64,000 nucleotides of DNA from Variovorax sp. PAMC26660 (GTDB lineage Bacteria; Pseudomonadota; Gammaproteobacteria; Burkholderiales; Burkholderiaceae_C), in NCBI RefSeq assembly GCF_014302995.1, contig NZ_CP060295.1, forward strand, positions 124,001-188,000. Reading direction: 5' to 3'. The position numbers were made by a program, and so were the translations under genes. The notes under the pieces were generated by a model. The model ran no database searches and had not been told where the DNA came from. It worked only from the letters and a program-made list of their open reading frames with translations. The first letter of the stretch is position 1, and each line of letters starts with the position of its first letter. This document shows positions 1 to 64,000 of this stretch, in pieces.

Positions 1-2
1 TG

Positions 3-1607
3 GGCGGCACGGCCGCGCCCTGGCGCACGCTGCGCGAACAACTGAAGAACACCAGCGACGTGGAGCGCATTGCCGCCCGCATCGCGCTGCGGCAGGTGCG
101 CCCGCGCGAGCTGCTGGCGCTGCGCCTCGCGCTGTCGAAAGCGGAGCTGCTTGCGCCCCTTCTTCCCGCATCCGCCGCGCTTCTGGCGCAGATTGCACAG
201 CGGCTCGCGCCGCCGCCGGGCTGCGCCGACCTGCTGGAGAGCGCGATCAAGCCCGACCCATCCGCGCTGGTGCGCGACGGCGGTGTGATCGCCACCGGCC
301 ACGACGCAGAACTCGACGAGCTGCGCGCCATCAGCGACAACTGCGACGACTTCCTGCTCAAGCTCGAAGTCAGCGAGCGCGAGCGCACCGGCATCAGCAA
401 CCTGCGCGTGCAATTCAACCGCGTGCACGGCTTCTACATCGAGGTGACGCAAAGCGCTCTCTCGAAAGTGCCCGACAACTACCGCCGCCGCCAGACGCTG
501 AAGAACGCCGAGCGCTTCATCACGCCCGAACTCAAGACCTTCGAGGACAAGGCCCTGAGCGCGCAAGACCGCGCACTGGCCCGCGAGAAGTGGCTCTACG
601 AGCAGTTGCTCGATGCGCTGCAGCCCTCGGTGCACGCACTCACGCAACTGGCCGGCGGCATTGCCGCGCTCGACGCGCTCTGCGCGCTGGCCGAACGCTC
701 GCACACGCTGCACTGGCGTGCGCCCAGCTTCGTGTCACACCCCTGCATCGAAATTTCGCAGGGCCGCCACCCAGTGGTCGAAGCACGGTTGGCCGAAAAA
801 TCATCGGGCGGCTTCATCGCCAACGACACGCAGCTCGGACCGCAACAGCGCATGCAGGTCATCACCGGCCCCAACATGGGCGGTAAGTCGACCTACATGC
901 GGCAAGTGGCCATCATCGTGCTGCTGGCGTCCATCGGCTCGCACGTGCCGGCCGCAGCTTGCCGCCTCGGCCCGATCGACGCGATCCACACCCGCATCGG
1001 CGCGGCGGACGACCTGGCCAACGCGCAGTCGACCTTCATGCTGGAGATGACCGAGGCCGCGCAGATCCTGCACAGCGCCACCGCGCAGTCGCTGGTGCTG
1101 ATGGACGAAATCGGCCGTGGTACCAGCACCTTCGACGGGCTCGCGCTGGCCGCGGGCATCGCGGCCCAGCTGCACGACCGCAGCAAGGCCTTCACGCTGT
1201 TCGCCACCCACTACTTCGAGCTGACCGAGTTCCCGGCCACGCACCACGGTGCGGTGAACATGCATGTGAGCGCCACAGAAGCCGGCCGCGACATCGTGTT
1301 CCTGCACGAAATGCAGCCCGGCCCGGCCAGCAAGAGCTACGGTATCCAGGTCGCGCGGCTCGCGGGCATGCCGGCGGCGGTGGTCAACCACGCGCGGCAG
1401 GCGCTGGAGGCACTTGAATCGCAGCATGCGCAAACTCGTGCACAGGTGGACCTGTTTGCGCCCCCTCCGGTGGCCGAAACGCCATTGAGCAGCGCCGTAG
1501 AATCCGCGCTGGCCGCGCTAGACCCCGACACCATGAGCCCGCGCGAGGCCCTCGACGCGCTCTATGCCCTCCAAAAACTGAACACGCGTGAACGCAGTGC
1601 CGCCTGA
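3..1607 (+). CDS. mutS: DNA mismatch repair protein MutS, C-terminal part (5' end outside window)
   Basis: The reading frame is open from base 3, so the gene starts left of the window; 534 residues are visible of a family usually near 850-870. MutS binds mismatched bases as a dimer and uses ATP to start methyl-directed repair. What is visible is the core/clamp region, then the ABC-type ATPase: Walker [10 protein letters not shown] near 868-894, Walker B with signature [13 protein letters not shown] near 1102-1140, and the FATHYFEL segment. The C-terminal helix-turn-helix dimerisation segment ([16 protein letters not shown]) is intact, so the gene ends normally. The mismatch-reading N-terminal domain cannot be judged here. 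The next gene starts 28 bp downstream. Confidence 0.97.
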
Positions 1608-1635
1608 GCGGGCCTGATTCATGCGAGATGAACTC

Positions 1636-2475
1636 ATGACTTATTGCGTAGGCATCAAACTCAACGCCGGCCTGGTGTTTCTCTCTGACTCGCGCACGAA
1701 TGCGGGCGTGGACCACATCAGCACCTTCCGCAAGATGATCGTCTACGAGCAGCCGGGCGACCGCGTCATGGTGCTGCTGTCTTCGGGCAACCTGAGCATT
1801 TCGCAGTCGGTGCGCGAGATCCTGCAAATCGAAGAGCTGCGCGAAACGCGCGAAGACGGCACGCAGGGCGACCCCATCACCATCTGGAATGCCAAGAGCA
1901 TGTTCGATGCCGCGCGCGTGCTGGGCTCGGCGGTGCGCCATGTGTACGACCGCGATGCCGAGGCGCTCAAGCATGCGGGCCTGGACTTCAACGTGTCCTT
2001 CATCTTCGGCGGGCAGGTCAAGGGCGAAGGCATGCGCCTCTTCTTGGTCTACGCGGCCGGCAACTTCATCGAAGCCACCACCGAAACGCCCTACTTCCAG
2101 GTGGGCGAGTCGAAGTACGGCAAGCCGGTGCTCGACCGCGTGCTCACGCCCGAAACCCCGCTCGACGAAGCCGCCAAGTGCGCGCTGGTGTCGATGGACT
2201 CGACCATGAAGTCGAACCTGTCGGTCGGCCTGCCGCTCGACCTGGTGGTGTACGAGGCCAACAAGCTCGAAACCGACCGGGTGATCTGCATCGACGCCGA
2301 CAACCCCTACTACCGCATGATGCACAACAGCTGGGGCCAGAAGCTGCGCGAGGTGTTCGACAGCATCGAAGACCCGGTGTGGGACGACAGCGCCACCGAG
2401 CATCCGCTGAAGATGCCGGCCACGCGCCACAGCCCGCTGCGCAAGATCTCGACCCCCGACGAAAAGCTCATCTGA
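1636..2475 (+). CDS. Anbu-type proteasome-like peptidase
   Basis: 279-residue protein of the ancestral-beta-subunit (Anbu, COG3484) family, self-compartmentalising N-terminal-nucleophile hydrolases related to HslV and proteasome beta subunits. The start was set at 1636, not the in-frame ATG at 1621, because the family begins Met-Thr: removing Met exposes the catalytic Thr. After that the sequence reads TYCVGIKLNAGLVFLSDSRT, placing Asp at position 17 as in proteasomes, with a Lys at 32 near the expected catalytic Lys. In many bacteria Anbu sits with ATP-grasp, alpha-E and transglutaminase-like genes; here it follows mutS and precedes an alpha/beta hydrolase 14 bp downstream. The physiological substrate of the family is not established. 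Confidence 0.9.
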   Translation: MTYCVGIKLNAGLVFLSDSRTNAGVDHISTFRKMIVYEQPGDRVMVLLSSGNLSISQSVREILQIEELRETREDGTQGDPITIWNAKSMFDAARVLGSAVRHVYDRDAEALKHAGLDFNVSFIFGGQVKGEGMRLFLVYAAGNFIEATTETPYFQVGESKYGKPVLDRVLTPETPLDEAAKCALVSMDSTMKSNLSVGLPLDLVVYEANKLETDRVICIDADNPYYRMMHNSWGQKLREVFDSIEDPVWDDSATEHPLKMPATRHSPLRKISTPDEKLI

Positions 2476-2489
2476 GCGCGGCAACGGCC

Positions 2490-3308
2490 ATGGCCATGCC
2501 GCCCGTCGTCTTCTCGCACGGCAACAGCTTTCCCGCGAGCACCTACCGCGTCGTTCTCGACAGCCTGCGCAACCGCGGCTTCGAGGTCGATGCCATCGAG
2601 AAATTCGGGCACGACCCGAAGTACCTCGTCACCGACAACTGGCCGCACCTGGTGCAGCAGCTGGCCGACTTCGCCCGGCAGCGCGCCGACCGCGCGGGTG
2701 GCCCGGTGTTCCTCATCGGCCATTCGCTCGGCGGCTTCCTGAGCTTGATGTGCGCCGCGCTGCACCCCACGCTGGCCCGGGGCGTGGTGCTGATCGATTC
2801 GCCGATCCTCGGCGGCTGGCGCGCCAATACGCTCAACGTGGTCAAGCGCACGCCGCTCATGAAGAGCATTTCGCCCGGCGCCATCAGCCGCAAGCGCAAG
2901 AACACCTGGGTGCACCGCGAGGCGGTGTTCGAGCATTTCCGCAGCAAGAAGGCGTTTGCGAAGTGGGACGAGCAGGTGCTGCACGACTACATCGACCACG
3001 GCACCTTCGACGGCATCAACGCCGGCGAGGACAGCCGCGAGCTGAGCTTCGACCGCGACGTGGAAACCGCGATCTACAACACCCTGCCCCACAACCTGGG
3101 CGCGCTGCTGCGCAGCCATCCGCTCAAGTGCAAGGCGGCCTTCATCGGCGGGCGCCAGTCGGCCGAGATGAAGCGCGTGGGCATGGCGATGACCCAGCAG
3201 GTCACCAAGGGCCGCATTGCCATGCTCGACGGCAGCCACCTGTTTCCGATGGAAAAGCCGCTCGCCACGGCGGCCGCCGTCGAAGCGGCGCTGCGCAACC
3301 TGCTCTGA
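2490..3308 (+). CDS. alpha/beta-fold hydrolase
   Basis: 272-residue serine hydrolase. An HGNSFP oxyanion-hole segment lies at residues ~10-15, the nucleophile elbow GHSLGGF puts Ser near residue 79, and DGSHLFPMEKP near the C-terminus supplies the likely catalytic His. No signal peptide is visible, so it is probably cytoplasmic. ATG 2490 was chosen over a much longer upstream frame because that extension would overlap the anbu gene by about 300 bp and has no family-like sequence; ATG 2496 is also possible. The 14-bp gap to anbu suggests one transcript. The substrate cannot be told from sequence. Confidence 0.88.
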   Translation: MAMPPVVFSHGNSFPASTYRVVLDSLRNRGFEVDAIEKFGHDPKYLVTDNWPHLVQQLADFARQRADRAGGPVFLIGHSLGGFLSLMCAALHPTLARGVVLIDSPILGGWRANTLNVVKRTPLMKSISPGAISRKRKNTWVHREAVFEHFRSKKAFAKWDEQVLHDYIDHGTFDGINAGEDSRELSFDRDVETAIYNTLPHNLGALLRSHPLKCKAAFIGGRQSAEMKRVGMAMTQQVTKGRIAMLDGSHLFPMEKPLATAAAVEAALRNLL

Positions 3309-3321
3309 AAGCCCGCTCGCG

Positions 3322-4803
3322 TCACCCCTGGGTGACGTGCGTGACGTGCACACCCGGCCGCTGGCGGGGATTCCACTTGCCATCCAGCGCCCGCTCGATC
3401 TGCGCGGCCAGTTGCAGCAGCAGCCCGTCGTTGGCCTGTGCCGCCTGCGCCTGGATGCCCAGCGGCAGGCCGTTTTCCTGCGCGGCCATCGGCAGCGAGA
3501 TGCCCGGCATGCCGCACAGGTTGGCCAGCGGCGTGTAGGCGAAGTTCTGCCACAGGTTCGCGAACCAGTCATGGACCGACGGGTTCTTGCTGGTCGTCAG
3601 GTATTCGCTGGTGCCGACCTTGGGCGTGGGCAGCGCAGTGATCGGCGTGAGGATGATGTCCCAGCGCTGGAAGAAGTTGCCGAAGGCGCGCGAGGTGGTG
3701 TTGAACACCGCCTGCATCTTCGAGCGCTCGGTGTACGAGGTGCCCACGCCGGCCTCCCAGATCTTGATGTTGATGGGCTCCAGCAACTCGGCCGGCGGGC
3801 GCTCCAGCCCCAGGCGCTGCAGATGGCCGTCGATGACCTGCGCGAAGTTGCTGATGTAGCAGGTGGTCTGCGCGGCAAAGGCGGTTTGAAAGTCCACCTC
3901 GGGCAACGCCCATTCGACATGGTGGCCCAGCCTTTCGAGAAATTTGCCGACGCGCTCCAGCTCGGCCACGAAGTGCGGCGTGGCGCGGAAGTCGCCCCAT
4001 TCGTGCGACAGCGCAATGCGCAGGCGGCCCGGGTCCTTCTTGATGAGTTCGCTGTAGGGCTGCGCCGGCGACCAGAACGGCATGAACTCGCCCGGCGCGC
4101 CGCCCCGGCAGTTGTCGACGAAGGCCGCCGTGTCGCGCACGGTGCGGCTGTGGCAGCCCTGGATCGACACCAGGCCTGAAAGATCCGACAGCCCCGGCGC
4201 CAGCGAAAACACGCCGCGCGACACCTTCAGCCCGATGTTGCCGTTCACGCCGGCCGGAATGCGGATGGAGCCGCCGCCATCGGTGGCGTGCGACAGCGGC
4301 AGCACGCCCGCTGCCACGGCTGCTGCCGTGCCAGCCGAGGAACCGCAGGTCGTGTATTCGAGGTCCCAGGGATTGCGCGTGAGGAAGAGCGCGTTCTCGA
4401 CCGAGCTGCACACGCCGAACTCGGGCGTGGTGCTGCGGCCGATGATGTTCAGCCCCGCGTTGCGGATCTTGCTGGTGAGAAAACTGTCTGCCGCCGGGCG
4501 ATGGCCCTGCATCATCATCGAGCCGAACTCCTGCAGCCGGCCCTTGAGCGTCGGGCCAAGGTCTTTCATCAGGTAGGGCAGGCCCGCGAACACGCCATCG
4601 GGGTTCATGCCGTCCTTCAGCGGGTCGGCCACCACGTCGTCGAACACCTCGACCACCGCGTCCAGTTGCGGATTGGTCTTCGCGATGCCGGCTGCCGCCT
4701 GTTTCGCCAGGTCGGCCGCAGTCACATCGCCCTTGCGTACGCGCTCGGCCAGTCCTACGCCGTCGTGTGCGGTCCATTCTTCCCAGCTCATTGCCAATGT
4801 CAT
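3322..4803 (-). CDS. amidase (amidase-signature family)
   Basis: 493-residue enzyme that hydrolyses an amide bond with a Ser-cisSer-Lys triad. The catalytic Lys is in YLMKDLG (residue ~81), and the signature is seen in TCGSSAGTAAAVAAG and DGGGSIRIPAG (residues ~150-185). Length fits the family. Start ATG 4803 (MTLAMSWEEW) is preferred; the frame continues to 4878, but those 25 residues are Pro/Gln-rich low complexity and unlike any amidase N-terminus. The upstream region carries repeat copy A. The gene converges on the hydrolase gene with a 13-bp gap. Close relatives include aryl-acylamidases and 6-aminohexanoate-cyclic-dimer hydrolases, so the substrate is open. Confidence 0.9.
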   Translation of the reverse strand: MTLAMSWEEWTAHDGVGLAERVRKGDVTAADLAKQAAAGIAKTNPQLDAVVEVFDDVVADPLKDGMNPDGVFAGLPYLMKDLGPTLKGRLQEFGSMMMQGHRPAADSFLTSKIRNAGLNIIGRSTTPEFGVCSSVENALFLTRNPWDLEYTTCGSSAGTAAAVAAGVLPLSHATDGGGSIRIPAGVNGNIGLKVSRGVFSLAPGLSDLSGLVSIQGCHSRTVRDTAAFVDNCRGGAPGEFMPFWSPAQPYSELIKKDPGRLRIALSHEWGDFRATPHFVAELERVGKFLERLGHHVEWALPEVDFQTAFAAQTTCYISNFAQVIDGHLQRLGLERPPAELLEPINIKIWEAGVGTSYTERSKMQAVFNTTSRAFGNFFQRWDIILTPITALPTPKVGTSEYLTTSKNPSVHDWFANLWQNFAYTPLANLCGMPGISLPMAAQENGLPLGIQAQAAQANDGLLLQLAAQIERALDGKWNPRQRPGVHVTHVTQG

Positions 4804-5300
4804 CTCTTGTGTTTCCTTTGTTCCTTGTTGTGTTGCGGGGCGCTGCTGTTGTTGGGGCGGGTTCGGGCTCGGGTTCATTCGGGGCGCGTGCGAATGACAC
4901 CAGGAGCTCCCCTCCGCGAATGTCCCCCGCTTCGCTCCTCCTTTATTTCGCTGCGGGGAGCACCTGGCGTCATTCGCACAGGGACACGCTGCTGGTGATC
5001 GCCGATCAACAAGTGCTCTGAGCGCTCACGTCGATACGGTGCTCTTTTTAGCTAAATAAAGGAGGAGCGAAGCGGGGGACATTCGCGAAAAAGAACACCG
5101 TGTCGGCGTGAGCGACGCCCTGAACAGCCCTAAACAAACCGCCTCACACCCAGCGTACCCCCGCCAGCCGAACTCGTCCCGACAACGTACCGACACCGCA
5201 CCACCGCAGTCGGCCAATGCAGCAACGCACACTCCTTTTTTGCCGGACGCGTCAGCGCGACGCATACTCGTCCAGCGTCGGATGCAACACAAGGAAGACC
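4804..5300. other. intergenic region with repeat copy A
   Basis: 497 bp between the divergent amidase and YCII genes. Next to the amidase start is a short leader, then GTTGTGTTGCGGGG (4827-4840), a G/T-rich low-complexity stretch, and repeat copy A (4876-5128). The remaining 5129-5300 shows no convincing gene; it must hold the promoter of the YCII gene, whose ribosome-binding site is the AAGGA just before 5301. Confidence 0.8.
4876..5128. repeat. twin-hairpin repeat element, copy A
   Basis: One of three ~250-bp near-identical copies. Hairpin 1 has 25-nt arms (4888-4912 with 4955-4979, two mismatches). Hairpin 2 has arms ending near 5055 and beginning near 5081, extending outwards to about 5022 and 5115. 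The 26-nt sequence in loop 1 (4921-4946) is the exact reverse complement of loop 2 (~5055-5080). In hairpin 2 the pair T5040-A5097 replaces G-C found at the same place in copy C, a compensatory change. No transposase or credible gene lies inside. It sits just upstream of the amidase. Confidence 0.92.
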
Positions 5301-5681
5301 ATGCTCTATGCCATCCTGATCTACGGTTCCGAGTCGGCGGTGGCTGCTTCGGCACCCGGTGCCGAAGAGGAAATGCTCGAGCGCCACACCGACCTGCGCG
5401 ACGACCTGCAAGCGCAGGGCCGGCTCGGCACGGTGCTTCGGCTGATGCCCGACATGGCCACCACGGTGCGCCGCGCCGGCGACATGCACCCGCTGGTCAC
5501 CGACGGCCCGTTCGCCGAAACCCGGGAACAGCTCATGGGCCTCTACACCGTCGAGTGTGAAACCGTCGAGGAAGCCACCCACGCAGCGCACCGGCTGGCC
5601 TTCGAGACGGGCGTGTTCGAGATCCGGCCGATCACCTGGTACGACCCGGGTGTGATCCCGGCGCGCATTCCGCAGGTCTGA
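5301..5681 (+). CDS. YCII-related domain protein
   Basis: 126-residue protein starting MLYAILIYG, of the YCII/COG3795 (DGPF-domain) family: a small ferredoxin-like fold. The family landmark DGPFAETREQLMG is present at residues ~72-84, followed by the C-terminal EIRPI strand. Relatives are often encoded beside an ECF sigma factor, but none is next to this gene; the next gene is a GNAT acetyltransferase 62 bp away. The start is supported by a nearby AAGGA. The biochemical function of the family is poorly known. Confidence 0.87.
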   Translation: MLYAILIYGSESAVAASAPGAEEEMLERHTDLRDDLQAQGRLGTVLRLMPDMATTVRRAGDMHPLVTDGPFAETREQLMGLYTVECETVEEATHAAHRLAFETGVFEIRPITWYDPGVIPARIPQV

Positions 5682-5743
5682 GGCCAGGCCCGGGAGGGGC
5701 TCCCTAGAATCGCGCGGGTCATCCAGAACCCGCCGTACCCCGC

Positions 5744-6364
5744 ATGCCACTGCCGCCCGAGTCCCTGTCCACGCCCGCCCTTGTCGACACGCTGATCGTC
5801 GATCCGTTCTACCTGGCGATTTCCGTCGATTTCGAGAGCGATCTGCCAGCCCGCAAGGCGGTGTTGGCTGCGTACTTTGCGTACTCGCTGGGTGAGGCCA
5901 GCAGGACCGGGCGTTGCGAAACACTGGAAGACCGCGAACTGGGAGCCGCGGCTTGGCTGTTGCCACGAAGCGGGCAGGTGGACGCGCTCGAGTCGGCCGC
6001 AAAGAACGCATTTCTGGCGCGCACCCTGGGCCCGCGCGGCCATGACAACTACCACCGCATCGTCGAATTCATGAGCCCGCACGCGAGCGCCGCCGTGCCG
6101 GCGCAGGCCTGGTATCTGTCGATCCTCGGCGTCTCGCCTGCCGCGCAGGGGCGCGGGCTGGGCGCGAGGCTGCTGGCACCCACGCTGGCCGAAGCCGACG
6201 CGGCGGGCGTTCCGTGCTATCTGGAAACCTTCACGCCGCGCAGCGTGGCCTTCTACGAGCGCTTGGGCTTCCGGCGTGAAGCGAGCCCCCTGGAGCCGGT
6301 CACGAACTCGGTGTACGAGATCATGTGCCGGCCCGCTTCGGTGGCCCGGTCGGTCACCACTTGA
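5744..6364 (+). CDS. GNAT-family N-acetyltransferase
   Basis: 206 residues. The C-terminal half carries the acetyl-CoA-binding motif A (ILGVSPAAQGRGLGARLL, residues ~125-142) and the motif-B-like CYLETFTPRSVAFYERLGF segment. The N-terminal half (residues 1-100) is typical of the variable GNAT substrate side. No membrane or signal segment is seen. The acceptor substrate cannot be predicted. It is probably transcribed alone or with the YCII gene; an AT-richer regulatory region follows before the two-component genes. Confidence 0.85.
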   Translation: MPLPPESLSTPALVDTLIVDPFYLAISVDFESDLPARKAVLAAYFAYSLGEASRTGRCETLEDRELGAAAWLLPRSGQVDALESAAKNAFLARTLGPRGHDNYHRIVEFMSPHASAAVPAQAWYLSILGVSPAAQGRGLGARLLAPTLAEADAAGVPCYLETFTPRSVAFYERLGFRREASPLEPVTNSVYEIMCRPASVARSVTT

Positions 6365-6491
6365 CGCGCACGCCGGCCCTGACTTGTAAATTTCGCAATG
6401 GAAGATACAAATGGGAATACCCGGCAACAATTCCTGAAAATAAGTAAAAACGTCCTACGCGCCTCAATAGACCGATCCAAAATGCCGCCAC

Positions 6492-7217
6492 ATGTCATTT
6501 CTCCAGATCGAAGACGCTGAGCCCGTGTCACTGAGCCCCGCGCTCGTGGTCGAGGATGACCCGGCGATGCAGGAGCGCCTGCGCTATGTGCTGTCCACGC
6601 TCGGCTGCGACGAGCAGTTGATCGCGGTCACCGACAGCGTGGCCGGGGCCAAGCTGCTGCTGGAAGAACATCGCTATGGGCTGGTGCTGGTCGACATCGG
6701 CCTGCCAGACGGCAACGGCGTGGAGCTGATCAACTGGTTGCAGACCCGCCGCCCGGGTGTTCCAGCGGTGGTCATTTCAGCCTGGCGGACCGAAGAAATC
6801 ATCTTTGCGGCGCTGCGCGCCGGCGCCATCGGCTACCTGCTCAAGGAACGCGACGACCTCGAACTGAGCATCGCACTGCGAAGCATCGAACAGGGCGGCG
6901 CGTCGATCGACCCCTCCATTGCGCGCCGCATCATCGCGTGGCTCGCGACCACGCAGAGCCCGGCACACGCGACCACCGAGCTGCCCGATGACAGTGGTGC
7001 CGCGCCCGTCTCGGCGCCGACCACGGCCCTGACGCCGCGCGAACGCAAAATCCTCGAACTGGTGGCGCAGGGGCTGAGCAACCGCGACATGGCCGAGGCG
7101 CTCTCGATCTCCAGGCTGACCGTCGAATGCCACACCAAGAACATCTACCGCAAGCTGGCCGTCAACTCGCGCACCGAGGCCGTCTTTCAGGGGCGAAAGC
7201 ACGGTTTGCTGCGCTGA
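6492..7217 (+). CDS. NarL/FixJ-type response regulator
   Basis: 241-residue two-component regulator. The receiver domain spans residues ~16-130 with the acidic pocket (VVEDD), phospho-acceptor Asp in LVLVDIGLPDG and the conserved Lys in YLLKE. A ~40-residue linker precedes a LuxR-type helix-turn-helix (residues ~178-235: LTPRERKILELVAQGLSNRDMA then RLTVECHTKNIYRKL). The following histidine kinase frame overlaps its 3' end, so the two are almost certainly a cognate pair made by coupled translation. The 127-bp upstream region is AT-richer than its surroundings and must contain the promoter. Confidence 0.93.
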   Translation: MSFLQIEDAEPVSLSPALVVEDDPAMQERLRYVLSTLGCDEQLIAVTDSVAGAKLLLEEHRYGLVLVDIGLPDGNGVELINWLQTRRPGVPAVVISAWRTEEIIFAALRAGAIGYLLKERDDLELSIALRSIEQGGASIDPSIARRIIAWLATTQSPAHATTELPDDSGAAPVSAPTTALTPRERKILELVAQGLSNRDMAEALSISRLTVECHTKNIYRKLAVNSRTEAVFQGRKHGLLR

Positions 7218-9037
7218 TCGGCGCCTGGTTCTTCTTCCTCTTTCTTGCGGCCGGCGCGGCGCTGGCACAACCAGCGCCCGAACTCCACGCCGAAGCCGTG
7301 CGCGGCACCGGTTGGGACGACACCGCGCCGCCTGCCGAAGGCTGGGCGCCCGTCTCGCTGCCCGACAGTTGGGCCACGCGCTGGCCCGACTTCGACGGCG
7401 TGGTCTGGTACCGGCTCACCTGGGACCAGCCGGCGCCGGTCGGCGAAGCCGGCCTGCTGCTGCACTACCTCAACATGGCCGGTGAGGTGTCGCTCAACGG
7501 CGTCCCGATCTCGCGCGACGACAGCCTGGTCGAGCCGCTCACGCGCGGCTGGAACACGCCGCGCTACTGGCTGCTGGCACCGCCGCTGCTGAAGGCCGGC
7601 ACCAACACGCTGCTGGTGCGCGTGTCGGGCTTGTTCGCCTACCAGGCAGGCCTGGGACCGGTCAGCCTGGGCACGCCAGCCGCGATACAGACCGAGTTCG
7701 AGCGCGAGCGCGTCGTGCGCCGCGACCTGCAGGTGTTGGGCCTCGCGGTGAGCGCAGCCGTCTCGGCCTTCTTCGCCGCGCTGTGGGTATTGCGCCGGCG
7801 CGAAGCAGCGTACGGTTGGTTCGCCCTGATGTCGGTGCTGTGGCTGCTGTTCGGCTACAACCAGATCGCGACCAGCCCGTGGCCCTTTGCCAGCAACCAC
7901 AGCTGGCAGGCGATGAACACCTCGCTGCTGCTGGTGTTCGACGTGTCCTACATCATCTTCGCGCTGCGCTTTTGCCAAAGACGCATGCCGCGCCTGGAAG
8001 CCGTTGCGCTGCTGGTCGCCGCGGCCGGCGTGCTCGACCTGTGGATCGCCAGCGGCCCCGCGCTGACCGTGCACCGCGCCATCTGGACCCTGGTGGGCGG
8101 CCTGACGGTCATTGCCGTGAACGGCATCTCGATCATTCACGCCCTGCGCCATCGCGACAGCCCGATGCGCTCGCTCGCACCCTTCATGGCGGTGTCGGCC
8201 CTGACGGCCGGGCACGACCTGCTGGTGTTCACGCAGGTGATCGACAGCAACATCTACTACACGACGATGTCGTCGTACGTGCTGCTGCTGGGCATGGCCC
8301 TGACCCAGGCCGCGCGCTTCGTGCAGAGCCTCAAGCGCATCGAGAACTTCAACAACGAGCTGATCGAGGAAGTGAACGCCGCCAAGGCCGAGCTGGCCAC
8401 CACGCTCGCGCAGCAGCATTCGCTGGAACTGGCCCATGCGCGCATCGGCGAGCGCGTCAACCTCGTGAGCGATCTGCATGACGGGCTCGGCGGCATGCTG
8501 ATCGGCAGCATCGCGACGCTGGAGCGCCGGCCCGAAGACCTGTCGGCGCCGCAACTGCTCGCCATGCTCAAGAGCCTGCGCGACGACCTGCGGCTGATCA
8601 TCGACGCCACCGGCCACAGCGACGGCGCCCTCGCCTTCGGCGAGCTGCTGGTTCCGCTGCGCCACCGCATCTCGCAGTTGCTCGATGCCAACGGCATCGA
8701 CTGCCGCTGGCAGGTGTCGGGCGTCGATACGCTGGAGCTGTCGCCGTCGCACAGCCTGGAGCTGCTGCGCTTCTTGCAGGAGGCGCTGACCAATGTGCTC
8801 AAGCACAGCGCAAGCCGCCGCGTGGACGTGGCCGTGCGGCGCGCGGATGGCGAGCTTCAACTCAGCGTGCGCGACGACGGGCGCGGCTTTGCGGTCGACG
8901 CGGTGAACAAGGCCGACGGAGCGGGCCTGCGAAGCCTGCGGGCTAGGGCGCGGCGGCTGGGGGCTGAACTGCAACTCGACTCCCGGCCGGGCGACACGCA
9001 TGTGGCGTTGCGGATGCCGCTTGCGACCGTCGCATGA
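7127..9037 (+). CDS. 7TM sensor histidine kinase (HisKA_3/NarX-like catalytic part)
   Basis: Up to 636 residues. After a signal-peptide-like segment (ending ALAQ, residues ~27-49) comes a periplasmic jelly-roll domain (~50-180) like that of 7TMR-DISM receptors, seven membrane helices (~195-405), a short coiled coil, the phosphorylation motif DLHDGLGG (~residue 452) and a HATPase_c domain with N-box QEALTNVLKHS and G-box DDGRGF. ATG 7127 is the only ATG/GTG/TTG start in frame and overlaps the regulator gene by 91 bp. A CTG at 7214, overlapping the regulator's stop codon, would give a tighter signal peptide. The ligand is unknown; the jelly-roll suggests a small-molecule or carbohydrate signal. 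Confidence 0.88.
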   Translation: MPHQEHLPQAGRQLAHRGRLSGAKARFAALIGAWFFFLFLAAGAALAQPAPELHAEAVRGTGWDDTAPPAEGWAPVSLPDSWATRWPDFDGVVWYRLTWDQPAPVGEAGLLLHYLNMAGEVSLNGVPISRDDSLVEPLTRGWNTPRYWLLAPPLLKAGTNTLLVRVSGLFAYQAGLGPVSLGTPAAIQTEFERERVVRRDLQVLGLAVSAAVSAFFAALWVLRRREAAYGWFALMSVLWLLFGYNQIATSPWPFASNHSWQAMNTSLLLVFDVSYIIFALRFCQRRMPRLEAVALLVAAAGVLDLWIASGPALTVHRAIWTLVGGLTVIAVNGISIIHALRHRDSPMRSLAPFMAVSALTAGHDLLVFTQVIDSNIYYTTMSSYVLLLGMALTQAARFVQSLKRIENFNNELIEEVNAAKAELATTLAQQHSLELAHARIGERVNLVSDLHDGLGGMLIGSIATLERRPEDLSAPQLLAMLKSLRDDLRLIIDATGHSDGALAFGELLVPLRHRISQLLDANGIDCRWQVSGVDTLELSPSHSLELLRFLQEALTNVLKHSASRRVDVAVRRADGELQLSVRDDGRGFAVDAVNKADGAGLRSLRARARRLGAELQLDSRPGDTHVALRMPLATVA

Positions 9038-9047
9038 ACGCGCGGTC

Positions 9048-11396
9048 CTAGAGTTCCAGCACCAGCCGGCCTTCACAAGCCCGCGAGCAGCACGCCATCA
9101 TCTTGGTGTTGGCATCGCGCTCCGAACGGGTCAGCACCACGTCGCGGTGATCGACCTTGCCGGACAGCACGCGCACTTCGCACGAGCCGCACAAGCCTTC
9201 CTCGCAGTCGCTCTGCACGTCGACATTCGCGGCGCGCAGCGCGGACAGCAGGGTCTGGTCGGGCGGCACGTGGATGACGAGGCCGGAGTCTTTCAGTTCC
9301 ACCTCGAAGGCATGTTCCTTCGACGGGTCCAGCGTCGCGAGGGTCGACTCGAAATGCTCGACGCGCAAGGCGCCTTCAGGCCACGCGGCGCAGCAGGATT
9401 CGAGCGCTTCCAGCATCCGCAGCGGGCCGCAGGCATAGACCTGCGCGCCTGGCATCGGCTGCCCGAGCAATGCCTGCAGATCGTTGCGCCGGCCTTCATC
9501 GCTCGCATGCACATGCAGGCGATCGCCGTGCAACGCGGCCAGTTCGTCGAGCAAGGCCATGCTCGCGCGGCTGCGGCCGCTGTAGTGCAGTTCGTAGTCC
9601 ATGCCCAGCGCTTTCGCGCGGCGGGCCATCGCGCTCACCGGCGTGATGCCGATGCCGCCGGCGATGAAGATGGCCTTCTTCAACGATTCGTCGAGCCTGA
9701 AGTGATTGCGCGGGCCGCGAATGCGCAGCCTGTCGCCCACCTTCACGCGGCCGTGCACCCAGGCCGAGCCGCCACGGCCTTCGGGCTCGTGCAGCACGGC
9801 GATCTCCAGCACGCCGGCTTCGTCGGGGTCGCCGCACAGCGAGTACTGGCGCGACAGTTCGGGCGTGCCGCATTCCACGTCGATGTGCGAGCCGGCGGTC
9901 CAGCGCGGCAGCGACTTGCCGTCGGGCGACACCAGCCGCAGCCTGACGATGCCATCGGCCACCGGCGTCACGCGCTCGACCACCACCGGCCGCGCGATCG
10001 CGCCCCGCGAAGGCTCGCCGATGCGAACCGGCACTTGCACATCGCGCAGGCCGGCGTTGTTTCGTTCGGGGTTGGCAGCCGGGTCCCATTCGACGAGCAG
10101 ATGCTCGGGGCCACGGAACGAAGTGTTCGGCACATAGCTGAAGCGCTGTTCCGACAAGCGCATGTGCGGCAGCCGCCGCGTGAACTCTTCCAGGAAGATC
10201 TGCATCTCCATGCGTGCCAGGTTCTTGCCCATGCACTGGTGCGAGCCGTAACCGAAGGTCAGGTGGTCGCTCGCGTTGTCGCGGCGGATGTCGAACAGGT
10301 CGGCATCGGCGAAGTGCCCTTCGTCATGGTTGGCCGACGAGGTGACGATCAGCAGCCGCGAGCCGGCCGGCAGGTCGACGCCGTCGATCTGCGTGTCGGT
10401 CGTGACGAGGCGGCGCCATGCAGCCACCGAGCCGTTGTGGCGCAGGCACTCTTCGACCGCGTTGGGAATGAGCCCCGGGTCTTCGCACAGCTCCTGCCAC
10501 ACCTGCGGGTGCTGCAGCAGCAGCTTCATCGCATTGGCGGTGGCATTGGCCGTGGTCTCGTGCGCGGCCACGATGCCGGCCATCATCATCGAGTGCAGGT
10601 ACGAGTCGGTCACCACGTCGGGTTGCAGCATCTGCTTGCGGATGCCGTACTGCATCCAGCCGGGCGCGTCGGGGTCTTGCCGCATCTTGTCGAGCACCTT
10701 GCCGGCGTACTGCCAGAAGTTGCCCACGGCATGCGCCACGGCCACCTGTTCTTCGGGCTTGGGACGGCCCCAGGTGTTGACGGTGTGCGCAATCGAATAC
10801 TTGCGCAGCGTGTCCATGTCTTCCTCGGGCACGCCGAGAAAGTGCAGCGCCACCGTCAGCGGAATTTCCCACAGCATCTGGTCGACGAGGTCGGCCTTGC
10901 CGTCGTCGATGAAGCGGTCGACGTAGCTGCGGGCCAGCTCGCGCACCATCGGCTCGTGGTGCTTGAGTTCTTCAGGCGTGAACGGGTCCATCAGCGCGCG
11001 GCGGCGCGGCATGTGGGCCGGTTCGTCTTCGTTCACCAGCGTGCGGTTCAGCGCGAAGCCGTAGCTTGCGAGCACGGCGTTGGCCTCCTCGCCGGTGGGC
11101 GTGATCTTCTCCAGCGCGTTGGACGGGCTGAAGGTGATGTTGTCGCGAAACACCGCCTTGATGTCCGCATAGCGCGTGATCACCCAGTAGCCCAGCTTCG
11201 GGCTGTAGAAGATCGGCTCCTGCTCGCGCGCCCAGCGCACGTACTCGGGCGGGTCCTGCTGGTAGCCGTCCTCGAAGGGATCGAAGCCGGCGGCGCGCTG
11301 GCTCACGGGGCAGCCGGTGGGCGTGCGCTCGGCAGAGAGCGGGCCGTGCGCAACAGGGCAGCCGGAAGCGCGCGAAGGGGTGGCGGTGTCGGGCAT
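9048..11396 (-). CDS. self-sufficient cytochrome P450 fused to a phthalate-dioxygenase-type reductase (CYP116B-like)
   Basis: 782-residue fusion. Residues ~30-445 are a P450: I-helix AGIVAAHETTAN, ExxR helix region, and heme ligand Cys in FGYGSHQCMGKNLAR. Residues ~470-690 are an FMN/NADH reductase (RQYSL flavin motif, GGIGITPV, YACGP). Residues ~695-782 form a plant-type [2Fe-2S] ferredoxin (CEEGLCGSC plus a distal Cys). The order heme-FMN-2Fe2S is that of CYP116B enzymes, which pass electrons from NADPH/NADH to oxygen within one chain and hydroxylate or dealkylate small aromatics. It lies 10 bp after the Bug receptor gene, so both should share the promoter facing iclR. The native substrate is unknown. 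Confidence 0.95.
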   Translation of the reverse strand: MPDTATPSRASGCPVAHGPLSAERTPTGCPVSQRAAGFDPFEDGYQQDPPEYVRWAREQEPIFYSPKLGYWVITRYADIKAVFRDNITFSPSNALEKITPTGEEANAVLASYGFALNRTLVNEDEPAHMPRRRALMDPFTPEELKHHEPMVRELARSYVDRFIDDGKADLVDQMLWEIPLTVALHFLGVPEEDMDTLRKYSIAHTVNTWGRPKPEEQVAVAHAVGNFWQYAGKVLDKMRQDPDAPGWMQYGIRKQMLQPDVVTDSYLHSMMMAGIVAAHETTANATANAMKLLLQHPQVWQELCEDPGLIPNAVEECLRHNGSVAAWRRLVTTDTQIDGVDLPAGSRLLIVTSSANHDEGHFADADLFDIRRDNASDHLTFGYGSHQCMGKNLARMEMQIFLEEFTRRLPHMRLSEQRFSYVPNTSFRGPEHLLVEWDPAANPERNNAGLRDVQVPVRIGEPSRGAIARPVVVERVTPVADGIVRLRLVSPDGKSLPRWTAGSHIDVECGTPELSRQYSLCGDPDEAGVLEIAVLHEPEGRGGSAWVHGRVKVGDRLRIRGPRNHFRLDESLKKAIFIAGGIGITPVSAMARRAKALGMDYELHYSGRSRASMALLDELAALHGDRLHVHASDEGRRNDLQALLGQPMPGAQVYACGPLRMLEALESCCAAWPEGALRVEHFESTLATLDPSKEHAFEVELKDSGLVIHVPPDQTLLSALRAANVDVQSDCEEGLCGSCEVRVLSGKVDHRDVVLTRSERDANTKMMACCSRACEGRLVLEL

Positions 11397-11406
11397 GGCG
11401 GTCAGG

Positions 11407-12375
11407 TCAGTCGAGCGTGATCTTCAGGTCGCGAATCAGCTTGTGCCAGCGCGTGGTTTCGTTCTTCAGCAGCGCGGCGTACTGCGCGGGCGTGTTGCCC
11501 ACGGGCTCCACGCCGAAGTCGACCATGCGCGTGCGCACCGCGGGCTCGTTGATGGCCGCGACGATCTGGCGGTTGAGCGTGTTCACCACCTCCGGCGGCG
11601 TGGCCGAGGGCACCACCACGCCGACCAGCGCGGCGGCCTCGACGTTCTTGTAGCCCAGCTCGGCGAAGGTCGGCACGTCGGGCAGTTGCGGCAGGCGCGT
11701 GGGGTTGGCCACAGCCAGCGCGCGCACCTTGTTGCCCTTGATGAAGCCGGCGCCGGCGGCCAGGTCGACCATCATGGCCGGCAGTTGGCCGCCCACCACG
11801 TCGGCCAGTGCCGGCGCCGCGCCGCGGTATGGCACGTGGACCATGAACAGGCCCGCCTCCACCTTCAGCAGTTCCATCGCCAGGTGATGCGGACTGCCCG
11901 CACCTGGCGAGGCGTAGTTGATGCCACCGGGATTGGCCTTCGCCTTGGCGATGAAATCCTTGGCCGTGGCAAAGCCGGAGTTGGTGCCGACCACCAGGAT
12001 CATCGGAAACTTGCCCATCAGCGTGACGGGCGTCAGGTCTTTGGTGGGGCTGTAGCTCAGCGACTTGTAGAGCGCGGGGTTGAAGACCAGCGTGCCGTTG
12101 TCGGCCGACAGGATCGTGTAGCCGTCGGCCGGCGCGCGTGCGGTTTCCGAGGCGGCCAGGGCGGTGTTGCCGCCGGGCTTGTTGTCCACCAGAACCGGCT
12201 GCGCGACCTGCATGGCCAGCGTCTGGCCGACCGTGCGCGCCAGGAAGTCGGAGCCGCCGCCGGCTGCGTAGGGAACGATCCAGCGGATCGGTTTGGCCGG
12301 ATAGGTCTGCGCGCTGGCGCTTGCCGCGACGACAAGGGAAAGGACTGCAAGGCCGCTGGCAATGTGCTTCTTCAT
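11407..12375 (-). CDS. Bug-family (TctC-like) periplasmic solute receptor
   Basis: 322 residues with a clear signal peptide (cleavage near ASAQ, residue ~23) followed by the Bug/TctC fold: the N-terminal YPAKPIRWIVPYAAGG strand-loop and the conserved TNSGFATAKDFIAKAK and GAGSPHHLAMELL segments. Such receptors bind carboxylates or aromatic acids for tripartite tricarboxylate transporters, but no TctA/TctB membrane gene is nearby. This is common in Burkholderiales, where receptor genes far outnumber transporters. First gene of the receptor-P450 operon, divergent from the IclR gene. It may capture or sense the compound the P450 acts on. Confidence 0.93.
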   Translation of the reverse strand: MKKHIASGLAVLSLVVAASASAQTYPAKPIRWIVPYAAGGGSDFLARTVGQTLAMQVAQPVLVDNKPGGNTALAASETARAPADGYTILSADNGTLVFNPALYKSLSYSPTKDLTPVTLMGKFPMILVVGTNSGFATAKDFIAKAKANPGGINYASPGAGSPHHLAMELLKVEAGLFMVHVPYRGAAPALADVVGGQLPAMMVDLAAGAGFIKGNKVRALAVANPTRLPQLPDVPTFAELGYKNVEAAALVGVVVPSATPPEVVNTLNRQIVAAINEPAVRTRMVDFGVEPVGNTPAQYAALLKNETTRWHKLIRDLKITLD

Positions 12376-12402
12376 GGGGTGTCTCCGGATTGGATATTGT
12401 GT

Positions 12403-12438
12403 ATTGCGTAAGTATCATACGCATTGCGTAATTATGAT
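12403..12438. promoter_or_regulatory. tandem operator between the bug-P450 operon and iclR
   Basis: Two 16-bp near-identical direct repeats, ATTGCGTAAGTATCAT (12403-12418) and ATTGCGTAATTATGAT (12423-12438), begin exactly 20 bp apart, about two helical turns. The palindrome GCGTA-N7-TACGC (12406-12422) spans the first. The site lies 28 bp from the receptor start codon in a 130-bp divergent region. The likely ligand is the adjacent IclR protein, since IclR dimers typically bind such paired sites. Binding is inferred. Confidence 0.6.
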
Positions 12439-12505
12439 TCGCGGATTTACCCTTCCTCCTAGGCGACCCGGCGCCACCGATCCGAGCACCTAACATGCAG
12501 GCGAC

Positions 12506-13327
12506 ATGACCCCTTCTTCTCCCCCCGAATCTCCAGCCGCACCGGCCGCAACCCGTGAACGGCGCCAGCGGGTCCAGGCCGCCGAAACCGGCATGGCCGT
12601 GCTGAAGGGACTGGCGCACCTCGGCGGCCGCAGCAGCCTGACCGCGCTCTCCACCCATGTGTCCGAAAGCCCGGCCAAGGTGCACCGCTACCTGGCGAGC
12701 CTGATGGAAGAAGGCCTGGTGCTGCAGGACGCCGCCTCGCAGCACTACTACCTGGGCACCGAAGCCATCCAGATCGGGCTGGCGGCCATGCGGCAGGCCG
12801 ACCCGATCCGCGCTGCCGAGCCCTGCCTGATCCGCCTGCGCGAATCGCTGGAAGTGACCTGCTTCATCGCGGTCATGGGCAACAAGGGGCCGACCATCGT
12901 GCGTTTCGAGGAGCCCGGCCTGCCGGTCACAGTGAACGTGCGCGCCGGCTCGGTGATGTCGATGCTGTGGTCGGCCACCGGCCGCGCGTTCCTGGGGCTG
13001 CTCGACGAATCGCGCGTGCTGGCACTCGCCGAGCAGGAACTGGCGGCAGCCACACCGGACATGCGCGCCACGCTCGACGCCGCCGACCCGATCGGCCAGT
13101 TGCGCCGCGATGTGCAGAAGGCGCGCTGCGCCAGCGTGAAGGACACCTACCTGCGCGGCATCAGCGCCGTGGCAGCGCCGGTGTACGACTATGCGGGCCG
13201 CGTGTGCGCCGTGCTGACGGCGCTGGGTGCCACGGGCGGGTTCGATCCGGCCATCGACGGAGCGATCGCCACGGCCGTGCGGCGGGAGGCCCAGGCCACG
13301 AGCGCCATGCTCGGCGCCCGCTCCTGA
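12506..13327 (+). CDS. IclR-family transcriptional regulator
   Basis: 273 residues: an N-terminal winged helix-turn-helix (residues ~28-85; SSLTALSTHVSESPAKVHRYLASL) and an IclR effector domain (~100-265) with GSVMSMLWSATGRAFLG and the C-terminal ISAVAAPVYDYAGRVCAVL segment. The first ~25 residues are a Pro/Ala-rich tail. Divergent orientation to the Bug receptor-P450 operon and the tandem operator between them suggest it controls that operon and itself, probably in response to an aromatic or carboxylic acid. Ends 16 bp from convergent uppP. Confidence 0.92.
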   Translation: MTPSSPPESPAAPAATRERRQRVQAAETGMAVLKGLAHLGGRSSLTALSTHVSESPAKVHRYLASLMEEGLVLQDAASQHYYLGTEAIQIGLAAMRQADPIRAAEPCLIRLRESLEVTCFIAVMGNKGPTIVRFEEPGLPVTVNVRAGSVMSMLWSATGRAFLGLLDESRVLALAEQELAAATPDMRATLDAADPIGQLRRDVQKARCASVKDTYLRGISAVAAPVYDYAGRVCAVLTALGATGGFDPAIDGAIATAVRREAQATSAMLGARS

Positions 13328-13343
13328 GACCGAGAGAGCGGGA

Positions 13344-14168
13344 TCAGTCGGCCCAGACCACCGCGCCGCTCCACGCCGTGGCCAGCACCACGATGCCGAA
13401 GGCGATGCGATACCAGGCGAACGGAATGAAGTTGTGCGTGCTGATGTACTTCAGCAGCCAGCGCACGCACAGCCAGGCGCTGATGAACGAGAACACCAGC
13501 CCCACCGCGAACAGCGGAATGTCGGCCACCGACAGCAGCGCGCGCTCTTTGTAAAGGCTGTACACGCCGGCGCCGATCAGCGTCGGAATGGCCAGGAAGA
13601 ACGAGAAATCGGTCGCCGCCTGGCGCGACAGGCCCAGCAGCATGCCGCCGATGATGGTCGAGCCGCTGCGGCTGGTGCCCGGAATCATCGCGAAGCACTG
13701 CACCAGGCCGACCTTGAGCGCGTCCCACGCCGTCATGTCGTCCACGTGCTCGACGCGCACCGAGCCCGGCGGCCGCTTTTCGGCCCACAGGATGATGAAG
13801 CCGCCGATGATGAAGGTGCTCGCCACCACGGTCGGAATGAACAGGTGCGCCTTGATGACCTTGCCGAACAGCAGGCCCAGCACCACCGCCGGCAGGAAGC
13901 CGATGAAGATGTTGAGCGCCAGGCGCTGCGCCTTGGGCTGCCGGGGCAACGCGACGACGGTCGACTTGATCTTCTGCCAATAGACCAGGATCACTGCAAA
14001 GATGGCCCCGGTCTGGATGGCGATGTCGAAGACCTTGGCCTTGTCGTCATCGAAGCCCAGCAGCGAGCCCGCAAGAATCAGATGGCCGGTCGACGAGATC
14101 GGAAGAAATTCGGTCAGCCCCTCCACGATGCCCATGATGGCGGCCTTGACCAGCAAAACGATGTCCAC
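13344..14168 (-). CDS. uppP: undecaprenyl-diphosphatase UppP (BacA)
   Basis: 274-residue membrane enzyme that dephosphorylates undecaprenyl pyrophosphate so the lipid carrier can be re-used in peptidoglycan synthesis; overproduction gives bacitracin resistance. Motif 1 [15 protein letters not shown] is at residues ~15-30 and motif 2 [10 protein letters not shown] at ~165-175, with about eight membrane helices. The start is a GTG at 14168, because AAGGAG (14174-14179) sits 5 bp upstream; the ATG at 14192 lacks such a site and adds residues not seen in the family. Confidence 0.95.
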
Positions 14169-14345
14169 GCGTACTCCTTGAAAGAGCGGCAATTATCGCG
14201 ATGGCACAGGTCAGGTGATGTTCAGGTGCGGGCGATGAATCGACACATCCGGCCCGCAAGATACCCAGTTCAGGTGATGTTCGGGCACGGCGCATTGACA
14301 CATATTTCAAAGTGACCATTCATCTGCGTCCGAAGGAGTTTTGCA

Positions 14346-15236
14346 ATGCGAACGTTCACCCCCGGGGATGGGCATGAAGAGCATGTGTCGACCGCCGACG
14401 ACCACGGCGAAGACCGCCGAAAGAACGCCCTGGAGATCGAGACCGACCAGCGCGCCTCGATGAAGCGGGTGGCAGAGGCCACCGGCGCCTCCGCCCACGA
14501 GCTGCAGCAACTGATGCAGCGCCTGCTCGACATCGACCGTTCGGGCACGAGCGCCGGCATCGTCGCGCAGGGCCACATCGCCGCCGACCGGATGGAATCA
14601 GGCATGCAGGCGCTGGACCTGGGCGACGGCAGCGTGGCCGAGCAGCGGGCCGACGCGATCCAGAGCATCGACTTCTGGCTGCTGGAGCCCCTTGACCCGG
14701 CGCACGACAAGAAGTGGTACGCCCGCTGGAAGTTCTGGAGCTTCATCCTGGGCGCGCCCGGGCCGGAAGCCTCGCTCACCCTGCAAGGCCTGGCGCTGCG
14801 GCCCAGCGAGCCGGGCGATGCGCATGCCGACCTGGTGGCCAAGGCGCGCAAGGTGCTTGAAAGCTGGCGCCGCACCTCCGAGCCGCTGTTCTGGGCGGCC
14901 GTCGAATGCTATGTGCGGCAGCATTCGTTTTCGCTCGAAACACAGGCCTATCTGCTGCACTGCATCGCGGCCGTGTTCGGCGGCGACAACATGAAGCTGT
15001 CGAATGCGCAGAGCGAAGAGCTCACCGGCATCCTTGCCGGCACCTACTGCGACGCGCTCGGCACCTCGGCCACGCTGCCTTCGTCGGACATCTACCGCCG
15101 GCTGTCGCAGGGCCTGGAAGCCACCGACCGCGAGACCGGCCTCACACGCATGCTGGGACGCAGCGATGCGGCGCAGATCGCAATGACCGCGCTGTTCTCG
15201 ATCATCGAAAGCCCGAGCCCGTCAGGCGCTCGCTGA
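14346..15236 (+). CDS. protein of unknown function
   Basis: 296 residues; no domain recognised. The N-terminal ~100 residues are charged and helical (a DDHGEDRRKN-rich tail, then an amphipathic ELQQLMQRLLDIDRSG segment), with no signal peptide or membrane helix. The middle holds FWLLEPLDPAHDKKWYARWKFW and the C-terminal half looks all-helical. An AAGGAG lies just upstream of ATG 14346. A 13-bp direct repeat (14211-14223, 14270-14282) occurs in the 177-bp gap to uppP. The 3' end overlaps the racemase-like gene on the other strand by 15 bp. Codon use resembles its neighbours, so it is probably a real resident gene. Confidence 0.75.
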   Translation: MRTFTPGDGHEEHVSTADDHGEDRRKNALEIETDQRASMKRVAEATGASAHELQQLMQRLLDIDRSGTSAGIVAQGHIAADRMESGMQALDLGDGSVAEQRADAIQSIDFWLLEPLDPAHDKKWYARWKFWSFILGAPGPEASLTLQGLALRPSEPGDAHADLVAKARKVLESWRRTSEPLFWAAVECYVRQHSFSLETQAYLLHCIAAVFGGDNMKLSNAQSEELTGILAGTYCDALGTSATLPSSDIYRRLSQGLEATDRETGLTRMLGRSDAAQIAMTALFSIIESPSPSGAR

Positions 15237-15884
15237 ACCCTGCGTCGTGCGCCGGCGCAGCGCGCGCACGGCGCTGTCGACGGTGGTCAGCACCGGCAAT
15301 CCGCTGGCCTGCGCGCAGGCATCACGCGCCCGCGCCATGCTGAATTGGGCCAGCGCGATGCGCGTGCAGCCGCGCTCGCGCAGCGCTGCGGCCTGCGCCG
15401 CAATCAACGCATCGTGCCGCTGCGTGTCGCCGGCGTTCAAGGCATCGAGCGCGCCTTCGGCCAGGGCCAATTCGAGCGCCGTGCCGGCCGGAAACTCGGG
15501 CGGCATCGACGCCAGCGTGGGCGCGAAGGTGGCGATCAGCCCGAGCCTGCCGCCCTGCCCTTGCGTTGCTTCCTCGACCATCGCCTCGTTGGGCTTGAGC
15601 ACCGGAATGCCCGCATGCTGCCGCGCCACGGCCTCGATGCACGGCCCGAAAGCCGAGCAGGTGAAGAGGATGCCCTGCGCACCGGTATCGACCGCGTACT
15701 GCGCGAGTCGCGCAAAACGCGCGTGCATCGCCGCGTCCAGCCCGCGTCCGCTGCGTGCGAGGTCGGCCGAGAGGCTGTCGTCGAGCAGGTTCATGCGCTG
15801 CGCCTGTGGCCAGTCGCGCGCAAAGGCTTCGTTGATGGGCGCGACGGAATGCGAAAGCGCATGGATCAGGGCGATGCGTGTCAT
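15222..15884 (-). CDS. Asp/Glu/hydantoin racemase-family protein
   Basis: 220 residues. The family uses one or two Cys residues to move a proton on an amino acid or related acid. One candidate Cys is in GILFTCSAFGP (residue ~75); the second expected Cys, in the C-terminal half (around RERGCTRIALAQ, ~residue 172), is also present. Third gene of the aminotransferase-receptor-racemase operon, 12 bp after the receptor gene. That context points to metabolism of an imported amino acid, perhaps a D-isomer. Arylmalonate decarboxylase-like or maleate isomerase-like activity cannot be excluded. Confidence 0.82.
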   Translation of the reverse strand: MTRIALIHALSHSVAPINEAFARDWPQAQRMNLLDDSLSADLARSGRGLDAAMHARFARLAQYAVDTGAQGILFTCSAFGPCIEAVARQHAGIPVLKPNEAMVEEATQGQGGRLGLIATFAPTLASMPPEFPAGTALELALAEGALDALNAGDTQRHDALIAAQAAALRERGCTRIALAQFSMARARDACAQASGLPVLTTVDSAVRALRRRTTQGSASA

Positions 15885-15896
15885 GAAGTCGGCGGC

Positions 15897-16811
15897 TCAG
15901 ATGCCCTTGGACGACGGGTTGGCAAACGCGTCCTTCGTTTCGGCATTGAGCGGGTAGTTGATGTTGATGCCCTTGGGCGGAATCGGCGAGGTGAACCACT
16001 TGGCATAGAGCTTTTCCATCTCGCCCGACTTCATCATGCCCGACACCACCCGGTCGACCAGCGCCTTGAAGGCCGGATCGTCCTTGCGGAACATCAGCGA
16101 CTGGTTCTCGGTGCGCAGGCTCTCGCCGGTGATGACAAAGTCCTTCGGGTTGCGCGCATTGGCGATCTGCCCCGCCAGCAGGATGTCGTCGAGCACGAAG
16201 GCCTGCGCGCGCCCGCTTTCGACCAGCAGGAACGAATCGCTGTGGTCCTTGCCGGCGAGGTTGTTCACTTCAAGGCTGCGGCCGCGGTCGGCCTCGCGCA
16301 GCAGGCGGAACGAGGTTGTGCCGCTGGTGGTGGCCACCGTCTTGCCCTGCAGGTCGGCAATGCTCTTGATGCCCGAATCGGCCTTGACCAGCATGCGCAC
16401 GTTGTAGCGAAAGATGTCGGGCGAGAACGCCACCTGCTTTTGTCGCTCGACCAGGTTGGTGGTGGAGCCGCACTCGATGTCGACCGTGCCGTTCTGCACC
16501 AGCGGCATGCGGTTGGCCGAAGTCACAGCCTGGTACTTGATCTCGATGGCCGGCATCTTCAGTTCGGCCTTTGCCGCCTCGACGATGCGGTTGCAGATCT
16601 CGATGCTGTAGCCCACCGGCTTCAGGTTGCCGTCGAGGTACGAGAAGCCGAACGACGACTCGCGGTAGCCGAAGGTGACGCTGCCGCTGGCCTTGATCTT
16701 GGCGAGCGTGTCGTTGTCCTGGGCCTGCGCAGCCGTGTGCGGCAACAAAAGGGCGAAGGCCACCGCGAGAGCGGCAGCACCAAAGGGAATCGGGAGACGA
16801 AGCTTGGGCAT
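15897..16811 (-). CDS. ABC transporter amino-acid-binding protein (GltI-like)
   Basis: 304 residues, starting MPKLRLPIPFG at 16811 with a signal peptide cleaved near AQAQ (residue ~30). The frame runs on to 16952, but that extension overlaps the aminotransferase gene and is unlike the family. The SBP_bac_3 fold is clear: TLAKIKASGSVTFGYRESS, GYSIEICNRIVEAAK, and VDIECGSTTNLVERQKQVAFS, which matches glutamate/aspartate receptors. No permease or ATPase gene is adjacent, so it must work with a transporter encoded elsewhere. It lies between the aminotransferase and racemase genes, apparently one transcript. Confidence 0.92.
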   Translation of the reverse strand: MPKLRLPIPFGAAALAVAFALLLPHTAAQAQDNDTLAKIKASGSVTFGYRESSFGFSYLDGNLKPVGYSIEICNRIVEAAKAELKMPAIEIKYQAVTSANRMPLVQNGTVDIECGSTTNLVERQKQVAFSPDIFRYNVRMLVKADSGIKSIADLQGKTVATTSGTTSFRLLREADRGRSLEVNNLAGKDHSDSFLLVESGRAQAFVLDDILLAGQIANARNPKDFVITGESLRTENQSLMFRKDDPAFKALVDRVVSGMMKSGEMEKLYAKWFTSPIPPKGININYPLNAETKDAFANPSSKGI

Positions 16812-16869
16812 GGAAGCGCTCCTGGGAACGGCGGTTGAAGAAAAAGGGGCTACAGAGATCGGGCGGCGC

Positions 16870-18204
16870 TCAGCGCGCAGCGGCACGCGTGACCGCGTCG
16901 ATGGAGGCCGCCAGGCGCGCGACGATCTCCTGCAGGTCCTGCCGCGTGGCAATGAAGGGCGGCGCCAGCAGCACGTGGTCGCCCTGGCGGCCGTCGACCG
17001 TGCCGCCGAATGGGTAGCACAGCAGGCCGCGCGACATGGCGTCTTTCTTGACCGTCGCGTGGAGCTTCAGGGCGGGATCGAAAGGCGTCTTGTCCGCGCG
17101 GTCGGCCACCAGTTCGATGCCCCAGAAGAAGCCTCGGCCTCGGATGTCGCCGACATGCGGATGTGCGTCCAACGTTTCGGCCAGCATCGCGCCGAAGGCA
17201 ATGCCGTCTTCGCGCACCTTGGCGACGAGGCCGTCGCGCCGGATCACCTGTTGCACCGCGAGCGCCGCAGCGCAGGCCATCGGATGACCGAGGTAGGTGT
17301 GGCCGTGCTGGAAGAAGCCGCTGCCCTTGGACATCGCCTCGACGATGCGGCCTTGCGCCAGCACCGCGCCGATCGGCTGATAGCCACCGCCCAGTCCCTT
17401 GGCGATGGCGATGAGGTCGGGCACCACGCCCTCCTGATCGCAGGCGTGCAGCGTGCCGGTGCGGCCCATGCCGCACATCACTTCGTCGAGGATCAGCAGC
17501 ACGCCGTGCCTGTCGCACACCGCACGCACCGCCTTGAAGTAGCCGGGCACCGGTGTCAGAACGCCTGCGGTGGCACCGCCGACGGTCTCGGCCACGAAGG
17601 CGATCACGCGGTCGGCGCCTTGGTCGAGGATGGCCGCTTCCAGCTCGGCCGCGAGGCGCAGGCCGTATTGCTCGGCGCTTTCGTCGGTGCGCTGCTCGCG
17701 GTACGGATAGCACGGCGACACATGCGTGGCCGGCACGAGGATCGGCGCGAAGGGCTCGCGCCGCCAGGCGTTGCCGCCCACCGCCAGCGCGCCCAGCGTG
17801 TTGCCGTGGTAGCTCTGCCGCCGCGCGATGAAGTGCGTGCGCTGCGGCTGGCCGATCTCGACGAAGTACTGGCGCGCCATCTTCAGCGCGGCCTCCACCG
17901 CCTCGGAGCCGCCGCTCACCAGGTACACGTGGCTCATGCCCTCGGGCGCAGAACCGATCAGTTCGTCGGCCAGTTGCTCGGCCACCTCGCTGGTGAAGAA
18001 GCTGGTGTGCGCGTAGGCCAGCCGGTCGAGCTGGGCGTGCATGGCAGCCAGCACCTCGGGGTGCGCATGGCCGAGCGACGACACGGCGGCGCCACCTGAA
18101 GCGTCGAGGTATTCGCGGCCCTCGGCATCGCGGATGAGCATGCCGTGGGAGCCGGCGGCAACGGGCGGGGTCTGGCGAAGGTGGCGGTGAAAAACATGCG
18201 TCAT
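16870..18204 (-). CDS. class III pyridoxal-phosphate aminotransferase
   Basis: 444 residues. The PLP pocket is marked by LILDEVMCGMGRTG (Asp binding the pyridine N, residue ~238) and the Schiff-base Lys in IAIAKGLGGGYQPIGA (~residue 271). GSEAVEAALKMAR forms the cofactor phosphate loop. The family moves an omega- or alpha-amino group to pyruvate or 2-oxoglutarate. Start ATG 18204 (MTHVFHRHLRQT) was taken over the upstream frame to 18297, which lies in the operator region. First gene of the operon, divergent from the RpiR regulator. The substrate is probably the amino acid bound by the next gene product. Confidence 0.92.
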   Translation of the reverse strand: MTHVFHRHLRQTPPVAAGSHGMLIRDAEGREYLDASGGAAVSSLGHAHPEVLAAMHAQLDRLAYAHTSFFTSEVAEQLADELIGSAPEGMSHVYLVSGGSEAVEAALKMARQYFVEIGQPQRTHFIARRQSYHGNTLGALAVGGNAWRREPFAPILVPATHVSPCYPYREQRTDESAEQYGLRLAAELEAAILDQGADRVIAFVAETVGGATAGVLTPVPGYFKAVRAVCDRHGVLLILDEVMCGMGRTGTLHACDQEGVVPDLIAIAKGLGGGYQPIGAVLAQGRIVEAMSKGSGFFQHGHTYLGHPMACAAALAVQQVIRRDGLVAKVREDGIAFGAMLAETLDAHPHVGDIRGRGFFWGIELVADRADKTPFDPALKLHATVKKDAMSRGLLCYPFGGTVDGRQGDHVLLAPPFIATRQDLQEIVARLAASIDAVTRAAAR

Positions 18205-18218
18205 GGCGGAGAAATCCC

Positions 18219-18314
18219 GGAACAGATCTTGGAACCAACGTTTCCATCGAATTATTGTTTGGAACATTTGTTCCGTCAACTGTTCCGTGCCGACCACTCC
18301 GGTACATTCGTTCC
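18219..18314. promoter_or_regulatory. GGAAC/GTTCC operator cluster between aminotransferase operon and rpiR-type gene
   Basis: The 137-bp divergent intergenic region holds the palindrome GGAACATTTGTTCC (18261-18274) and further half-sites GGAAC at 18219 and 18231 and GTTCC at 18282 and 18310. Five to six copies of a 5-mer in under 100 bp is far above chance. The probable binder is the adjacent RpiR-type protein, whose family uses inverted repeats of this kind; this is an inference. Confidence 0.55.
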
Positions 18315-18341
18315 AACGACAGCCAGAAAAGAGACACCGCC

Positions 18342-19208
18342 ATGGGCGCCAGAGACCAGATCCGCCAGCGTTTCAACGAACTGAGCCCCGCGCTGCAGCA
18401 GGTGGCGCGCTACGTGCTCGACCATCCGAACGAGGTGGTCACCGGCTCGATGCGCAACGTCGGCACGCGGGCGCAGAGCACGCCCGCCACGCTCGTGCGC
18501 TTTGCGCAGCACCTGGGGTTCGAGGGCTGGCCGCAGTTGAAGGAGTCTTTCGCGGCGGACATGGGCCTGGGTTCCGAGACTTATGGCGTGCGCGCCAAGC
18601 AACTGGTCGGCCGTGCCAAGGACCAGACCCTCGCGGGCGAAATGTTCGAGGTGCAGCGTCGCAACCTCGAAGCCACGCACCGGCAGAGCGAGCAGGCGTT
18701 GCAGAAGGCCTGCGCGCTGATCGAAAAAGCGCCGGCTGTGCACGCCGCGGGTTTCAGGGCCTGCTTTCCGATCGCCTTTTCATTCGTCTACGTGTATCGG
18801 CTCTTTCGCACCAGCGTGCACCTGGTCGATGGCCAGGGCGGCTCGCTCGAGATGCAGCAGCGCGCCTTTGCCAAGGGCGATGCGCTGGTGGTGGCGAGCT
18901 TCGCGCCCTACTCGCGCGAGGCGCTGCAGGTGGCGCAGGCCGCCAAGGCGGTGGGCTGCCGCATCGTCGCCATCACCGACAGCGTGACGTCGCCGCTGTC
19001 GCTGCTGGCGGACGAGACCCTGCTCTTCACGATCCACAGCCCGTCGTTCTTTCCGTCGATCGCCGCCGGCGTGGCGGTGACGGAAGCGCTGGTCGAACTG
19101 CTCGCGAGCCGCGCGGGCAAGCCGGTGATCCGGCGCATCGACCAGGCCGAGGCGCAGTTGTTCGAGTCGGGTGCCTACCTGATGGCGCCGGTGGCGCGCG
19201 GCGGCTGA
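18342..19208 (+). CDS. MurR/RpiR-family transcriptional regulator
   Basis: 288 residues: an N-terminal HTH_6 domain (residues ~1-80; SPALQQVARYVLDHPNEV, with STPATLVRFAQHLGFEGWPQLK as the recognition region) and a SIS domain (~120-260) that normally senses a phosphosugar or other small ligand. Start ATG 18342 (MGARDQIRQ) was chosen; the frame extends upstream to 18255 but only across the operator cluster. Divergent to the aminotransferase operon, which it most likely controls. RpiR members near amino-acid genes are known in proteobacteria, so a non-sugar ligand is plausible. Confidence 0.9.
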   Translation: MGARDQIRQRFNELSPALQQVARYVLDHPNEVVTGSMRNVGTRAQSTPATLVRFAQHLGFEGWPQLKESFAADMGLGSETYGVRAKQLVGRAKDQTLAGEMFEVQRRNLEATHRQSEQALQKACALIEKAPAVHAAGFRACFPIAFSFVYVYRLFRTSVHLVDGQGGSLEMQQRAFAKGDALVVASFAPYSREALQVAQAAKAVGCRIVAITDSVTSPLSLLADETLLFTIHSPSFFPSIAAGVAVTEALVELLASRAGKPVIRRIDQAEAQLFESGAYLMAPVARGG

Positions 19209-19220
19209 GCCAGGCGGCTC

Positions 19221-19342
19221 ACAAGGCGTGAAAAAACCGTAGCGAGCGTGCCGAGCTTGCATCGAGGACCGGAGCCGTACTCTGTACGGTGAGAACCGCA
19301 GATGCGAGATCGGGTCGCGCAGCAGGTTTCTTCACACCTTGT
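19221..19342. repeat. 122-bp imperfect inverted repeat between convergent genes
   Basis: Outer arms ACAAGGCGTGAAAAAACC (19221-19238) and its near-complement (19325-19342) match at 16 of 18 positions. Pairing continues inwards with lower identity to a central GCCGTACTCTGTACGGTG turn. It fills the gap between the rpiR-type and gntR-type genes and touches the latter's stop codon. It may serve as a two-way transcription end and resembles a REP-type element. No gene is inside. Confidence 0.7.
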
Positions 19343-20070
19343 CAGGCGAGCGCGCGGGTGTGGCCGGCCTTCTGGCGCAGATTGCTGACCAGCAGGTCGC
19401 GATTGGCGGTGATGTGCGAGCGCATGGTGCCTTCGGCAAGGTCTGCCTCGCGCTGGCCCAGCGCCTCGACGATGCGCCGGTGCTCCTCCAGCGCGTTCTG
19501 GGCCTGTTCGCGCCGGTAGAGCAGCATCGCGGCGTCGCGGTTGTGCGGCCGCAGGTTGCTGTCGAAGATGATCGGCAACTGGCAGGCCCGGACCACCGCC
19601 TCGGTCAGCCAGCGGTTGTCCGCCAGCGCCAGCAGCTTGCGGTGGAAATCGAGGTTCAGGTCGTGCCAGAGCATGGCGTGGGCATCGGTCCACTCCTCGC
19701 CGTGCAGCAGCGCGTGCTGCTCTTGCAGCATTTCGGCCAGCCGCTCCTGCGCACGGTCATCCAGGCCGCGCTCGCCGATCAGGCGGCAGCCCATGCCTTC
19801 CAGCGTGGCGCGCAGGCTAAAGGCGTCGAACACGTCCTTGGCGTCGAACCGGCGAACCTGAAAACCCCGTTGCGGGTGATAGACCAGCAGCCCCTCGTCG
19901 GCCAGCCGCGCCATCGCACCACGCACAGGCGTGCGCGACACGCCGAACTCGTTGGCCAGCGTGATCTCCATCAGGTGGGCGCCAGGCGCAATGACGCCGT
20001 CGAAGATGCGGGCGCGCAGCATGTCGGCCACGGACAACGCGCGCGTCCGGGAAGGATCTGGGGGGTTCAT
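19342..20070 (-). CDS. GntR-family (FadR/FCD subfamily) transcriptional regulator
   Basis: 242 residues. The winged helix-turn-helix spans residues ~10-75 (LMEITLANEFGVSRTPVRGAMARLADEGLL), and an all-helical FCD ligand domain spans ~85-225 with the metal-binding pattern Asp/His (HDLNLDFHRKLL, EEHRRIVEAL, HITANRDLL). FCD regulators sense small organic acids, often via a bound Zn or Ni. No metabolic operon is directly beside it; upstream is an AT-rich region then an SPW membrane protein. Target genes are unknown. Confidence 0.92.
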   Translation of the reverse strand: MNPPDPSRTRALSVADMLRARIFDGVIAPGAHLMEITLANEFGVSRTPVRGAMARLADEGLLVYHPQRGFQVRRFDAKDVFDAFSLRATLEGMGCRLIGERGLDDRAQERLAEMLQEQHALLHGEEWTDAHAMLWHDLNLDFHRKLLALADNRWLTEAVVRACQLPIIFDSNLRPHNRDAAMLLYRREQAQNALEEHRRIVEALGQREADLAEGTMRSHITANRDLLVSNLRQKAGHTRALA

Positions 20071-20360
20071 CGAAGGTCGGAAACGGGGGCGGCCGGAATC
20101 AGGCCGCGCGGATGTTACGGCTCAGGATCGGTGCGTCATATCCCCGATTTCCGTAAAAAAGAGTTTTCGGACTTTTTCGAGTATTACGGAGAATTTCTTA
20201 ACATTTACTAACACGTGTAAGTTAAAACACTGTAGTTCGCTTACACGGAGCGCCCCAAGGCGGTGCACGCGCAGTCAATCCGGGGGGGCGGGTCCTCCGG
20301 AACCCTGAGGGTCAGGCGCAAGTCCAACGGCTGTCGCGGCGCCTTGTCGCGACAGGAGTA
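20071..20360. promoter_or_regulatory. AT-rich divergent promoter region with inverted repeat
   Basis: 290 bp between the divergent gntR-type and SPW genes. The middle (20140-20245) is markedly AT-rich for this genome. An 8-bp inverted repeat CGTGTAAG/CTTACACG (20214-20221, 20240-20247), separated by 18 bp, is a candidate operator. No gene is seen. Confidence 0.45.
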
Positions 20361-20732
20361 ATGACCATGAAGCAAGTGAAGCACTGGCAAGACCCCGTCA
20401 ACGCCGTGGCTGGCGTATGGCTCGTCGTCTCGCCCTGGGTCCTGGGCTTTCAGGACCTGACGCCCGCGATGTGGACGATGGTGGCGACCGGCATCCTGCT
20501 CGGCGCCGTGGCGCTGGGCGCGACCTTCGTGCCGCGCCAATGGGAAGAGTGGACCGAGGTCGCGCTCGCCGCCTGGCTCGCGGTTTCGCCCTGGGTGCTT
20601 GGCTTCCGCTCGACGGAAGCAGCGCTGGTCAACGCGGTGCTCGTGGCCGCGGTGATCCTGGTGCTCGCGCTCTGGGTGCTGGTGACCGACAAGGACTACC
20701 TCGGTCACGTCATCGACCGCCCGGCGCACTGA
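20361..20732 (+). CDS. SPW-repeat membrane protein
   Basis: 123 residues with four membrane helices arranged as two SPW repeats: SPWVLGF occurs at residues ~24-30 and again at ~75-81, each preceded by a helix and a W-rich turn. The family is small, widespread and without known biochemical function. An internal ATG two codons in (20367) is an equally good start. A hairpin with a T-run follows at 20783-20817. Confidence 0.88.
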   Translation: MTMKQVKHWQDPVNAVAGVWLVVSPWVLGFQDLTPAMWTMVATGILLGAVALGATFVPRQWEEWTEVALAAWLAVSPWVLGFRSTEAALVNAVLVAAVILVLALWVLVTDKDYLGHVIDRPAH

Positions 20733-20782
20733 GCCGGCGCGCCATGAAAGAGGGCCCTGCGCGCAGCCGGCGGCCGGGCTCC

Positions 20783-20817
20783 GGGGAACGGGCGCAAACA
20801 TCGTCCGTCCCCTTTTC
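20783..20817 (+). terminator. Rho-independent terminator after the SPW gene
   Basis: GGGGAACGG (20783-20791) pairs with CCGTCCCC (20805-20812), with one bulged base, followed by TTTT and an A/T-rich tail. It lies 50 bp past the SPW stop codon and only 7 bp before the convergent efflux lipoprotein stop. Confidence 0.6.
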
Positions 20818-20823
20818 AATTTC

Positions 20824-22308
20824 TCAGGGCTTGGGCTCGGAGACGGACGGCTGTTGCTGCGTCGTCGCCTGCGCCTCGCCGCCCATCCACTCGGCCTGCC
20901 AGCCGCCACCCAACGCCTGAATCAGCGCGACGGCGGCCGTCTGGCGGTTCAGTTGCACCTGCACCAGCGTGCGCCGCGCGCTCAGCGCCGCCACCTGGGC
21001 CGTCACCACATCGGTGTAGGCCACCTGGGCCTCGCGGTAGCGGTTGAGCAGTTGCTGCTCGGTCTTGTCGGCCGCCCCGGAGGCTTCGCGGTACATGCCC
21101 TCCTGCTGGGCGAGCGTGGCGCCCGTGGTGAGCTGGTCTTCCACACCCTGGAAGGCAGCCAGCACCGTCTGGCGGTAGCGCGCCACGCTGGCGTCGTAGC
21201 TGGCCTTGGCGGCATCGACGCTGGCACCGATGGCGCCGGCATCGAAGACCACCTGCGCCGCCGACAGGCCGAGCGACCAGAGCGTGTTGGAGGCACTGAA
21301 AAGACTGCCCACCCGGCTGGCACTGCTGCCGACCGACGCGCTGAGGTTGAAGCTCGGGAAGTAGGCCGAGCGCGCAATGCCGATCTGCGAATTGGCGGCG
21401 GCCACCGAGCGCTCTGCCGCCGCGATGTCGGGCCGGCGCTGCAACAGCGTCGTGGGCACGCCGGTCGGGATGCCGGGCACCGTCTGCGTCCAGGGCGCGG
21501 CCGCCAGGTTGAAGTCGGCCGGCGCCGCGCCCACCAGCACGGCAATCGCATGCTCCAGCGTGGCCCGGGTACGCACCAGCGTCAGGCGGGTGGCGCGCGC
21601 GTTGGCCAGTTGGGTCTGGGCCTGAAGCACGTCGGTCTGCGCGGCAATGGCGGCGTTGTAGCGGTTGCGCGTGATCTCGAAGGCGCGTTCGTAGCCCTTG
21701 ATCGTCTCGTCGAGCAGCCCGATCTCTACATCGGCTTCTCGCAGCGAAAGATAGTTGGTCGCCAGCTCGCCGATGGCCGACAGCCGCGCCGATGCCAGGT
21801 CTGCTTCGGAGGCCTGCGCATTGGCCGATGCGCTGTTCACCGACTCCCGCAACCGGCCCCACACATCGGGCGCCCAGGTGGCGCCGAGCGAAGCCGAGAA
21901 AGCGTTGGTCGGGCTGGTGTCGTCGCCGCCTGTGCGCTTGCCGGAGCCGCTGAGCGCCACCGACGGGAACAGCGCTGCGCGCTGACCCCGCACCAGCGCC
22001 TGGGCGTTGGCGTAGTTCGCGACCGCCGCCGCGATGTTCTGGTTCGACACCTGCACGCGCGCGGCAAGCTCGTCGAGCGTGGGGTCACCGAACAGCTTCC
22101 ACCATTCGCCACGGTCCAGCGCGTCGGCCGGCGCGGCGGGCAGCCAGCCTTCGGCGGCCTTCTGTTCCTTCCAGTAGGTGGGCGACGCACTGGCGGGCAG
22201 TTGGTAGCGCGGCCCGACGGTGCAGCCGGCGAGCAAGGCGGCCAGAGCGAGCGCCGAAAGCGCGAGGCGGCCCGGGCTCGAACGGGAGGGGGAAAGCAGT
22301 GCGTTCAT
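20824..22308 (-). CDS. NodT/OprM-family outer-membrane efflux lipoprotein
   Basis: 494 residues. A lipoprotein signal peptide ends in the lipobox LLAGC (Cys near residue 29). The mature part shows two outer-membrane-factor repeats typical of TolC/OprM channels (VGPRYQLPASASPTYW N-terminus; RRPDIAAAERSVAAANSQIGIARSAYFPS in the second half). It would trimerise as the exit duct for the pump encoded upstream. Start ATG 22308 leaves 10 bp to the mdtC stop; the frame runs to 22335, but that overlaps mdtC. Last gene of the mdtA-mdtB-mdtC-oprM operon. Confidence 0.93.
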   Translation of the reverse strand: MNALLSPSRSSPGRLALSALALAALLAGCTVGPRYQLPASASPTYWKEQKAAEGWLPAAPADALDRGEWWKLFGDPTLDELAARVQVSNQNIAAAVANYANAQALVRGQRAALFPSVALSGSGKRTGGDDTSPTNAFSASLGATWAPDVWGRLRESVNSASANAQASEADLASARLSAIGELATNYLSLREADVEIGLLDETIKGYERAFEITRNRYNAAIAAQTDVLQAQTQLANARATRLTLVRTRATLEHAIAVLVGAAPADFNLAAAPWTQTVPGIPTGVPTTLLQRRPDIAAAERSVAAANSQIGIARSAYFPSFNLSASVGSSASRVGSLFSASNTLWSLGLSAAQVVFDAGAIGASVDAAKASYDASVARYRQTVLAAFQGVEDQLTTGATLAQQEGMYREASGAADKTEQQLLNRYREAQVAYTDVVTAQVAALSARRTLVQVQLNRQTAAVALIQALGGGWQAEWMGGEAQATTQQQPSVSEPKP

Positions 22309-22318
22309 GGCGGTGTTC

Positions 22319-25300
22319 TCAGGCATTCGTGGCACGGCCCAGTTCGTTTTCGTGGGCGCCGCGGCGGCGCAATTTGTCGAGCAGCAGGTAGACCACCGGC
22401 GTGGTCAGCAACGTCAGCAACTGACTGGCGATGAGCCCGCCGATGATGGCCACGCCCAATGGCCGGCGCAGCTCGGCGCCCTCCCCGAAGCCGATGGCCA
22501 GCGGCAGCGCGCCCAGCGCAGCCGCCAGCGTGGTCATCAGGATCGGCCGGAAGCGCAGCAGGCAGGCCTCGCGCACGGCTTCCAGCGGCGTGAGGCCGCG
22601 CGAGCGTTCGGCCTCCAGCGCGAAGTCGATGATCAGGATGGCGTTCTTCTTCACGATGCCGATCAGCAGGAACACGCCGATGAGCGCAATGATGGAGAAC
22701 TCCATGCGGAACATCAGCAGCGCCAGCACCGCACCCACGCCGGCTGACGGCAGCGTCGACAGCACGGTGATCGGGTGCACGAGACTTTCGTAGAGGATGC
22801 CCAGCACGATGTAGATCACGACCAGCGCGGCCAGGATCAGGATGGCCTGCTGGCTCTGCGACTGCTGCGCGCTCGCCGCCGTGCCCGAGAACGAACCGCG
22901 CACGTTGGTGGGCATGCCGATGTTGGCCTCGGCCTTGGCGATGGCTTCGCGCGCGTCGCCCAGGTTCGCGCCTTCCACGAGGTTGAACGAGACCGTCGTT
23001 GCCAGTTCGCCGTCTTCATGGCTGACGGACGTGGCGACCGAGTTCTCGAAGAACTTCGCCACGGCCGACAGCGGCACCAGGCTGGTGGCCGTGTTGCTCA
23101 GCACATTGCCCGAGGAGGCGTTGCGCAATCCGGGGTTGGCCGAAACGGGCACCGCGGTGCTCGCGGCGGCGGACGTGCCCGCCGCCGTCTTGCTGCCGGA
23201 GGTCGCGGAGTTGGCGGTCGTGGTGGCGGCTGCGATCTGGGTGGTCACGGCCTGCCCGGCAACGAACACCGTCTTGGTCGCGGGCACGTACACGTCGCTC
23301 AGCGCATTGGGGCTGAGCGTGTAGCGCGGCGCCCATTCCATCACCACGTGGTACTGGTTGAGTTCGGTGTAGATGGTCGCCACCTGGCGCTGGCCGAAGG
23401 CGTTGTAGAGCGCGTTGTCGATGGCCGTCGAGGTCAGGCCGAGCCGGCTCGCGCTGTCGGGGTCGACCTTCGCCATCATCTCGACGCCGTTCTCGCTCTG
23501 GTCGGTGTCGATGTCGGCCAGCAGCGGCTGCAGCTTCATCTCGTCGGCCAGCTTGGCGGCCCAGATACGCAGGTCGGCCAGGCTGTCGCTCTTGAGCGTG
23601 TACTGGTAGGTGGAGTTGCTGGAACGGCCGCCCGATCGAACGTCCTGCACCGTCCCCAGGAACACGCGCAAGCCGGCCACCTCGTTGAGCTTGGGCCGCA
23701 GCCGTGCGATCACGGCAAGGCCGCTGTCCTTGCGCTGGCTGGCCGGCTTCAGGTTGACGAACATGAAGCCGCCGCCCGCGCGGCTGCCGCCGGTGAAGCC
23801 CACCACGGTGTCGACCGCTTCGTCGGCGCGGATGATGTCGACCACCTCGCGCAGCTTCGCGGCCATGGCCTTGGACGAAATGCTCTGGTCGGCGCGCAGG
23901 CCGCCATTGAGCTGGCCGCTGTCCTGCTGCGGAAAGAAGCCCTTGGGCGCGGCGCTGAACAGGTAGACGTTCAGCCCCACCACCGCCACCAGGATCAGCA
24001 TGACCAAGCCCTTGTTGTCGAGCGCCCAGTCGAGGCTGGTCTCGTAGCGCTTGAGCACCCAGTCGTAGCTGCGTGCCGCCGCGCGGCCGAAGCGGCCCTG
24101 CGGCTTGTTCTTGTCATGCTCGCCGCCGGGCTTGAGCAGCCAAGCGCACATCATGGGCGTGGTGGTCAGCGAGATCACGAGCGAGATCATCACGGCGGCC
24201 GACAGCGTGATCGCGAACTCGCGGAACAGCCGGCCCACCTGTCCGCCCATGAACAGCAGCGGAATGAACACCGCCACCAGCGACACGCTGATCGACAGCA
24301 CGGTGAAACCGACTTCCTTCGCGCCCAGCAGCGCCGCCTTCATGCGCGACATGCCCGATTCGATGTGGCGGCTGGTGTTTTCCAGCACCACGATGGCGTC
24401 GTCCACCACGAAGCCGGTCGCTACGGTGAGCGCCATCAGGCTCAGGTTGTTGAGGCTGAAGCCCAGCATGTACATCACGCCGAAGGTGCCCAGCAGTGCC
24501 GCCACCGTGGCTACCGCCGGCACGATGGTCGCGCGCACGCTGCGCAGGAACAGGCTGACCACCAGCACCACCAGCAGCACCGAGATGACCAGCGTCAGCT
24601 CGACCTCGCGCAGCGAGCCGCGGATCGAGTTGGTGCTGTCCGACGCGACCTGCAGCGTCACGTCGGGCGGCAGTTGCGCCTGCAGTTCGGGCAGCAGCGC
24701 GCGCACGCTGTCCACCGTCTCGATGATGTTGGCCGAGGGCTGCCGCGTGATCAGCACGATGATCGCGGGCTCGCCGTTGAACAGGCCGAGCGTGCGCGTG
24801 TCTTCCACCCCGTCGATCACCTCGGCCACGTCCTGCAGCCGCACCGCCGCGCCGTTGCGCCAGGCCACCACCATCGAGGCGTAGTCGCTGGCGCGCAGGG
24901 CTGGCGTCTGCGTGTAGATCTGCAGCTTGCGGCCGTCGCCCTGCACCGTGCCCTTGGGCCGGTTGGCGTTGGAGGCCTGGATCGCGGCGCGCACGTCGTC
25001 GGTGCTGATGCCGTAGCGGCTGAGCGCGAACGGCAGCAGCTCGACGCGCACGGCGGGCAGCGAGCCGCCGCCGATTTCCACGTCGCCCACGCCGTCCACC
25101 TGCGACAGCCGCTGGCTCACGATGTTCGACACCGCGTCGTAGATCTGGCCCGGCGTCTTGGTCTTGGACGTGAGCGCCAGGATGATGACCGGCGACGCCG
25201 CCGGGTTCGCCTTGCGGTAGGTCGGATTGCTGCGCAGCGTGGCCGGCAGATCGACCCGGCTGGCGTTGATGGCCGCCTGCACTTCGCGCGCGGCGCCGTC

Positions 25301-25603
25301 GATGTTGCGGCTCAGGTCGAACTGCAGCGTGACGCGCGCGGTGCCGACGGAACTCGTCGAGGTCATTTCGTTGACGCCGGCGATGGTGCCCAGGTGGCGC
25401 TCCAGCGGGGTGGCCACGCTGGTGGCCATGGTCTCGGGGCTGGCGCCGGGGATGGCAGCGCTGACGGAGATGACTGGGTAGTCGACCTGGGGGAGCGGGG
25501 AGACTGGGAGGACGAAGAAGGCTGCTATGCCGGCCAGTGCTACGCCGATGGTCAGGAGGACTGTGCCTATGGGGCGTTTGACGAAAGGGAGCGAGAGATT
25601 CAT
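22319..25603 (-). CDS. mdtC: RND multidrug efflux permease, MdtC-like
   Basis: 1094 residues. HAE1-type proton-driven drug exporter with twelve membrane helices. The N-terminus (MNLSLPFVKRPIGTVLLTIG), the proton-relay helix region with [19 protein letters not shown], and the terminal PLGVAIIGGLIASQLLTLLTTP are all present. MdtB and MdtC form a mixed trimer in E. coli. This copy is ~65 residues longer than E. coli MdtC; the excess is an Ala/Ser/Thr-rich stretch in the C-terminal periplasmic loop (coding bases about 23040-23260). A 625-bp gap filled with a palindrome separates it from mdtB, which may lower its expression relative to mdtB. Confidence 0.93.
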   Translation of the reverse strand: MNLSLPFVKRPIGTVLLTIGVALAGIAAFFVLPVSPLPQVDYPVISVSAAIPGASPETMATSVATPLERHLGTIAGVNEMTSTSSVGTARVTLQFDLSRNIDGAAREVQAAINASRVDLPATLRSNPTYRKANPAASPVIILALTSKTKTPGQIYDAVSNIVSQRLSQVDGVGDVEIGGGSLPAVRVELLPFALSRYGISTDDVRAAIQASNANRPKGTVQGDGRKLQIYTQTPALRASDYASMVVAWRNGAAVRLQDVAEVIDGVEDTRTLGLFNGEPAIIVLITRQPSANIIETVDSVRALLPELQAQLPPDVTLQVASDSTNSIRGSLREVELTLVISVLLVVLVVSLFLRSVRATIVPAVATVAALLGTFGVMYMLGFSLNNLSLMALTVATGFVVDDAIVVLENTSRHIESGMSRMKAALLGAKEVGFTVLSISVSLVAVFIPLLFMGGQVGRLFREFAITLSAAVMISLVISLTTTPMMCAWLLKPGGEHDKNKPQGRFGRAAARSYDWVLKRYETSLDWALDNKGLVMLILVAVVGLNVYLFSAAPKGFFPQQDSGQLNGGLRADQSISSKAMAAKLREVVDIIRADEAVDTVVGFTGGSRAGGGFMFVNLKPASQRKDSGLAVIARLRPKLNEVAGLRVFLGTVQDVRSGGRSSNSTYQYTLKSDSLADLRIWAAKLADEMKLQPLLADIDTDQSENGVEMMAKVDPDSASRLGLTSTAIDNALYNAFGQRQVATIYTELNQYHVVMEWAPRYTLSPNALSDVYVPATKTVFVAGQAVTTQIAAATTTANSATSGSKTAAGTSAAASTAVPVSANPGLRNASSGNVLSNTATSLVPLSAVAKFFENSVATSVSHEDGELATTVSFNLVEGANLGDAREAIAKAEANIGMPTNVRGSFSGTAASAQQSQSQQAILILAALVVIYIVLGILYESLVHPITVLSTLPSAGVGAVLALLMFRMEFSIIALIGVFLLIGIVKKNAILIIDFALEAERSRGLTPLEAVREACLLRFRPILMTTLAAALGALPLAIGFGEGAELRRPLGVAIIGGLIASQLLTLLTTPVVYLLLDKLRRRGAHENELGRATNA

Positions 25604-26228
25604 CTCTGTGCTTCCTTTTGCTTCCCGAGGCCGGGTCTCGCCCCGGCGGGCGACCTACTTTTCTTTGCTTCGCCAAAGAAACGTAGGCAAAAGAAAGGCG
25701 ACCCCACCGTCTGCGACCCCTGCGCTTCGCTACGGGGCAACCTGCGGTGCTCGCGTTTCGCGGGGTCCGCAGAACTCGCTTCGCTCAGACAGCTGCGGCC
25801 CCGATCCGCGAAACGCTCCGCTCCTCGGCGCAGCCAGAGGGGGTTGGAGACAACTCGGGCCGTCGCTTCGCTCGGCCGCCCAATTGCCACAGACGCTACG
25901 CGTCTGCGGCTCGTATTTGAATTGGCTGTTGGTATTGCCCCCGGGCCGAGCGCAGTGAAGGCCCGTGTGGTTTCCAAACACCTTCTGGCTGCGCCTGCGG
26001 TGCTCGGCGCCGGTGGGATCAGGGCCGCAGCTGTCTGAGCGAAGCGAGTTCTGCGGACCCCCACCGGCGTCGTGCACCGCAGGTCGCCCGTAGCGCAGCG
26101 AAGGGTCGCAGACAGCAGGGTCGCCTTTTCTTTGCTTACTTTCTTTTGGCGAAGCAAAAGAAAGTAAGTCGCCCGCCGGGGCGACACCCGGCCCCGGAAA
26201 ACAAACATCGAGCAAGGGAAAAAACGGC
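25604..26228. repeat. ~577-bp near-palindromic intergenic region between mdtB and mdtC
   Basis: No gene fits here although several long frames are open on both strands. The region is one large imperfect inverted repeat (about 25626-26202). The outer arms contain a GCCCCGGCGGGCGAC block (left near 25640-25654, right 26168-26182). Next come TTCTTTGCTTCGCCAAAGAA-type A/T-rich hairpins. Then GTCCGCAGAACTCGCTTCGC (from 25765) pairs with the complementary block ending near 26058, and the centre is the small hairpin CAGACG/CGTCTG (25890-25906). Long stretches are identical between arms. It lies inside what is otherwise one operon. Confidence 0.9.
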
Positions 26229-29200
26229 TCAAACCGCCTCCTCCTCAACCACAGCACGCCGAGTACTCCCCCCACCCAGCCGATCAAAAGCCAGATAGAT
26301 CACAGGCGTAGTGAACAGCGTCAGCAACTGGCTGACGATCAACCCGCCAAAGATCGCCAGCCCCAGCGGCCGGCGCAGCTCCGCGCCCTCGCCAAAACTG
26401 AGCATCAGCGGAATGGCAGCGAACAGTGCAGCCAGCGTCGTCATCAAGATCGGCCGAAAGCGCAGCAGCGCGGCCTGATGGATCGCCTCGCGCGCCGACT
26501 TGCCCTCGTTGCGCTCGGCATCGATCGCGAAGTCGATCATCATGATCGCGTTCTTCTTCACGATGCCGATCAGCAAGATGATGCCGATGATGCCGATCAC
26601 CCCGAGGTCATTGCCGGTGACCATCAGCGCCAGCAGCGCACCGACGCCCGCCGAAGGCAGCGTCGACAAAATGGTGAGCGGATGCACGTAGCTCTCGTAG
26701 AGCACGCCCAGCACGATGTAAACGCAGACCACCGCCGCCAGAATCAGCCACAACTGGTTCGACAGCGACTTCTCATAAGCACCCGAGGCGCCGAGGAAGG
26801 TCATGGTCACGCTGGTGGGCAGCCCGATTTCCTTGGCCGCCGCGCGGATCGCATCGACCGACGTGCCGAGCGACACGCCCGGCGCCGTGTCGAAGTTCAG
26901 CGTGCTCGCCGGGTACTGCGCCACGTGCGTGATCTGCAACGGCGCCTGTTGCTCGCTGATGTCGGCAATGGCTGACAGCGGCGTGGCCGTGCCGGAGCCC
27001 GCGATCAGGCTCAGTTGCCCCAGCGTTTGCGGCGTGTTCACCATGCCAGGCATCGCTTCGAGGATCACGCGGTACTGGTTGGTCTCGGTGAAGATGGTCG
27101 AGACGATGCGCTGGCCGAAGGCGCTGTAGAGCGCGTCGTCCACCGTGCTCGCGGTGATCGACAGGCGCGCCGCGGTGTCGCGGTTCACGTTCACAAAAGC
27201 GGCCAGCCCCTGCGCGCCGGCGTCGCTGCTCACGTTGCGCACCTTGTCCGAGTCCTGCAGCTTCGCCACGAGCTTCTTCATCCACGAGGTGATCGCCGCG
27301 CTGTCCACGCCTTCGAGCGACACGCGGTACTCGGTCGGGCCGGTTTCGGCATCGATGGTCAGGTCCTGCGTGGGCTGCAGGTAGAGCGTGACGCCCGCCA
27401 CCTCGCGCGCGCGCTCGCGCAGCCGGTCCATGATCTGCTGCTGGTTGCCGTGGCCCGACTTCAGATTGATGAGCATGCTGCCGGTGTGCAGCATGGTGTT
27501 GTTGGCGGCGTCCACGCCGACGAACGAACTGAGGTTCTCGACATCGGGGTCTTCGAGGATGGCTTTGGCCGCCGCCTGCTGCAACTGCGACATGCGGTCG
27601 AAAGACACGTCCTGCGCCGCCTGGACGCGGGCCTGCAACTGGCCGGTGTCCTGCGTGGGAAACAGCCCCTTGGGGATCGTGAGGTACAGCACCACGGTCA
27701 GCACCATGGTGAGCAGCGCCACCAGAAGCGTGAGCGGCTGATGCTCGATCACCCAGTGCAGCGAGCGGTCGTAGCGCACCATGACGCCGTCGAAGAAGCG
27801 CTGGGCGCGCGCACCGAAGCCGGTGCCACCGGGCTCCTTCTTGGGCTCGTGCTTGAGCCAGCGCGCCGACATCATCGGCACCAGCGTGAGCGACACCACC
27901 GCAGAAATCAGGATGGTGATGGCCAGCGTCACCGCGAACTCGCGGAACAGGCGGCCCACCACGTCGCCCATGAAGAGCAACGGAATCAGCACCGCGATCA
28001 GCGACACCGTCAGCGAGATGATGGTGAAGCCGATCTGCGTCGCGCCCTTGAAGGCGGCCTGCATGGGCTTTTCGCCCTTCTCGATGTAGCGCGCGATGTT
28101 CTCGATCATCACGATCGCGTCGTCCACCACGAAGCCGGTGGCGATGGTCAGCGCCATCAGGCTCAGGTTGTTCAGGCTGTAGCCCAGCAGGTACATCAGG
28201 CCGAAAGTGCCGATGAGCGAGATGGGCACCGCGATGCTGGCAATGACGGTCGCGCGCAGGCTGCCGAGGAAGGCGAAGATCACCAGCACCACCAGCACCA
28301 CGGCCAGCACCAGTTCCATCTCGACGTGCTGCACCGAGGCGCGAATGCCCGCGGTGCGGTCGCTCAGCACCTCGATCTTCAGGCCGCTGGGCAACCCCGC
28401 CTGCAGCTCGGGCAGTTGGGCCTTGATGGCATTGACGGTGGCGATCACGTTGGCGCCGGGCTGGCGCTGCACGTTCAGCACGATGGCCGGCGTGAGCTGG
28501 CTGCTTCCGCTGGCCTTGCTGCCCGACCAGGCGCTGAGCTGCGTGTTCTCGGCGCTGTTGACCACCTGCGCCACGTCGACCATGCGGATCGGCGCGCCGT
28601 TCTTGTACGAGACGATCAGGTTCTTGTAGTCGTCGACCGTGACCAGCTGGTCGTTCGAGTTGATCGTGTAGGCCCGCTTGGGGCCATCGAAGTTGCCCTT
28701 GGCGCCGTTGGAGTTGGCTGCGCTGATGGCGGTGCGCAGCGTGTCAAGGCCGATGCCGTTGGCGGCCAGCGCCTGCGTGTTGGCCTGGATGCGAACGGCC
28801 GGGCGTTGCCCGCCGCTGAGCGACACCAGCCCCACGCCCGAGACCTGGCTGATCTTCTGCGCAAGCCGCGTGTTGACGAGGTTCTGCACCTCGGTGAGCG
28901 GCAGCGTGTCGGAGGTGATGGCCAGCGTGAGCACCGGCGCGTCGGCCGGGTTGACCTTGGCGTACACCGGCGGCGCCGGCAGGTCGGCCGGCAGCAGCGA
29001 GCCGCCGGCGTTGATGGCGGCCTGCACTTCCTGCTCGGCCACGTCCAGCGTCTGGCCCAGCGAGAACTGCAGCGTGATGATCGACACGCCCGCCGCGCTG
29101 GTCGAGCTCATGCGGTCCAGGCCCGACATCTGGCCGAACTGGCGCTCCAGCGGCGCGGTGACGGTGTTGCTCATCACCTCGGGGCTGCCCCCGGGGTAGA

Positions 29201-29348
29201 GGGTCTGCACCTGGATGGTCGGGTAGTCGACCTGCGGCAATGCCGACAGCGGCAGGAAGCGGAACGCCACCAGACCGGCCAGCACGATGGCGACCATCAG
29301 CAGCGAGGTCGCCACCGGTCGAAGAATGAACGGACGTGAGGGGCTCAT
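26229..29348 (-). CDS. mdtB: RND multidrug efflux permease, MdtB-like
   Basis: 1039 residues, close to E. coli MdtB (1040). HAE1-family exporter: N-terminus [20 protein letters not shown], porter domain segment [18 protein letters not shown], and helix 4 region [19 protein letters not shown] with the paired acidic residues for proton transfer. With MdtC it should form the inner-membrane trimer; MdtA and the OprM-like protein complete the channel to the outside. Its start is 24 bp after the mdtA stop. Its 3' end faces the large palindrome. Confidence 0.94.
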
Positions 29349-29372
29349 CGGTGGCAGCGCTTTCGGTGAACC

Positions 29373-30908
29373 TCAGCGCATCGTGCCGCCGGGCGCGGCG
29401 GGCGGGGTGCCCGGCCGCACGACCGGGCCGGCCGGCGGAACGGAGGCGCCGGACGGGTTGGGTTGCACGGTGGGGGCTTCGCCGCCGCCCGTGCCCGAGC
29501 CACCGGAGCCAGCCGAAGCACCGGCAGCGCCCGCGCCGCCCGCACCGCTTTCGCGGCGACCCGTGCCGCCACTGCCGTTGCCACCGCGATGTGCGCCGCC
29601 ACGTCGCGCGCCCGATGCGGCGCCGGAGGCCGGCACGGCCGGGCGCTCGACCGCGGTCTGCACGCGCGCGCCGTCCTTCAGCCGGTCGCCGCCTTCGGTC
29701 ACGACCTGCTCGCCGGACTCCAGCCCGGACATGATCGCCACGTTGTCCACGCTCGCCTCGCCGCGCTTGACGGGGCGTTGCGACACGGTGCTGTCGCTGT
29801 TGATCACATAGACATAGTCGCCGTTGGGTCCGTGCCGCAGCGCCGTGACCGGCACCACCACCGCGCTGTCGACGGTGCGCAGCAACAGCCGCAGGTTGAC
29901 GAACTGGTTCGGGAACAGCGAACTGTCGACATTGGAGAAACGGGCCTTGGCCTTGACGGTGCCGGTCTGCGTGTCGACCAGGTTGTCGAGCGTGGCGAAC
30001 ATGCCCTTGGCGAGCCGGCGCGTGCGCGTGCGGTCGAAGGCCGTGGCGTCGAGCTGGGCGCCCTGTGCAAGACGCTCCTGCACCTCGGGCACGCGGTCTT
30101 GCGGAATGGCGAACTCGACGTCGATCGGCATGATCTGGGTGATGGTGCCCACGCCGCCGGTGGCGCCCGTCGCGATGTAGTTGCCTGCGTCCACCGGCCG
30201 CAGGCCGATGCGCCCGCTCACCGGCGCGGTGATGCGGCTCCATGTCAGGTTGAGCTTCGCCGTGCCTTCGTTCGCGCGGTCGATGGCGACGGTGCCTTCG
30301 AGTTGCTTGACCAGCGCGGCCTGCGTGTCCACGTCCTGCCGCGCGATGGAGTCCTGCCCGAGCAGGGTCTGGTAGCGCTTGAGCGTGACGCGCGCCGCAT
30401 CCAGCGAGGCCTCGTCGCGCAGCCGCGCGCCCGTGGACTGCGCCAGCGCATTCTGGAAAGGCTGCGGGTCGATGGTGGCCAGCACGTCGCCCTTCTTGAC
30501 CATCTGTCCTTCCTGGAACAGCACGGCCGTGAGCACACCCGACACCTGCGGCTGCACGGTGACATTGGCCAGCGGGGTGACCGTGCCCAGCGCTTCGAGC
30601 TGCACCGGAATGTCGGCCCGCGTGGCCGTGGCCGCACCGACCGTGCTGGAGGCCGCGCCGCCGGCAGCACCGCCACCGCCGCGCCCACCGGGCCCGCCCG
30701 CGCCGGGACCACCCGGTCGGCCAGCACCCGGGCCACCCGCGCCGACCGCCGGCATCTTCGAGCGCTGGATCAGATACCAGGCGCCAGCCCCCAGTGCCGC
30801 GAGCAGCAGCAAGGTCAGCAGGGCCCCGACCCATCGGCGTCTGCGCACCGAAGGATGTGTGTGAGACACGTTGGCGGGCAGAGGGTCGGGAGGGTTGTTG
30901 GAATCCAT
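29373..30908 (-). CDS. mdtA: RND periplasmic adaptor (membrane fusion protein), MdtA-like
   Basis: 511 residues. One membrane anchor (residues ~25-47), a Gly/Pro-rich linker (~55-90), then the HlyD-type core: lipoyl half-motifs (ALGTVTPLANVTVQPQVSG and WSRITAPVSGRIG) flanking an alpha-hairpin, then the beta-barrel and membrane-proximal domains to ~residue 395. The last ~110 residues are a Gly/Ala/Ser/Pro-rich low-complexity tail not found in E. coli MdtA. First gene of the operon; a tandem GTAAA site lies ~80 bp upstream of its start. Confidence 0.93.
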   Translation of the reverse strand: MDSNNPPDPLPANVSHTHPSVRRRRWVGALLTLLLLAALGAGAWYLIQRSKMPAVGAGGPGAGRPGGPGAGGPGGRGGGGAAGGAASSTVGAATATRADIPVQLEALGTVTPLANVTVQPQVSGVLTAVLFQEGQMVKKGDVLATIDPQPFQNALAQSTGARLRDEASLDAARVTLKRYQTLLGQDSIARQDVDTQAALVKQLEGTVAIDRANEGTAKLNLTWSRITAPVSGRIGLRPVDAGNYIATGATGGVGTITQIMPIDVEFAIPQDRVPEVQERLAQGAQLDATAFDRTRTRRLAKGMFATLDNLVDTQTGTVKAKARFSNVDSSLFPNQFVNLRLLLRTVDSAVVVPVTALRHGPNGDYVYVINSDSTVSQRPVKRGEASVDNVAIMSGLESGEQVVTEGGDRLKDGARVQTAVERPAVPASGAASGARRGGAHRGGNGSGGTGRRESGAGGAGAAGASAGSGGSGTGGGEAPTVQPNPSGASVPPAGPVVRPGTPPAAPGGTMR

Positions 30909-30984
30909 GGGCGGTGCGTGCGAGAGGGGCAGAGGTGCGGCCTAGAGTACAGCGCCGAATGGTAGTCCCGCTGTTGGCTGCGCC

Positions 30985-31000
30985 GTAAAGCGGCGGTAAA
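30985..31000 (-). promoter_or_regulatory. tandem TTTAC site upstream of mdtA (OmpR/CpxR-type operator candidate)
   Basis: On the mdtA strand the sequence reads TTTAC-N6-TTTAC (GTAAA-N6-GTAAA on the plus strand), an 11-bp-spaced direct repeat 77-92 bp before the mdtA start codon. This is the form of CpxR/OmpR-family boxes, and mdtABC is under BaeR/CpxR control in E. coli. No cognate regulator gene is next to it here. Confidence 0.4.
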
Positions 31001-31168
31001 GCTCCCGCCGCAGGGCCGCCGTTCACGCCGTCCGGCTGCAACTCGCGCCGCCACCGGGCATTCCGTCGCACGCCGATGGCGGGTGCGGGTGGGCGCCGGC
31101 ACAGTCCACCCCATCGCTTTTCGACCTCCCTTTTTCAGCTTTCCTTCATCTTTCAACGGAGTGCCACC

Positions 31169-31690
31169 ATGCTGATGCAAGTCATCCTCCATACCCCCAA
31201 GTGGGTGTTCGCCGTTCTCGTGCTGCTGGTCTGGCTGGGCGCCAAGCAGTTGCTGGCCAACAGCGTGAGCCTGAGCCGCGTCACGCTGATGCCGCTCGTC
31301 ATGGGCGGGCTGTCGGTGTTCGGCGTGATCTCGGCCTTCGGCGACTCCATCGGCGCCCTGCTCGGCTGGGCCGCCGCCGCGGCCGTGATGCTGGCCGTGC
31401 TGCTGCAACGCCCCCTGCCCGCCACCACCCGCTACGACGCGGCGGCGCGCCGCTTCCACCTGGCCGGCACCCCCGTGCCGCTGATGCTGATGATGGGCAT
31501 CTTCCTGACCAAGTACGTGGTGGGCGCCGCCCTGGCCATGCACCCGGAACTGAACCACCAGGCCGCCTTCGCCATCGCGGTGCCCGCGCTGTACGGCGCC
31601 TTCACCGGTGTCTTCGCGGCCCGCGCCCTGCGCCTGTGGAAGCTGGCCATCGCGACCGACTCGATGGCGGCCGGCGCCCGCGCGGCCTAA
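31169..31690 (+). CDS. small integral membrane protein (DUF6622-like)
   Basis: 173 residues, four to five membrane helices; begins MLMQVILHTPKWVF, a start typical of the DUF6622 family. Start ATG 31169 was chosen because the upstream extension of the frame (to 31076) lacks hydrophobic or conserved sequence. Function unknown. It precedes the hydroxylase gene by 34 bp on the same strand and may share its transcript. Confidence 0.78.
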   Translation: MLMQVILHTPKWVFAVLVLLVWLGAKQLLANSVSLSRVTLMPLVMGGLSVFGVISAFGDSIGALLGWAAAAAVMLAVLLQRPLPATTRYDAAARRFHLAGTPVPLMLMMGIFLTKYVVGAALAMHPELNHQAAFAIAVPALYGAFTGVFAARALRLWKLAIATDSMAAGARAA

Positions 31691-31724
31691 GATCTTCGCT
31701 TGGCCCCAGCTTCCAGGAACCGCC

Positions 31725-32681
31725 ATGAACGTGCTCTTGCTGATCCTCAAGATTTCGGTCACGGTGGTGCTTGTCGCCTCGATCGCGGAGGCGCTGGTGC
31801 TTTCCTGGCGTAACGGCTGGCGCAGCTACGACTGGAAGGCGTCCGGCATCTCGGTGGTCGACTTCCTGGTGCGCGAATACCCGCTGCGCTGGCTGCTGCC
31901 ATTGGCCTTCTGGACCGGCGCCATGGACTGGTTCTGGAACCACCGGCTCTTCACGCTGCCGATGAACCACTGGAGCGGCTGGGCCGCCTGCTTCATCGGC
32001 CAGGAGTTCTGCTACTACTGGTACCACCGCGCGGCGCACCGGGTGCGCTGGTTCTGGTGCACCCACGCCATTCACCATTCGCCGAACCAACTGAACCTGT
32101 CGGCCGCCTACCGCTTCGGCTGGACCGGCCGCCTCACCGGCACGCTGGCCTTCTTCATGCTGGCGCCGCTGCTGGGCATGCCGCCCCGGGTGGTGCTGCT
32201 GATGCTGACGCTGAACCTGCTGTACCAGTTCTGGATTCACGCGACCTGGATTCCGCGCCTCGGGCCGCTGGAATGGTTTCTGAACACGCCCTCGGCGCAC
32301 CGGGTGCACCACGCCTCGAACCTCGAATACCTGGACGGCAACTACGGCGGCGTGCTGACCGTGTTCGACCGCCTGTTCGGCACCTACATCCCGGAGCGCA
32401 CCGACCTGCCCTGCCGCTATGGGCTGGTGAACCCGATCACCTCGAACAACATCTTCGAGATCGAGTTCACGCAATGGCGCGCGTTGTTCCGCGACTTGCG
32501 CTCGGCCCGCTCGGTGCGCGCCTTTGTCGGCTACCTCGTCAAGCCGCCGGGCTGGCGGCCGGATGGCCCCGGCGAAACCACCGAGGAACTGCGGCAGCGT
32601 GCCGCGTCTTCTTCATCACCGGCACCCGCCGACACGCCACACCTGTCCGGCGAACGCATCGCGGGCAACCAGCCTTCCTGA
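31725..32681 (+). CDS. fatty acid hydroxylase / sterol desaturase family membrane protein
   Basis: 318 residues. Di-iron membrane oxygenase family: three His clusters are visible, HRAAH (residue ~105), HAIHH (~118) and HRVHH (~196), set among about five membrane helices. These ligate two irons and hydroxylate or desaturate a lipid chain. The last ~35 residues are Ser/Pro-rich and probably disordered. The next gene, a membrane-anchored hydrolase, starts 13 bp downstream, suggesting joint lipid modification. The substrate is not known. Confidence 0.9.
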   Translation: MNVLLLILKISVTVVLVASIAEALVLSWRNGWRSYDWKASGISVVDFLVREYPLRWLLPLAFWTGAMDWFWNHRLFTLPMNHWSGWAACFIGQEFCYYWYHRAAHRVRWFWCTHAIHHSPNQLNLSAAYRFGWTGRLTGTLAFFMLAPLLGMPPRVVLLMLTLNLLYQFWIHATWIPRLGPLEWFLNTPSAHRVHHASNLEYLDGNYGGVLTVFDRLFGTYIPERTDLPCRYGLVNPITSNNIFEIEFTQWRALFRDLRSARSVRAFVGYLVKPPGWRPDGPGETTEELRQRAASSSSPAPADTPHLSGERIAGNQPS

Positions 32682-32694
32682 AGACCTCGACATC

Positions 32695-33693
32695 ATGAAA
32701 CTGCGCACCGCCGCCCTCACCGTTTCGGCCGTCGTGGTCCTGCTGCTGGCAGCAACCGGCGTGGCCGTGGCCTTCGGTGGGCCAACGCGCCCGAAGCCGA
32801 TGCAAAGCATCAGCGATCCGTTCAGCAGCGTCGATTTTTCCGCCGTGCCGCCGCTGCAGCGCTACCCGGCGCGCGATGGCGCGCAGCTCGCCTACCGCAG
32901 CTATGCCGCAGGTGGTGGCCAGTCCCCGCGCGGCAGCGTGGTGCTGGTGCACGGCTCGTCGGCCAACAGCCAGAGCATGCATCCGCTCGCGCAGAGCCTG
33001 GCGCAAGCCGGCTTCACGGTCTATGCGCTCGACGTGCGCGGCCACGGCGAATCGGGGCCGCGCGGCGACATCGGGCACGTCGGCCAGCTCGACGAAGACC
33101 TGCAGGATTTCGTCCACGCCTTGCAGCCCGCCAAGCCCCGGACACTGGCCGGCTTTTCGGCCGGCGGCGGCTTTGCGCTGCGCATGGCCGGCAGCTCGCG
33201 GCAGGCGCTGTTCGACAACTACCTGCTGATGGCGCCCTACACCAGCCGCCATGCGCCGAACTACCGGCCCGATGCGGGTGGCTGGGTGTCGGTCGGCATT
33301 CCGCGCGTGGTGGCGCTCACGCTGCTGAACCGTGTCGGCATCGCCGCATTCAACCATCTGCCGGTGGTCGACTTCGCGGTCAGCGACGCGCCGCGTGCCG
33401 AGCTCACGCCCTCTTATTCCTATGCGCTGGTGACGAACTTCCAGCCCAACGCCAACTACAAGGCCGACATCCAGGGCATCCGCAAACCCACCGCCGTGCT
33501 GGTGGGCGCCGACGACGAAGTGTTCATTGCCGACAAGTTCGCCCAGGTGTTCGCCGACGCCGGCCGGCCCGACATTCCGGTCACGCTGGTGCCCGGTGCG
33601 GGCCACATCACGCTCACGCTCAATCCGGCCGCGCGTGCCGCGGCAGTGGCCGCCATCGAAAAGCTCGACGCGGGCGCGGCGGCGGGTCCGTGA
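32695..33693 (+). CDS. membrane-anchored alpha/beta hydrolase (lysophospholipase-like)
   Basis: 332 residues. One N-terminal hydrophobic segment (residues ~5-27) acts as signal anchor, so the catalytic domain faces the periplasm. Landmarks: VLVHGSSANS (oxyanion region, ~83), GHGESGPRGD (~117), nucleophile elbow GFSAGGGF (Ser near 151), Asp in VGADDEVF (~272) and His in PGAGHITLTL (~302). Related to monoacylglycerol lipase/lysophospholipase. Follows the hydroxylase gene by 13 bp. The start at 32695 fits the signal anchor; the upstream frame overlaps the hydroxylase. Confidence 0.88.
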   Translation: MKLRTAALTVSAVVVLLLAATGVAVAFGGPTRPKPMQSISDPFSSVDFSAVPPLQRYPARDGAQLAYRSYAAGGGQSPRGSVVLVHGSSANSQSMHPLAQSLAQAGFTVYALDVRGHGESGPRGDIGHVGQLDEDLQDFVHALQPAKPRTLAGFSAGGGFALRMAGSSRQALFDNYLLMAPYTSRHAPNYRPDAGGWVSVGIPRVVALTLLNRVGIAAFNHLPVVDFAVSDAPRAELTPSYSYALVTNFQPNANYKADIQGIRKPTAVLVGADDEVFIADKFAQVFADAGRPDIPVTLVPGAGHITLTLNPAARAAAVAAIEKLDAGAAAGP

Positions 33694-33739
33694 TGCGCCG
33701 CCGCCAGTTTCCGATCCGCTTATGCTGAGGAGCACCGCC

Positions 33740-34039
33740 ATGAACCACTCCACCTCTTCAAACGCCACGCCGTCCGACATCGAGAAGCTCGCGCGCCGCC
33801 GCGCCGGCGCCAAGATGGGCTGGTACATCCACGCCTTTGTCTACGTACTGGTCAACATCGGGCTGGTCACGCTCTCGGCCGCCAGGGGCCACACCTGGGC
33901 GATGTACCCGCTCATGGGCTGGGGGCTGGGCCTGCTGGTGCACGGCGCGGTGGTCTGGCTCATCGCGCCCGGCGGCGGCTTCTACGACCGGCTGCTGGAA
34001 CGCGAGCGCCGCGCGCTGCGTGCCGGGGATCGCGGATGA
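33740..34039 (+). CDS. 2TM-domain membrane protein
   Basis: 99 residues with two membrane helices (residues ~35-55, ~62-85) of the 2TM (PF13239) type, which often accompanies LytS-like kinases either as a domain or as a neighbour. ATG 33740 is preferred because GAGGAG lies 8 bp upstream; ATG 33722 is the alternative. Its stop overlaps the start of the kinase gene by 4 bp (ATGA), so the two are translationally coupled. It may be an accessory subunit of the sensor. Confidence 0.85.
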   Translation: MNHSTSSNATPSDIEKLARRRAGAKMGWYIHAFVYVLVNIGLVTLSAARGHTWAMYPLMGWGLGLLVHGAVVWLIAPGGGFYDRLLERERRALRAGDRG

Positions 34040-35112
34040 GCCTGGGCCCGACGTCGTCTGCAGCCCCTCCCCGGTTCCATGTCCAAAACCTTCGGGACAT
34101 GCTGCGGCATGGCCTGGTCACTGCCGTCTTCTGCTGCATCATCGCCGCTGCGCTGAGCATCACCCAGGACGGCGGCTGGGCCAACCACCTGGTCTATTCG
34201 ATGGCGATCGGCACCGTGAGCTGGCTGTGCATCGACACCGGCCGACTGTTGCTGAGCGGGCGCCACGAGATCCTGTGGCCGAAAGGGCCCTGGGGCTTCG
34301 TGCTGGTCGCGATCGGCGTGACTGTCGGCTTCTTCGTGGGCAACCTCATCGGCGATGCCTGGTCCGGCGCACCCGCCTTCGACTTCCTCGACTTCCGTGG
34401 GCACAAGCTGGCCACCGCAGTCGTCATCACGATCACCGCCACCATTGGCATGTGCTTCTTCTTCTACAGCCTCGGCAGGAGCAAGCACCTGCTGGGCCAG
34501 ATCGAGCTGGCGCAGCGCAATGCCACCGAGGCGCGGCTCAAGCTGCTCGAAACCCAGCTCGAGCCGCACATGCTGTTCAACACGCTGGCCAACCTGCGCG
34601 TGCTGATCACGGTCGATCCGCCGCGCGCCGTGGCCATGCTCGACCGCCTCAACAGCTACCTGCGCATGACGCTCAGCGGCTCGCGTGCGCTGTCGCATCC
34701 GCTGTCGGCCGAGTTCGACCGGCTGGGCGATTACCTCGAACTGATGTCGGTGCGCATGGGCGAGCGCCTGCGCTACACGCTCGAGCTGCCCGACGAACTG
34801 CGCAACACGCCGGTGCCGCCGCTGCTGCTGCAACCGCTGGTGGAAAACAGCATCCGCCACGGGCTGGAGCCCCAGGTGGAAGGCGGCGAGATCACCGTGC
34901 GTGCGCGCAGCGACGCGGGGCAGCTCGTGATCGAGGTGAGCGACACCGGCGTCGGCCTCGATGCGGCCCTGCCCTCCGAAGGCAGCGGCTTCGGACTCGA
35001 ACAGGTGCGCGAGCGCCTGGCCACCGTGTACGGTGCGCAGGGCCGGCTGAGCCTGGCGCCCGAGCCTGCGGGTGGCACCCGGGCCACATTGAGCCTGCCC
35101 TTGCCCGCCTGA
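34036..35112 (+). CDS. LytS/YehU-type sensor histidine kinase
   Basis: 358 residues. Four membrane helices in the first ~150 residues, then the His_kinase (PF06580) domain with the phosphorylated His in QLEPHMLFNTLANLR (~residue 176) and a HATPase_c domain (PLVENSIRHGLEP, then SDTGVGLD and GSGFGLEQVRERL). This architecture pairs with LytTR regulators; the cognate gene follows 21 bp downstream. The stimulus is unknown; homologues respond to envelope or metabolite signals. Confidence 0.93.
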   Translation: MSLGPTSSAAPPRFHVQNLRDMLRHGLVTAVFCCIIAAALSITQDGGWANHLVYSMAIGTVSWLCIDTGRLLLSGRHEILWPKGPWGFVLVAIGVTVGFFVGNLIGDAWSGAPAFDFLDFRGHKLATAVVITITATIGMCFFFYSLGRSKHLLGQIELAQRNATEARLKLLETQLEPHMLFNTLANLRVLITVDPPRAVAMLDRLNSYLRMTLSGSRALSHPLSAEFDRLGDYLELMSVRMGERLRYTLELPDELRNTPVPPLLLQPLVENSIRHGLEPQVEGGEITVRARSDAGQLVIEVSDTGVGLDAALPSEGSGFGLEQVRERLATVYGAQGRLSLAPEPAGGTRATLSLPLPA

Positions 35113-35133
35113 ACATTCCACAACTGGAAGACG

Positions 35134-35964
35134 ATGCACCCCACCGCACTCATCGCCGAAGACGAGCCCCTGCTCGCGCAAGCCCTCAAGGCCGAGCTGG
35201 CCGCCGCATGGCCCGAACTGCAGATCGTCGCCACCACCGGTGACGGCCGCAGCGCCGTGCGCGAGGCGCTGCGCCTGCTGCCGCAGGTGCTGTTCTTCGA
35301 CATTCGCATGCCCGGCCTCGACGGCCTTGGCGCAGCCGCCGAACTGGCCGACTGCTGGCCCACCGACGAGGCGCCCATGCCGCAACTGGTGTTCGTGACC
35401 GCCTACGACGAATACGCCGCGCGCGCCTTCGAGGCTCAGGCCATCGATTACGTGCTCAAGCCCGTGCAGCCCGAACGCCTGCGCAAGACCGTCGGGCGGC
35501 TGCAGCAGGCGCTGGCCGCGCAGCAGTCCTCGGCCGCGCCAGCCGTGGCCGACGAAGCCCTCGAACGAACGCTCGCGCAATGGCGCCAGGTACTGGGCGC
35601 GGCCGGCACCGGCGCGGTCACCCCGGCGCCCGCACCGCTGCGCATGATTGCCGCCAGCGATGCCGGCGGCAGCACCGTGCGTATGGTGCCCATCGACGAA
35701 GTGCTGTATTTCGAGGCCGCCGACAAATACCTGCGCGTGCTGACCGCCACGCACGAATACCTGATTCGCACACCGCTCAAGCAGTTGCTGCCCCAGCTCG
35801 ACCCCGACACCTTCTGGCAGGTGCACCGGGCGGTGGTGGTGCGCAGCGCGGCCATCGAGTCGGTGCACCGCGACGAGGCCGGCAAGATGCACCTGATGCT
35901 GCGCGGCCGGGCCGAGAAGATTCCGGTAAGCCGCCTCTACGCCCACCTGTTTCGCGCCATGTGA
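35134..35964 (+). CDS. LytTR-family response regulator
   Basis: 276 residues. Receiver domain (~1-120) with acidic pocket EDEP, phospho-Asp in VLFFDIRMPGLDG and Lys in YVLKPVQPERLRKT; a flexible Ala/Pro linker; then a LytTR DNA-binding domain (~170-275: VRMVPIDEVLYFEAADKYLRV, FWQVHRAVVVR, KIPVSRLYAHLF). It should be phosphorylated by the adjacent LytS-like kinase. A strong terminator follows 23 bp after the stop. Confidence 0.94.
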   Translation: MHPTALIAEDEPLLAQALKAELAAAWPELQIVATTGDGRSAVREALRLLPQVLFFDIRMPGLDGLGAAAELADCWPTDEAPMPQLVFVTAYDEYAARAFEAQAIDYVLKPVQPERLRKTVGRLQQALAAQQSSAAPAVADEALERTLAQWRQVLGAAGTGAVTPAPAPLRMIAASDAGGSTVRMVPIDEVLYFEAADKYLRVLTATHEYLIRTPLKQLLPQLDPDTFWQVHRAVVVRSAAIESVHRDEAGKMHLMLRGRAEKIPVSRLYAHLFRAM

Positions 35965-35987
35965 AAAGCCGACACACGGCGCCCATG

Positions 35988-36020
35988 AAAAAGCCGGCCC
36001 TTGCGGGGCCGGCTTTTTTT
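35988..36020. terminator. bidirectional Rho-independent terminator
   Basis: AGCCGGCCC (35992-36000) pairs perfectly with GGGCCGGCT (36006-36014) around a 5-nt loop, with an A-run on the left and a T7 run on the right. It sits between the convergent lytT-type gene and the Tyr/Pro-rich protein gene and can end both transcripts. Confidence 0.92.
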
Positions 36021-36046
36021 CATTCAGTCACGAATGCTGTGGCGAA

Positions 36047-36391
36047 TTAGCGCCAGTGGCCATGGCCACGGTAGTAGCCGCGACCGTAGTAACGCGGGCC
36101 GTAATAAGCCGGTGGGCCGTAGTAGACCGGGGCCGGACGGTAGTAGACCGGCGGCGGGTTGTAGTAGACCGGGGCTGGCGGCGCGTAGTACACGGGCGCT
36201 GGCGGGTAATAGGCAGGTGCCGGCGGATAGTAGGCAGGACCGCCCACGCCCACCGCCACGCCTGGCACGCCGACACCGATCGACCAGCTCACGTCGCTGC
36301 GGGCGCTGGCCGAAGTGGCTGCAAACAGTGCACCGGCTGCCACGACACCTGCGGCGGCCCATTTGAAGAAAGTAGAACGTGTAAGGCTCAT
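36047..36391 (-). CDS. exported Tyr/Pro/Gly-rich repeat protein
   Basis: 114 residues. A signal peptide (cleavage near SASA, residue ~31) is followed by a short VSWSIGVGVPGVAVGVGG segment and then about seven copies of a YYPPAP-like unit ending in a Tyr/Arg/His-rich tail. The start at 36391 (MSLTRSTFFKW) has AAGGAG upstream; the frame extends to 36478 without support. Such low-complexity secreted proteins are common in Comamonadaceae, and their role, perhaps envelope or surface related, is not known. Confidence 0.75.
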   Translation of the reverse strand: MSLTRSTFFKWAAAGVVAAGALFAATSASARSDVSWSIGVGVPGVAVGVGGPAYYPPAPAYYPPAPVYYAPPAPVYYNPPPVYYRPAPVYYGPPAYYGPRYYGRGYYRGHGHWR

Positions 36392-36539
36392 GATGTTGGA
36401 CTCCTTGTTTCGAGAGCTGCGTTCGGGTGTGAACCGCCCATGTGTGTATTGAACGCGGCAAATGCAAAGGGGGTGCACTGGGCAATGTGAAGAGCGTTGC
36501 CAAAGGTAACACCGCAGGGGGCCCCTCTAGAATGCCCCG

Positions 36540-38354
<1,815 letters not shown>

Positions 38355-38423
38355 CCACGCCCCGCCGGGATGCCAGGGCGTCGCGCATAAAAAAACAAGC
38401 CGCCGAGCGGCGCAGGGAGGATC

Positions 38424-39818
38424 ATGAATTTCACGTACATCACAGCTTGTGTCGCGCTGGCCATGGCGGTGGGCGGCTGCGCGACGCGCTTCGCCCCCGT
38501 CGGCCCCTTCGATGTGGCGCAACTGAGTGCGGCACGCCCCATCGAGCACAGCGTGTTGCGAGTGGGCGACGAGGTTTCTTTTGCGGTTCAGCAGGGCGGC
38601 GTCGCCGCCAACTACACAGTCGCCTGCGACAAGCCTCAGGCATGGTTGCTGTACTCACACGCCAAGACCCGCCGCTATCCCTCTGGAGCCGGGCTTTTCA
38701 GCCCTCGACAGATGGTGAATCAGGACATCGCGCTGCGACTGAAAGCCATGCCGAGCGTCGCGAGCGCATGTGGTGGAAAAACTGACTGGCGCGAGGTCCG
38801 GCGCGACAACACCGGCACAGTCGCCGCCATTGACCTCAACAGCATCGAGAAGATCGGGAGCGACCTCAGGTTCTGGGCCATGCTCGACTACGGCCGCGTG
38901 GCATTGGACCCGCCGTACCAAGCGCCGTACGGGCAGAAGTTCGAGCGCTTCCACTTGTCGTGCGCCAAGCAGCGGTTCACGAACACCGCGGGTTTCGATG
39001 TCGACGAAAAGGGACGCGTCACCGACGGCATCGTGTTCGGCACGCTCATGCCGGCCGAATCCATCGGGCCGGAGACAAACGACGACTACAAGGCGCTTTT
39101 CAAGACCGCATGCGGTGATGCCGCGCAGATGTCCCGCCTGCCCGCCTTCGTTACCCGCGACAAGCGGCGCGACGATCCGTCCACCGTGCGAGCGCCCGAC
39201 CCCAAAGCCCTGGAGGCCATCGCGCAGTTGAAGCTGCCGGCGGCAAAAAAGCAGTTGACGCGGCTCGTCACGAGCGGGCCTTCGACCTTCGAGGGCAAGA
39301 CCAAGCAGATCCGCGAGGAGTACGACTTTTCGCCCTACCCTGCCGCCGGCATCGCAAACGTCAAGTCCCAAGGTTTCGGGCCGACGGGCCCGAGCTACTC
39401 CGGCAAGTCCGTCAATTTCCTCGGGCTGTTCGACCTGAGTTCGCAGACGCAGTACTCCTCTCGATCGTCGGGCAATGCAATGGCGACCGACGTGGTGTTC
39501 ACGGGCGAATGGGCACGCATGGAGCCGGGCGATGAACTGGTCTACGACCACACATCGAACAACATCGACACCGGCAGCAGCTGGACCCACCGGTATGTCC
39601 ATCGATGCAAGGTGATCGAACGCGTCGCGGCGTCGACTCTTCATCCGGACTTGGCCGGCCAGGCCAAGCGGCTCGAATGCCGCACCGACGACGACCAGTA
39701 CAAGCGCGTGGACACGCGGTACTTTCTTGAGGACTACGCGTATTTTCTGAACACGGACACAAGCAAGAACCCGTTCTACTACTCGAGCAGCAAGATCATC
39801 GAGGTCGGCCAGCGCTGA
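38424..39818 (+). CDS. putative lipoprotein of unknown function
   Basis: 464 residues. The N-terminus MNFTYITACVALAMAVGGCA gives a lipoprotein signal with Cys at residue 19, so the protein is probably membrane-tethered in the periplasm. The rest has no recognised domain: several Cys and a repeated pattern of short beta-rich segments with WTHRYVHRCKVIERV and AKRLECRTDDDQYK near the end. Codon use is somewhat less GC-extreme than glnS. GGGAGG precedes the start. The neighbouring small lipoprotein is convergent, 10 bp away. Confidence 0.75.
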   Translation: MNFTYITACVALAMAVGGCATRFAPVGPFDVAQLSAARPIEHSVLRVGDEVSFAVQQGGVAANYTVACDKPQAWLLYSHAKTRRYPSGAGLFSPRQMVNQDIALRLKAMPSVASACGGKTDWREVRRDNTGTVAAIDLNSIEKIGSDLRFWAMLDYGRVALDPPYQAPYGQKFERFHLSCAKQRFTNTAGFDVDEKGRVTDGIVFGTLMPAESIGPETNDDYKALFKTACGDAAQMSRLPAFVTRDKRRDDPSTVRAPDPKALEAIAQLKLPAAKKQLTRLVTSGPSTFEGKTKQIREEYDFSPYPAAGIANVKSQGFGPTGPSYSGKSVNFLGLFDLSSQTQYSSRSSGNAMATDVVFTGEWARMEPGDELVYDHTSNNIDTGSSWTHRYVHRCKVIERVAASTLHPDLAGQAKRLECRTDDDQYKRVDTRYFLEDYAYFLNTDTSKNPFYYSSSKIIEVGQR

Positions 39819-39828
39819 CCCTCGGTCG

Positions 39829-40131
39829 CTATTCCGGCCGCTTGTAGACCACGCCCAGCACCGCGCTGTTTTCATCAGTGGTGCACACGGCGGAGCGCGC
39901 TTGCGAGCCGACCTTCAGGTTGATCGTGTAGACGCCGTCACGCGGCGTGGAACCGCTGTCCACCACGATGCTGGCCGGCGGCACCCGCAACTCGCGCGCG
40001 GCAGCGGCGACGCAGTTCTTGACGCTCGCCTCAGGCGCGCCACCGACGCGAACGGATGTGCTGTTGCAGGCGGCCATGAGAAAACCCGCCGACGCCACGC
40101 AGGCGAGATGGATAAAGCTTCGCATCGTCAT
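39829..40131 (-). CDS. small lipoprotein of unknown function
   Basis: 100 residues. Signal peptide with lipobox LMAAC (Cys near residue 22). The mature part contains two further Cys (KNCVAAAARELRV, SAVCTTDENSAV) that could form a disulfide, and a predicted beta-rich fold. ATG 40125 (third residue) is an alternative start. No family recognised. Divergent from the pseudouridine synthase gene with an 86-bp gap. Confidence 0.75.
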   Translation of the reverse strand: MTMRSFIHLACVASAGFLMAACNSTSVRVGGAPEASVKNCVAAAARELRVPPASIVVDSGSTPRDGVYTINLKVGSQARSAVCTTDENSAVLGVVYKRPE

Positions 40132-40217
40132 TTCCGGGTTCTCCTTGGTGATGACCAGATTGGAGTCGCCGTGTCCGCTGAATGTTGCAGGACAGACCCG
40201 GGCTATCCTGTCGGCTC

Positions 40218-40769
40218 ATGAACCTTCCGAGCCCTTCTTCCCGCCTGATCCGCTTCAACAAGCCCTATGGCGTCCTCAGCCAGTTCACGCCCGAGGGGCG
40301 CTGGCGTGGCCTGAAGGACTTCATCGACATCCCCGGCATCTACGTTGCCGGCCGCCTCGATGCCGACAGCGAAGGCCTGCTGCTGCTCACCGATGACGGC
40401 AAGCTCCAGGCGCGCATTGCCGATCCGCGCTTCAAGATGGAAAAAAACTACTGGGTGCAGGTGGAGGGCGTGCCCACCGAAGAGGCGCTTACCGCGCTGC
40501 GCAACGGGGTTCAGCTCAACGACGGCCCCACCCGCCCGGCCAGGGCGCGCCTGCTCGACCCGCCGCCCGAGGTGTGGGTGCGAGAGCCGCCCATCCGCGA
40601 GCGCAAGAACATTCCCACCGCCTGGCTGGAACTGGCGATCAGCGAGGGCCGCAACCGCCAGGTGCGGCGCATGACGGCCGCCGTCGGACTGCCGACGCTG
40701 CGCCTGATCCGCGTCGCCATCGGGCCCCACACGCTCGACGGGCTGGCACCGGGAACCTGGCGGGAATAG
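40218..40769 (+). CDS. rluE: 23S rRNA pseudouridine synthase, RluE-like
   Basis: 183 residues, the short RsuA/RluB/E/F class without an S4 domain. The catalytic Asp lies in the motif [14 protein letters not shown] (residue ~46), and [24 protein letters not shown] is the C-terminal family block. RluE modifies U2457 of 23S rRNA in E. coli; the size and the N-terminal [14 protein letters not shown] segment fit RluE best. Start ATG 40218 (MNLPSPSS) was chosen over the unsupported upstream frame. Confidence 0.88.
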
Positions 40770-40823
40770 CGCGGCCCCGAGACTCATCCGTTCGCATCCA
40801 CTTCATCCGAAACCTTGTTGTCC

Positions 40824-41732
40824 ATGCACATACCTTCTCCTTTCTCCGACCTCCCCTCGACGGCCTTGAACCGGCGCGCCACCCTGCTCGGCGCCCTGGG
40901 CCTGCTGGTGTTGCCTGCCACACGCGTCGGCGCAGCCACGCCTGCAAAGCCGTCGCAACAACCGCACGCTGCCGTCTGGCAGCATCCGTCCCAGGTACCG
41001 GGCGGCGTGGCTCGCCTGTCATTGGGGCCTGCGGCAGCAAGGCCAACGGCCTTTGCCGGCGATGTGCCGCTTCTCGTGCTCGGCGACACGATCGAATGGA
41101 CCGCGCTGGTCGGCATCCCGCTCGCAGCCACGCCCGGCGACACGAGCATCACGGTCCGCACCGAAGGCCGTCCCGAACGGCAGATCGCCTACACGATCGC
41201 CCCGAAGCAATACCGCGAGCAGCGCCTGACCGTGGCGCCGCGCACCGTCGATCTATCGCCGGAAGATCAATCGCGCTACGAGCGCGAACGCGATCACCAG
41301 GTTACCGTGATCGCCACGCTCACCGAGATGCGGCCAGACGCCGCGCTGCAGATGCGCGTGCCCGTGCCGGGCCGCCGCTCCAGTTCGTTCGGCCTGCGCC
41401 GTGTGTTCAACGGGCAGTCGCGCAATCCGCACAGCGGCATGGACATCGCAGCGGGCACGGGCACGCCGGTGCTGGCGCCGCTGCCGGGCAAGGTGATCGA
41501 TACGGGCGACTACTTCTTCAACGGCGGCACGGTGTGGCTCGACCACGGCGGCGGCCTGCTGACGATGTACTGCCACCTGAGCCGGGTGGATGTGAAGGTG
41601 GGCGATGTGCTGAAGACCGGCGAGCGGCTGGCCGCGGTGGGTGCGACCGGGCGGGTGACGGGGCCGCATCTGCATTGGTCTGTGATGCTGAATCGGGCGA
41701 TGGTGGACCCTGCGTTGTTCATTGCGGCTTGA
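40824..41732 (+). CDS. exported M23-family metallopeptidase
   Basis: 302 residues. The N-terminus has a twin-arginine-like signal (LNRRATLLGALGLLVLPA, cleavage near residue 38), suggesting folded export. The C-terminal LytM/M23 domain (~185-300) shows zinc-ligand motifs HSGMDIAAGTGTPV and HLHWSVMLN, with GGGLLTMYCHLSRVDVKVGD between them. These enzymes cut peptide cross-links in peptidoglycan. Start ATG 40824; a TTG at 40815 in frame is less likely. Similar to periplasmic M23 proteins of beta-proteobacteria involved in cell-wall turnover. Confidence 0.9.
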   Translation: MHIPSPFSDLPSTALNRRATLLGALGLLVLPATRVGAATPAKPSQQPHAAVWQHPSQVPGGVARLSLGPAAARPTAFAGDVPLLVLGDTIEWTALVGIPLAATPGDTSITVRTEGRPERQIAYTIAPKQYREQRLTVAPRTVDLSPEDQSRYERERDHQVTVIATLTEMRPDAALQMRVPVPGRRSSSFGLRRVFNGQSRNPHSGMDIAAGTGTPVLAPLPGKVIDTGDYFFNGGTVWLDHGGGLLTMYCHLSRVDVKVGDVLKTGERLAAVGATGRVTGPHLHWSVMLNRAMVDPALFIAA

Positions 41733-41805
41733 GTACTCACCCTGAGTTGCGGAGTTCACTCGCCCCATAAACTCGCGCTACTCAAACAAGGGACGGGTTG
41801 GAGCA

Positions 41806-42756
41806 ATGGCCAAGCAAACGAGAGCCGAGCGACGTCGCGAGCGCGCACGAGGGAAATTGGCGAGTGCGGGCGGGTCGATGACCTTTGTCGGTCTCCTTCT
41901 GCTGGTGGTTCCTGGCTTCATGCAGGGCACTATCATCGGCACGCTCGGGCCAGCGCTTCGTCCCGCTGGCTGGGCGGCCCTGGTGGTAGGTGCGGCATTG
42001 CTGGGCTTGCACTACGTGATGGCCCGCATGGCTGCGTCTCCGCAGGCTGAGCCCATTGAGCAGTCACGGCCGACTGTCAGAGCGACTCGCCCTACACCAC
42101 CGCCCGCTGTTGCCACTCCGCGCGAGCCTGTCCTTGCGTCAGAGCCTTCTCAGCCAACGCCCTCTCGTTCGGAGCCCTCGCCAAAACAAGCGCAGCAATG
42201 GAGCGCCGCCGTACTCGCTGCCATCGAATGGCGACGCTTCGAGGCATTGTGCGAAGCGCTCTACGCGCAAGCCGGATTCACCACACGCAGCCAATCACAC
42301 GGCGCGGATGGCGGCATCGACATCTGGCTCCACTCCAAGCACAGCGACGTGCCACGCATCGTTCAATGCAAGCATTGGCAAAGCAAAGCTGTCGGCGTGA
42401 AGGAAGTGCGCGAATTCCTCGGCGTCATGGCTTCGCATCAGTTGAAGAGCGGCACCTATGTGACGAGTTCGACCTTCTCTGCAGAAGCACTCGCATTTGC
42501 CAAGGCAAACGGCATTCACGCACAGGACGGCACAGCCCTCCTCAAACTGATCGGGCAGCGCACAACCGAGCAGCAGGCTGCATTGCTGGCAGTGGCTTAT
42601 GAGGGCGAGTACTGGCGGCCCACCTGTGCGAGCTGCGGCACCAAGATGGTCGAGAGAAACTCGACCAAGAGCGAGGGTAGTTTCTGGGGATGCGCGAACT
42701 ATCCCAAGTGCCGGGGCAGGACGATCCCAAAGTCGAAGGTCTCTGCCACGGTCTAG
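41806..42756 (+). CDS. membrane-anchored Mrr-like restriction endonuclease with zinc ribbon
   Basis: 316 residues. Two membrane helices (residues ~25-45, ~50-72), a Pro/Ser-rich linker (~75-125), an Mrr-type nuclease domain (~130-240: GFTTRSQSHGADGGIDIWL and IVQCKHWQSKAVGVKEVREF, giving the D...QxK active site), and a C-terminal topoisomerase-type zinc ribbon (CASCGTKM, then GCANYPKC, ~265-305). Mrr-like proteins cut modified or foreign DNA. Proteins of this architecture are often annotated as restriction endonucleases, but a housekeeping role is possible. It stands alone, with no methyltransferase nearby. Confidence 0.87.
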   Translation: MAKQTRAERRRERARGKLASAGGSMTFVGLLLLVVPGFMQGTIIGTLGPALRPAGWAALVVGAALLGLHYVMARMAASPQAEPIEQSRPTVRATRPTPPPAVATPREPVLASEPSQPTPSRSEPSPKQAQQWSAAVLAAIEWRRFEALCEALYAQAGFTTRSQSHGADGGIDIWLHSKHSDVPRIVQCKHWQSKAVGVKEVREFLGVMASHQLKSGTYVTSSTFSAEALAFAKANGIHAQDGTALLKLIGQRTTEQQAALLAVAYEGEYWRPTCASCGTKMVERNSTKSEGSFWGCANYPKCRGRTIPKSKVSATV

Positions 42757-42826
42757 CTGCGTCCTCGACCATGGATATCCACCTGCTGATCTGCTGACGA
42801 CAGTCGTCGTCCCGCTTCACGCTCGA

Positions 42827-43225
42827 TCAATGGCGGCGTGGCGTCGGCATCGTGCTCCACGCAATCAACGCCAGCAGCGCCACCTGAACCGGCAGCCGCA
42901 ACACCAGCGCCCAATACGGCACGTTCGCGAACAGCTCGGCGCGCTGCAGCATATAGACGTTTGCCGGCGTCACGGCCAGCGTCAGCAGGAACAGGCCGAT
43001 GCCCGCAGCCCGTCGCGTGGGTCGCCACAACAGTCCGGCCGCGCCCAGCAGCTCGAACGCGCCGCTCACCCACACGGTCTCGCGCGGCCAGGGAATCCAG
43101 GGCGGCACGATGCGCATCTCGGCGTCGGTCGCCACGAAGTGCGCGACGCCGCCGATGGCGAACCACAGGAAGATGAAAACCAGGCCCGCCACGCGCCAGC
43201 GGTTCATGGCGGGCGTGGCGGTCAT
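42827..43225 (-). CDS. DoxX-like small membrane protein
   Basis: 132 residues, four membrane helices (~12-30, ~50-70, ~75-93, ~105-125) in the DoxX/DUF417-like arrangement, with WPRETVWVSGAFELLGAAGLL and TPANVYMLQ as family-like segments. ATG 43207 (MNRWRV) is an alternative start. Function unknown. It follows the deacylase gene by 13 bp on the same strand and may be co-transcribed. Confidence 0.82.
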   Translation of the reverse strand: MTATPAMNRWRVAGLVFIFLWFAIGGVAHFVATDAEMRIVPPWIPWPRETVWVSGAFELLGAAGLLWRPTRRAAGIGLFLLTLAVTPANVYMLQRAELFANVPYWALVLRLPVQVALLALIAWSTMPTPRRH

Positions 43226-43238
43226 CGGCTGATCGGCC

Positions 43239-44174
43239 TCAGAGCGGCTTGGTGAGGTACACCGCTTCGCGCCCGACGATCGTGCGCTGCGCGGGCATGA
43301 AGATCGTGCAGTCGTCGCACGGCGCGCGGATTTCGTCGGGGCCGTTGGTGGCGATCAGCTCGCCCTTGGCAAAGGTCTCGAAGCCGATCAGCGGGCGCAC
43401 GAAAGCGAAGTCTTCCGACTGGATGACGTGCGTCTGCAGCAACTGGAAGCGGCGCTGCTCGCCGGGTGCGGGCACGGCCGGGTCTTTGTCGATGAGGCCG
43501 AAGTGCGCCAGGAAATCGAGCGAGATGGCGGTCGCCAGCTCCGACGCCGAGCGCAGGAAGTGCTGGCCGCATTCGGCCACCAGCGCCACGCCCTTGCCTT
43601 CGGGCTGGCCATGGCTGCCGTGCTGGATCAGCGGCGTGCCGGAGCCCAGGCCGTCAGGCATCACGAGGTGCACCGATGGGCGGCCGATGGCCATTGCCGC
43701 TGCGGCGTTGCGCTCGAAGGCGGGGTACACCCAGAACGGAATGACGGGCTGGCTGGTGGAGTGGATGTCGAGGATGTGGTCAGCCGCGCTCACCACCGGG
43801 CGCAGTTCGCGGGCGCGGCGCAGTTCGGGGCTGTCCTCGGTGCCGTCCAGCCATTCAGGCGACCAGACGCGGTTGAGGTTGTGCACGAGCTGGCGGCTGT
43901 CGAAGGGCAGCGCCTCGTTGAAGGACTCGTAGGCCGCCACGTTGGCAAAGCTCACCGTGAGCGTGCCGATCTTGGGGCGCACGTTGGTGTCGAGCAGGTG
44001 GGTGGCGGCGGTCATGCCGCAGATTTCGTTGCCGTGCGTGAGCGCGTTGATCAGCACGTGCGGGCCGGGCTTGCCGGACTCGAAGCGGTGCACGTAGTCG
44101 ATGCCGGTGTTGCCCTTGCGATAGGCAGAGAGGTCGCGGGGCAAGACTTCGAGAGCGGGGGGAGATTGGGTCAT
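43239..44174 (-). CDS. succinylglutamate desuccinylase/aspartoacylase-family zinc deacylase
   Basis: 311 residues. M14-like zinc carboxypeptidase fold: the metal-binding HxxE appears in NALTHGNEICGM (residue ~47), and the third ligand His is in DHILDIHSTSQP (~140). The catalytic Glu is probably the one in ALVAECGQHF (~208). These enzymes release an acid from N-acyl amino acids. No arginine-succinyltransferase pathway gene is adjacent, so it is not clearly astE. Downstream of amt on the same strand with a 126-bp gap. Confidence 0.88.
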   Translation of the reverse strand: MTQSPPALEVLPRDLSAYRKGNTGIDYVHRFESGKPGPHVLINALTHGNEICGMTAATHLLDTNVRPKIGTLTVSFANVAAYESFNEALPFDSRQLVHNLNRVWSPEWLDGTEDSPELRRARELRPVVSAADHILDIHSTSQPVIPFWVYPAFERNAAAAMAIGRPSVHLVMPDGLGSGTPLIQHGSHGQPEGKGVALVAECGQHFLRSASELATAISLDFLAHFGLIDKDPAVPAPGEQRRFQLLQTHVIQSEDFAFVRPLIGFETFAKGELIATNGPDEIRAPCDDCTIFMPAQRTIVGREAVYLTKPL

Positions 44175-44300
44175 GGGGGCTTTGGGGGGGTGAAGCGGAG
44201 CGGTCGGGCGAGTTTGCTACAGATGGCAATTTTTCGCCTCGCGCGCCCTGCCTCACCCCGCCTGCCTCACCTTGCCCGCCCTGCGCGCAGGGCGCCCGCC

Positions 44301-45503
44301 TTACCAGTTCACCTCGCGCTCCGGCGTGGCCGAGATGTGGTGGATCGACAGGTCGGCGCCGTCGTATTCCTCTTCCTGCGACAGCCGCAGACCCATCGTC
44401 GCCTTGAGCGCGCCATACACCACCGCGCCCGCCAACGCGGCCCATGCCACGCCGATGACGGTGCCGATGAGCTGCGCCCACAGGTTCACGCCGCCGATGC
44501 CGCCCAGCATCTGCGTGCCGAAGATGCCGGCCGCAATGCCGCCCCAGGTGCCGCACAGGCCGTGCAGCGGCCACACGCCGAGCACGTCGTCGATCTTCCA
44601 TTTGTTCTGCGTGAGCGTGAACATCTTGACGAAGATGGCGCCCGCCACGCCGCCTACCACCAGCGCGCCCAGCGGGTGCATCAGGTCGGAGCCGGCGCAC
44701 ACGGCCACCAGCCCGGCGAGCGGGCCGTTGTAGACAAAGCCCGGGTCGTTCTTGCCCATGGCCAGCGCGACCAGCGTGCCGCCGACCATTGCCATCAGCG
44801 AATTGACGGCCACGAGGCCCGAAATCTTGTCGATGCTCTGCGCGCTCATCACGTTGAAGCCAAACCAGCCCACGCACAGCACCCATGCGCCGAGCGCAAG
44901 AAATGGAATGTTCGACGGCGGATGCGCGCTGAGCGAGCCGTCGCCCCGGTAGCGGTTGCGTCGCGCGCCCAGCAGCAGCACCGCCGGCAGCGCGAGCCAG
45001 CCGCCCACGGCGTGCACCACCACCGAACCCGCGAAGTCATGAAACTCGTGGCCGGTGAGCGAGGCGATCCAGCCCTGGATGCCAAAGTGCTTGTTCCAGG
45101 CGATGCCCTCGTACAGCGGATAGACGAAGCCGACGATCACCGCCGTGGCAATCAACTGCGGCCAGAACTTGGCCCGCTCGGCGATGCCGCCCGAGATGAT
45201 GGCCGGGATGGCTGCCGCGAAGGTCAGCAGAAAGAAGAACTTGACCAGCTCGTAGCCGCTTCTTGCCGACAGTTCGGTGGCGCTCACGAAGAAATGCGTG
45301 CCGTAGGCCACGCCGTAGCCGACCAGGAAGTACACGATGGTCGACACCGAGAAGTCGACCAGGATCTTCACCAGCGCATTGACCTGATTCTTCTTGCGCA
45401 CGGTGCCCAGTTCCAGAAAGGCAAAACCGGCGTGCATGGCCAACACCATGATGGCGCCGAGAAGGATGAACAGCGCGTCTGCGCCCTGTTTGAGTGCGTC
45501 CAT
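44301..45503 (-). CDS. amtB: ammonium transporter (Amt/Rh family)
   Basis: 400 residues, eleven membrane helices. The pore twin-His pair is visible: DFAGSVVVHAVGGWLALPA (first His, ~residue 152) and VWPLHGLCGTWGG (second His, ~300). Start ATG 45503 (MDALKQ), as the frame beyond it to 45545 is unlike the family. There is no classical signal peptide, as in several beta-proteobacterial Amt proteins. A glnK gene, the usual neighbour, is absent on both sides. A sigma-54-type promoter 72-87 bp upstream agrees with nitrogen control. Confidence 0.93.
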   Translation of the reverse strand: MDALKQGADALFILLGAIMVLAMHAGFAFLELGTVRKKNQVNALVKILVDFSVSTIVYFLVGYGVAYGTHFFVSATELSARSGYELVKFFFLLTFAAAIPAIISGGIAERAKFWPQLIATAVIVGFVYPLYEGIAWNKHFGIQGWIASLTGHEFHDFAGSVVVHAVGGWLALPAVLLLGARRNRYRGDGSLSAHPPSNIPFLALGAWVLCVGWFGFNVMSAQSIDKISGLVAVNSLMAMVGGTLVALAMGKNDPGFVYNGPLAGLVAVCAGSDLMHPLGALVVGGVAGAIFVKMFTLTQNKWKIDDVLGVWPLHGLCGTWGGIAAGIFGTQMLGGIGGVNLWAQLIGTVIGVAWAALAGAVVYGALKATMGLRLSQEEEYDGADLSIHHISATPEREVNW

Positions 45504-45574
45504 TGGAGCTTCTTGCAGTTTTTGATTTGAATTGGTGCGTCGCACCCGAATTGCTCGGGCCGCCGGCGCAAGAA

Positions 45575-45590
45575 AGCAAAATTGGTGCCC
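45575..45590 (-). promoter_or_regulatory. sigma-54 (-24/-12) promoter of the ammonium transporter gene
   Basis: On the minus strand the sequence is GGGCACCAATTTTGCT: GG and GC dinucleotides separated by exactly 10 bp, against the consensus TGGCAC-N5-TTGCW (one mismatch). It lies 72-87 bp before the start codon. A palindrome GGTGCGTCGCACC (45534-45546) lies in the predicted leader. NtrC sites upstream are not clear. Confidence 0.62.
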
Positions 45591-45682
45591 GGAAGCTCTT
45601 TGATGGTGCGAAACGAACCATTAACGGGACATCTCGCGTCCATTGCGCACCGGAACAGGCCGTCCGATCGGCCAGGGAGGAC

Positions 45683-45982
45683 TCAGCCCGCGCCGGCGCG
45701 CAGTGCGTCCCGATAGCGCCGGCTGCAGGGCACGGTGGTGCCGTCATGCATGTGCAGCCGGGCTTGCGCCCGGTCGATGGTGATGCACTGCTCAACCCAA
45801 CGCATAGCCGTTGGGAGAGCAGCAAAACCACTTGTTGATACTGAGACAAGCCCGCGCGCTGCGCGCGCTTCTGCGGTCTGAAAATCGCGCGCGGTTTGAC
45901 GCTGCGAGAACGCGCGCAGCGCTTCCATGGAGGATGCGCGTGCGGCGTTGACTTCGTGCTGACGTGCGCCGAGGTAGCTCAT
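45683..45982 (-). pseudogene. chimeric ORF: phage micro-gene start joined to the 3' end of a LytTR regulator gene
   Basis: 99-residue frame. The first ~48 residues (MSYLGARQHEVNAARASSME...) continue the chain of filamentous-phage micro-genes, and the start codon overlaps the previous stop (ATGA). From about residue 60 the sequence becomes the end of a LytTR DNA-binding domain: ARLHMHDGTTVPCSRRYRDALRAG. The missing front of that LytTR gene lies 1.8 kb away at 47640-48199 in the same orientation. The join is near 45800-45835, next to the hairpin CCCAACG/CGTTGGG (45796-45815). Probably not functional as a regulator. Confidence 0.65.
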
Positions 45983-46056
45983 CCGCCGGCCTTCGCAATG
46001 AGGTAGAGAGCGCACAACGCCCACACCGCAAGGACCGTGATCAGAAACGCTCTCAT
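45979..46056 (-). CDS. 25-residue membrane micro-protein (phage minor-coat-like)
   Basis: Reads MRAFLITVLAVWALCALYLI plus a short AKAGG tail: a single membrane helix. Both ends overlap neighbouring genes by 4 bp (ATGA). Size, hydrophobicity and position after a gene V-like protein recall the pVII/pIX minor coat proteins of filamentous phages; homology is not provable at this length. Confidence 0.5.
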   Translation of the reverse strand: MRAFLITVLAVWALCALYLIAKAGG

Positions 46057-46202
46057 AGCATGACCTCGATCAAGTGCGAAGCCTGCGCGCGAAGGTTGGA
46101 CGCCAAGACGCGCTCGTACTGCGACAGCGAGCGCTGTGCGCCGCCGTCGAGGCCTTCGAGCCAGTAGCGAAGGCGCAGGAAGTTGCGAGCGTAGGCGCTC
46201 AT
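46053..46202 (-). CDS. 49-residue micro-protein in phage gene chain
   Basis: Begins MSAYARNFLRLRYWLEGLDG and ends SHLIEVML; helical and charged, no membrane segment. Coupled to both neighbours by 4-bp ATGA overlaps. No family recognised; its position suggests a phage-encoded product. Confidence 0.5.
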   Translation of the reverse strand: MSAYARNFLRLRYWLEGLDGGAQRSLSQYERVLASNLRAQASHLIEVML

Positions 46203-46315
46203 TTCCACGACCTCACTTCACGGCGAATGTCGATCACGAGCCACCAGACGACCGCCCCGCACACGATGACGTTGACGACCAGCCAGGGCCACGGGGAAAC
46301 TTGAACTTCGGTCAC
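46199..46315 (-). CDS. 38-residue membrane micro-protein (phage minor-coat-like)
   Basis: GTG start at 46315, overlapping the previous stop as GTGA. It reads MTEVQVSPWPWLVVNVIVCG followed by AVVWWLVIDIRREVRSWK: one membrane helix with a basic C-terminus. This is what a filamentous-phage pVII/pIX-type protein looks like. The stop overlaps the next ATG. Confidence 0.55.
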   Translation of the reverse strand: MTEVQVSPWPWLVVNVIVCGAVVWWLVIDIRREVRSWK

Positions 46316-46503
46316 AGCGATTCGCCCGAGACGGGCACGCCGTTCGCCGTGTAGCTCAGATCGATTGCGATCTGGCCCGCGTCGGCGGTCACTTCGATGG
46401 ACAGACCATCGAGGCCATCAGCCTCGGCGTCGCGCATCAGCCCGAGGACAGCGCCCTCCAGTTGCGCGAGCCGAGCGGCCTGCATCGCATCACGCGATTG
46501 CAT
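46312..46503 (-). CDS. 63-residue protein in phage gene chain
   Basis: Begins MQSRDAMQAARLAQLEGAVL and ends VPVSGESL. The first half is helical and the second predicted beta. No family recognised. It starts 10 bp after the stop of the gene V-like protein and its own stop overlaps the next GTG, so it belongs to the same coupled chain. Confidence 0.55.
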   Translation of the reverse strand: MQSRDAMQAARLAQLEGAVLGLMRDAEADGLDGLSIEVTADAGQIAIDLSYTANGVPVSGESL

Positions 46504-46513
46504 GGTGCACCCC

Positions 46514-46807
46514 TCAAGCCTTGGGGAGCGGAGCGAGGCGCGGAGCCACCGCGAGGTTCCCCGAGCGGTCCACGTACAGGCTTGCGGGGTGCAGCTGGTA
46601 TTCCCCGACTGCGTAGACGAGCGGCTGGCCCTGCTCGTTCTTGTCGAGGATGATTTCGGTTTTCTCGGGGAACGGACTCGGCTTCCCATCCTTGCCGATG
46701 GTGTGCAGATAGACCGTTTGAAAGTCCATGTTGTAGGCCTTGCCCGAGGTCTTGCCGATGCCCGATTGATTGCGGGTGAGGACGGCCGGAATGCTGACTT
46801 TGATCAT
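46514..46807 (-). CDS. filamentous-phage ssDNA-binding (helix-destabilising) protein, gene V-like
   Basis: 97 residues. The layout follows Ff gene V protein and its inovirus relatives: start MIKVSI, a TRNQSGIGKTSGKAYNM segment (Ff: TRSGVSRQGKPYS), then GQPLVYAVGEYQLHPASLYV and the closing RSGNLAVAPRLAPL (Ff: GQFGSLMIDRLRLVP). Such proteins coat newly made phage ssDNA before extrusion. AGGAG sits 8 bp before the start. In complete phages it follows the replication gene and precedes pVII-pIX-pVIII; here no replication gene is found upstream. Confidence 0.82.
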   Translation of the reverse strand: MIKVSIPAVLTRNQSGIGKTSGKAYNMDFQTVYLHTIGKDGKPSPFPEKTEIILDKNEQGQPLVYAVGEYQLHPASLYVDRSGNLAVAPRLAPLPKA

Positions 46808-47009
46808 GTGGTGGCTCCTATCCGTGCGACGTTGCACGCGAAGGCCCTGCACGCAGGGCTATCGTGTGGAACGTCAGGCAGGGAGCGCGAACCGGTCAGC
46901 CAGCCAATCGGCCACCGGCAAAATGCAGCAGTTCCAAAGAGCCAGGGCAGCGAGGAACGAGGCCACGGCAAGAAACACGAACGCACCAACAAATTCAGGA
47001 GTCAGAGGA

Positions 47010-47207
47010 ATGCAACCCACCAGCCCAGGAGCGGCACTCGGCCAGCTATTTGCACTCGTCGTCATCTGCGGATTCGGACTACTGGCATTCGCGGCCATCG
47101 TTGCGATCATCAAAGCGAAGATCACCAAGAAACGAGCGGGTATTAAGCGACCACAACCGAAGCCAAAGCCACTGCCGGAAGATCGATACGAGCTTTGGGA
47201 AAAATAA
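47010..47207 (+). CDS. 65-residue single-helix membrane protein in phage relic
   Basis: Starts MQPTSPGAALGQLFALVVIC: one membrane helix (residues ~12-35) followed by a Lys/Pro-rich cytoplasmic tail ending PLPEDRYELWEK. AGGAG (46997-47001) is 8 bp upstream. It is transcribed away from the ssDNA-binding gene and towards the regulator. No family recognised; size and context suggest a phage accessory gene. Confidence 0.55.
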   Translation: MQPTSPGAALGQLFALVVICGFGLLAFAAIVAIIKAKITKKRAGIKRPQPKPKPLPEDRYELWEK

Positions 47208-47259
47208 CCATTGGCACATCGAAGTGGCATACAGGTGGCTCCTAGATAATTACCACATC

Positions 47260-47319
47260 TGATAGCACTACTATCAGACTTGATAGCATCTTGCCACAAA
47301 CCACTATCAAAGGTGATAG
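47260..47319. promoter_or_regulatory. operator cluster of the phage-type regulator
   Basis: Five copies of the hexamer TGATAG or its complement CTATCA lie at 47260, 47271, 47281, 47304 and 47314. They form inverted pairs TGATAG-N5-CTATCA and CTATCA-N4-TGATAG. The last site ends 2 bp before the regulator start codon at 47322, as expected for a self-repressing phage repressor. Confidence 0.7.
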
Positions 47320-47321
47320 CA

Positions 47322-47738
47322 ATGTCATTGCATTTCTCTATCCGCATCGCGTCTGAAATAGCAGGATCGCAAAACAAACTCGCAGAACTGCTGGGTATCC
47401 CAAACGGGAATCTCGCGGCGATCAATACCGGCAAGCGGCCATGCCCGATCGGACTTAGAGCAAAGATTGCCCGCATCGCTGGCCACGACACCACGCGAGC
47501 GATGCTTGAAGGTCTAGCAACGAAGCTCGACCCCGAGGACGAGTACGAGAGTCAAGCTCTTGCTACGCTGCAAGCCCTGATCAACGCATTCCCTGAAGAC
47601 GACGAGCAAGACGCTACGGAGTCTGTTGGCTCGAAACCATCCGTTTCCGCCAACGGCCCGGGCGGCAAGGCCGCTCCCTCCTCCGGCGCATCAAGCACCC
47701 GCGCCTCACCCTGCAGCCGCAGCACGAACAGCCGGTAG
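47322..47738 (+). CDS. phage-type helix-turn-helix regulator (DUF3693-like), 3' end fused to host sequence
   Basis: The first ~100 residues are a small repressor: MSLHFSIRIASEIAGSQNKL, ELLGIPNGNLAAINTGKRP (helix-turn-helix) and GLRAKIARIAGHDTTRAMLEGL, like the DUF3693 proteins found in filamentous phages and their relatives. From about residue 102 (base ~47625) the frame enters the antisense of the broken LytTR gene and becomes a Ser/Pro/Gly-rich tail, so the natural stop has probably been lost. The start at 47322 follows the operator cluster. It likely represses its own and the divergent phage promoter. Confidence 0.7.
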   Translation: MSLHFSIRIASEIAGSQNKLAELLGIPNGNLAAINTGKRPCPIGLRAKIARIAGHDTTRAMLEGLATKLDPEDEYESQALATLQALINAFPEDDEQDATESVGSKPSVSANGPGGKAAPSSGASSTRASPCSRSTNSR

Positions 47739-48199
47739 GCCCAGATGCCGAAGACCATCGACACGTACGCGCGCACGTCCTTCAGGTATTCGTAGCCCCA
47801 CTGGCTGCTCCAGTCCGCGAAGTCGTAGTGCTCGCCGACCGCCGCATAGGCCAGCGCCCGCAGCGCGAACATCGCCATCACGTGCACCACGCTGAAGACC
47901 ACGCTGGCCAACGCATGCGCCGCCAGGTAGCGCAGCAGGTGCCTGCGCGGCAACGGCGACAGCCAGCGCTCGACCGCCACGATGGCCGGCACCAGCGCCA
48001 GCAGCACGAGGTGGCTGGAACCCTCCCACACCAGGATCTCCCAGGCGGCGCGCGGTACGGTTCGCCCCCGCGCATCCACCAGCGCCACCGAGATGTTGAA
48101 CGCGGCCTGCAGCGTCATCAGCACGATCCAGAAACCTACCTCCACGTAGCGGCGAATCGGCTCGTAGCGTTCGTACAGGTTCTTGCGCGGGTCTCGCAT
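47552..48199 (-). pseudogene. LytTR-family regulator gene, 5' fragment (membrane domain only), interrupted by phage relic
   Basis: Start ATG 48199 (MRDPRKNLYERYEPIRRYVE). About 185 residues of genuine sequence hold four membrane helices (VEVGFWIVLMTLQAAFNISV, HLVLLALVPAIVAVE, AHALASVVFSVVHVMAMFAL, AYVSMVFGIWAYRLFVLRL). The frame then reads into the antisense of the phage regulator (GFEPTDSVASC...) and stops at 47552. The LytTR DNA-binding end survives at 45683-45800. Membrane-domain LytTR proteins of this shape are usual in Comamonadaceae. The central ~80 residues of the LytTR domain are not found in the window. Confidence 0.72.
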
Positions 48200-48354
48200 G
48201 CGGGGAATTCTCGCGAAATTAGCCCTTGGGGCCGGCCAATTTCGTCCCTGCGGGGCACCGCTCGTCACAAAGCGGGGGCGATCCATCCCCTTGCAGCCCT
48301 CGGCCAGGGCTGCGGGCCCGAGCATCGCGGCTTCTTCGCTTCGAGGAGCTTGCG

Positions 48355-49596
48355 ATGACCGCAACCACCCACCTGCCCAACACGCGTCGCCATGACATCG
48401 ACGCGCTGCGCGCCCTGGCCTTCCTGTTCGTGATCCTCTATCACGTGGGCATGTACTACGTGGCCGACTGGCCCTGGCACCTGAAAAGTCCGTACGCGGC
48501 CGAATGGCTGCAGTGGCCGATGCGGATGCTGAACCTCTGGCGCATGGACCTCGTGTTCCTTATCTCGGGCGTGTCGCTCGGCTTCCTGAGCCGCGGCCAA
48601 GGCACCTGGGGCTTGCTGCGCAGCCGTGGCGTGCGGCTGATGCTGCCGCTGGTGTTCGGCATGGCGGTGATCGTGCCGTACCAGGCCTATGCGCAGGGCG
48701 TGGCCAACGGCATGGTGGCGCCGGGCTTCGGTGCCTTCCTGCTGCGCTACCTGCCGATGGCCGAGCCGTGGCCGAAGCGCGCCTTCGACGGTGCCGAGTT
48801 CGGCGTCACCTGGAACCATCTCTGGTACTTGCCCTATCTGTTTGCCTACACGGCCGTGATCGCGCTGACGCTGTCGCTGTGGAATTCGGCCGCCGGCCAA
48901 TGGATGCGACGCCGCTTCAATGGGCTGCGCGGCTGGCAGTTGCTGCTGCTGCCAGTGCTGCCGCTGCTCGCCTGGACGACGCTGCTGGCCCCGCATTTCC
49001 CGCCCACCCACAACCTGGTGCGCGACTTCTACCTGCACAGCCTCTACTTCACGATGTTTCTCTACGGCTACTGGATGGGCGTGGATACCGGCGTGTGGCA
49101 AGAACTGGAGCGGTTGCGCCGGGTGTCGCTGGCGCTGGTGCTCGCGCTGATCGCCACGTACATCGCGCTGCGCGTCGGCGCCAAGGGCCCGGCCTCCGGT
49201 CTGCTGGCAGACGCACTGCGCACGCTCTACTTGTGGCTGACAGTCGCGACCATCCTGGGCCACGGCCATCGCCACCTGAACCGCCCGTGGCCCTGGCTGC
49301 GCTGGGCCAACGAGTCGGTGTACCCGTGGTACGTGCTGCACCAGACGCTGATCATCGTCGGCGTGACGCTGCTGGCGCCGCTCGCGCTGGGCCCGGTGCT
49401 GGAACCGGCGTTGCTGGTCGCGCTGACCATCGTCGGCTGCTGGGCGCTGACCGACGGGCTGATCCGCCGCAGCAACTGGCTGCGCCCGCTGTTCGGACTG
49501 AAGCTGCGGCGCCGGGCAAAGCCTATGCAGCAGCAGGCTTCGACTGAAGCTCTTCCACCGGAACCAGGATGGCGTTCCCCGTCGCCACGAGCTTGA
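48355..49596 (+). CDS. acyltransferase family 3 membrane protein
   Basis: 413 residues, about ten membrane helices. The family His appears early (RRHDIDALRALAFLFVILYHVGMYY, residues ~12-36), then the FLISGVSLGFLSR segment. Members O-acylate sugars, lipids or proteins at the inner membrane. Start ATG 48355 has GAGGAG upstream; the frame beyond is leader. The last ~25 codons overlap the convergent thioesterase gene by 74 bp. It begins 155 bp from the divergent broken LytTR gene. Confidence 0.9.
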   Translation: MTATTHLPNTRRHDIDALRALAFLFVILYHVGMYYVADWPWHLKSPYAAEWLQWPMRMLNLWRMDLVFLISGVSLGFLSRGQGTWGLLRSRGVRLMLPLVFGMAVIVPYQAYAQGVANGMVAPGFGAFLLRYLPMAEPWPKRAFDGAEFGVTWNHLWYLPYLFAYTAVIALTLSLWNSAAGQWMRRRFNGLRGWQLLLLPVLPLLAWTTLLAPHFPPTHNLVRDFYLHSLYFTMFLYGYWMGVDTGVWQELERLRRVSLALVLALIATYIALRVGAKGPASGLLADALRTLYLWLTVATILGHGHRHLNRPWPWLRWANESVYPWYVLHQTLIIVGVTLLAPLALGPVLEPALLVALTIVGCWALTDGLIRRSNWLRPLFGLKLRRRAKPMQQQASTEALPPEPGWRSPSPRA

Positions 49597-49960
49597 GCGC
49601 GTCGTCGCCCTTGCCTTCGGGCTGGGCGAACAACTCGGCCGCGACGAACACCTGCTTGCGGCCGGCCTTGATCACCCGGCCGCGCGCCACGAAAGCCTGG
49701 CCGATCGCGGGCGAGATGCAGTTCACCGAGAAATGCGAGGCCAGCACGCGGCCCGCCTGCGTGGCGGCCGCGTAGCCGCTCACGGTGTCGAGCAGCGCGG
49801 CGATCATGCCGGCGTGCAGGAAGCCGGCGTACTGGCCCATGTCTTCGGCACGCCAGTTCATGCGCAGTTCGGCCTGGCCGTCGCCGGCGTGCGTCACTTC
49901 GAAGCCGGCCCAGCGGTTGAAGGCGGCGGATTGGTTGATGGTCTTGATCGTGTCGAGCAT
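49523..49960 (-). CDS. PaaI-family hotdog thioesterase
   Basis: 145 residues, one hotdog domain. The segment QYAGFLHAGMIAALLDTVSGYAA (residues ~48-70) is the family active-site helix with HAGM and the following Asp, and HFSVNCISPAIG is the next strand. Members cut acyl- or aryl-CoA thioesters. The start has AAGGAG 8 bp upstream. Convergent with and overlapping the acyltransferase 3' end. No CoA pathway genes are adjacent. Confidence 0.88.
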   Translation of the reverse strand: MLDTIKTINQSAAFNRWAGFEVTHAGDGQAELRMNWRAEDMGQYAGFLHAGMIAALLDTVSGYAAATQAGRVLASHFSVNCISPAIGQAFVARGRVIKAGRKQVFVAAELFAQPEGKGDDALKLVATGNAILVPVEELQSKPAAA

Positions 49961-50195
49961 GGAAGGTCTCCTTGGCGTGGCGATGCGGGTTGGTGATGGG
50001 TACGGGGCACTCTAAGAACCGCAGGCTCTGCACGTCGTCGCGCGGGTGACGGACAACGCTTTTGCGGTTGCATTGGCGACAGCGACAACGAACGTCGCAC
50101 CCTGGCGAAAGTTTTTTGACACCGCCTTAACCCCGTTCCGCAAGCCCGGCCGTATGAGTGGAGACAAACCCACTCACTTCCTCCGAAGGCCCTTC
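49961..50195. other. intergenic region between thioesterase and DUF4139 genes
   Basis: 235 bp of divergent spacer. A frame is open on the plus strand from 50046 but has no family-like sequence before ATG 50196. No operator or hairpin stands out. Confidence 0.5.
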
Positions 50196-51833
50196 ATGAA
50201 AGCACCGTCCTCCACCCTTCTTCTGCGCGCCACCGTCGTTGCCGCCGGCTGGCTGGTCCTGAGCGCCAGCGCCCAGGTGCCGGGCACAGCAGCCGACAGC
50301 TCGCGCATCACCCAGGTCAAGGTCTACCCCGGCAGCGCCACGGTCGAGCGCGTCGCGCGCATCGCGGCGGGCAGCCGCTCGGTCACCTTCGCCTGCCTGC
50401 CCGCGGGGCTGGACGTGCAGAGCCTGCAGGTGTCGGCCGACGCCTCGGTGCGCGTGGGCGAAACCTCGGTGCTCAGCGAGGCGCGCGAACTGTCGGCACG
50501 CTGCTCGACCAGCGCGCTCGACGGCCGCATCCGCGAGCTGGAAGACCAGAAGGCCGCGCTGCAGGCCGAGACCGATGCGCTGGGCATGGTCACCGGTTAT
50601 CTCAAAGGCCTGTCGGGCGGCAGCGGCGAATCGGCCCAGGGCGCACGCGCCCCACTGGATGCACGCAACCTCGCCGCGATGACCGAGGCGATGCGCCGCA
50701 CCGGACAGGACTCGCTGCTCAAGCAGCACCAGATCCAGCGCAAGCAGACCGACATCGACCGCCAGCTCAACCCGCTGCTGGCCGAGCGCACGCGCTCGCA
50801 GGGCAACGGCGGCCAGGTGGTGGCCGTCACCGTGACGCTGGCCGCCAGCGCCGATGCCGACATCAAGCTCAGCTACCAGGTCAACGGCCCCGGCTGGACG
50901 CCCACCTACCGCGCGCTGCTCGACACCAACACGCGCAAGGTGCGCATCGAGCGACAGGCACTGGTGGCGCAGGCCACGGGCGAAGATTGGCGCGGCGTGA
51001 AGTTGGTGTTGTCCACCGGTCAGCCGCGCCGCGAAACCACCGGCCGCACGCCGGGCGCATGGCGCATCGGCATCGAACCGCCGCCGCGCAAGCTGGCCGC
51101 GCAGGCCGATGAGGTCTACATGGCGGCACCGGCCGCGCCTGCCATGGCACCGATCGACGCCAAGCAGGCCATCAGAGAACGCCGCGAGCCGCTGTTCGAC
51201 GTGAGCGTGTTCGACAACAGCTTCGCGACTGAATTCGCGGTGCCGCAAAGCATCGACGTGCCCTCCAACGGCCAGCGCGTGACGATGGCGCTGGGCCAGC
51301 ATGAAGACACCGCCAAGCTGGCGGTGCGCACCAGCCCGCGCGTGGACACCAGTGCGTTCCTGGTCGCCGAACTCCCGCAACCTGCGGGCGTGTGGCCGGC
51401 CGGCCCGATGCAGCTTTATCGCGACGGCAACTTCGTGGGCAGCGGCCGCTGGACTGCGCCGAGCGACGCAAACCTCACGCTGTCTTTCGGTCGCGACGAG
51501 CTGGTACGGGTTCAGGCCGAACCCGAGCGCGACAACCAGGGCACGGGCGGCTTTGCGGGTTCTCGTGCCGAACGCAAGGTGCAGCGCGCCTATGTGGTCG
51601 AGAACCGCCACCGCACGCCGATTGCGGTGCAGGTGCTGGAGGCCGCGCCGGTGTCGGTGGACGAGCAGGTGCGCGTGGCGTCGCAGTTCTCGCCACAGCC
51701 CGCAGAGCTGGCCTGGAACAAGCAGCCCGGGCTGACGATGTGGCGCTTCGACCTCGACGCGGGCAAGACCGCGCGCGTGACGGCCGACTACACCGTCAGC
51801 TATCCGAAGGACGCCCGGCTGCAGATGCGCTGA
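50196..51833 (+). CDS. exported DUF4139/MuiA-like protein
   Basis: 545 residues. Signal peptide (cleavage near SASA-Q, residue ~27), an N-terminal DUF4140 domain (VKVYPGSATVERVARIAAG, ~35-135) including a coiled coil (ELEDQKAALQAETDAL), and a C-terminal DUF4139 domain (~220-540; SYQVNGPGWTPTYRALLDTN, VLSTGQPRRET, LVAELPQ, AYVVENRHRTPIAVQVLE). The family includes the Azotobacter mucoidy inhibitor MuiA; its biochemical role is unknown. Start ATG 50196 matches the signal peptide. Repeat copy B lies 40 bp downstream. Confidence 0.88.
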   Translation: MKAPSSTLLLRATVVAAGWLVLSASAQVPGTAADSSRITQVKVYPGSATVERVARIAAGSRSVTFACLPAGLDVQSLQVSADASVRVGETSVLSEARELSARCSTSALDGRIRELEDQKAALQAETDALGMVTGYLKGLSGGSGESAQGARAPLDARNLAAMTEAMRRTGQDSLLKQHQIQRKQTDIDRQLNPLLAERTRSQGNGGQVVAVTVTLAASADADIKLSYQVNGPGWTPTYRALLDTNTRKVRIERQALVAQATGEDWRGVKLVLSTGQPRRETTGRTPGAWRIGIEPPPRKLAAQADEVYMAAPAAPAMAPIDAKQAIRERREPLFDVSVFDNSFATEFAVPQSIDVPSNGQRVTMALGQHEDTAKLAVRTSPRVDTSAFLVAELPQPAGVWPAGPMQLYRDGNFVGSGRWTAPSDANLTLSFGRDELVRVQAEPERDNQGTGGFAGSRAERKVQRAYVVENRHRTPIAVQVLEAAPVSVDEQVRVASQFSPQPAELAWNKQPGLTMWRFDLDAGKTARVTADYTVSYPKDARLQMR

Positions 51834-52155
51834 GGCAGCGCTCGGGGGATGGTTGTGCGGTTAGATGCGGGGTCATTCGGGGTGCGTGCGAATGACACCA
51901 GGAGCTCCCCTCCGCGAATGTCCCCCGCTTCGCTCCTCCTTTATTTCGCTGCGGGGAGCACCTGGCGTCATTCGCACAGGGGCACGCTGCTGGTGTATCG
52001 CCGATCGACCACCGCCCTGTCCAACGCTCGCGCCGATACGGGGCTCTTTTTCGCGAAATAAAGGAGGAGCGAAGCGGGGGACATTCGCGAAAAAGAGCAC
52101 CGTGTCGGCGTGAGCGACGCCCTGAACAGCAGCAGCGCCCAAACCCGGAAAACCC
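51834..52155. other. convergent intergenic region holding repeat copy B
   Basis: 322 bp between the stops of the DUF4139 and TonB-receptor genes. Apart from repeat copy B (51874-52130) there is only a G-rich lead-in. Small frames here arise from the repeat itself and are not credible genes. Confidence 0.8.
51874..52130. repeat. twin-hairpin repeat element, copy B
   Basis: Hairpin 1: arms 51886-51910 and 51953-51977. Hairpin 2: a long stem of about 30 bp closing around the second loop. The 26-nt loop sequences are identical to those of copies A and C and fully complementary to each other; complementarity can extend to 37 nt. Unlike the other copies it lies between gene ends, so it cannot be a leader for a start codon here. 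Same orientation as the other two copies. Confidence 0.92.
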
Positions 52156-54339
52156 TCAGAAGTCGAACTTGGCCGACAACTCAAAGGTCCGTCGCGGCGC
52201 CAACAGCACCTGGCTCGTCGCGCGACCCGCCCAGGTAGCGTAGAGCTTGTCCGTCAGGTTACGCACGCGGAAGGTCAGCAGTGCCTTCTGTAGCCGATAG
52301 CTCACGGCCGCGTCCATGGTGGTGTAGCCGTTGATGCGAATCTGGTTGGCGTTGTCCGTGAACATGTGGCCGGTGCGGTTCAAGGAGGCGAAGTACTCGA
52401 ACCTCGAACCATCAGGCCGATAAGTCGCGAAGATATTGGCCACGCGCTCGGGCACGTTCGGCGGCGTCTTGCCCACGCGCGAAACGTTGCCCGCTTCGAT
52501 CAAGCTATCGAAGCGCGCATCTAGCGCCGCGAGATTGCCCGCCAGCGTCCATTCGCGCGTTGGCCGCCACACGGTCGACAACTCGATGCCGCGCGAAGAC
52601 TGGCGCCCGTTGTTCACCGTATTGGCGACATTGTTCGGATCGCGCGAGAGCACGTTGTCCAGCTCGATCTTGTAGACCGCTGCCGTCCACTCCAGGTTGG
52701 CTTCGGGAATGCTCTGCTTGAAACCTACCTCCGCTTGCTTGCCGCGTGACATCGGGAACGTCGCGTTCGACGCCGACAGCAGGAACAGCGAGTTCACCGG
52801 CAGCGTGGCGTTGGTGTACTGCGCGTAAATGCTCGACTGCGGCGTGATGTCGTACACCGCGCCGAACCGACCCGAGGTCGAGCGGTAGCTGGTGTCGAAG
52901 CGGTTGAGCGTGCCCAGGTTCAGATCGAGGATGCCGCGTTGCACCTCGGTGCGGTCGTGGCGCAGGCCGCCAACCAGCGTGAGGTTGCGGATCGGCTTGA
53001 GCGCGTCTTCCACGAAGACCGACGTGACCTTCACGTTCGAGGTGGTGTTGGTGCGATTGCCGCCGCCCACGCTCAGCGCGGGGTTTTCGTCGAACAGGCC
53101 CACGTACGGGTTGAACACCGACACCCGCAGCGCATTCGCCGTGCTGGCGCTGCTGTTCGAGAAACGGCGCTGGCTGCCGAAGCGCGTTTCGCTGTATTCG
53201 CCGCCGATCACGAAGCGGTTGTCCATGCCTGCGAGCGTGCCCTTGTGCGTGGCGTCGAAGCGGTTGAGCCAGAAGTCCTGATCGTGCGAGATCATCGTCT
53301 GGTCGCGCCCGATGTTCCCCGGCTGCTCGAAGGCCGCGAACTCCGAGTTGCGGAACATGCGGTTCGACTTGTTGGCCGAGAACTCGTTGCGCCAGGACCA
53401 GCCGCCATCGAGCTGCCCCGTCAGGCGCGCGCGCAGCCAGTAGGTTTCGGACGAGTTGTCGTCGTCCAGCACGTTGTAGTTGGCGTGCGTCATGCGCCGG
53501 TCGATCACGCGGCCGTCGGGTGTGCTGGCCACGCCGGTGGGTTGCGTGGCAAAGCTGCGCGGCACCAGCGGCGTGCCCCAGTAGGCCTGGTTGTTGTCAC
53601 GCAGGTAGTCGAAGGCCAGGTCCAGTTTGACCGAGCCGCCGAAGTCGACCATCAGCCCGCTGGTGAAGTGGTCGATGCGCTCGCCGTTGCGATCGATGGT
53701 GCCCACCTTGGTGTCGTTGCGGCTGTAGTCCAGCCGGTAGGCGCTGGCATCGCCGAGGGCGCCGCCGAAGCCGAAGGCCGCGCGCGTGGAGCCGTAGCTG
53801 CCGTAAGACAGCAAGGCTTCCTTGTGCGGGTTGTCGCGGTCGGGCCGCTTGGTCACGAAGTTGACGACACCGCCAATGGCGCCTTCGCCGTCGAGCACCG
53901 AGGCCGGGCCTTTCAGCACCTCGATGCGGTCGTAGTTCCAGGTGTCCTGCACCCGGTTGACCACGCCCGCGCCGGAGGTGCGCACACCGTCGTACAGATA
54001 CATGATGCTCGTGAAGCCGCGCGTGGACAGCGTGGTCGGTGACGACGGTGGCCCACCGCCCGACAGGCCGGCCATGCCGCGCAGTGCTTCGCTGAAGGTG
54101 CGCGCGCCGCGCTGCTGGATCGCGTCCTGCGACAGAATTTCGACCGAGGCCGGCGTCTCGCGCACCGACAGGCCGAGCCGCGACGCGGTGCCGCTCGATT
54201 CTTCGAGGTGCAGGCTGTTGGCATCGCGGCTGCCTTCGATGGTGACGGTGCCAAGCTCGGCATTGGCTTGCTGCGCGTAGGAAGACTGGAAGACAGTGGC
54301 GGCGGCCACTGCCATGGCCGTGCGGATGAACGGGGTCAT
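52156..54339 (-). CDS. TonB-dependent siderophore-type outer-membrane receptor
   Basis: 727 residues. Signal peptide (MTPFIRTAMAVAAATVFQSS, cleavage near YAQ), then a plug domain (~40-160; LGLSVRETPASVEILSQDAI, VLKGPASVLDGEGAIGGVVN) and a 22-strand barrel ending in the terminal Phe of ELSAKFDF. It imports a metal-chelate using TonB energy. No N-terminal signalling domain, so it does not itself control a sigma factor. It follows two ABC-2 permease genes and an ABC ATPase on the same strand; the nearby Zur-type repressor suggests a zinc chelate, although most homologues carry ferric siderophores. Confidence 0.93.
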   Translation of the reverse strand: MTPFIRTAMAVAAATVFQSSYAQQANAELGTVTIEGSRDANSLHLEESSGTASRLGLSVRETPASVEILSQDAIQQRGARTFSEALRGMAGLSGGGPPSSPTTLSTRGFTSIMYLYDGVRTSGAGVVNRVQDTWNYDRIEVLKGPASVLDGEGAIGGVVNFVTKRPDRDNPHKEALLSYGSYGSTRAAFGFGGALGDASAYRLDYSRNDTKVGTIDRNGERIDHFTSGLMVDFGGSVKLDLAFDYLRDNNQAYWGTPLVPRSFATQPTGVASTPDGRVIDRRMTHANYNVLDDDNSSETYWLRARLTGQLDGGWSWRNEFSANKSNRMFRNSEFAAFEQPGNIGRDQTMISHDQDFWLNRFDATHKGTLAGMDNRFVIGGEYSETRFGSQRRFSNSSASTANALRVSVFNPYVGLFDENPALSVGGGNRTNTTSNVKVTSVFVEDALKPIRNLTLVGGLRHDRTEVQRGILDLNLGTLNRFDTSYRSTSGRFGAVYDITPQSSIYAQYTNATLPVNSLFLLSASNATFPMSRGKQAEVGFKQSIPEANLEWTAAVYKIELDNVLSRDPNNVANTVNNGRQSSRGIELSTVWRPTREWTLAGNLAALDARFDSLIEAGNVSRVGKTPPNVPERVANIFATYRPDGSRFEYFASLNRTGHMFTDNANQIRINGYTTMDAAVSYRLQKALLTFRVRNLTDKLYATWAGRATSQVLLAPRRTFELSAKFDF

Positions 54340-54386
54340 TGGATTGCTTCTGATGGCTGAAAAGAAAAACGGAATCGAATCGGCAG

Positions 54387-55862
54387 CTACGCGACCGAGA
54401 AGCGGCGCAGCCGCCACGCGGCCACACCGAACAGCAGCAGGCTGGGCAACAGCAGTTGCAGCACGGCCAGTACGGCCTGGTGGCGCATGAGGCTGGCGGG
54501 TTCTTCCTGCCATGCGAAGGCGGGAATGCGGTCGAAATCTGTGGGCATCAGCGCATTGCGTGCCTCGATGCGCGGGAAGAAAAACGCCTTCCACGCCTCG
54601 TGGTACGCCACCGTCTGCGCGTCAAAGCGCGCGTGGCGCCGTGCGCCGGTGCCGGCCAGCGCGGTCATGCCTTCGTAGGCCACCGCCGCTGGCGACACCA
54701 CGCCGAAGCGGCCCAGCAGCACCTGCTGATGCGCCTGCTGCGCCTCGAAGCGATCAAGCTCTGGACGAATGGCTTCGTCGACCTCGCGCTCGATGGCGTA
54801 CATGGCCAACGCACGCCCGGCTATTTCGATCTTGCCGTCGCGCGGCACGAGGATCGCGCCACGGCCGACGTGCTGGTAATCGGCGCTCAACAGGTCCGCG
54901 TGCCGCTTCATCGCCTCGGCGGTGACGACGCGCTGGCGCGTGGCGAGTTCGGTGCGCGAAGGCGCGGGGCTGGCCTGCGTGACGGCGAGGTTCAGCAGCA
55001 CCGGCGCCACCAGCACCAGCAGCACCCACGCGATGACCAGCACCATCGCATTGGTCGCCGACGAGGCACCGAAGGCATTGACCGCCACCACCAGCGCGAA
55101 CCAGAACAGCGCATACGCACCCACCAGCAGCGCCCACCAGAACGTGGCACCGCCGACATCGCCCGACGCATCGACCCAACCCACCTGCCGCGCGATCAGC
55201 AACACCGCCACCGGCAGCAGCACGGCGGCGCGCACCGACAGCTTGCCCGCGAGCAGCGTGCGCAGGCGCAGCGGTTGCGACAGCAGCAGGCGCAGGGTGC
55301 CGTTCTCGCGCTCCGCCGACAGCAGGTTGTAGCTGAGCGCGAAGATCAGCAGCGGCAGCAAATAGACGATGACGAAGGCCAGGTCGAAGTGACCGCTCAT
55401 CAGGTGCCAAGGGCTCTCGATGTCGCTCGGGTTCATGAACACCACGCGGCTCTGGTTCGTGACCTCGTACTGGCTCGGGAACAGATCGCTCTGCCCCAGC
55501 GCCACCGGCCCCAGCGGCGCGGTCGGCAAGATCGCATGATGGCCGCCGTAGCTGCTCGCCATGCGCGAGGGATCGGCCGGGTTCTGGAACGGCGTGGGCT
55601 GCGCGGTGCCCGCGAGGATGGCTTCGAGCTGCACGCGCTGTGCGGCGCGGGTGTCACGGTCAGCCTGCGCGACGGCTGCCTGCGCGCGGTCGCGGTGCGC
55701 GGTCTGCAGCAGGCCGTTGCCGAGGGCATAGGCCACCAGCAGCAGGAACAGCGCACCGACGATCCAGAGGCCGCGCTCGGCGAGCATCAGCCGGCATTCC
55801 TGGCGCATCACGGCCAGCAGGCGCCGGCCCTGGGAAGGTTGAAGAGGGATGGTCATGCTCAT
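54387..55862 (-). CDS. ABC-2-type permease with large periplasmic loop (DUF3526-like), second subunit
   Basis: 491 residues. One membrane helix near the N-terminus (~30-50), a large extracytoplasmic domain (~55-165), five more helices (~165-300) and a second large domain before the final helix. SAERENGTLRLLLSQPLRLRTLLAGK is the typical coupling loop of ABC-2 permeases. Start ATG 55862 (MSMTIP) with a GAGGG upstream; ATG 55856 is possible. It lies 10 bp after the sister permease gene. Cargo unknown; in similar loci these pumps sit with TonB receptors for metals or copper proteins. Confidence 0.87.
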   Translation of the reverse strand: MSMTIPLQPSQGRRLLAVMRQECRLMLAERGLWIVGALFLLLVAYALGNGLLQTAHRDRAQAAVAQADRDTRAAQRVQLEAILAGTAQPTPFQNPADPSRMASSYGGHHAILPTAPLGPVALGQSDLFPSQYEVTNQSRVVFMNPSDIESPWHLMSGHFDLAFVIVYLLPLLIFALSYNLLSAERENGTLRLLLSQPLRLRTLLAGKLSVRAAVLLPVAVLLIARQVGWVDASGDVGGATFWWALLVGAYALFWFALVVAVNAFGASSATNAMVLVIAWVLLVLVAPVLLNLAVTQASPAPSRTELATRQRVVTAEAMKRHADLLSADYQHVGRGAILVPRDGKIEIAGRALAMYAIEREVDEAIRPELDRFEAQQAHQQVLLGRFGVVSPAAVAYEGMTALAGTGARRHARFDAQTVAYHEAWKAFFFPRIEARNALMPTDFDRIPAFAWQEEPASLMRHQAVLAVLQLLLPSLLLFGVAAWRLRRFSVA

Positions 55863-55872
55863 GCTCGCCCTC

Positions 55873-57273
55873 TCACAGCGCACGCTGGCGCACGGTGGCA
55901 AAGGCCGCGAAGGCAACGGCCAGCAGCAGCGCCACGCACAGCACCGCGAGGCTGCGCGCCTGGTGCAGCAGCGCCCATCCCGCTCCCGGCGGGTGGTAGT
56001 CGAAAGGCGGCACGGTGGCCCACAGTTCGTGCGGCGCCTGGTAGGCGAAGTGGCGATCGCCCAGCGGATCGGCATGCGCCACGAGGTCCTTGCTCATCAG
56101 GTCCTGGATGTCGCGGCGATGCAGTTCGGCCTCGGTCGTGAAGCTGCGGTGGTGGGCGAAATCGGTGCCGGCCATGCCCATCGAGAAACTGCGGATCGCG
56201 AGAATGGGCAGCAGCAGGCCGCTCCACTCCTGCACTGTCTGCTGTCGCTCCCAGGTGTTCCAGAGGCGGCCGTAGTGGCGGTCGTACACGGCGTAAGAAG
56301 ACTGGTCGTCGAGTTGCAGCGCCAGGCCCCACTTGGAGAGCGGTACGTCGCGGCCCCAACGCTCGGTGGTGCCGAAGTTCTTCTGCCAGACCTCGTCGGA
56401 CACGGCCTTGCGCTCGGCATTCAGTGCCTGATCGAACTCCAGCCGCGTGGGGCTGGGGAACCAGGCGCGCGACAGTTCCGACAGCACGCGCGGCGCCATC
56501 ACCGCCTGCCCGATCCACAGCGCGAGCAGCACGGTGATCGCCATGCGCGAGGTGGACGAGGCGGCCGACACGCCCAGCACCAGGAACACGAAGATGCCGA
56601 GGTAGATGGCGTAGCCGAAGGCCCACGCGGCGAGCCGCAGCAGCGCGTCCAGTCGCTCGCCCGGACCTGCACCGACAGCCACCGCGATGGTCGCGATGAT
56701 TGCGGCCGGCACCAGCAGCACTGCCAACGAAACCGCGAGTGCCAGTGCCTTGCCGCCCAGCAGGCGCAGCGGCGGAACGCCCAGGCTCAGGGTCTGGCGC
56801 AGGATGCCTTGCTCGCGTTCGCCCGCGAAGGCGTTGAAGCCCAGAACGATCACCAGCAGCGGCCCGAGCACCTGCAGGATCCAGCCGACCGACAGGTTGC
56901 CGAAGCGCTGCAGGCCGGTCGCGTCCTGCGCGGCGTTGAACTTCACTTCGCTCTGGCGATGCGCCTGCAGCCACACGGTGCTGCCGATGTAGGGATTGAT
57001 GCCCGGGTCCATCATGGCGAGCGCGGCTTCAGGCTTGAAGGCATGCATGCCCTGGTGCGCGGCGTCGTGCGGATGGCGCTTGTCTTGTTGCAGCCAGTCG
57101 CGGTAGTCCATGGCTTGTGCTGCGTGCTGTTCAGCGCGCGCATCGCGCTGGTGTGCCCAGCCCACTGCGAGTGCGGTGAGGAGCAGAACGAGCACCAGTC
57201 CGCCGGCCCAGTAGAGGCGCCCGTCGCGCAGGCGTTCCAAAAATTCGCGTCGTGCGATCCAGTTCAGCGACAT
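55873..57273 (-). CDS. ABC-2-type permease with large periplasmic loop (DUF3526-like), first subunit
   Basis: 466 residues, same plan as the following gene: N-terminal helix (~22-40), large domain (~45-130), helices ~130-275 with AGEREQGILRQTLSLGVPPLRLLGGK as coupling loop, a second large domain and a final helix. It should pair with the sister permease and the ATPase encoded upstream. A 385-bp gap containing repeat copy C separates it from the ATPase gene, which is unusual within an operon; the repeat begins about 18 bp before this start codon. Confidence 0.87.
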   Translation of the reverse strand: MSLNWIARREFLERLRDGRLYWAGGLVLVLLLTALAVGWAHQRDARAEQHAAQAMDYRDWLQQDKRHPHDAAHQGMHAFKPEAALAMMDPGINPYIGSTVWLQAHRQSEVKFNAAQDATGLQRFGNLSVGWILQVLGPLLVIVLGFNAFAGEREQGILRQTLSLGVPPLRLLGGKALALAVSLAVLLVPAAIIATIAVAVGAGPGERLDALLRLAAWAFGYAIYLGIFVFLVLGVSAASSTSRMAITVLLALWIGQAVMAPRVLSELSRAWFPSPTRLEFDQALNAERKAVSDEVWQKNFGTTERWGRDVPLSKWGLALQLDDQSSYAVYDRHYGRLWNTWERQQTVQEWSGLLLPILAIRSFSMGMAGTDFAHHRSFTTEAELHRRDIQDLMSKDLVAHADPLGDRHFAYQAPHELWATVPPFDYHPPGAGWALLHQARSLAVLCVALLLAVAFAAFATVRQRAL

Positions 57274-57658
57274 ATCAGTGATTCATCTCGCGTTGTGTTG
57301 CGGGGTGCTTGTGTTCGGGGGCTTGGGTTTTGGAGGCTTGGGGTTCGGAGCGGGTGCATTCGGGGCGGGTGCGAATGACACCAGGTGCTCCCCTCCGCGA
57401 ATGTCCCCCGCTTCGCTCCTCCTTTATTTCGCTGCGGGGAGCACCTGGCGTCATTCGCACAAGGGCACGCTGCTGGTGATCGCCGATCAACAAGTGCTCT
57501 GAGCGCTCGCGCCGATACGGGGCTCTTTTTCGCGAAATAAAGGAGGAGCGAAGCGGGGGACATTCGCGAAAAAGAGCCCCGTGTCGGCGGGAGCGTCGCC
57601 CTGAAGAACAGCGGCGACCAGCAACACAAAACAGACGAAGACGAAGAGGACGCGTCAT
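57274..57658. other. intra-operon gap holding repeat copy C
   Basis: 385 bp between the ABC ATPase stop and the permease start on the same strand. It holds GTTGTGTTGCGGGG (57292-57305), a G/T-rich stretch, repeat copy C (57357-57612), and GCAACACAA (57621-57629), an inverted partner of the TTGTGTTGC at the left end. No credible gene. Confidence 0.8.
57357..57612. repeat. twin-hairpin repeat element, copy C
   Basis: The most regular copy. Hairpin 1: arms 57369-57393 and 57436-57460 with one mismatch. Hairpin 2: perfect 20-bp core, 57517-57536 with 57563-57582, extending outwards with few mismatches to ~57503 and ~57597. The hairpin-2 loop (57537-57562) is the exact complement of the central loop of hairpin 1. 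It interrupts the ATPase-permease operon. Confidence 0.93.
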
Positions 57659-58366
<708 letters not shown>

Positions 58367-58548
58367 GAAGAGGTTCCGGTTTTGAAAAAGACGCGCGCAG
58401 GCCAGCCCCGGCGCGGGTGCGCCGATGCGTGAATTCAGTGGTGGTCTTGAAGCTGGCGAGGACCGCCAACGCGCGAAAACGAGAAGCAGAATTTGCCGGA
58501 AGGGGCAGCGGCGGCGTGTATCGGTGCGCCGCGCCCTTCAGGCTGCGA

Positions 58549-58698
58549 TCAGCGCTTGTTCTTGTTTTTCGCGCCGCCCTGCCTGGCCTTGAAGCGTGGG
58601 TTGGACTTGCAGATGACGTAGGTGCGGCCGCGCCGCGTCACCACCTGGCAATCGCGGTGGCGCTTCTTTGCTTCTTTGAGGGAGGACAGGACTTGCAT
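58549..58698 (-). CDS. ykgO: 50S ribosomal protein L36 paralogue, zinc-free type (YkgO)
   Basis: 49 residues: [20 protein letters not shown], then [20 protein letters not shown] and a Lys-rich tail. It matches YkgO/L36 type B, which keeps the L36 fold but lacks the full four-ligand zinc site of ordinary L36 (two Cys remain). In many bacteria Zur represses this paralogue, which replaces the zinc-containing form when zinc is scarce and so frees zinc. Here the Zur-like gene lies 109 bp upstream and a palindrome sits in between, matching that scheme. Confidence 0.92.
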
Positions 58699-58733
58699 AG
58701 GTGGGCCGTAAGAAGGAAGACCCGCGACTATAC

Positions 58734-58759
58734 GTTATTGCGAATTCATTCTCAATAAC
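58734..58759. promoter_or_regulatory. Zur/Fur-type operator candidate upstream of ykgO
   Basis: Inverted repeat GTTATTG-N12-CAATAAC in an A/T-rich patch 36-61 bp before the ykgO start codon. Its size and A/T-rich palindromic form fit Fur-superfamily boxes, and the neighbouring gene encodes such a protein. Whether the protein binds is inferred. Confidence 0.6.
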
Positions 58760-58807
58760 ATTGAAAACCTGACCGCCACCCTACCCCGCCGTGCGGCCGG
58801 CGGTGGG

Positions 58808-59260
58808 TCAATGCGCTTTCGGTGCGCGCGCCTTCTTGTCGCCCGTGTCCGCGCAGGACGCGCACAGCCCGTGCAAGGTCACTTCATGGCTTCGCACCTG
58901 GAAGCCCTTGGGCACGAGGTCGTCCATCGGCCCCGGGCAGGCGTGCAGCAGAAAGACCTGCCCGCAGCCCGCGCAATGAAAGTAGTGATGGTGGTGATCG
59001 GCCTCTTCGCCGTCGTGGTGCGAATGGCGATGCGCGTCGGGCTTGCACGCCACTTCGTAGCGCGCCGGTTCGCCCGGCAGCTCGACCTTGGCGATCTCGC
59101 CATCCGCCAGCAGCAGCGACACCTGCCGGTACACCGTCGACAGGCTGATTTCGGGAACGATCTCGCGCGCATGCGCCAGGATCTGGGGAGCGGTCAACAC
59201 GCGACCGGCGTCGCTGAAAGCGGAGAAAACTGCGTTGCGCTGGCGCGTGAGACGTTGCAT
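58808..59260 (-). CDS. zur: Fur-family repressor, Zur-like
   Basis: 150 residues. Winged helix-turn-helix in the first ~80 residues (LTRQRNAVFSAF, PEISLSTVYRQVSLLLADGEI), then the metal-binding dimer domain with a His-rich stretch (HRHSHHDGEEADHHHHYFHC) and two CxxC pairs (CAGC, CASC) forming the structural zinc site. Fur-family members share this layout; the Zur call rests on the adjacent ykgO paralogue and the operator between them. It probably represses ykgO, and perhaps the ABC/TonB genes beyond, when zinc is plentiful. Confidence 0.85.
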   Translation of the reverse strand: MQRLTRQRNAVFSAFSDAGRVLTAPQILAHAREIVPEISLSTVYRQVSLLLADGEIAKVELPGEPARYEVACKPDAHRHSHHDGEEADHHHHYFHCAGCGQVFLLHACPGPMDDLVPKGFQVRSHEVTLHGLCASCADTGDKKARAPKAH

Positions 59261-59291
59261 GTTTCGATGATAGTGGGCAGGCCGTCTTGCT

Positions 59292-60377
59292 TCAGCCGAT
59301 GGTGCGAACGACCTTGCCTTCGGGGCTTTTGATCGTGGTCTTCTCGATCTGCCAGCGCACGCCGTCGAGGCCTTCGAGCGTGTAGGTGCCGGCGCGCGGC
59401 TGCAGCGTGCGGGCCAGTTCGCGCACCGTGTCGTCGGTCAGTTGCAGCGTCAGTTGGCCATCGCTCTCGCTCACGCTGTTGACATCGCCGTGCTCGAACA
59501 CCAACGCGCCTTCGCGGCCGGCCACGCGAAAGCCGCGGCCGAAAGGCAGGCGCAACGGCAGCAGCGTGACGAGTTCATCGACCTGCCGCGCACCCAGCAC
59601 GATCTCGGTGACAGGCGCGCGCAGCAAACGCTTTTGCACTTTCCAGCCCAGCACATCGGTGAAGAGAAACCCGCTCGACGAGCCATCGCGCTGCGTGCCT
59701 TCGGCCACCCGCGCGCGCACGCTGGCGTTGTCGAGCAGCGAGGGCCGCGCAAGGTCGGTCACCCACAGCGGCATTTCGGGCAGCAGCACGTCGAGCAGCT
59801 TGCGGGTCTGCCATTGCTTGGCGGCACGCTCTTCGTCGACCGTGAGGCCCACCACCTGGATGAAGGCCATGCGCCCGTGCGGCGTATCGATGGCCGGCAG
59901 TTCGGGGTCGAACACGAAACCCATCGAGCAGATCAGCGTCTCGCGTTCCAGCGCGATCGGGCCATTGGCGGTCATCCAGTGGCCGTCGCCAAACACGTTG
60001 CCGCTCTTGAACACATAGCGCGCCAGGTTCTGCAGGAAATTGATGGCCCATGCGGGCGGCTCGTCGTCGGCGGGGTTGCAGGCCAGGCGAAAAGTCAGCT
60101 CGAAGCCGTAACCGCTGGTATCGGCATCATCGGATTCCTTGCTGTACAGCTCGGTCAGCCCGTAGCTCACGAAGTGCCAGTGCGGCACCGGGTCCATGCG
60201 CTTCCAGGCGCTGATGCCGTCGAGCGGATCGGGCCCGCCCAGCATCCACTTGATGACCGTGCCGTAGTGCTTCGGTTCCTGCCCGGGGTACAGGCGCTCC
60301 AGCGCGCCGCTGATGGCGTCCCAGCCCGGAGAAAGGTCGTGCGCCTCGTCGGTCCGGGCTTGCGTTGCATCCGTCAT
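59292..60377 (-). CDS. suppressor-of-fused (SUFU) domain protein
   Basis: 361 residues. Residues ~15-190 form a SUFU domain: ISGALERLYPGQEPKHYGTV, GGPDPLDGISAW, HWHFVSYGLTELYSKESDD and GFELTFRLA. In bacteria SUFU domains are often immunity proteins of polymorphic toxin systems, but no toxin gene is next to it. The C-terminal ~170 residues are unassigned; RGFRVAGREGALVFEHGDVNSV is a segment of note. No signal peptide. Upstream is a divergent lipoprotein gene. Confidence 0.88.
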   Translation of the reverse strand: MTDATQARTDEAHDLSPGWDAISGALERLYPGQEPKHYGTVIKWMLGGPDPLDGISAWKRMDPVPHWHFVSYGLTELYSKESDDADTSGYGFELTFRLACNPADDEPPAWAINFLQNLARYVFKSGNVFGDGHWMTANGPIALERETLICSMGFVFDPELPAIDTPHGRMAFIQVVGLTVDEERAAKQWQTRKLLDVLLPEMPLWVTDLARPSLLDNASVRARVAEGTQRDGSSSGFLFTDVLGWKVQKRLLRAPVTEIVLGARQVDELVTLLPLRLPFGRGFRVAGREGALVFEHGDVNSVSESDGQLTLQLTDDTVRELARTLQPRAGTYTLEGLDGVRWQIEKTTIKSPEGKVVRTIG

Positions 60378-60487
60378 GTGGCTCCTCGCAATGTCGATGC
60401 CGGCGAGCCTACACCGGGCCCTCAGTCACGGGTCAGGCCGGCGTGGCATCCTCGGGGGCCGAAACGTTTTCCCTGGGAGAAAAAATC

Positions 60488-61315
60488 GTGAGTTGGATCC
60501 ATCGACGGGGCGTCCTGGCCCTGTCGGCCGCAAGCGCCGCCTCTGCCCTGCTCGCCGCCGCCGGCTGCGGGCAGAAAAGCGCGCCCGCAACAGCCACCGC
60601 CGCCCCGCCGGAGCCGCCCGGTGCGGGCAGCCTCGAGATCACGCAGGATGACATCGACACATTCCGCCGCAGCCGGGCCGAGTGGATCAACTGCGAATCG
60701 GGCGCCCCCGCCATCGTGCCCGCCGACATGTCGCTCGAACAGTTCGGCAACTTGCTCGACGGCGGCCAGTCGCCAGCCTTCGACCGCTTCGTGAACGTGG
60801 CGTCCGCCTTCTTCCTGCATGCGAGCTTCGCGGCGGGGCACTACACCTTTTTGCCGCCGTTCGACAAGCGCACGAGCTTCGATGTGAAAGACGAGCACAT
60901 CCGGCTGCTGCAGCGGGCGAACTGGCAGACCTTCCTGATCGACTGCAAGCGCCCGTATGGTGACTTCACGCATTTCGAGATCGACATGGCCGACATCCTC
61001 GGCGTGCCGGTAACGAAGGACGCCAAGGGCCTTGCGCAGATCGGCAAGGACGCCGAGAAGCGGATGGACGCGTTGCACGCCGACATGCTCTTCGCGCTGC
61101 AGGCCTACATCCGCTTTGCGCGGCTGAACCCGGGGCGTTACGTGGTGCCCGACCGGCGCTTTGCGCTGCATCTGAGCCGGCCACTGTGCCGGCCGGTATC
61201 GGCCACGCGCATCGCGATGTACCAGCGCGCGCTGAAGGCCGCGGGGCCCACGCCGGATTCGCACCGGCTGGCGGCGCTCAGCGAAGCGGCCGCAGGGCTG
61301 TTCGCGCTGGACTGA
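60488..61315 (+). CDS. putative lipoprotein of unknown function
   Basis: 275 residues. GTG start (60488) with GGGAG upstream; the frame is open further back, but the signal peptide begins here. Lipobox LLAAAGC (Cys ~residue 24), then a short Pro/Ala linker and a globular domain with EITQDDIDTFRRSRAEWINC and SLEQFGNLLDGGQSPAFDRF. Several aromatic-rich segments (HYTFLPPFDKR) and two further Cys. No family recognised. It ends 17 bp from a convergent gene. Confidence 0.75.
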   Translation: MSWIHRRGVLALSAASAASALLAAAGCGQKSAPATATAAPPEPPGAGSLEITQDDIDTFRRSRAEWINCESGAPAIVPADMSLEQFGNLLDGGQSPAFDRFVNVASAFFLHASFAAGHYTFLPPFDKRTSFDVKDEHIRLLQRANWQTFLIDCKRPYGDFTHFEIDMADILGVPVTKDAKGLAQIGKDAEKRMDALHADMLFALQAYIRFARLNPGRYVVPDRRFALHLSRPLCRPVSATRIAMYQRALKAAGPTPDSHRLAALSEAAAGLFALD

Positions 61316-61332
61316 GCCGGGCTCGCCCCGGC

Positions 61333-61800
61333 CTACTCGACCAGGTTCTGGCCGATGCGCCGGGCTTCACTGGCCATCGCGTCGTAGTCGCCCTGCACGA
61401 ACGGCCGGACGATGCCGTCCACGTCCGCGCGCTCGTGGATCTCGAAGCTGATCAACTGCGTTTCCTTCGAGAACCAGCCCTTCTTCATTTCCCTGCTGAA
61501 GCTGAACTGGTAGTAGTGCAACTGCTCGTGAAAGACGCCGCTGACGCCCAACTGCACCTTGATGTCGTCGGCGCACAAGACCAGCGCGGGCAACGGGCCA
61601 GCCTGCCGGACCAGCCAGGCGGCCATCACGTCGCTCCACGGCAAGGCGTCCAGCTCGCGCAGGAAGCCTTCGGCGTCGGTGGGCTTGCGCTCGTGTTCCT
61701 GCGCGCTCATCTGCCGCAGGTACGCCGCAACACTCACCAACCCCGGATAGTCTTCCGAGTCGGTGTCCAGGCCACCCTTGCGGAAGAAGACGCTGGGCAT
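61333..61800 (-). CDS. protein of unknown function
   Basis: 155 residues, cytoplasmic by appearance; starts MPSVFFRKGGLDTDSEDYPG. The ATG overlaps the stop of the GTPase gene by one base (TGATG), so it is translated in coupling with it. No domain recognised; helical N-terminal half and a beta-rich middle (VQLGVSGVFHEQLHYYQFSF). Confidence 0.75.
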   Translation of the reverse strand: MPSVFFRKGGLDTDSEDYPGLVSVAAYLRQMSAQEHERKPTDAEGFLRELDALPWSDVMAAWLVRQAGPLPALVLCADDIKVQLGVSGVFHEQLHYYQFSFSREMKKGWFSKETQLISFEIHERADVDGIVRPFVQGDYDAMASEARRIGQNLVE

Positions 61801-62777
61801 CAGGTGTCGTCGCTTTCCGGCGTGGGCTCAGACGCGTCCTCGGGCTTCTGCTTGCCCTTCTTGCCGCGCGCCGCTTTCTTCGCTGCGCGCTCGGCGTCGA
61901 TGCGCTGCCCCTCGGCCAGCCACTGCAAGAACTCTTGCGGCGTTTCGAGCGTGACGCGCCCCAGGTTGCCGGCGCGGAACTCGTGCATCACGATTTCGGC
62001 CGACTTCTGCAGATTGACCTTGCCCTTGCCCAGCAGCGCGCCGCGCTTGCGGCCGATGGTGTCGAGCAGCGCCTCGTCCTTCATCTCGGCCATGGTGGCG
62101 TCGTCGAGTTCCACGAGCTTGAAGCGCGATGCCACGCCGGCGGCGTAGTGGGTCTTGAGGTAGTTGAGCAGCTCGAGCGCCACTTCTTCCTCGTCGAAGG
62201 CATTGCGGCCGATCGCGCCGCTGGCCGCGAGGTTGTAGCCGCTCTTGGGCACCACGATGCGCGGCCACAGCATGCCGGGCGTGTCCCACAGGTAGAAGTC
62301 GTCGGCCAGCGTGATGCGCTGTTCGAGCTTGGTGATGCCGGCCTCGTCGCCGGTCTTGGCCTTGCGCCCGCCGGTCAGGGTGTTGATGAGGGTCGACTTG
62401 CCCACATTGGGAATGCCGCAGATCAGCACGCGCATCGGCTTGGCCATGCCGCCGCGCCGGGGCGAGAGTTCGTGGCAGGCGCGCACGATCTGCTGCGCGG
62501 GCATGGTCTGGCTCGCATCGAGGCCGATGGCGCGCGTGTCGGGCAGCGCGTTGTAGTGCGCCAGCCAGAGCGTGGTGCGCGCCGGGTCGGCCAGGTCCTG
62601 CTTGTTGAGCACCTTGAGCGTGGGCCGGCCGGCCGTGAGCTCGGCCAGCATCGGGTTGGCGCTGGAGCCGGGCAGGCGCGCGTCGAGCAACTCGATGACC
62701 ACGTCGATGTCCTTCACCCGCTCGGTGATGGCCTTCTGGGTCGTGTACATGTGCCCGGGGAACCACTGGATCGCCAT
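61800..62777 (-). CDS. ylqF: ribosome biogenesis GTPase YlqF/RbgA-type
   Basis: 325 residues. Circularly permuted GTPase: the G4 motif NKQDLAD comes first (~residue 58), then G1 GIPNVGKSTL (~120) and the G3-like DTPGMLWP (~165). The N-terminus MAIQWFPGHMYTTQKAI is characteristic. The protein assists late assembly of the large ribosomal subunit in Bacillus; in proteobacteria it is present but less studied. The C-terminal Lys/Glu-rich tail (~290-325) is low complexity. Followed directly by the coupled unknown gene. Confidence 0.93.
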   Translation of the reverse strand: MAIQWFPGHMYTTQKAITERVKDIDVVIELLDARLPGSSANPMLAELTAGRPTLKVLNKQDLADPARTTLWLAHYNALPDTRAIGLDASQTMPAQQIVRACHELSPRRGGMAKPMRVLICGIPNVGKSTLINTLTGGRKAKTGDEAGITKLEQRITLADDFYLWDTPGMLWPRIVVPKSGYNLAASGAIGRNAFDEEEVALELLNYLKTHYAAGVASRFKLVELDDATMAEMKDEALLDTIGRKRGALLGKGKVNLQKSAEIVMHEFRAGNLGRVTLETPQEFLQWLAEGQRIDAERAAKKAARGKKGKQKPEDASEPTPESDDT

Positions 62778-62984
62778 CGGTGGGTGTTCTTTCTTTCGCG
62801 CTGTCTGGAAGGGGTTGGCCGCAGGGCCGGGTGAGGATTGTGGCCCGCGAACCTGAACGGCAGCTTGCCGCTATCTTTTCGATAGCTGGATACGGCCATT
62901 TTGCCTTCGTTGCGGGCACGATCGATCCTAGAATCCCCGCGCCGCGCCCGCGCGGCCATTCCAACAAACACCGAGGAGAAATCC

Positions 62985-63593
62985 ATGCTCAAGCGCCTTG
63001 CCGCTGCCGCCCTGCTGGCAGCCACCGTCGTTCCCGTGACCGTCGTCCATGCCCAGCGGCCTTCGCCGTCGCCCGGCCCCATGGTCAGCGGCTACCTGTG
63101 CTGCAACATGCGCACCTACGGCGACTCGATCAGCGACATCAACTACGACGAGCAGGGCACGCGCATCGTGGCGGTGGGCACGCCGGCGCGCATCACCTCG
63201 TATGACTTCCGCTGGTTCAGCCTCGATCTCGGCGGCAAGCCCCAGCGCATCAAGAACGACTACAGCCGCAACATCACGCTGCCGGAGTTCGCACAGCGCT
63301 ACGTGGTGACCACCGACCCGAAGCAGACGATGGCGGCCTTCGCGCCCGCGGTGCGCGACGCCATCCTGGCCGCGAAGGTGATGCCCGGCATGACGCGCGA
63401 GCAGGTGCTGATGGCCATCGCCTATCCGGTGACCAGTGAGAACCCCAGCCTCGACGCGCCCATCTGGCGCTACTGGCGCGACAGCTGGTCGGAGTTCCAG
63501 GTCCACTTCGACGAGAAGGGTCTTGTGAAGGCGGTGGTGGGCGACCCGGTGGCGCTCAGCCGCGTGCTGGCGGCATCGACGGCTCAGCCTTAA
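62985..63593 (+). CDS. exported protein of unknown function (BamE/SmpA-like segment)
   Basis: 202 residues; GAGGAG just upstream of ATG 62985. Signal peptide (MLKRLAAAALLAATVVPVTV, cleavage near VHAQ). Mature part: a beta-rich N-terminal half (GYLCCNMRTYGDSISDIN) and a C-terminal segment MPGMTREQVLMAIAYPVTSENP, resembling the BamE/SmpA motif in which a conserved GMT.EQV helix leads into a LG.P turn. Function not known. Upstream spacer 62778-62984 contains a small hairpin GCTATC/GATAGC (62870-62886). Confidence 0.72.
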   Translation: MLKRLAAAALLAATVVPVTVVHAQRPSPSPGPMVSGYLCCNMRTYGDSISDINYDEQGTRIVAVGTPARITSYDFRWFSLDLGGKPQRIKNDYSRNITLPEFAQRYVVTTDPKQTMAAFAPAVRDAILAAKVMPGMTREQVLMAIAYPVTSENPSLDAPIWRYWRDSWSEFQVHFDEKGLVKAVVGDPVALSRVLAASTAQP

Positions 63594-63641
63594 GTTCTCG
63601 CGCGGCGCACACGCGCAATCCCCTAGAGGTTTTGCATCGCG

Positions 63642-63659
63642 AGGGGCCTTTGCGCCCCT
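63642..63659 (+). terminator. weak terminator-like hairpin
   Basis: AGGGGC/GCCCCT stem with a 6-nt loop between the secreted-protein gene and the CBS gene. There is no T-run after it, so termination is uncertain. Confidence 0.3.
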
Positions 63660-63726
63660 ATCATTTGCTCGAGTGCGGCGCACGAGCGTCGGTGTGAATC
63701 GAAACTTTATTCATGGAGTGACCGCG

Positions 63727-64000
63727 ATGAAACCCGTCTCCGAACTGCTCAAGCGTCATGACTCCGCGGCCTGGCGCACCTCGCCCCACACCAGCGTGTT
63801 CGATGCGCTGGCCACGCTGGCCCACTTCGAGGTAGGCGCGCTGATGGTGATGGACGGCGAGAAGCTGGTGGGCTTCCTGTCCGAACGCGACTACACCCGC
63901 AAGGTGGCGCTGCAAGGCAAGAACTCGAAGGAGATGAAGGTCTCCGAGATCATGACGCCCGACGTGATGACCGTCACCCCGCAGACCCGCACGCGCGCCT
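63727..64000 (+). CDS. CBS-domain protein (3' end outside window)
   Basis: The first 91 codons are visible. The sequence shows one CBS motif (SVFDALATLAHFEVGALMVM then GEKLVGFLSERDYTRKVALQ) and the start of a second (VSEIMTPDVMTVTPQT). Two tandem CBS motifs form a Bateman domain that binds adenosyl ligands or NAD. Stand-alone CBS-pair proteins of ~145 residues are common in Burkholderiales; function usually unknown. Ribosome-binding region GGAGTG lies ~8 bp upstream. Confidence 0.85.
   Translation, partial: MKPVSELLKRHDSAAWRTSPHTSVFDALATLAHFEVGALMVMDGEKLVGFLSERDYTRKVALQGKNSKEMKVSEIMTPDVMTVTPQTRTRA

Follow-up and report, generated by a model that had tools for sequence, protein, structure and literature searches.

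A twin-hairpin repeat of Variovorax, probably a new REPIN-like family that acts directionally on transcript ends

Known repeats and the copies in the window

Under rRNA-like concerted evolution, repeats are alike within a genome and different between species. MITEs of the ERIC/NEMIS type (70–300 bp) fold as RNA, lie beside genes, and can affect mRNA stability; they have TIRs of 15–30 bp and a target duplication. REPINs are extragenic inverted doublets with compensatory changes, for which a stable long hairpin is set against a clover-like fold, and in the GI REPINs the starts of the two 16-mers lie 71 bp apart (PMC3116915). For tyrosine transposases, a GGGGWSAS motif has been reported at the TIRs; TIR repeats are often dimers and some are self-complementary, and REPs are found mainly downstream of genes (PMC3733652). 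The same article lists ERIC, NEMIS, and further MITEs with a function at the RNA level, and its main text mentions neither Variovorax, Acidovorax, Comamonadaceae, nor Xanthomonas. The literature on Variovorax and Comamonadaceae repeats, mostly open-access articles without their supplements, yielded only general stem-loop and REPIN papers and nothing on the element described here.

The window, a 64,000-nt stretch of the 7.39-Mb Variovorax sp. PAMC26660 genome, contains three copies of a non-coding element of about 250 bp, built from a pair of long hairpins that mirror each other:

4876..5128, + strand: copy 1, core (type I hairpin at about 4888-4979, type II at about 5023-5113)
51874..52130, + strand: copy 2, core (type I hairpin at about 51886-51977, type II at about 52026-52115)
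57357..57612, + strand: copy 3, core (type I hairpin at about 57369-57460, type II at about 57505-57594)
51835..52151, no strand given: copy 2, whole stretch of core with GT-rich left and CA-rich right arms (limits approximate)
57274..57662, no strand given: copy 3, whole stretch of core with arms (limits approximate)

The first-pass annotation had located all three cores correctly and had described their plan correctly (A-B-A' followed by C-B'-C'). Its statement that loops B and B' are complementary over up to 37 nt in two copies also stands, whereas its figure of 26 nt for all copies is too short: as read by eye, the exactly complementary stretches measure 34 nt in copy 1 (4915-4948) and 37 nt in copies 2 and 3. 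A 22-base core of the loop occurs six times in the window (two per copy, one per strand) and in none of 100 shuffles. The common orientation that had been noted is true of these three copies but is not a rule, as the 92 complete copies gathered from the genome, including these three, are divided 46 to 46.

The family extends far beyond the window, with about 168 copies in this genome, and the refuting condition set in the first-pass annotation, a lack of copies elsewhere, clearly does not hold. A 31-base piece of the loop, allowing up to three mismatches, is matched 168 times on the forward and 169 times on the reverse strand of the genome, compared with none in either direction for the reversed control. 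The earlier remark that the copies carry no credible gene agrees with the finding that, of the 96 own copies, only 1 falls within a reading frame predicted by our codon-bias heuristic. Rfam gave no matches in the window and only sub-threshold matches, none above the gathering cut-off, for the element and 17 related loci, and the element looks like an unrecognised family of structured repeats.

Element DNA was matched in 30 of 37 sampled same-genus genomes, the own genome counted. The other seven gave no match, although diverged copies may have been missed and one of these genomes is only 62% complete. The exact split motif described below, often in inverted pairs, is also present in two other families of the order and in one family of another order, and near-identical apical modules on different stems recur across many genera, including members of other families and of another order. 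Viral contigs have 16 matches, with a true hairpin in three only (L403, L405, and L413).

Hairpin architecture, tip module and alternative folds

The two hairpins represent one unit, the second being the inverted homologue of the first at a distance of about 45 bp, and 92 full doublets were collected from the own genome. At the tip of each hairpin lies a nearly invariant, unpaired purine module, (A/G)TNAAGGAGGAG - mini-hairpin - CGGGGGACA, and the stem below it is variable in sequence and covarying. The usual hairpin end of the own copies reads GCGACGCC. The split module comprises 18 bases that are near-fixed across distant bacteria while their surroundings covary, which points to a binding partner.

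Covariation clearly exceeds chance in 38 diverse hairpins, which were selected from a pool of 402 with four or more of five apical pairs already in place. In this set 90.2% of the cells are paired, compared with 69.8% after shuffling and 40–43% for slid structures, and double-change cells number 235, compared with 75.7 (s.d. 8.8) in shuffles, none of 500 reaching the observed count. Pairing within each local hairpin is kept via compensatory changes. Within the own genome alone, double changes in the type I stem are not above shuffles. The GT-rich left and CA-rich right arms outside the core were also considered as a covarying stem, and this was rejected: their complementarity is no higher within a copy (11.87) than between copies (11.83; shuffled 9.9), suggesting that the arms are a decayed feature of the family.

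The first-pass annotation had proposed that the loops could kiss or that the element could switch between alternative folds. Two competing folds are indeed computed, namely one long B-B' hairpin and a pair of local ones. For the consensus, the former is more stable by 19 to 31 kcal/mol, and on the + strand it is the computed minimum-energy fold (-131.9 vs. -113.2 kcal/mol). With the 34–37 nt of exact complementarity in the window copies, such calculations make a kissing or switching role of the loops possible. However, an RNA switch that works by kissing or refolding through full loop complementarity appears very improbable as the explanation of the element. The covariation favours the local hairpins, and loops B and B' are complementary because one hairpin unit is present twice, the second time inverted, a duplication that gives complementarity automatically. 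Moreover, the mini-hairpins of the two loops differ in 85 of 98 doublets of other species (7 of 97 in the own genome), and full loop-loop pairing is therefore not what is conserved. The first-pass interpretation is supported in part, but not in the sense that loop-loop complementarity is itself the conserved device.

Gene ends and sites in related genomes

Most copies lie behind genes. Among the 68 own copies classified with a codon-bias heuristic for gene calls (27 of 96 stayed unclassified), 53 are in tandem, 14 in convergent, and 1 in divergent gene pairs, compared with 139, 51, and 51 in the background (Fisher p 1.5e-5). Stop codons precede 67 of these 68 copies, compared with 190 of 241 background gene pairs, at a median distance of 51 nt. 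The copies are also directional, in that the type II hairpin is mostly the one closer to the upstream gene (45:8, p 2.4e-7), and the same bias exists in other genomes (35:5, p 1.4e-6), where the distance from stop codon to core is looser (median 32, quartiles 20 and 53). Within the window, copy 3 follows this arrangement, as its flanking genes are in tandem on the minus strand and the stop codon of the upstream gene adjoins the type II hairpin. Copy 2 lies between convergent genes, and copy 1 is the exception in placement, its flanking genes being divergent. Single hairpins in tandem gene pairs (P 3 vs. Y 2) are too few for a preference.

In related genomes, the element is missing from some of the sites. 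The copy 2 stretch has no counterpart in G016 and G007, where 5 and 9 bp, respectively, remain unaligned between matching flanks, and the copy 3 stretch has none in G033, G016, and G014 (6, 13, and 14 bp). At the copy 3 site, G007 and G017 keep arm-like remnants without the core; absence in a relative may reflect loss instead of a lack of gain. When 11 own sites were compared with G033, six had conserved neighbours without the element, one was shared, and four were not comparable, indicating that the element is dispensable at any one site.

Elements of different species also occupy the same intergenic sites. Core identity is 93.9% to own paralogs but 84.3% between species at shared sites, close to the 83.5% of other cross-species copies (18 pairs at 14 own sites). 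Same-site copies are thus no closer than other cross-species copies and paralogs are closer, which is the pattern of concerted evolution. Alternatively, re-insertion at the same spot may produce this pattern in place of homogenisation. The arms beside the core at shared sites are mostly unlike (means of 65.8% and 65.1% vs. 61.7% at random), which leaves only about two sites that show homogenisation in place.

One explanation for these patterns is a host-beneficial RNA element, i.e., a 3'-UTR or intercistronic structure selected for mRNA stability or attenuation whose mobility is long past. The post-stop placement and direction bias in own and other genomes, the near-invariant module over variable stems, and the occupation of the same sites in different species are all consistent with it. 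Nevertheless, the six element-free sites in G033 and the seven same-genus genomes lacking a match argue against it, and we regard this explanation as unlikely.

We consider it moderately probable that the element represents a new, REPIN-like family of mobile repeats that acts directionally at the ends of transcripts. It would be a non-autonomous, non-coding dispersed repeat built from one long hairpin present twice in inverted order, with the tip module as the putative recognition site of a trans-acting factor. Candidates for this factor are an enzyme responsible for moving or copying the element and an RNA-binding protein. The folded hairpins may act in one direction on the upstream transcript, at whose 3' end they would form an RNA barrier, stabilise the message, or attenuate it; the copies would be kept behind stop codons by selection or by targeting. 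With about 170 copies of an unannotated repeat, positioned and oriented with respect to gene ends, the family could affect numerous transcripts in this common soil genus.

A bolder reading is rather doubtful: the (A/G)UNAAGGAGGAG - hairpin - CGGGGGACA tip may represent a novel type of structured nucleic-acid motif, perhaps a G-quadruplex of two layers between two helices, that is recognised by a conserved factor and carried by selfish or domesticated hairpin doublets as directional transcript 3'-end elements across several beta- and gammaproteobacterial families.

Mobiliser candidates and comparison with known systems

A further possibility is that the element is a REPIN in the strict sense or a TIR-type repeat, moved in trans by an IS200-like tyrosine transposase (RAYT or TIRYT) that acts on its hairpins. 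Its overall plan is that of REPINs (PMC3116915), its half-module GGGGACA is similar to GGGGWSAS (PMC3733652), and this motif adjoins many of the transposase loci here, partly as inverted repeats. One Y1 transposase gene is present in 35 of 38 same-genus genomes. However, the module (at most one mismatch per half) is absent within about 1.5 kb of all 39 Y1 transposase loci, and PF01797 has no match in 4 of 20 genomes picked for carrying the element (G035, G081, G292, and G617; G035 is a single contig), leaving RAYT unsupported as the mobiliser. Conversely, all seven same-genus genomes without an element match, with the reservations given above on completeness and divergence, carry the gene. In 206 own hairpin counts, in which hairpins of two-element loci are counted twice, the GTAG tag is absent on the 5' side and its complement occurs twice on the 3' side; CGTC occurs 5 times and its complement 49 times, the latter inside the usual GCGACGCC end. 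In addition, the Variovorax copies mostly read GGGGACAT, a misfit to the last S of GGGGWSAS. These observations render a transposase of this type an improbable explanation.

No signal of target-site duplication was found, as direct repeats average 7.10 between the flanks of the same copy and 7.11 between those of different copies. Three hairpin pairs enclose cargo (L050, L195, and L320). An autonomous element with a gene between its hairpins gained no support from the six cargo proteins of L050 and L320, which include no transposase family in Pfam; the L195 cargo and the neighbours of some other copies were judged by eye only. Integron-like gene cassettes were also set aside as a reading of the L320 cargo, on visual inspection only. 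Finding the partner of the module would show how a repeat family can propagate and remain uniform without RAYT, the transposase by which REPINs are explained.

With respect to rRNA-like concerted evolution, the element shares copies that are alike within a genome and different between species, but it is dispersed and non-coding and has in-place homogenisation at few sites. ERIC/NEMIS-type MITEs, set beside it by description and not by sequence, are similar in size range, predicted RNA fold, position next to genes, and possible effect on mRNA stability; they differ in their 15–30-bp TIRs and in the target duplication, of which the element gave no signal. With the TIR repeats of TIRtrons and the untagged REPs, the likeness lies in the half-module, in the doublet form, and in the position behind genes, and the difference from TIRtrons is that this module stands beside none of the transposase loci examined. 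REPINs, known from Pseudomonas and other bacteria together with RAYT, differ in several respects: the element is about 250 bp long, compared with the 71-bp spacing in GI REPINs, each of its halves is itself an 80–90-nt hairpin, and it has a nearly invariant split tip module without a GTAG tag and without the Y1 association. Nevertheless, the element and REPINs (PMC3116915) have in common an inverted palindromic doublet, an extragenic position, compensatory changes, two alternative folds, and a lack of coding capacity.

Copies of the element and hairpin structure

The first-pass annotation described three copies of an element of about 250 bp with the plan A-B-A' followed by C-B'-C', where A/A' and C/C' are hairpin arms and B and B' complementary loops. 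The coordinates and plan are correct for all three:

4876-5128, + strand, core of copy 1
51874-52130, + strand, core of copy 2
57357-57612, + strand, core of copy 3

The complementarity of B and B' is exact, as annotated; by eye it spans 34 nt in copy 1 and 37 nt in each of the other two, somewhat more than the annotated 26 nt common to all copies. The window contains a 22-base loop core six times; none of 100 shuffles contains it. Further copies lie elsewhere in the source genome, a single contig of 7.39 Mb in which the window covers positions 124001-188000: a 31-base loop piece, with up to three mismatches, matches 168 times in forward and 169 times in reverse orientation (reversed control, 0 and 0). 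Near-full-length copies number at least 40, with 93-100% identity (40 of 221 first-look candidates scored). The fetched loci of this genome contain 92 complete doublets with both hairpins, 46 per direction, with loop-to-loop distances of 135-140. Beside them are six solo loop matches; two are halves of one split copy (L050), and most of the remaining ones do have a second hairpin, which has diverged. The chromosomal spread is uneven: among the matches listed, at least 27 + strand loop matches lie at about 2,487,700-2,934,800 (447 kb), and the 400 kb at 55-455 kb have 11 elements.

By cross-species comparison, both hairpins (left, type I; right, type II) are one unit, inverted relative to each other. 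Each tip carries a near-invariant unpaired module, split by a mini-hairpin.

Parts of the hairpin in the P form, the reading direction chosen for this description
Outer stem: at least 20 bp, variable sequence
Next inward: GCA/GGA internal loop or fully paired equivalent
Short stem: GCGAA/TTCGC in most; elsewhere GCGGC/GCCGC, GCGAC/GTCGC, GGGAC/GTCCC or others
Internal loop (module): (A/G)TNAAGGAGGAG opposite CGGGGGACA
Terminal hairpin: small, variable sequence

For covariation, a loose motif combined with a demand for at least four of five apical pairs gave 402 hairpins; these were thinned by similarity to 41, from which L233 (one arm unpaired), L263 (begins with Ns) and L076 (apical stem altered) were dropped. 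Among the remaining 38 diverse hairpins, 90.2% of cells are paired under the given structure, compared with 69.8% when shuffled and 40-43% when the structure is slid by 1-3 columns; the apical stem is favoured by the selection of this set, because its pairs were demanded. Double-change cells number 235 (75.7 in shuffles, s.d. 8.8; 0 of 500 shuffles reach the observed value) and affect 26 of 31 pairs. Within the own genome, covariation is weaker than across species. It is clear in type II stems (26 double-change cells, shuffled maximum 13), whereas type I stems show no excess (14, shuffled maximum 18) and are 96.1% paired (shuffled maximum 95.9%). The letters of the G-rich tip (GGAGGAG and GGGGG) suggest, as a guess, that a two-layer quadruplex might form there.

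The complementarity of B and B' arises because the hairpins are inverted homologues. The mini-hairpins of the two loops match in 90 of 97 own-genome doublets and in 13 of 98 doublets of other species. In a minority of own copies (L051, L052/L324, L087, and L323), the second hairpin retains the stem (GGTGTGCTCTGCGCAG) or longer mini-hairpin usual in other species. For the whole element, RNA folding computations nevertheless give one long hairpin pairing B with B' as the minimum-energy structure (-131.9 vs. -113.2 kcal/mol for two local hairpins on the + strand; -144.9 vs. -113.7 kcal/mol on the minus strand), so competition between these folds is physically plausible. Competing folds are also drawn for REPINs, the known inverted REP doublets, according to a supplementary figure legend (PMC3116915). 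The pattern of sequence changes favours the local hairpins over the long hairpin.

Distribution among genomes and comparison of sites

The element has a DNA match in 31 of 61 sampled genomes, namely 30 of 37 in the same genus (own counted) and one weak match outside; this search used the own sequence as query with up to 12 candidates scored per genome, and may miss diverged copies. Exact motif matches in named genomes are mostly from Variovorax, and also from Hydrogenophaga, Pseudorhodoferax, Xylophilus, and MAGs (80 of at least 120 stretches listed). With a covariance model, 181 of 399 family genomes, representing 81 of 141 genera, match at E 1e-5 or better; the weak end of this set may include long hairpins that are unrelated. 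A stricter test is the exact split motif, AAGGAGGAGN{4,34}CGGGGGACA, present in 18 of 399 genomes sampled from the order: seven of the own family (f1), nine of f13, and two of f21 (reversed control, 0). In the phylum, 12 of 398 genomes have it (three reversed-control hits in all): the same seven, four of f57, a family of another order in the same class, and G964. The single G964 match is at chance level and, when fetched, did not fold into such a long hairpin. The fetched f13 and f57 matches have the same long-hairpin type with unrelated stems. Among the places listed, matches are mostly inverted pairs in f13 and partly so in f21 and f57. Three plasmid records match the element, with no annotated feature beneath the match. 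In genome G442, 10 of 11 loci (L330-L340) have a single hairpin only by motif search; these copies have in common about 85 nt of outer flank, which ends near GGGCCGAAAGC; some adjoin GGGTCAGGTCTTGC repeats, and several are close to contig ends.

Sites without the element were found for copy 2, with 5 bp (G016) and 9 bp (G007) unaligned between flanking matches, and for copy 3, with 6 bp (G033), 13 bp (G016), and 14 bp (G014). In G007 and G017, the copy 3 site keeps arm-like sequence and the core is absent. Over 400 kb, 11 own elements compare with one match in G033: one site is common, with only one hairpin left in G033, six are element-free with conserved neighbours, and four are not comparable. 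No target-site duplication was found, and site comparisons cannot tell gain from loss. Two of the six element-free sites carry a different palindromic repeat, as if repeats in general could land or be tolerated at such gene ends; the G033 sites with such a repeat (CCGTTCGG..CTGAGCTTGTCGAAG...) match own-genome positions 175873 and 422568.

Both flanks are common in 69 locus pairs (some loci fetched twice are included), many of them cross-species with the element in both. Core identity at common sites is 84.3% (18 own-versus-other full-doublet pairs, 14 own sites); the corresponding values are 83.5% between random cross-species copies and 93.9% among own paralogs. The element points the same way in 17 of these 18 pairs, but the general bias in direction makes this weak evidence of descent; in the remaining pair, L018_1550 and L227_1942, it is reversed between species. 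At these sites, the 60-bp arms flanking the core are for the most part unlike (means 65.8% and 65.1%, random 61.7%). In the L092-L217 pair the arms are 90% and 80% alike and the core only 88% (own paralogs 94%), and at the shared site at 243415 the arms are alike by eye with cores of each species' type. Taken together, these cases point to homogenisation in place at about two sites; for the other sites, a new insertion at the same gene end is just as possible.

Position and direction relative to genes

Neighbouring genes were called by our own codon-bias heuristic. Among 96 own copies, 27 are unclassifiable, one is inside a called frame, and 68 are classified as 53 tandem, 14 convergent, and one divergent (window copy 1), compared with 139, 51, and 51 background gene pairs in 400 kb (divergent versus rest, p 1.5e-5). 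The facing stop codon and the core are a median of 51 nt apart (quartiles 37 and 62). In tandem pairs, the type II hairpin is nearest the upstream gene in 45 and the opposite holds in eight (p 2.4e-7). The 54 classifiable doublets of other genomes, after 14 ambiguous-type doublets and those without callable neighbours were left out, show the same direction (35 versus 5, p 1.4e-6), although the two sets share some sites and are not fully independent; 13 are convergent and one divergent, with a median stop distance of 32. Further loci, mainly outside the genus with a few from Variovorax, gave 44 classified clusters (29 tandem, 13 convergent, and two divergent; 23 more unclassified). In L360 (about 1500-1580) and L380 (about 1500-1530), from G099 and G131, a Mur-ligase gene contains one module hairpin in frame, an intragenic palindromic insert that adds a short variable peptide. 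Three Mur ligase Pfam domains match the L380 frame, and the L360 frame is like Mpl by eye.

Proposed mechanism and comparison with REPINs

The element is a structured, dispersed unit with a near-invariant tip module, between-species presence/absence, within-genome uniformity, and a direction relative to genes. We propose that the module, in the folded single strand, would bind a factor, that an enzyme acting in trans may spread or copy the element, and that in transcripts it would form a directional 3'-end structure. Some hairpin pairs are about 0.7-2 kb apart in place of the short spacer (L050 4515-6277, own genome; L320 2256-4319; L195 4576-5404). Pfam searches with six small frames of L050 and L320 gave one YCII-like frame and no match to a transposase family.

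The overall plan of the element is that of a REPIN. In addition, one half of the module is similar to GGGGWSAS, the motif of tyrosine-transposase terminal inverted repeats (PMC3733652); the transposase gene of the own genome has GGGGTCAG downstream. An IS200-like (Y1) transposase gene is at L125 1471-2166, with GGGGTCAGA downstream, and 35 of 38 same-genus genomes have one match to such a gene. The tetranucleotide tag test was negative, the module is beside 0 of 39 Y1 transposase loci, and the transposase is not present in all carrier genomes. Therefore, we class the element as a new family with REPIN-like workings and not as a demonstrated REPIN.
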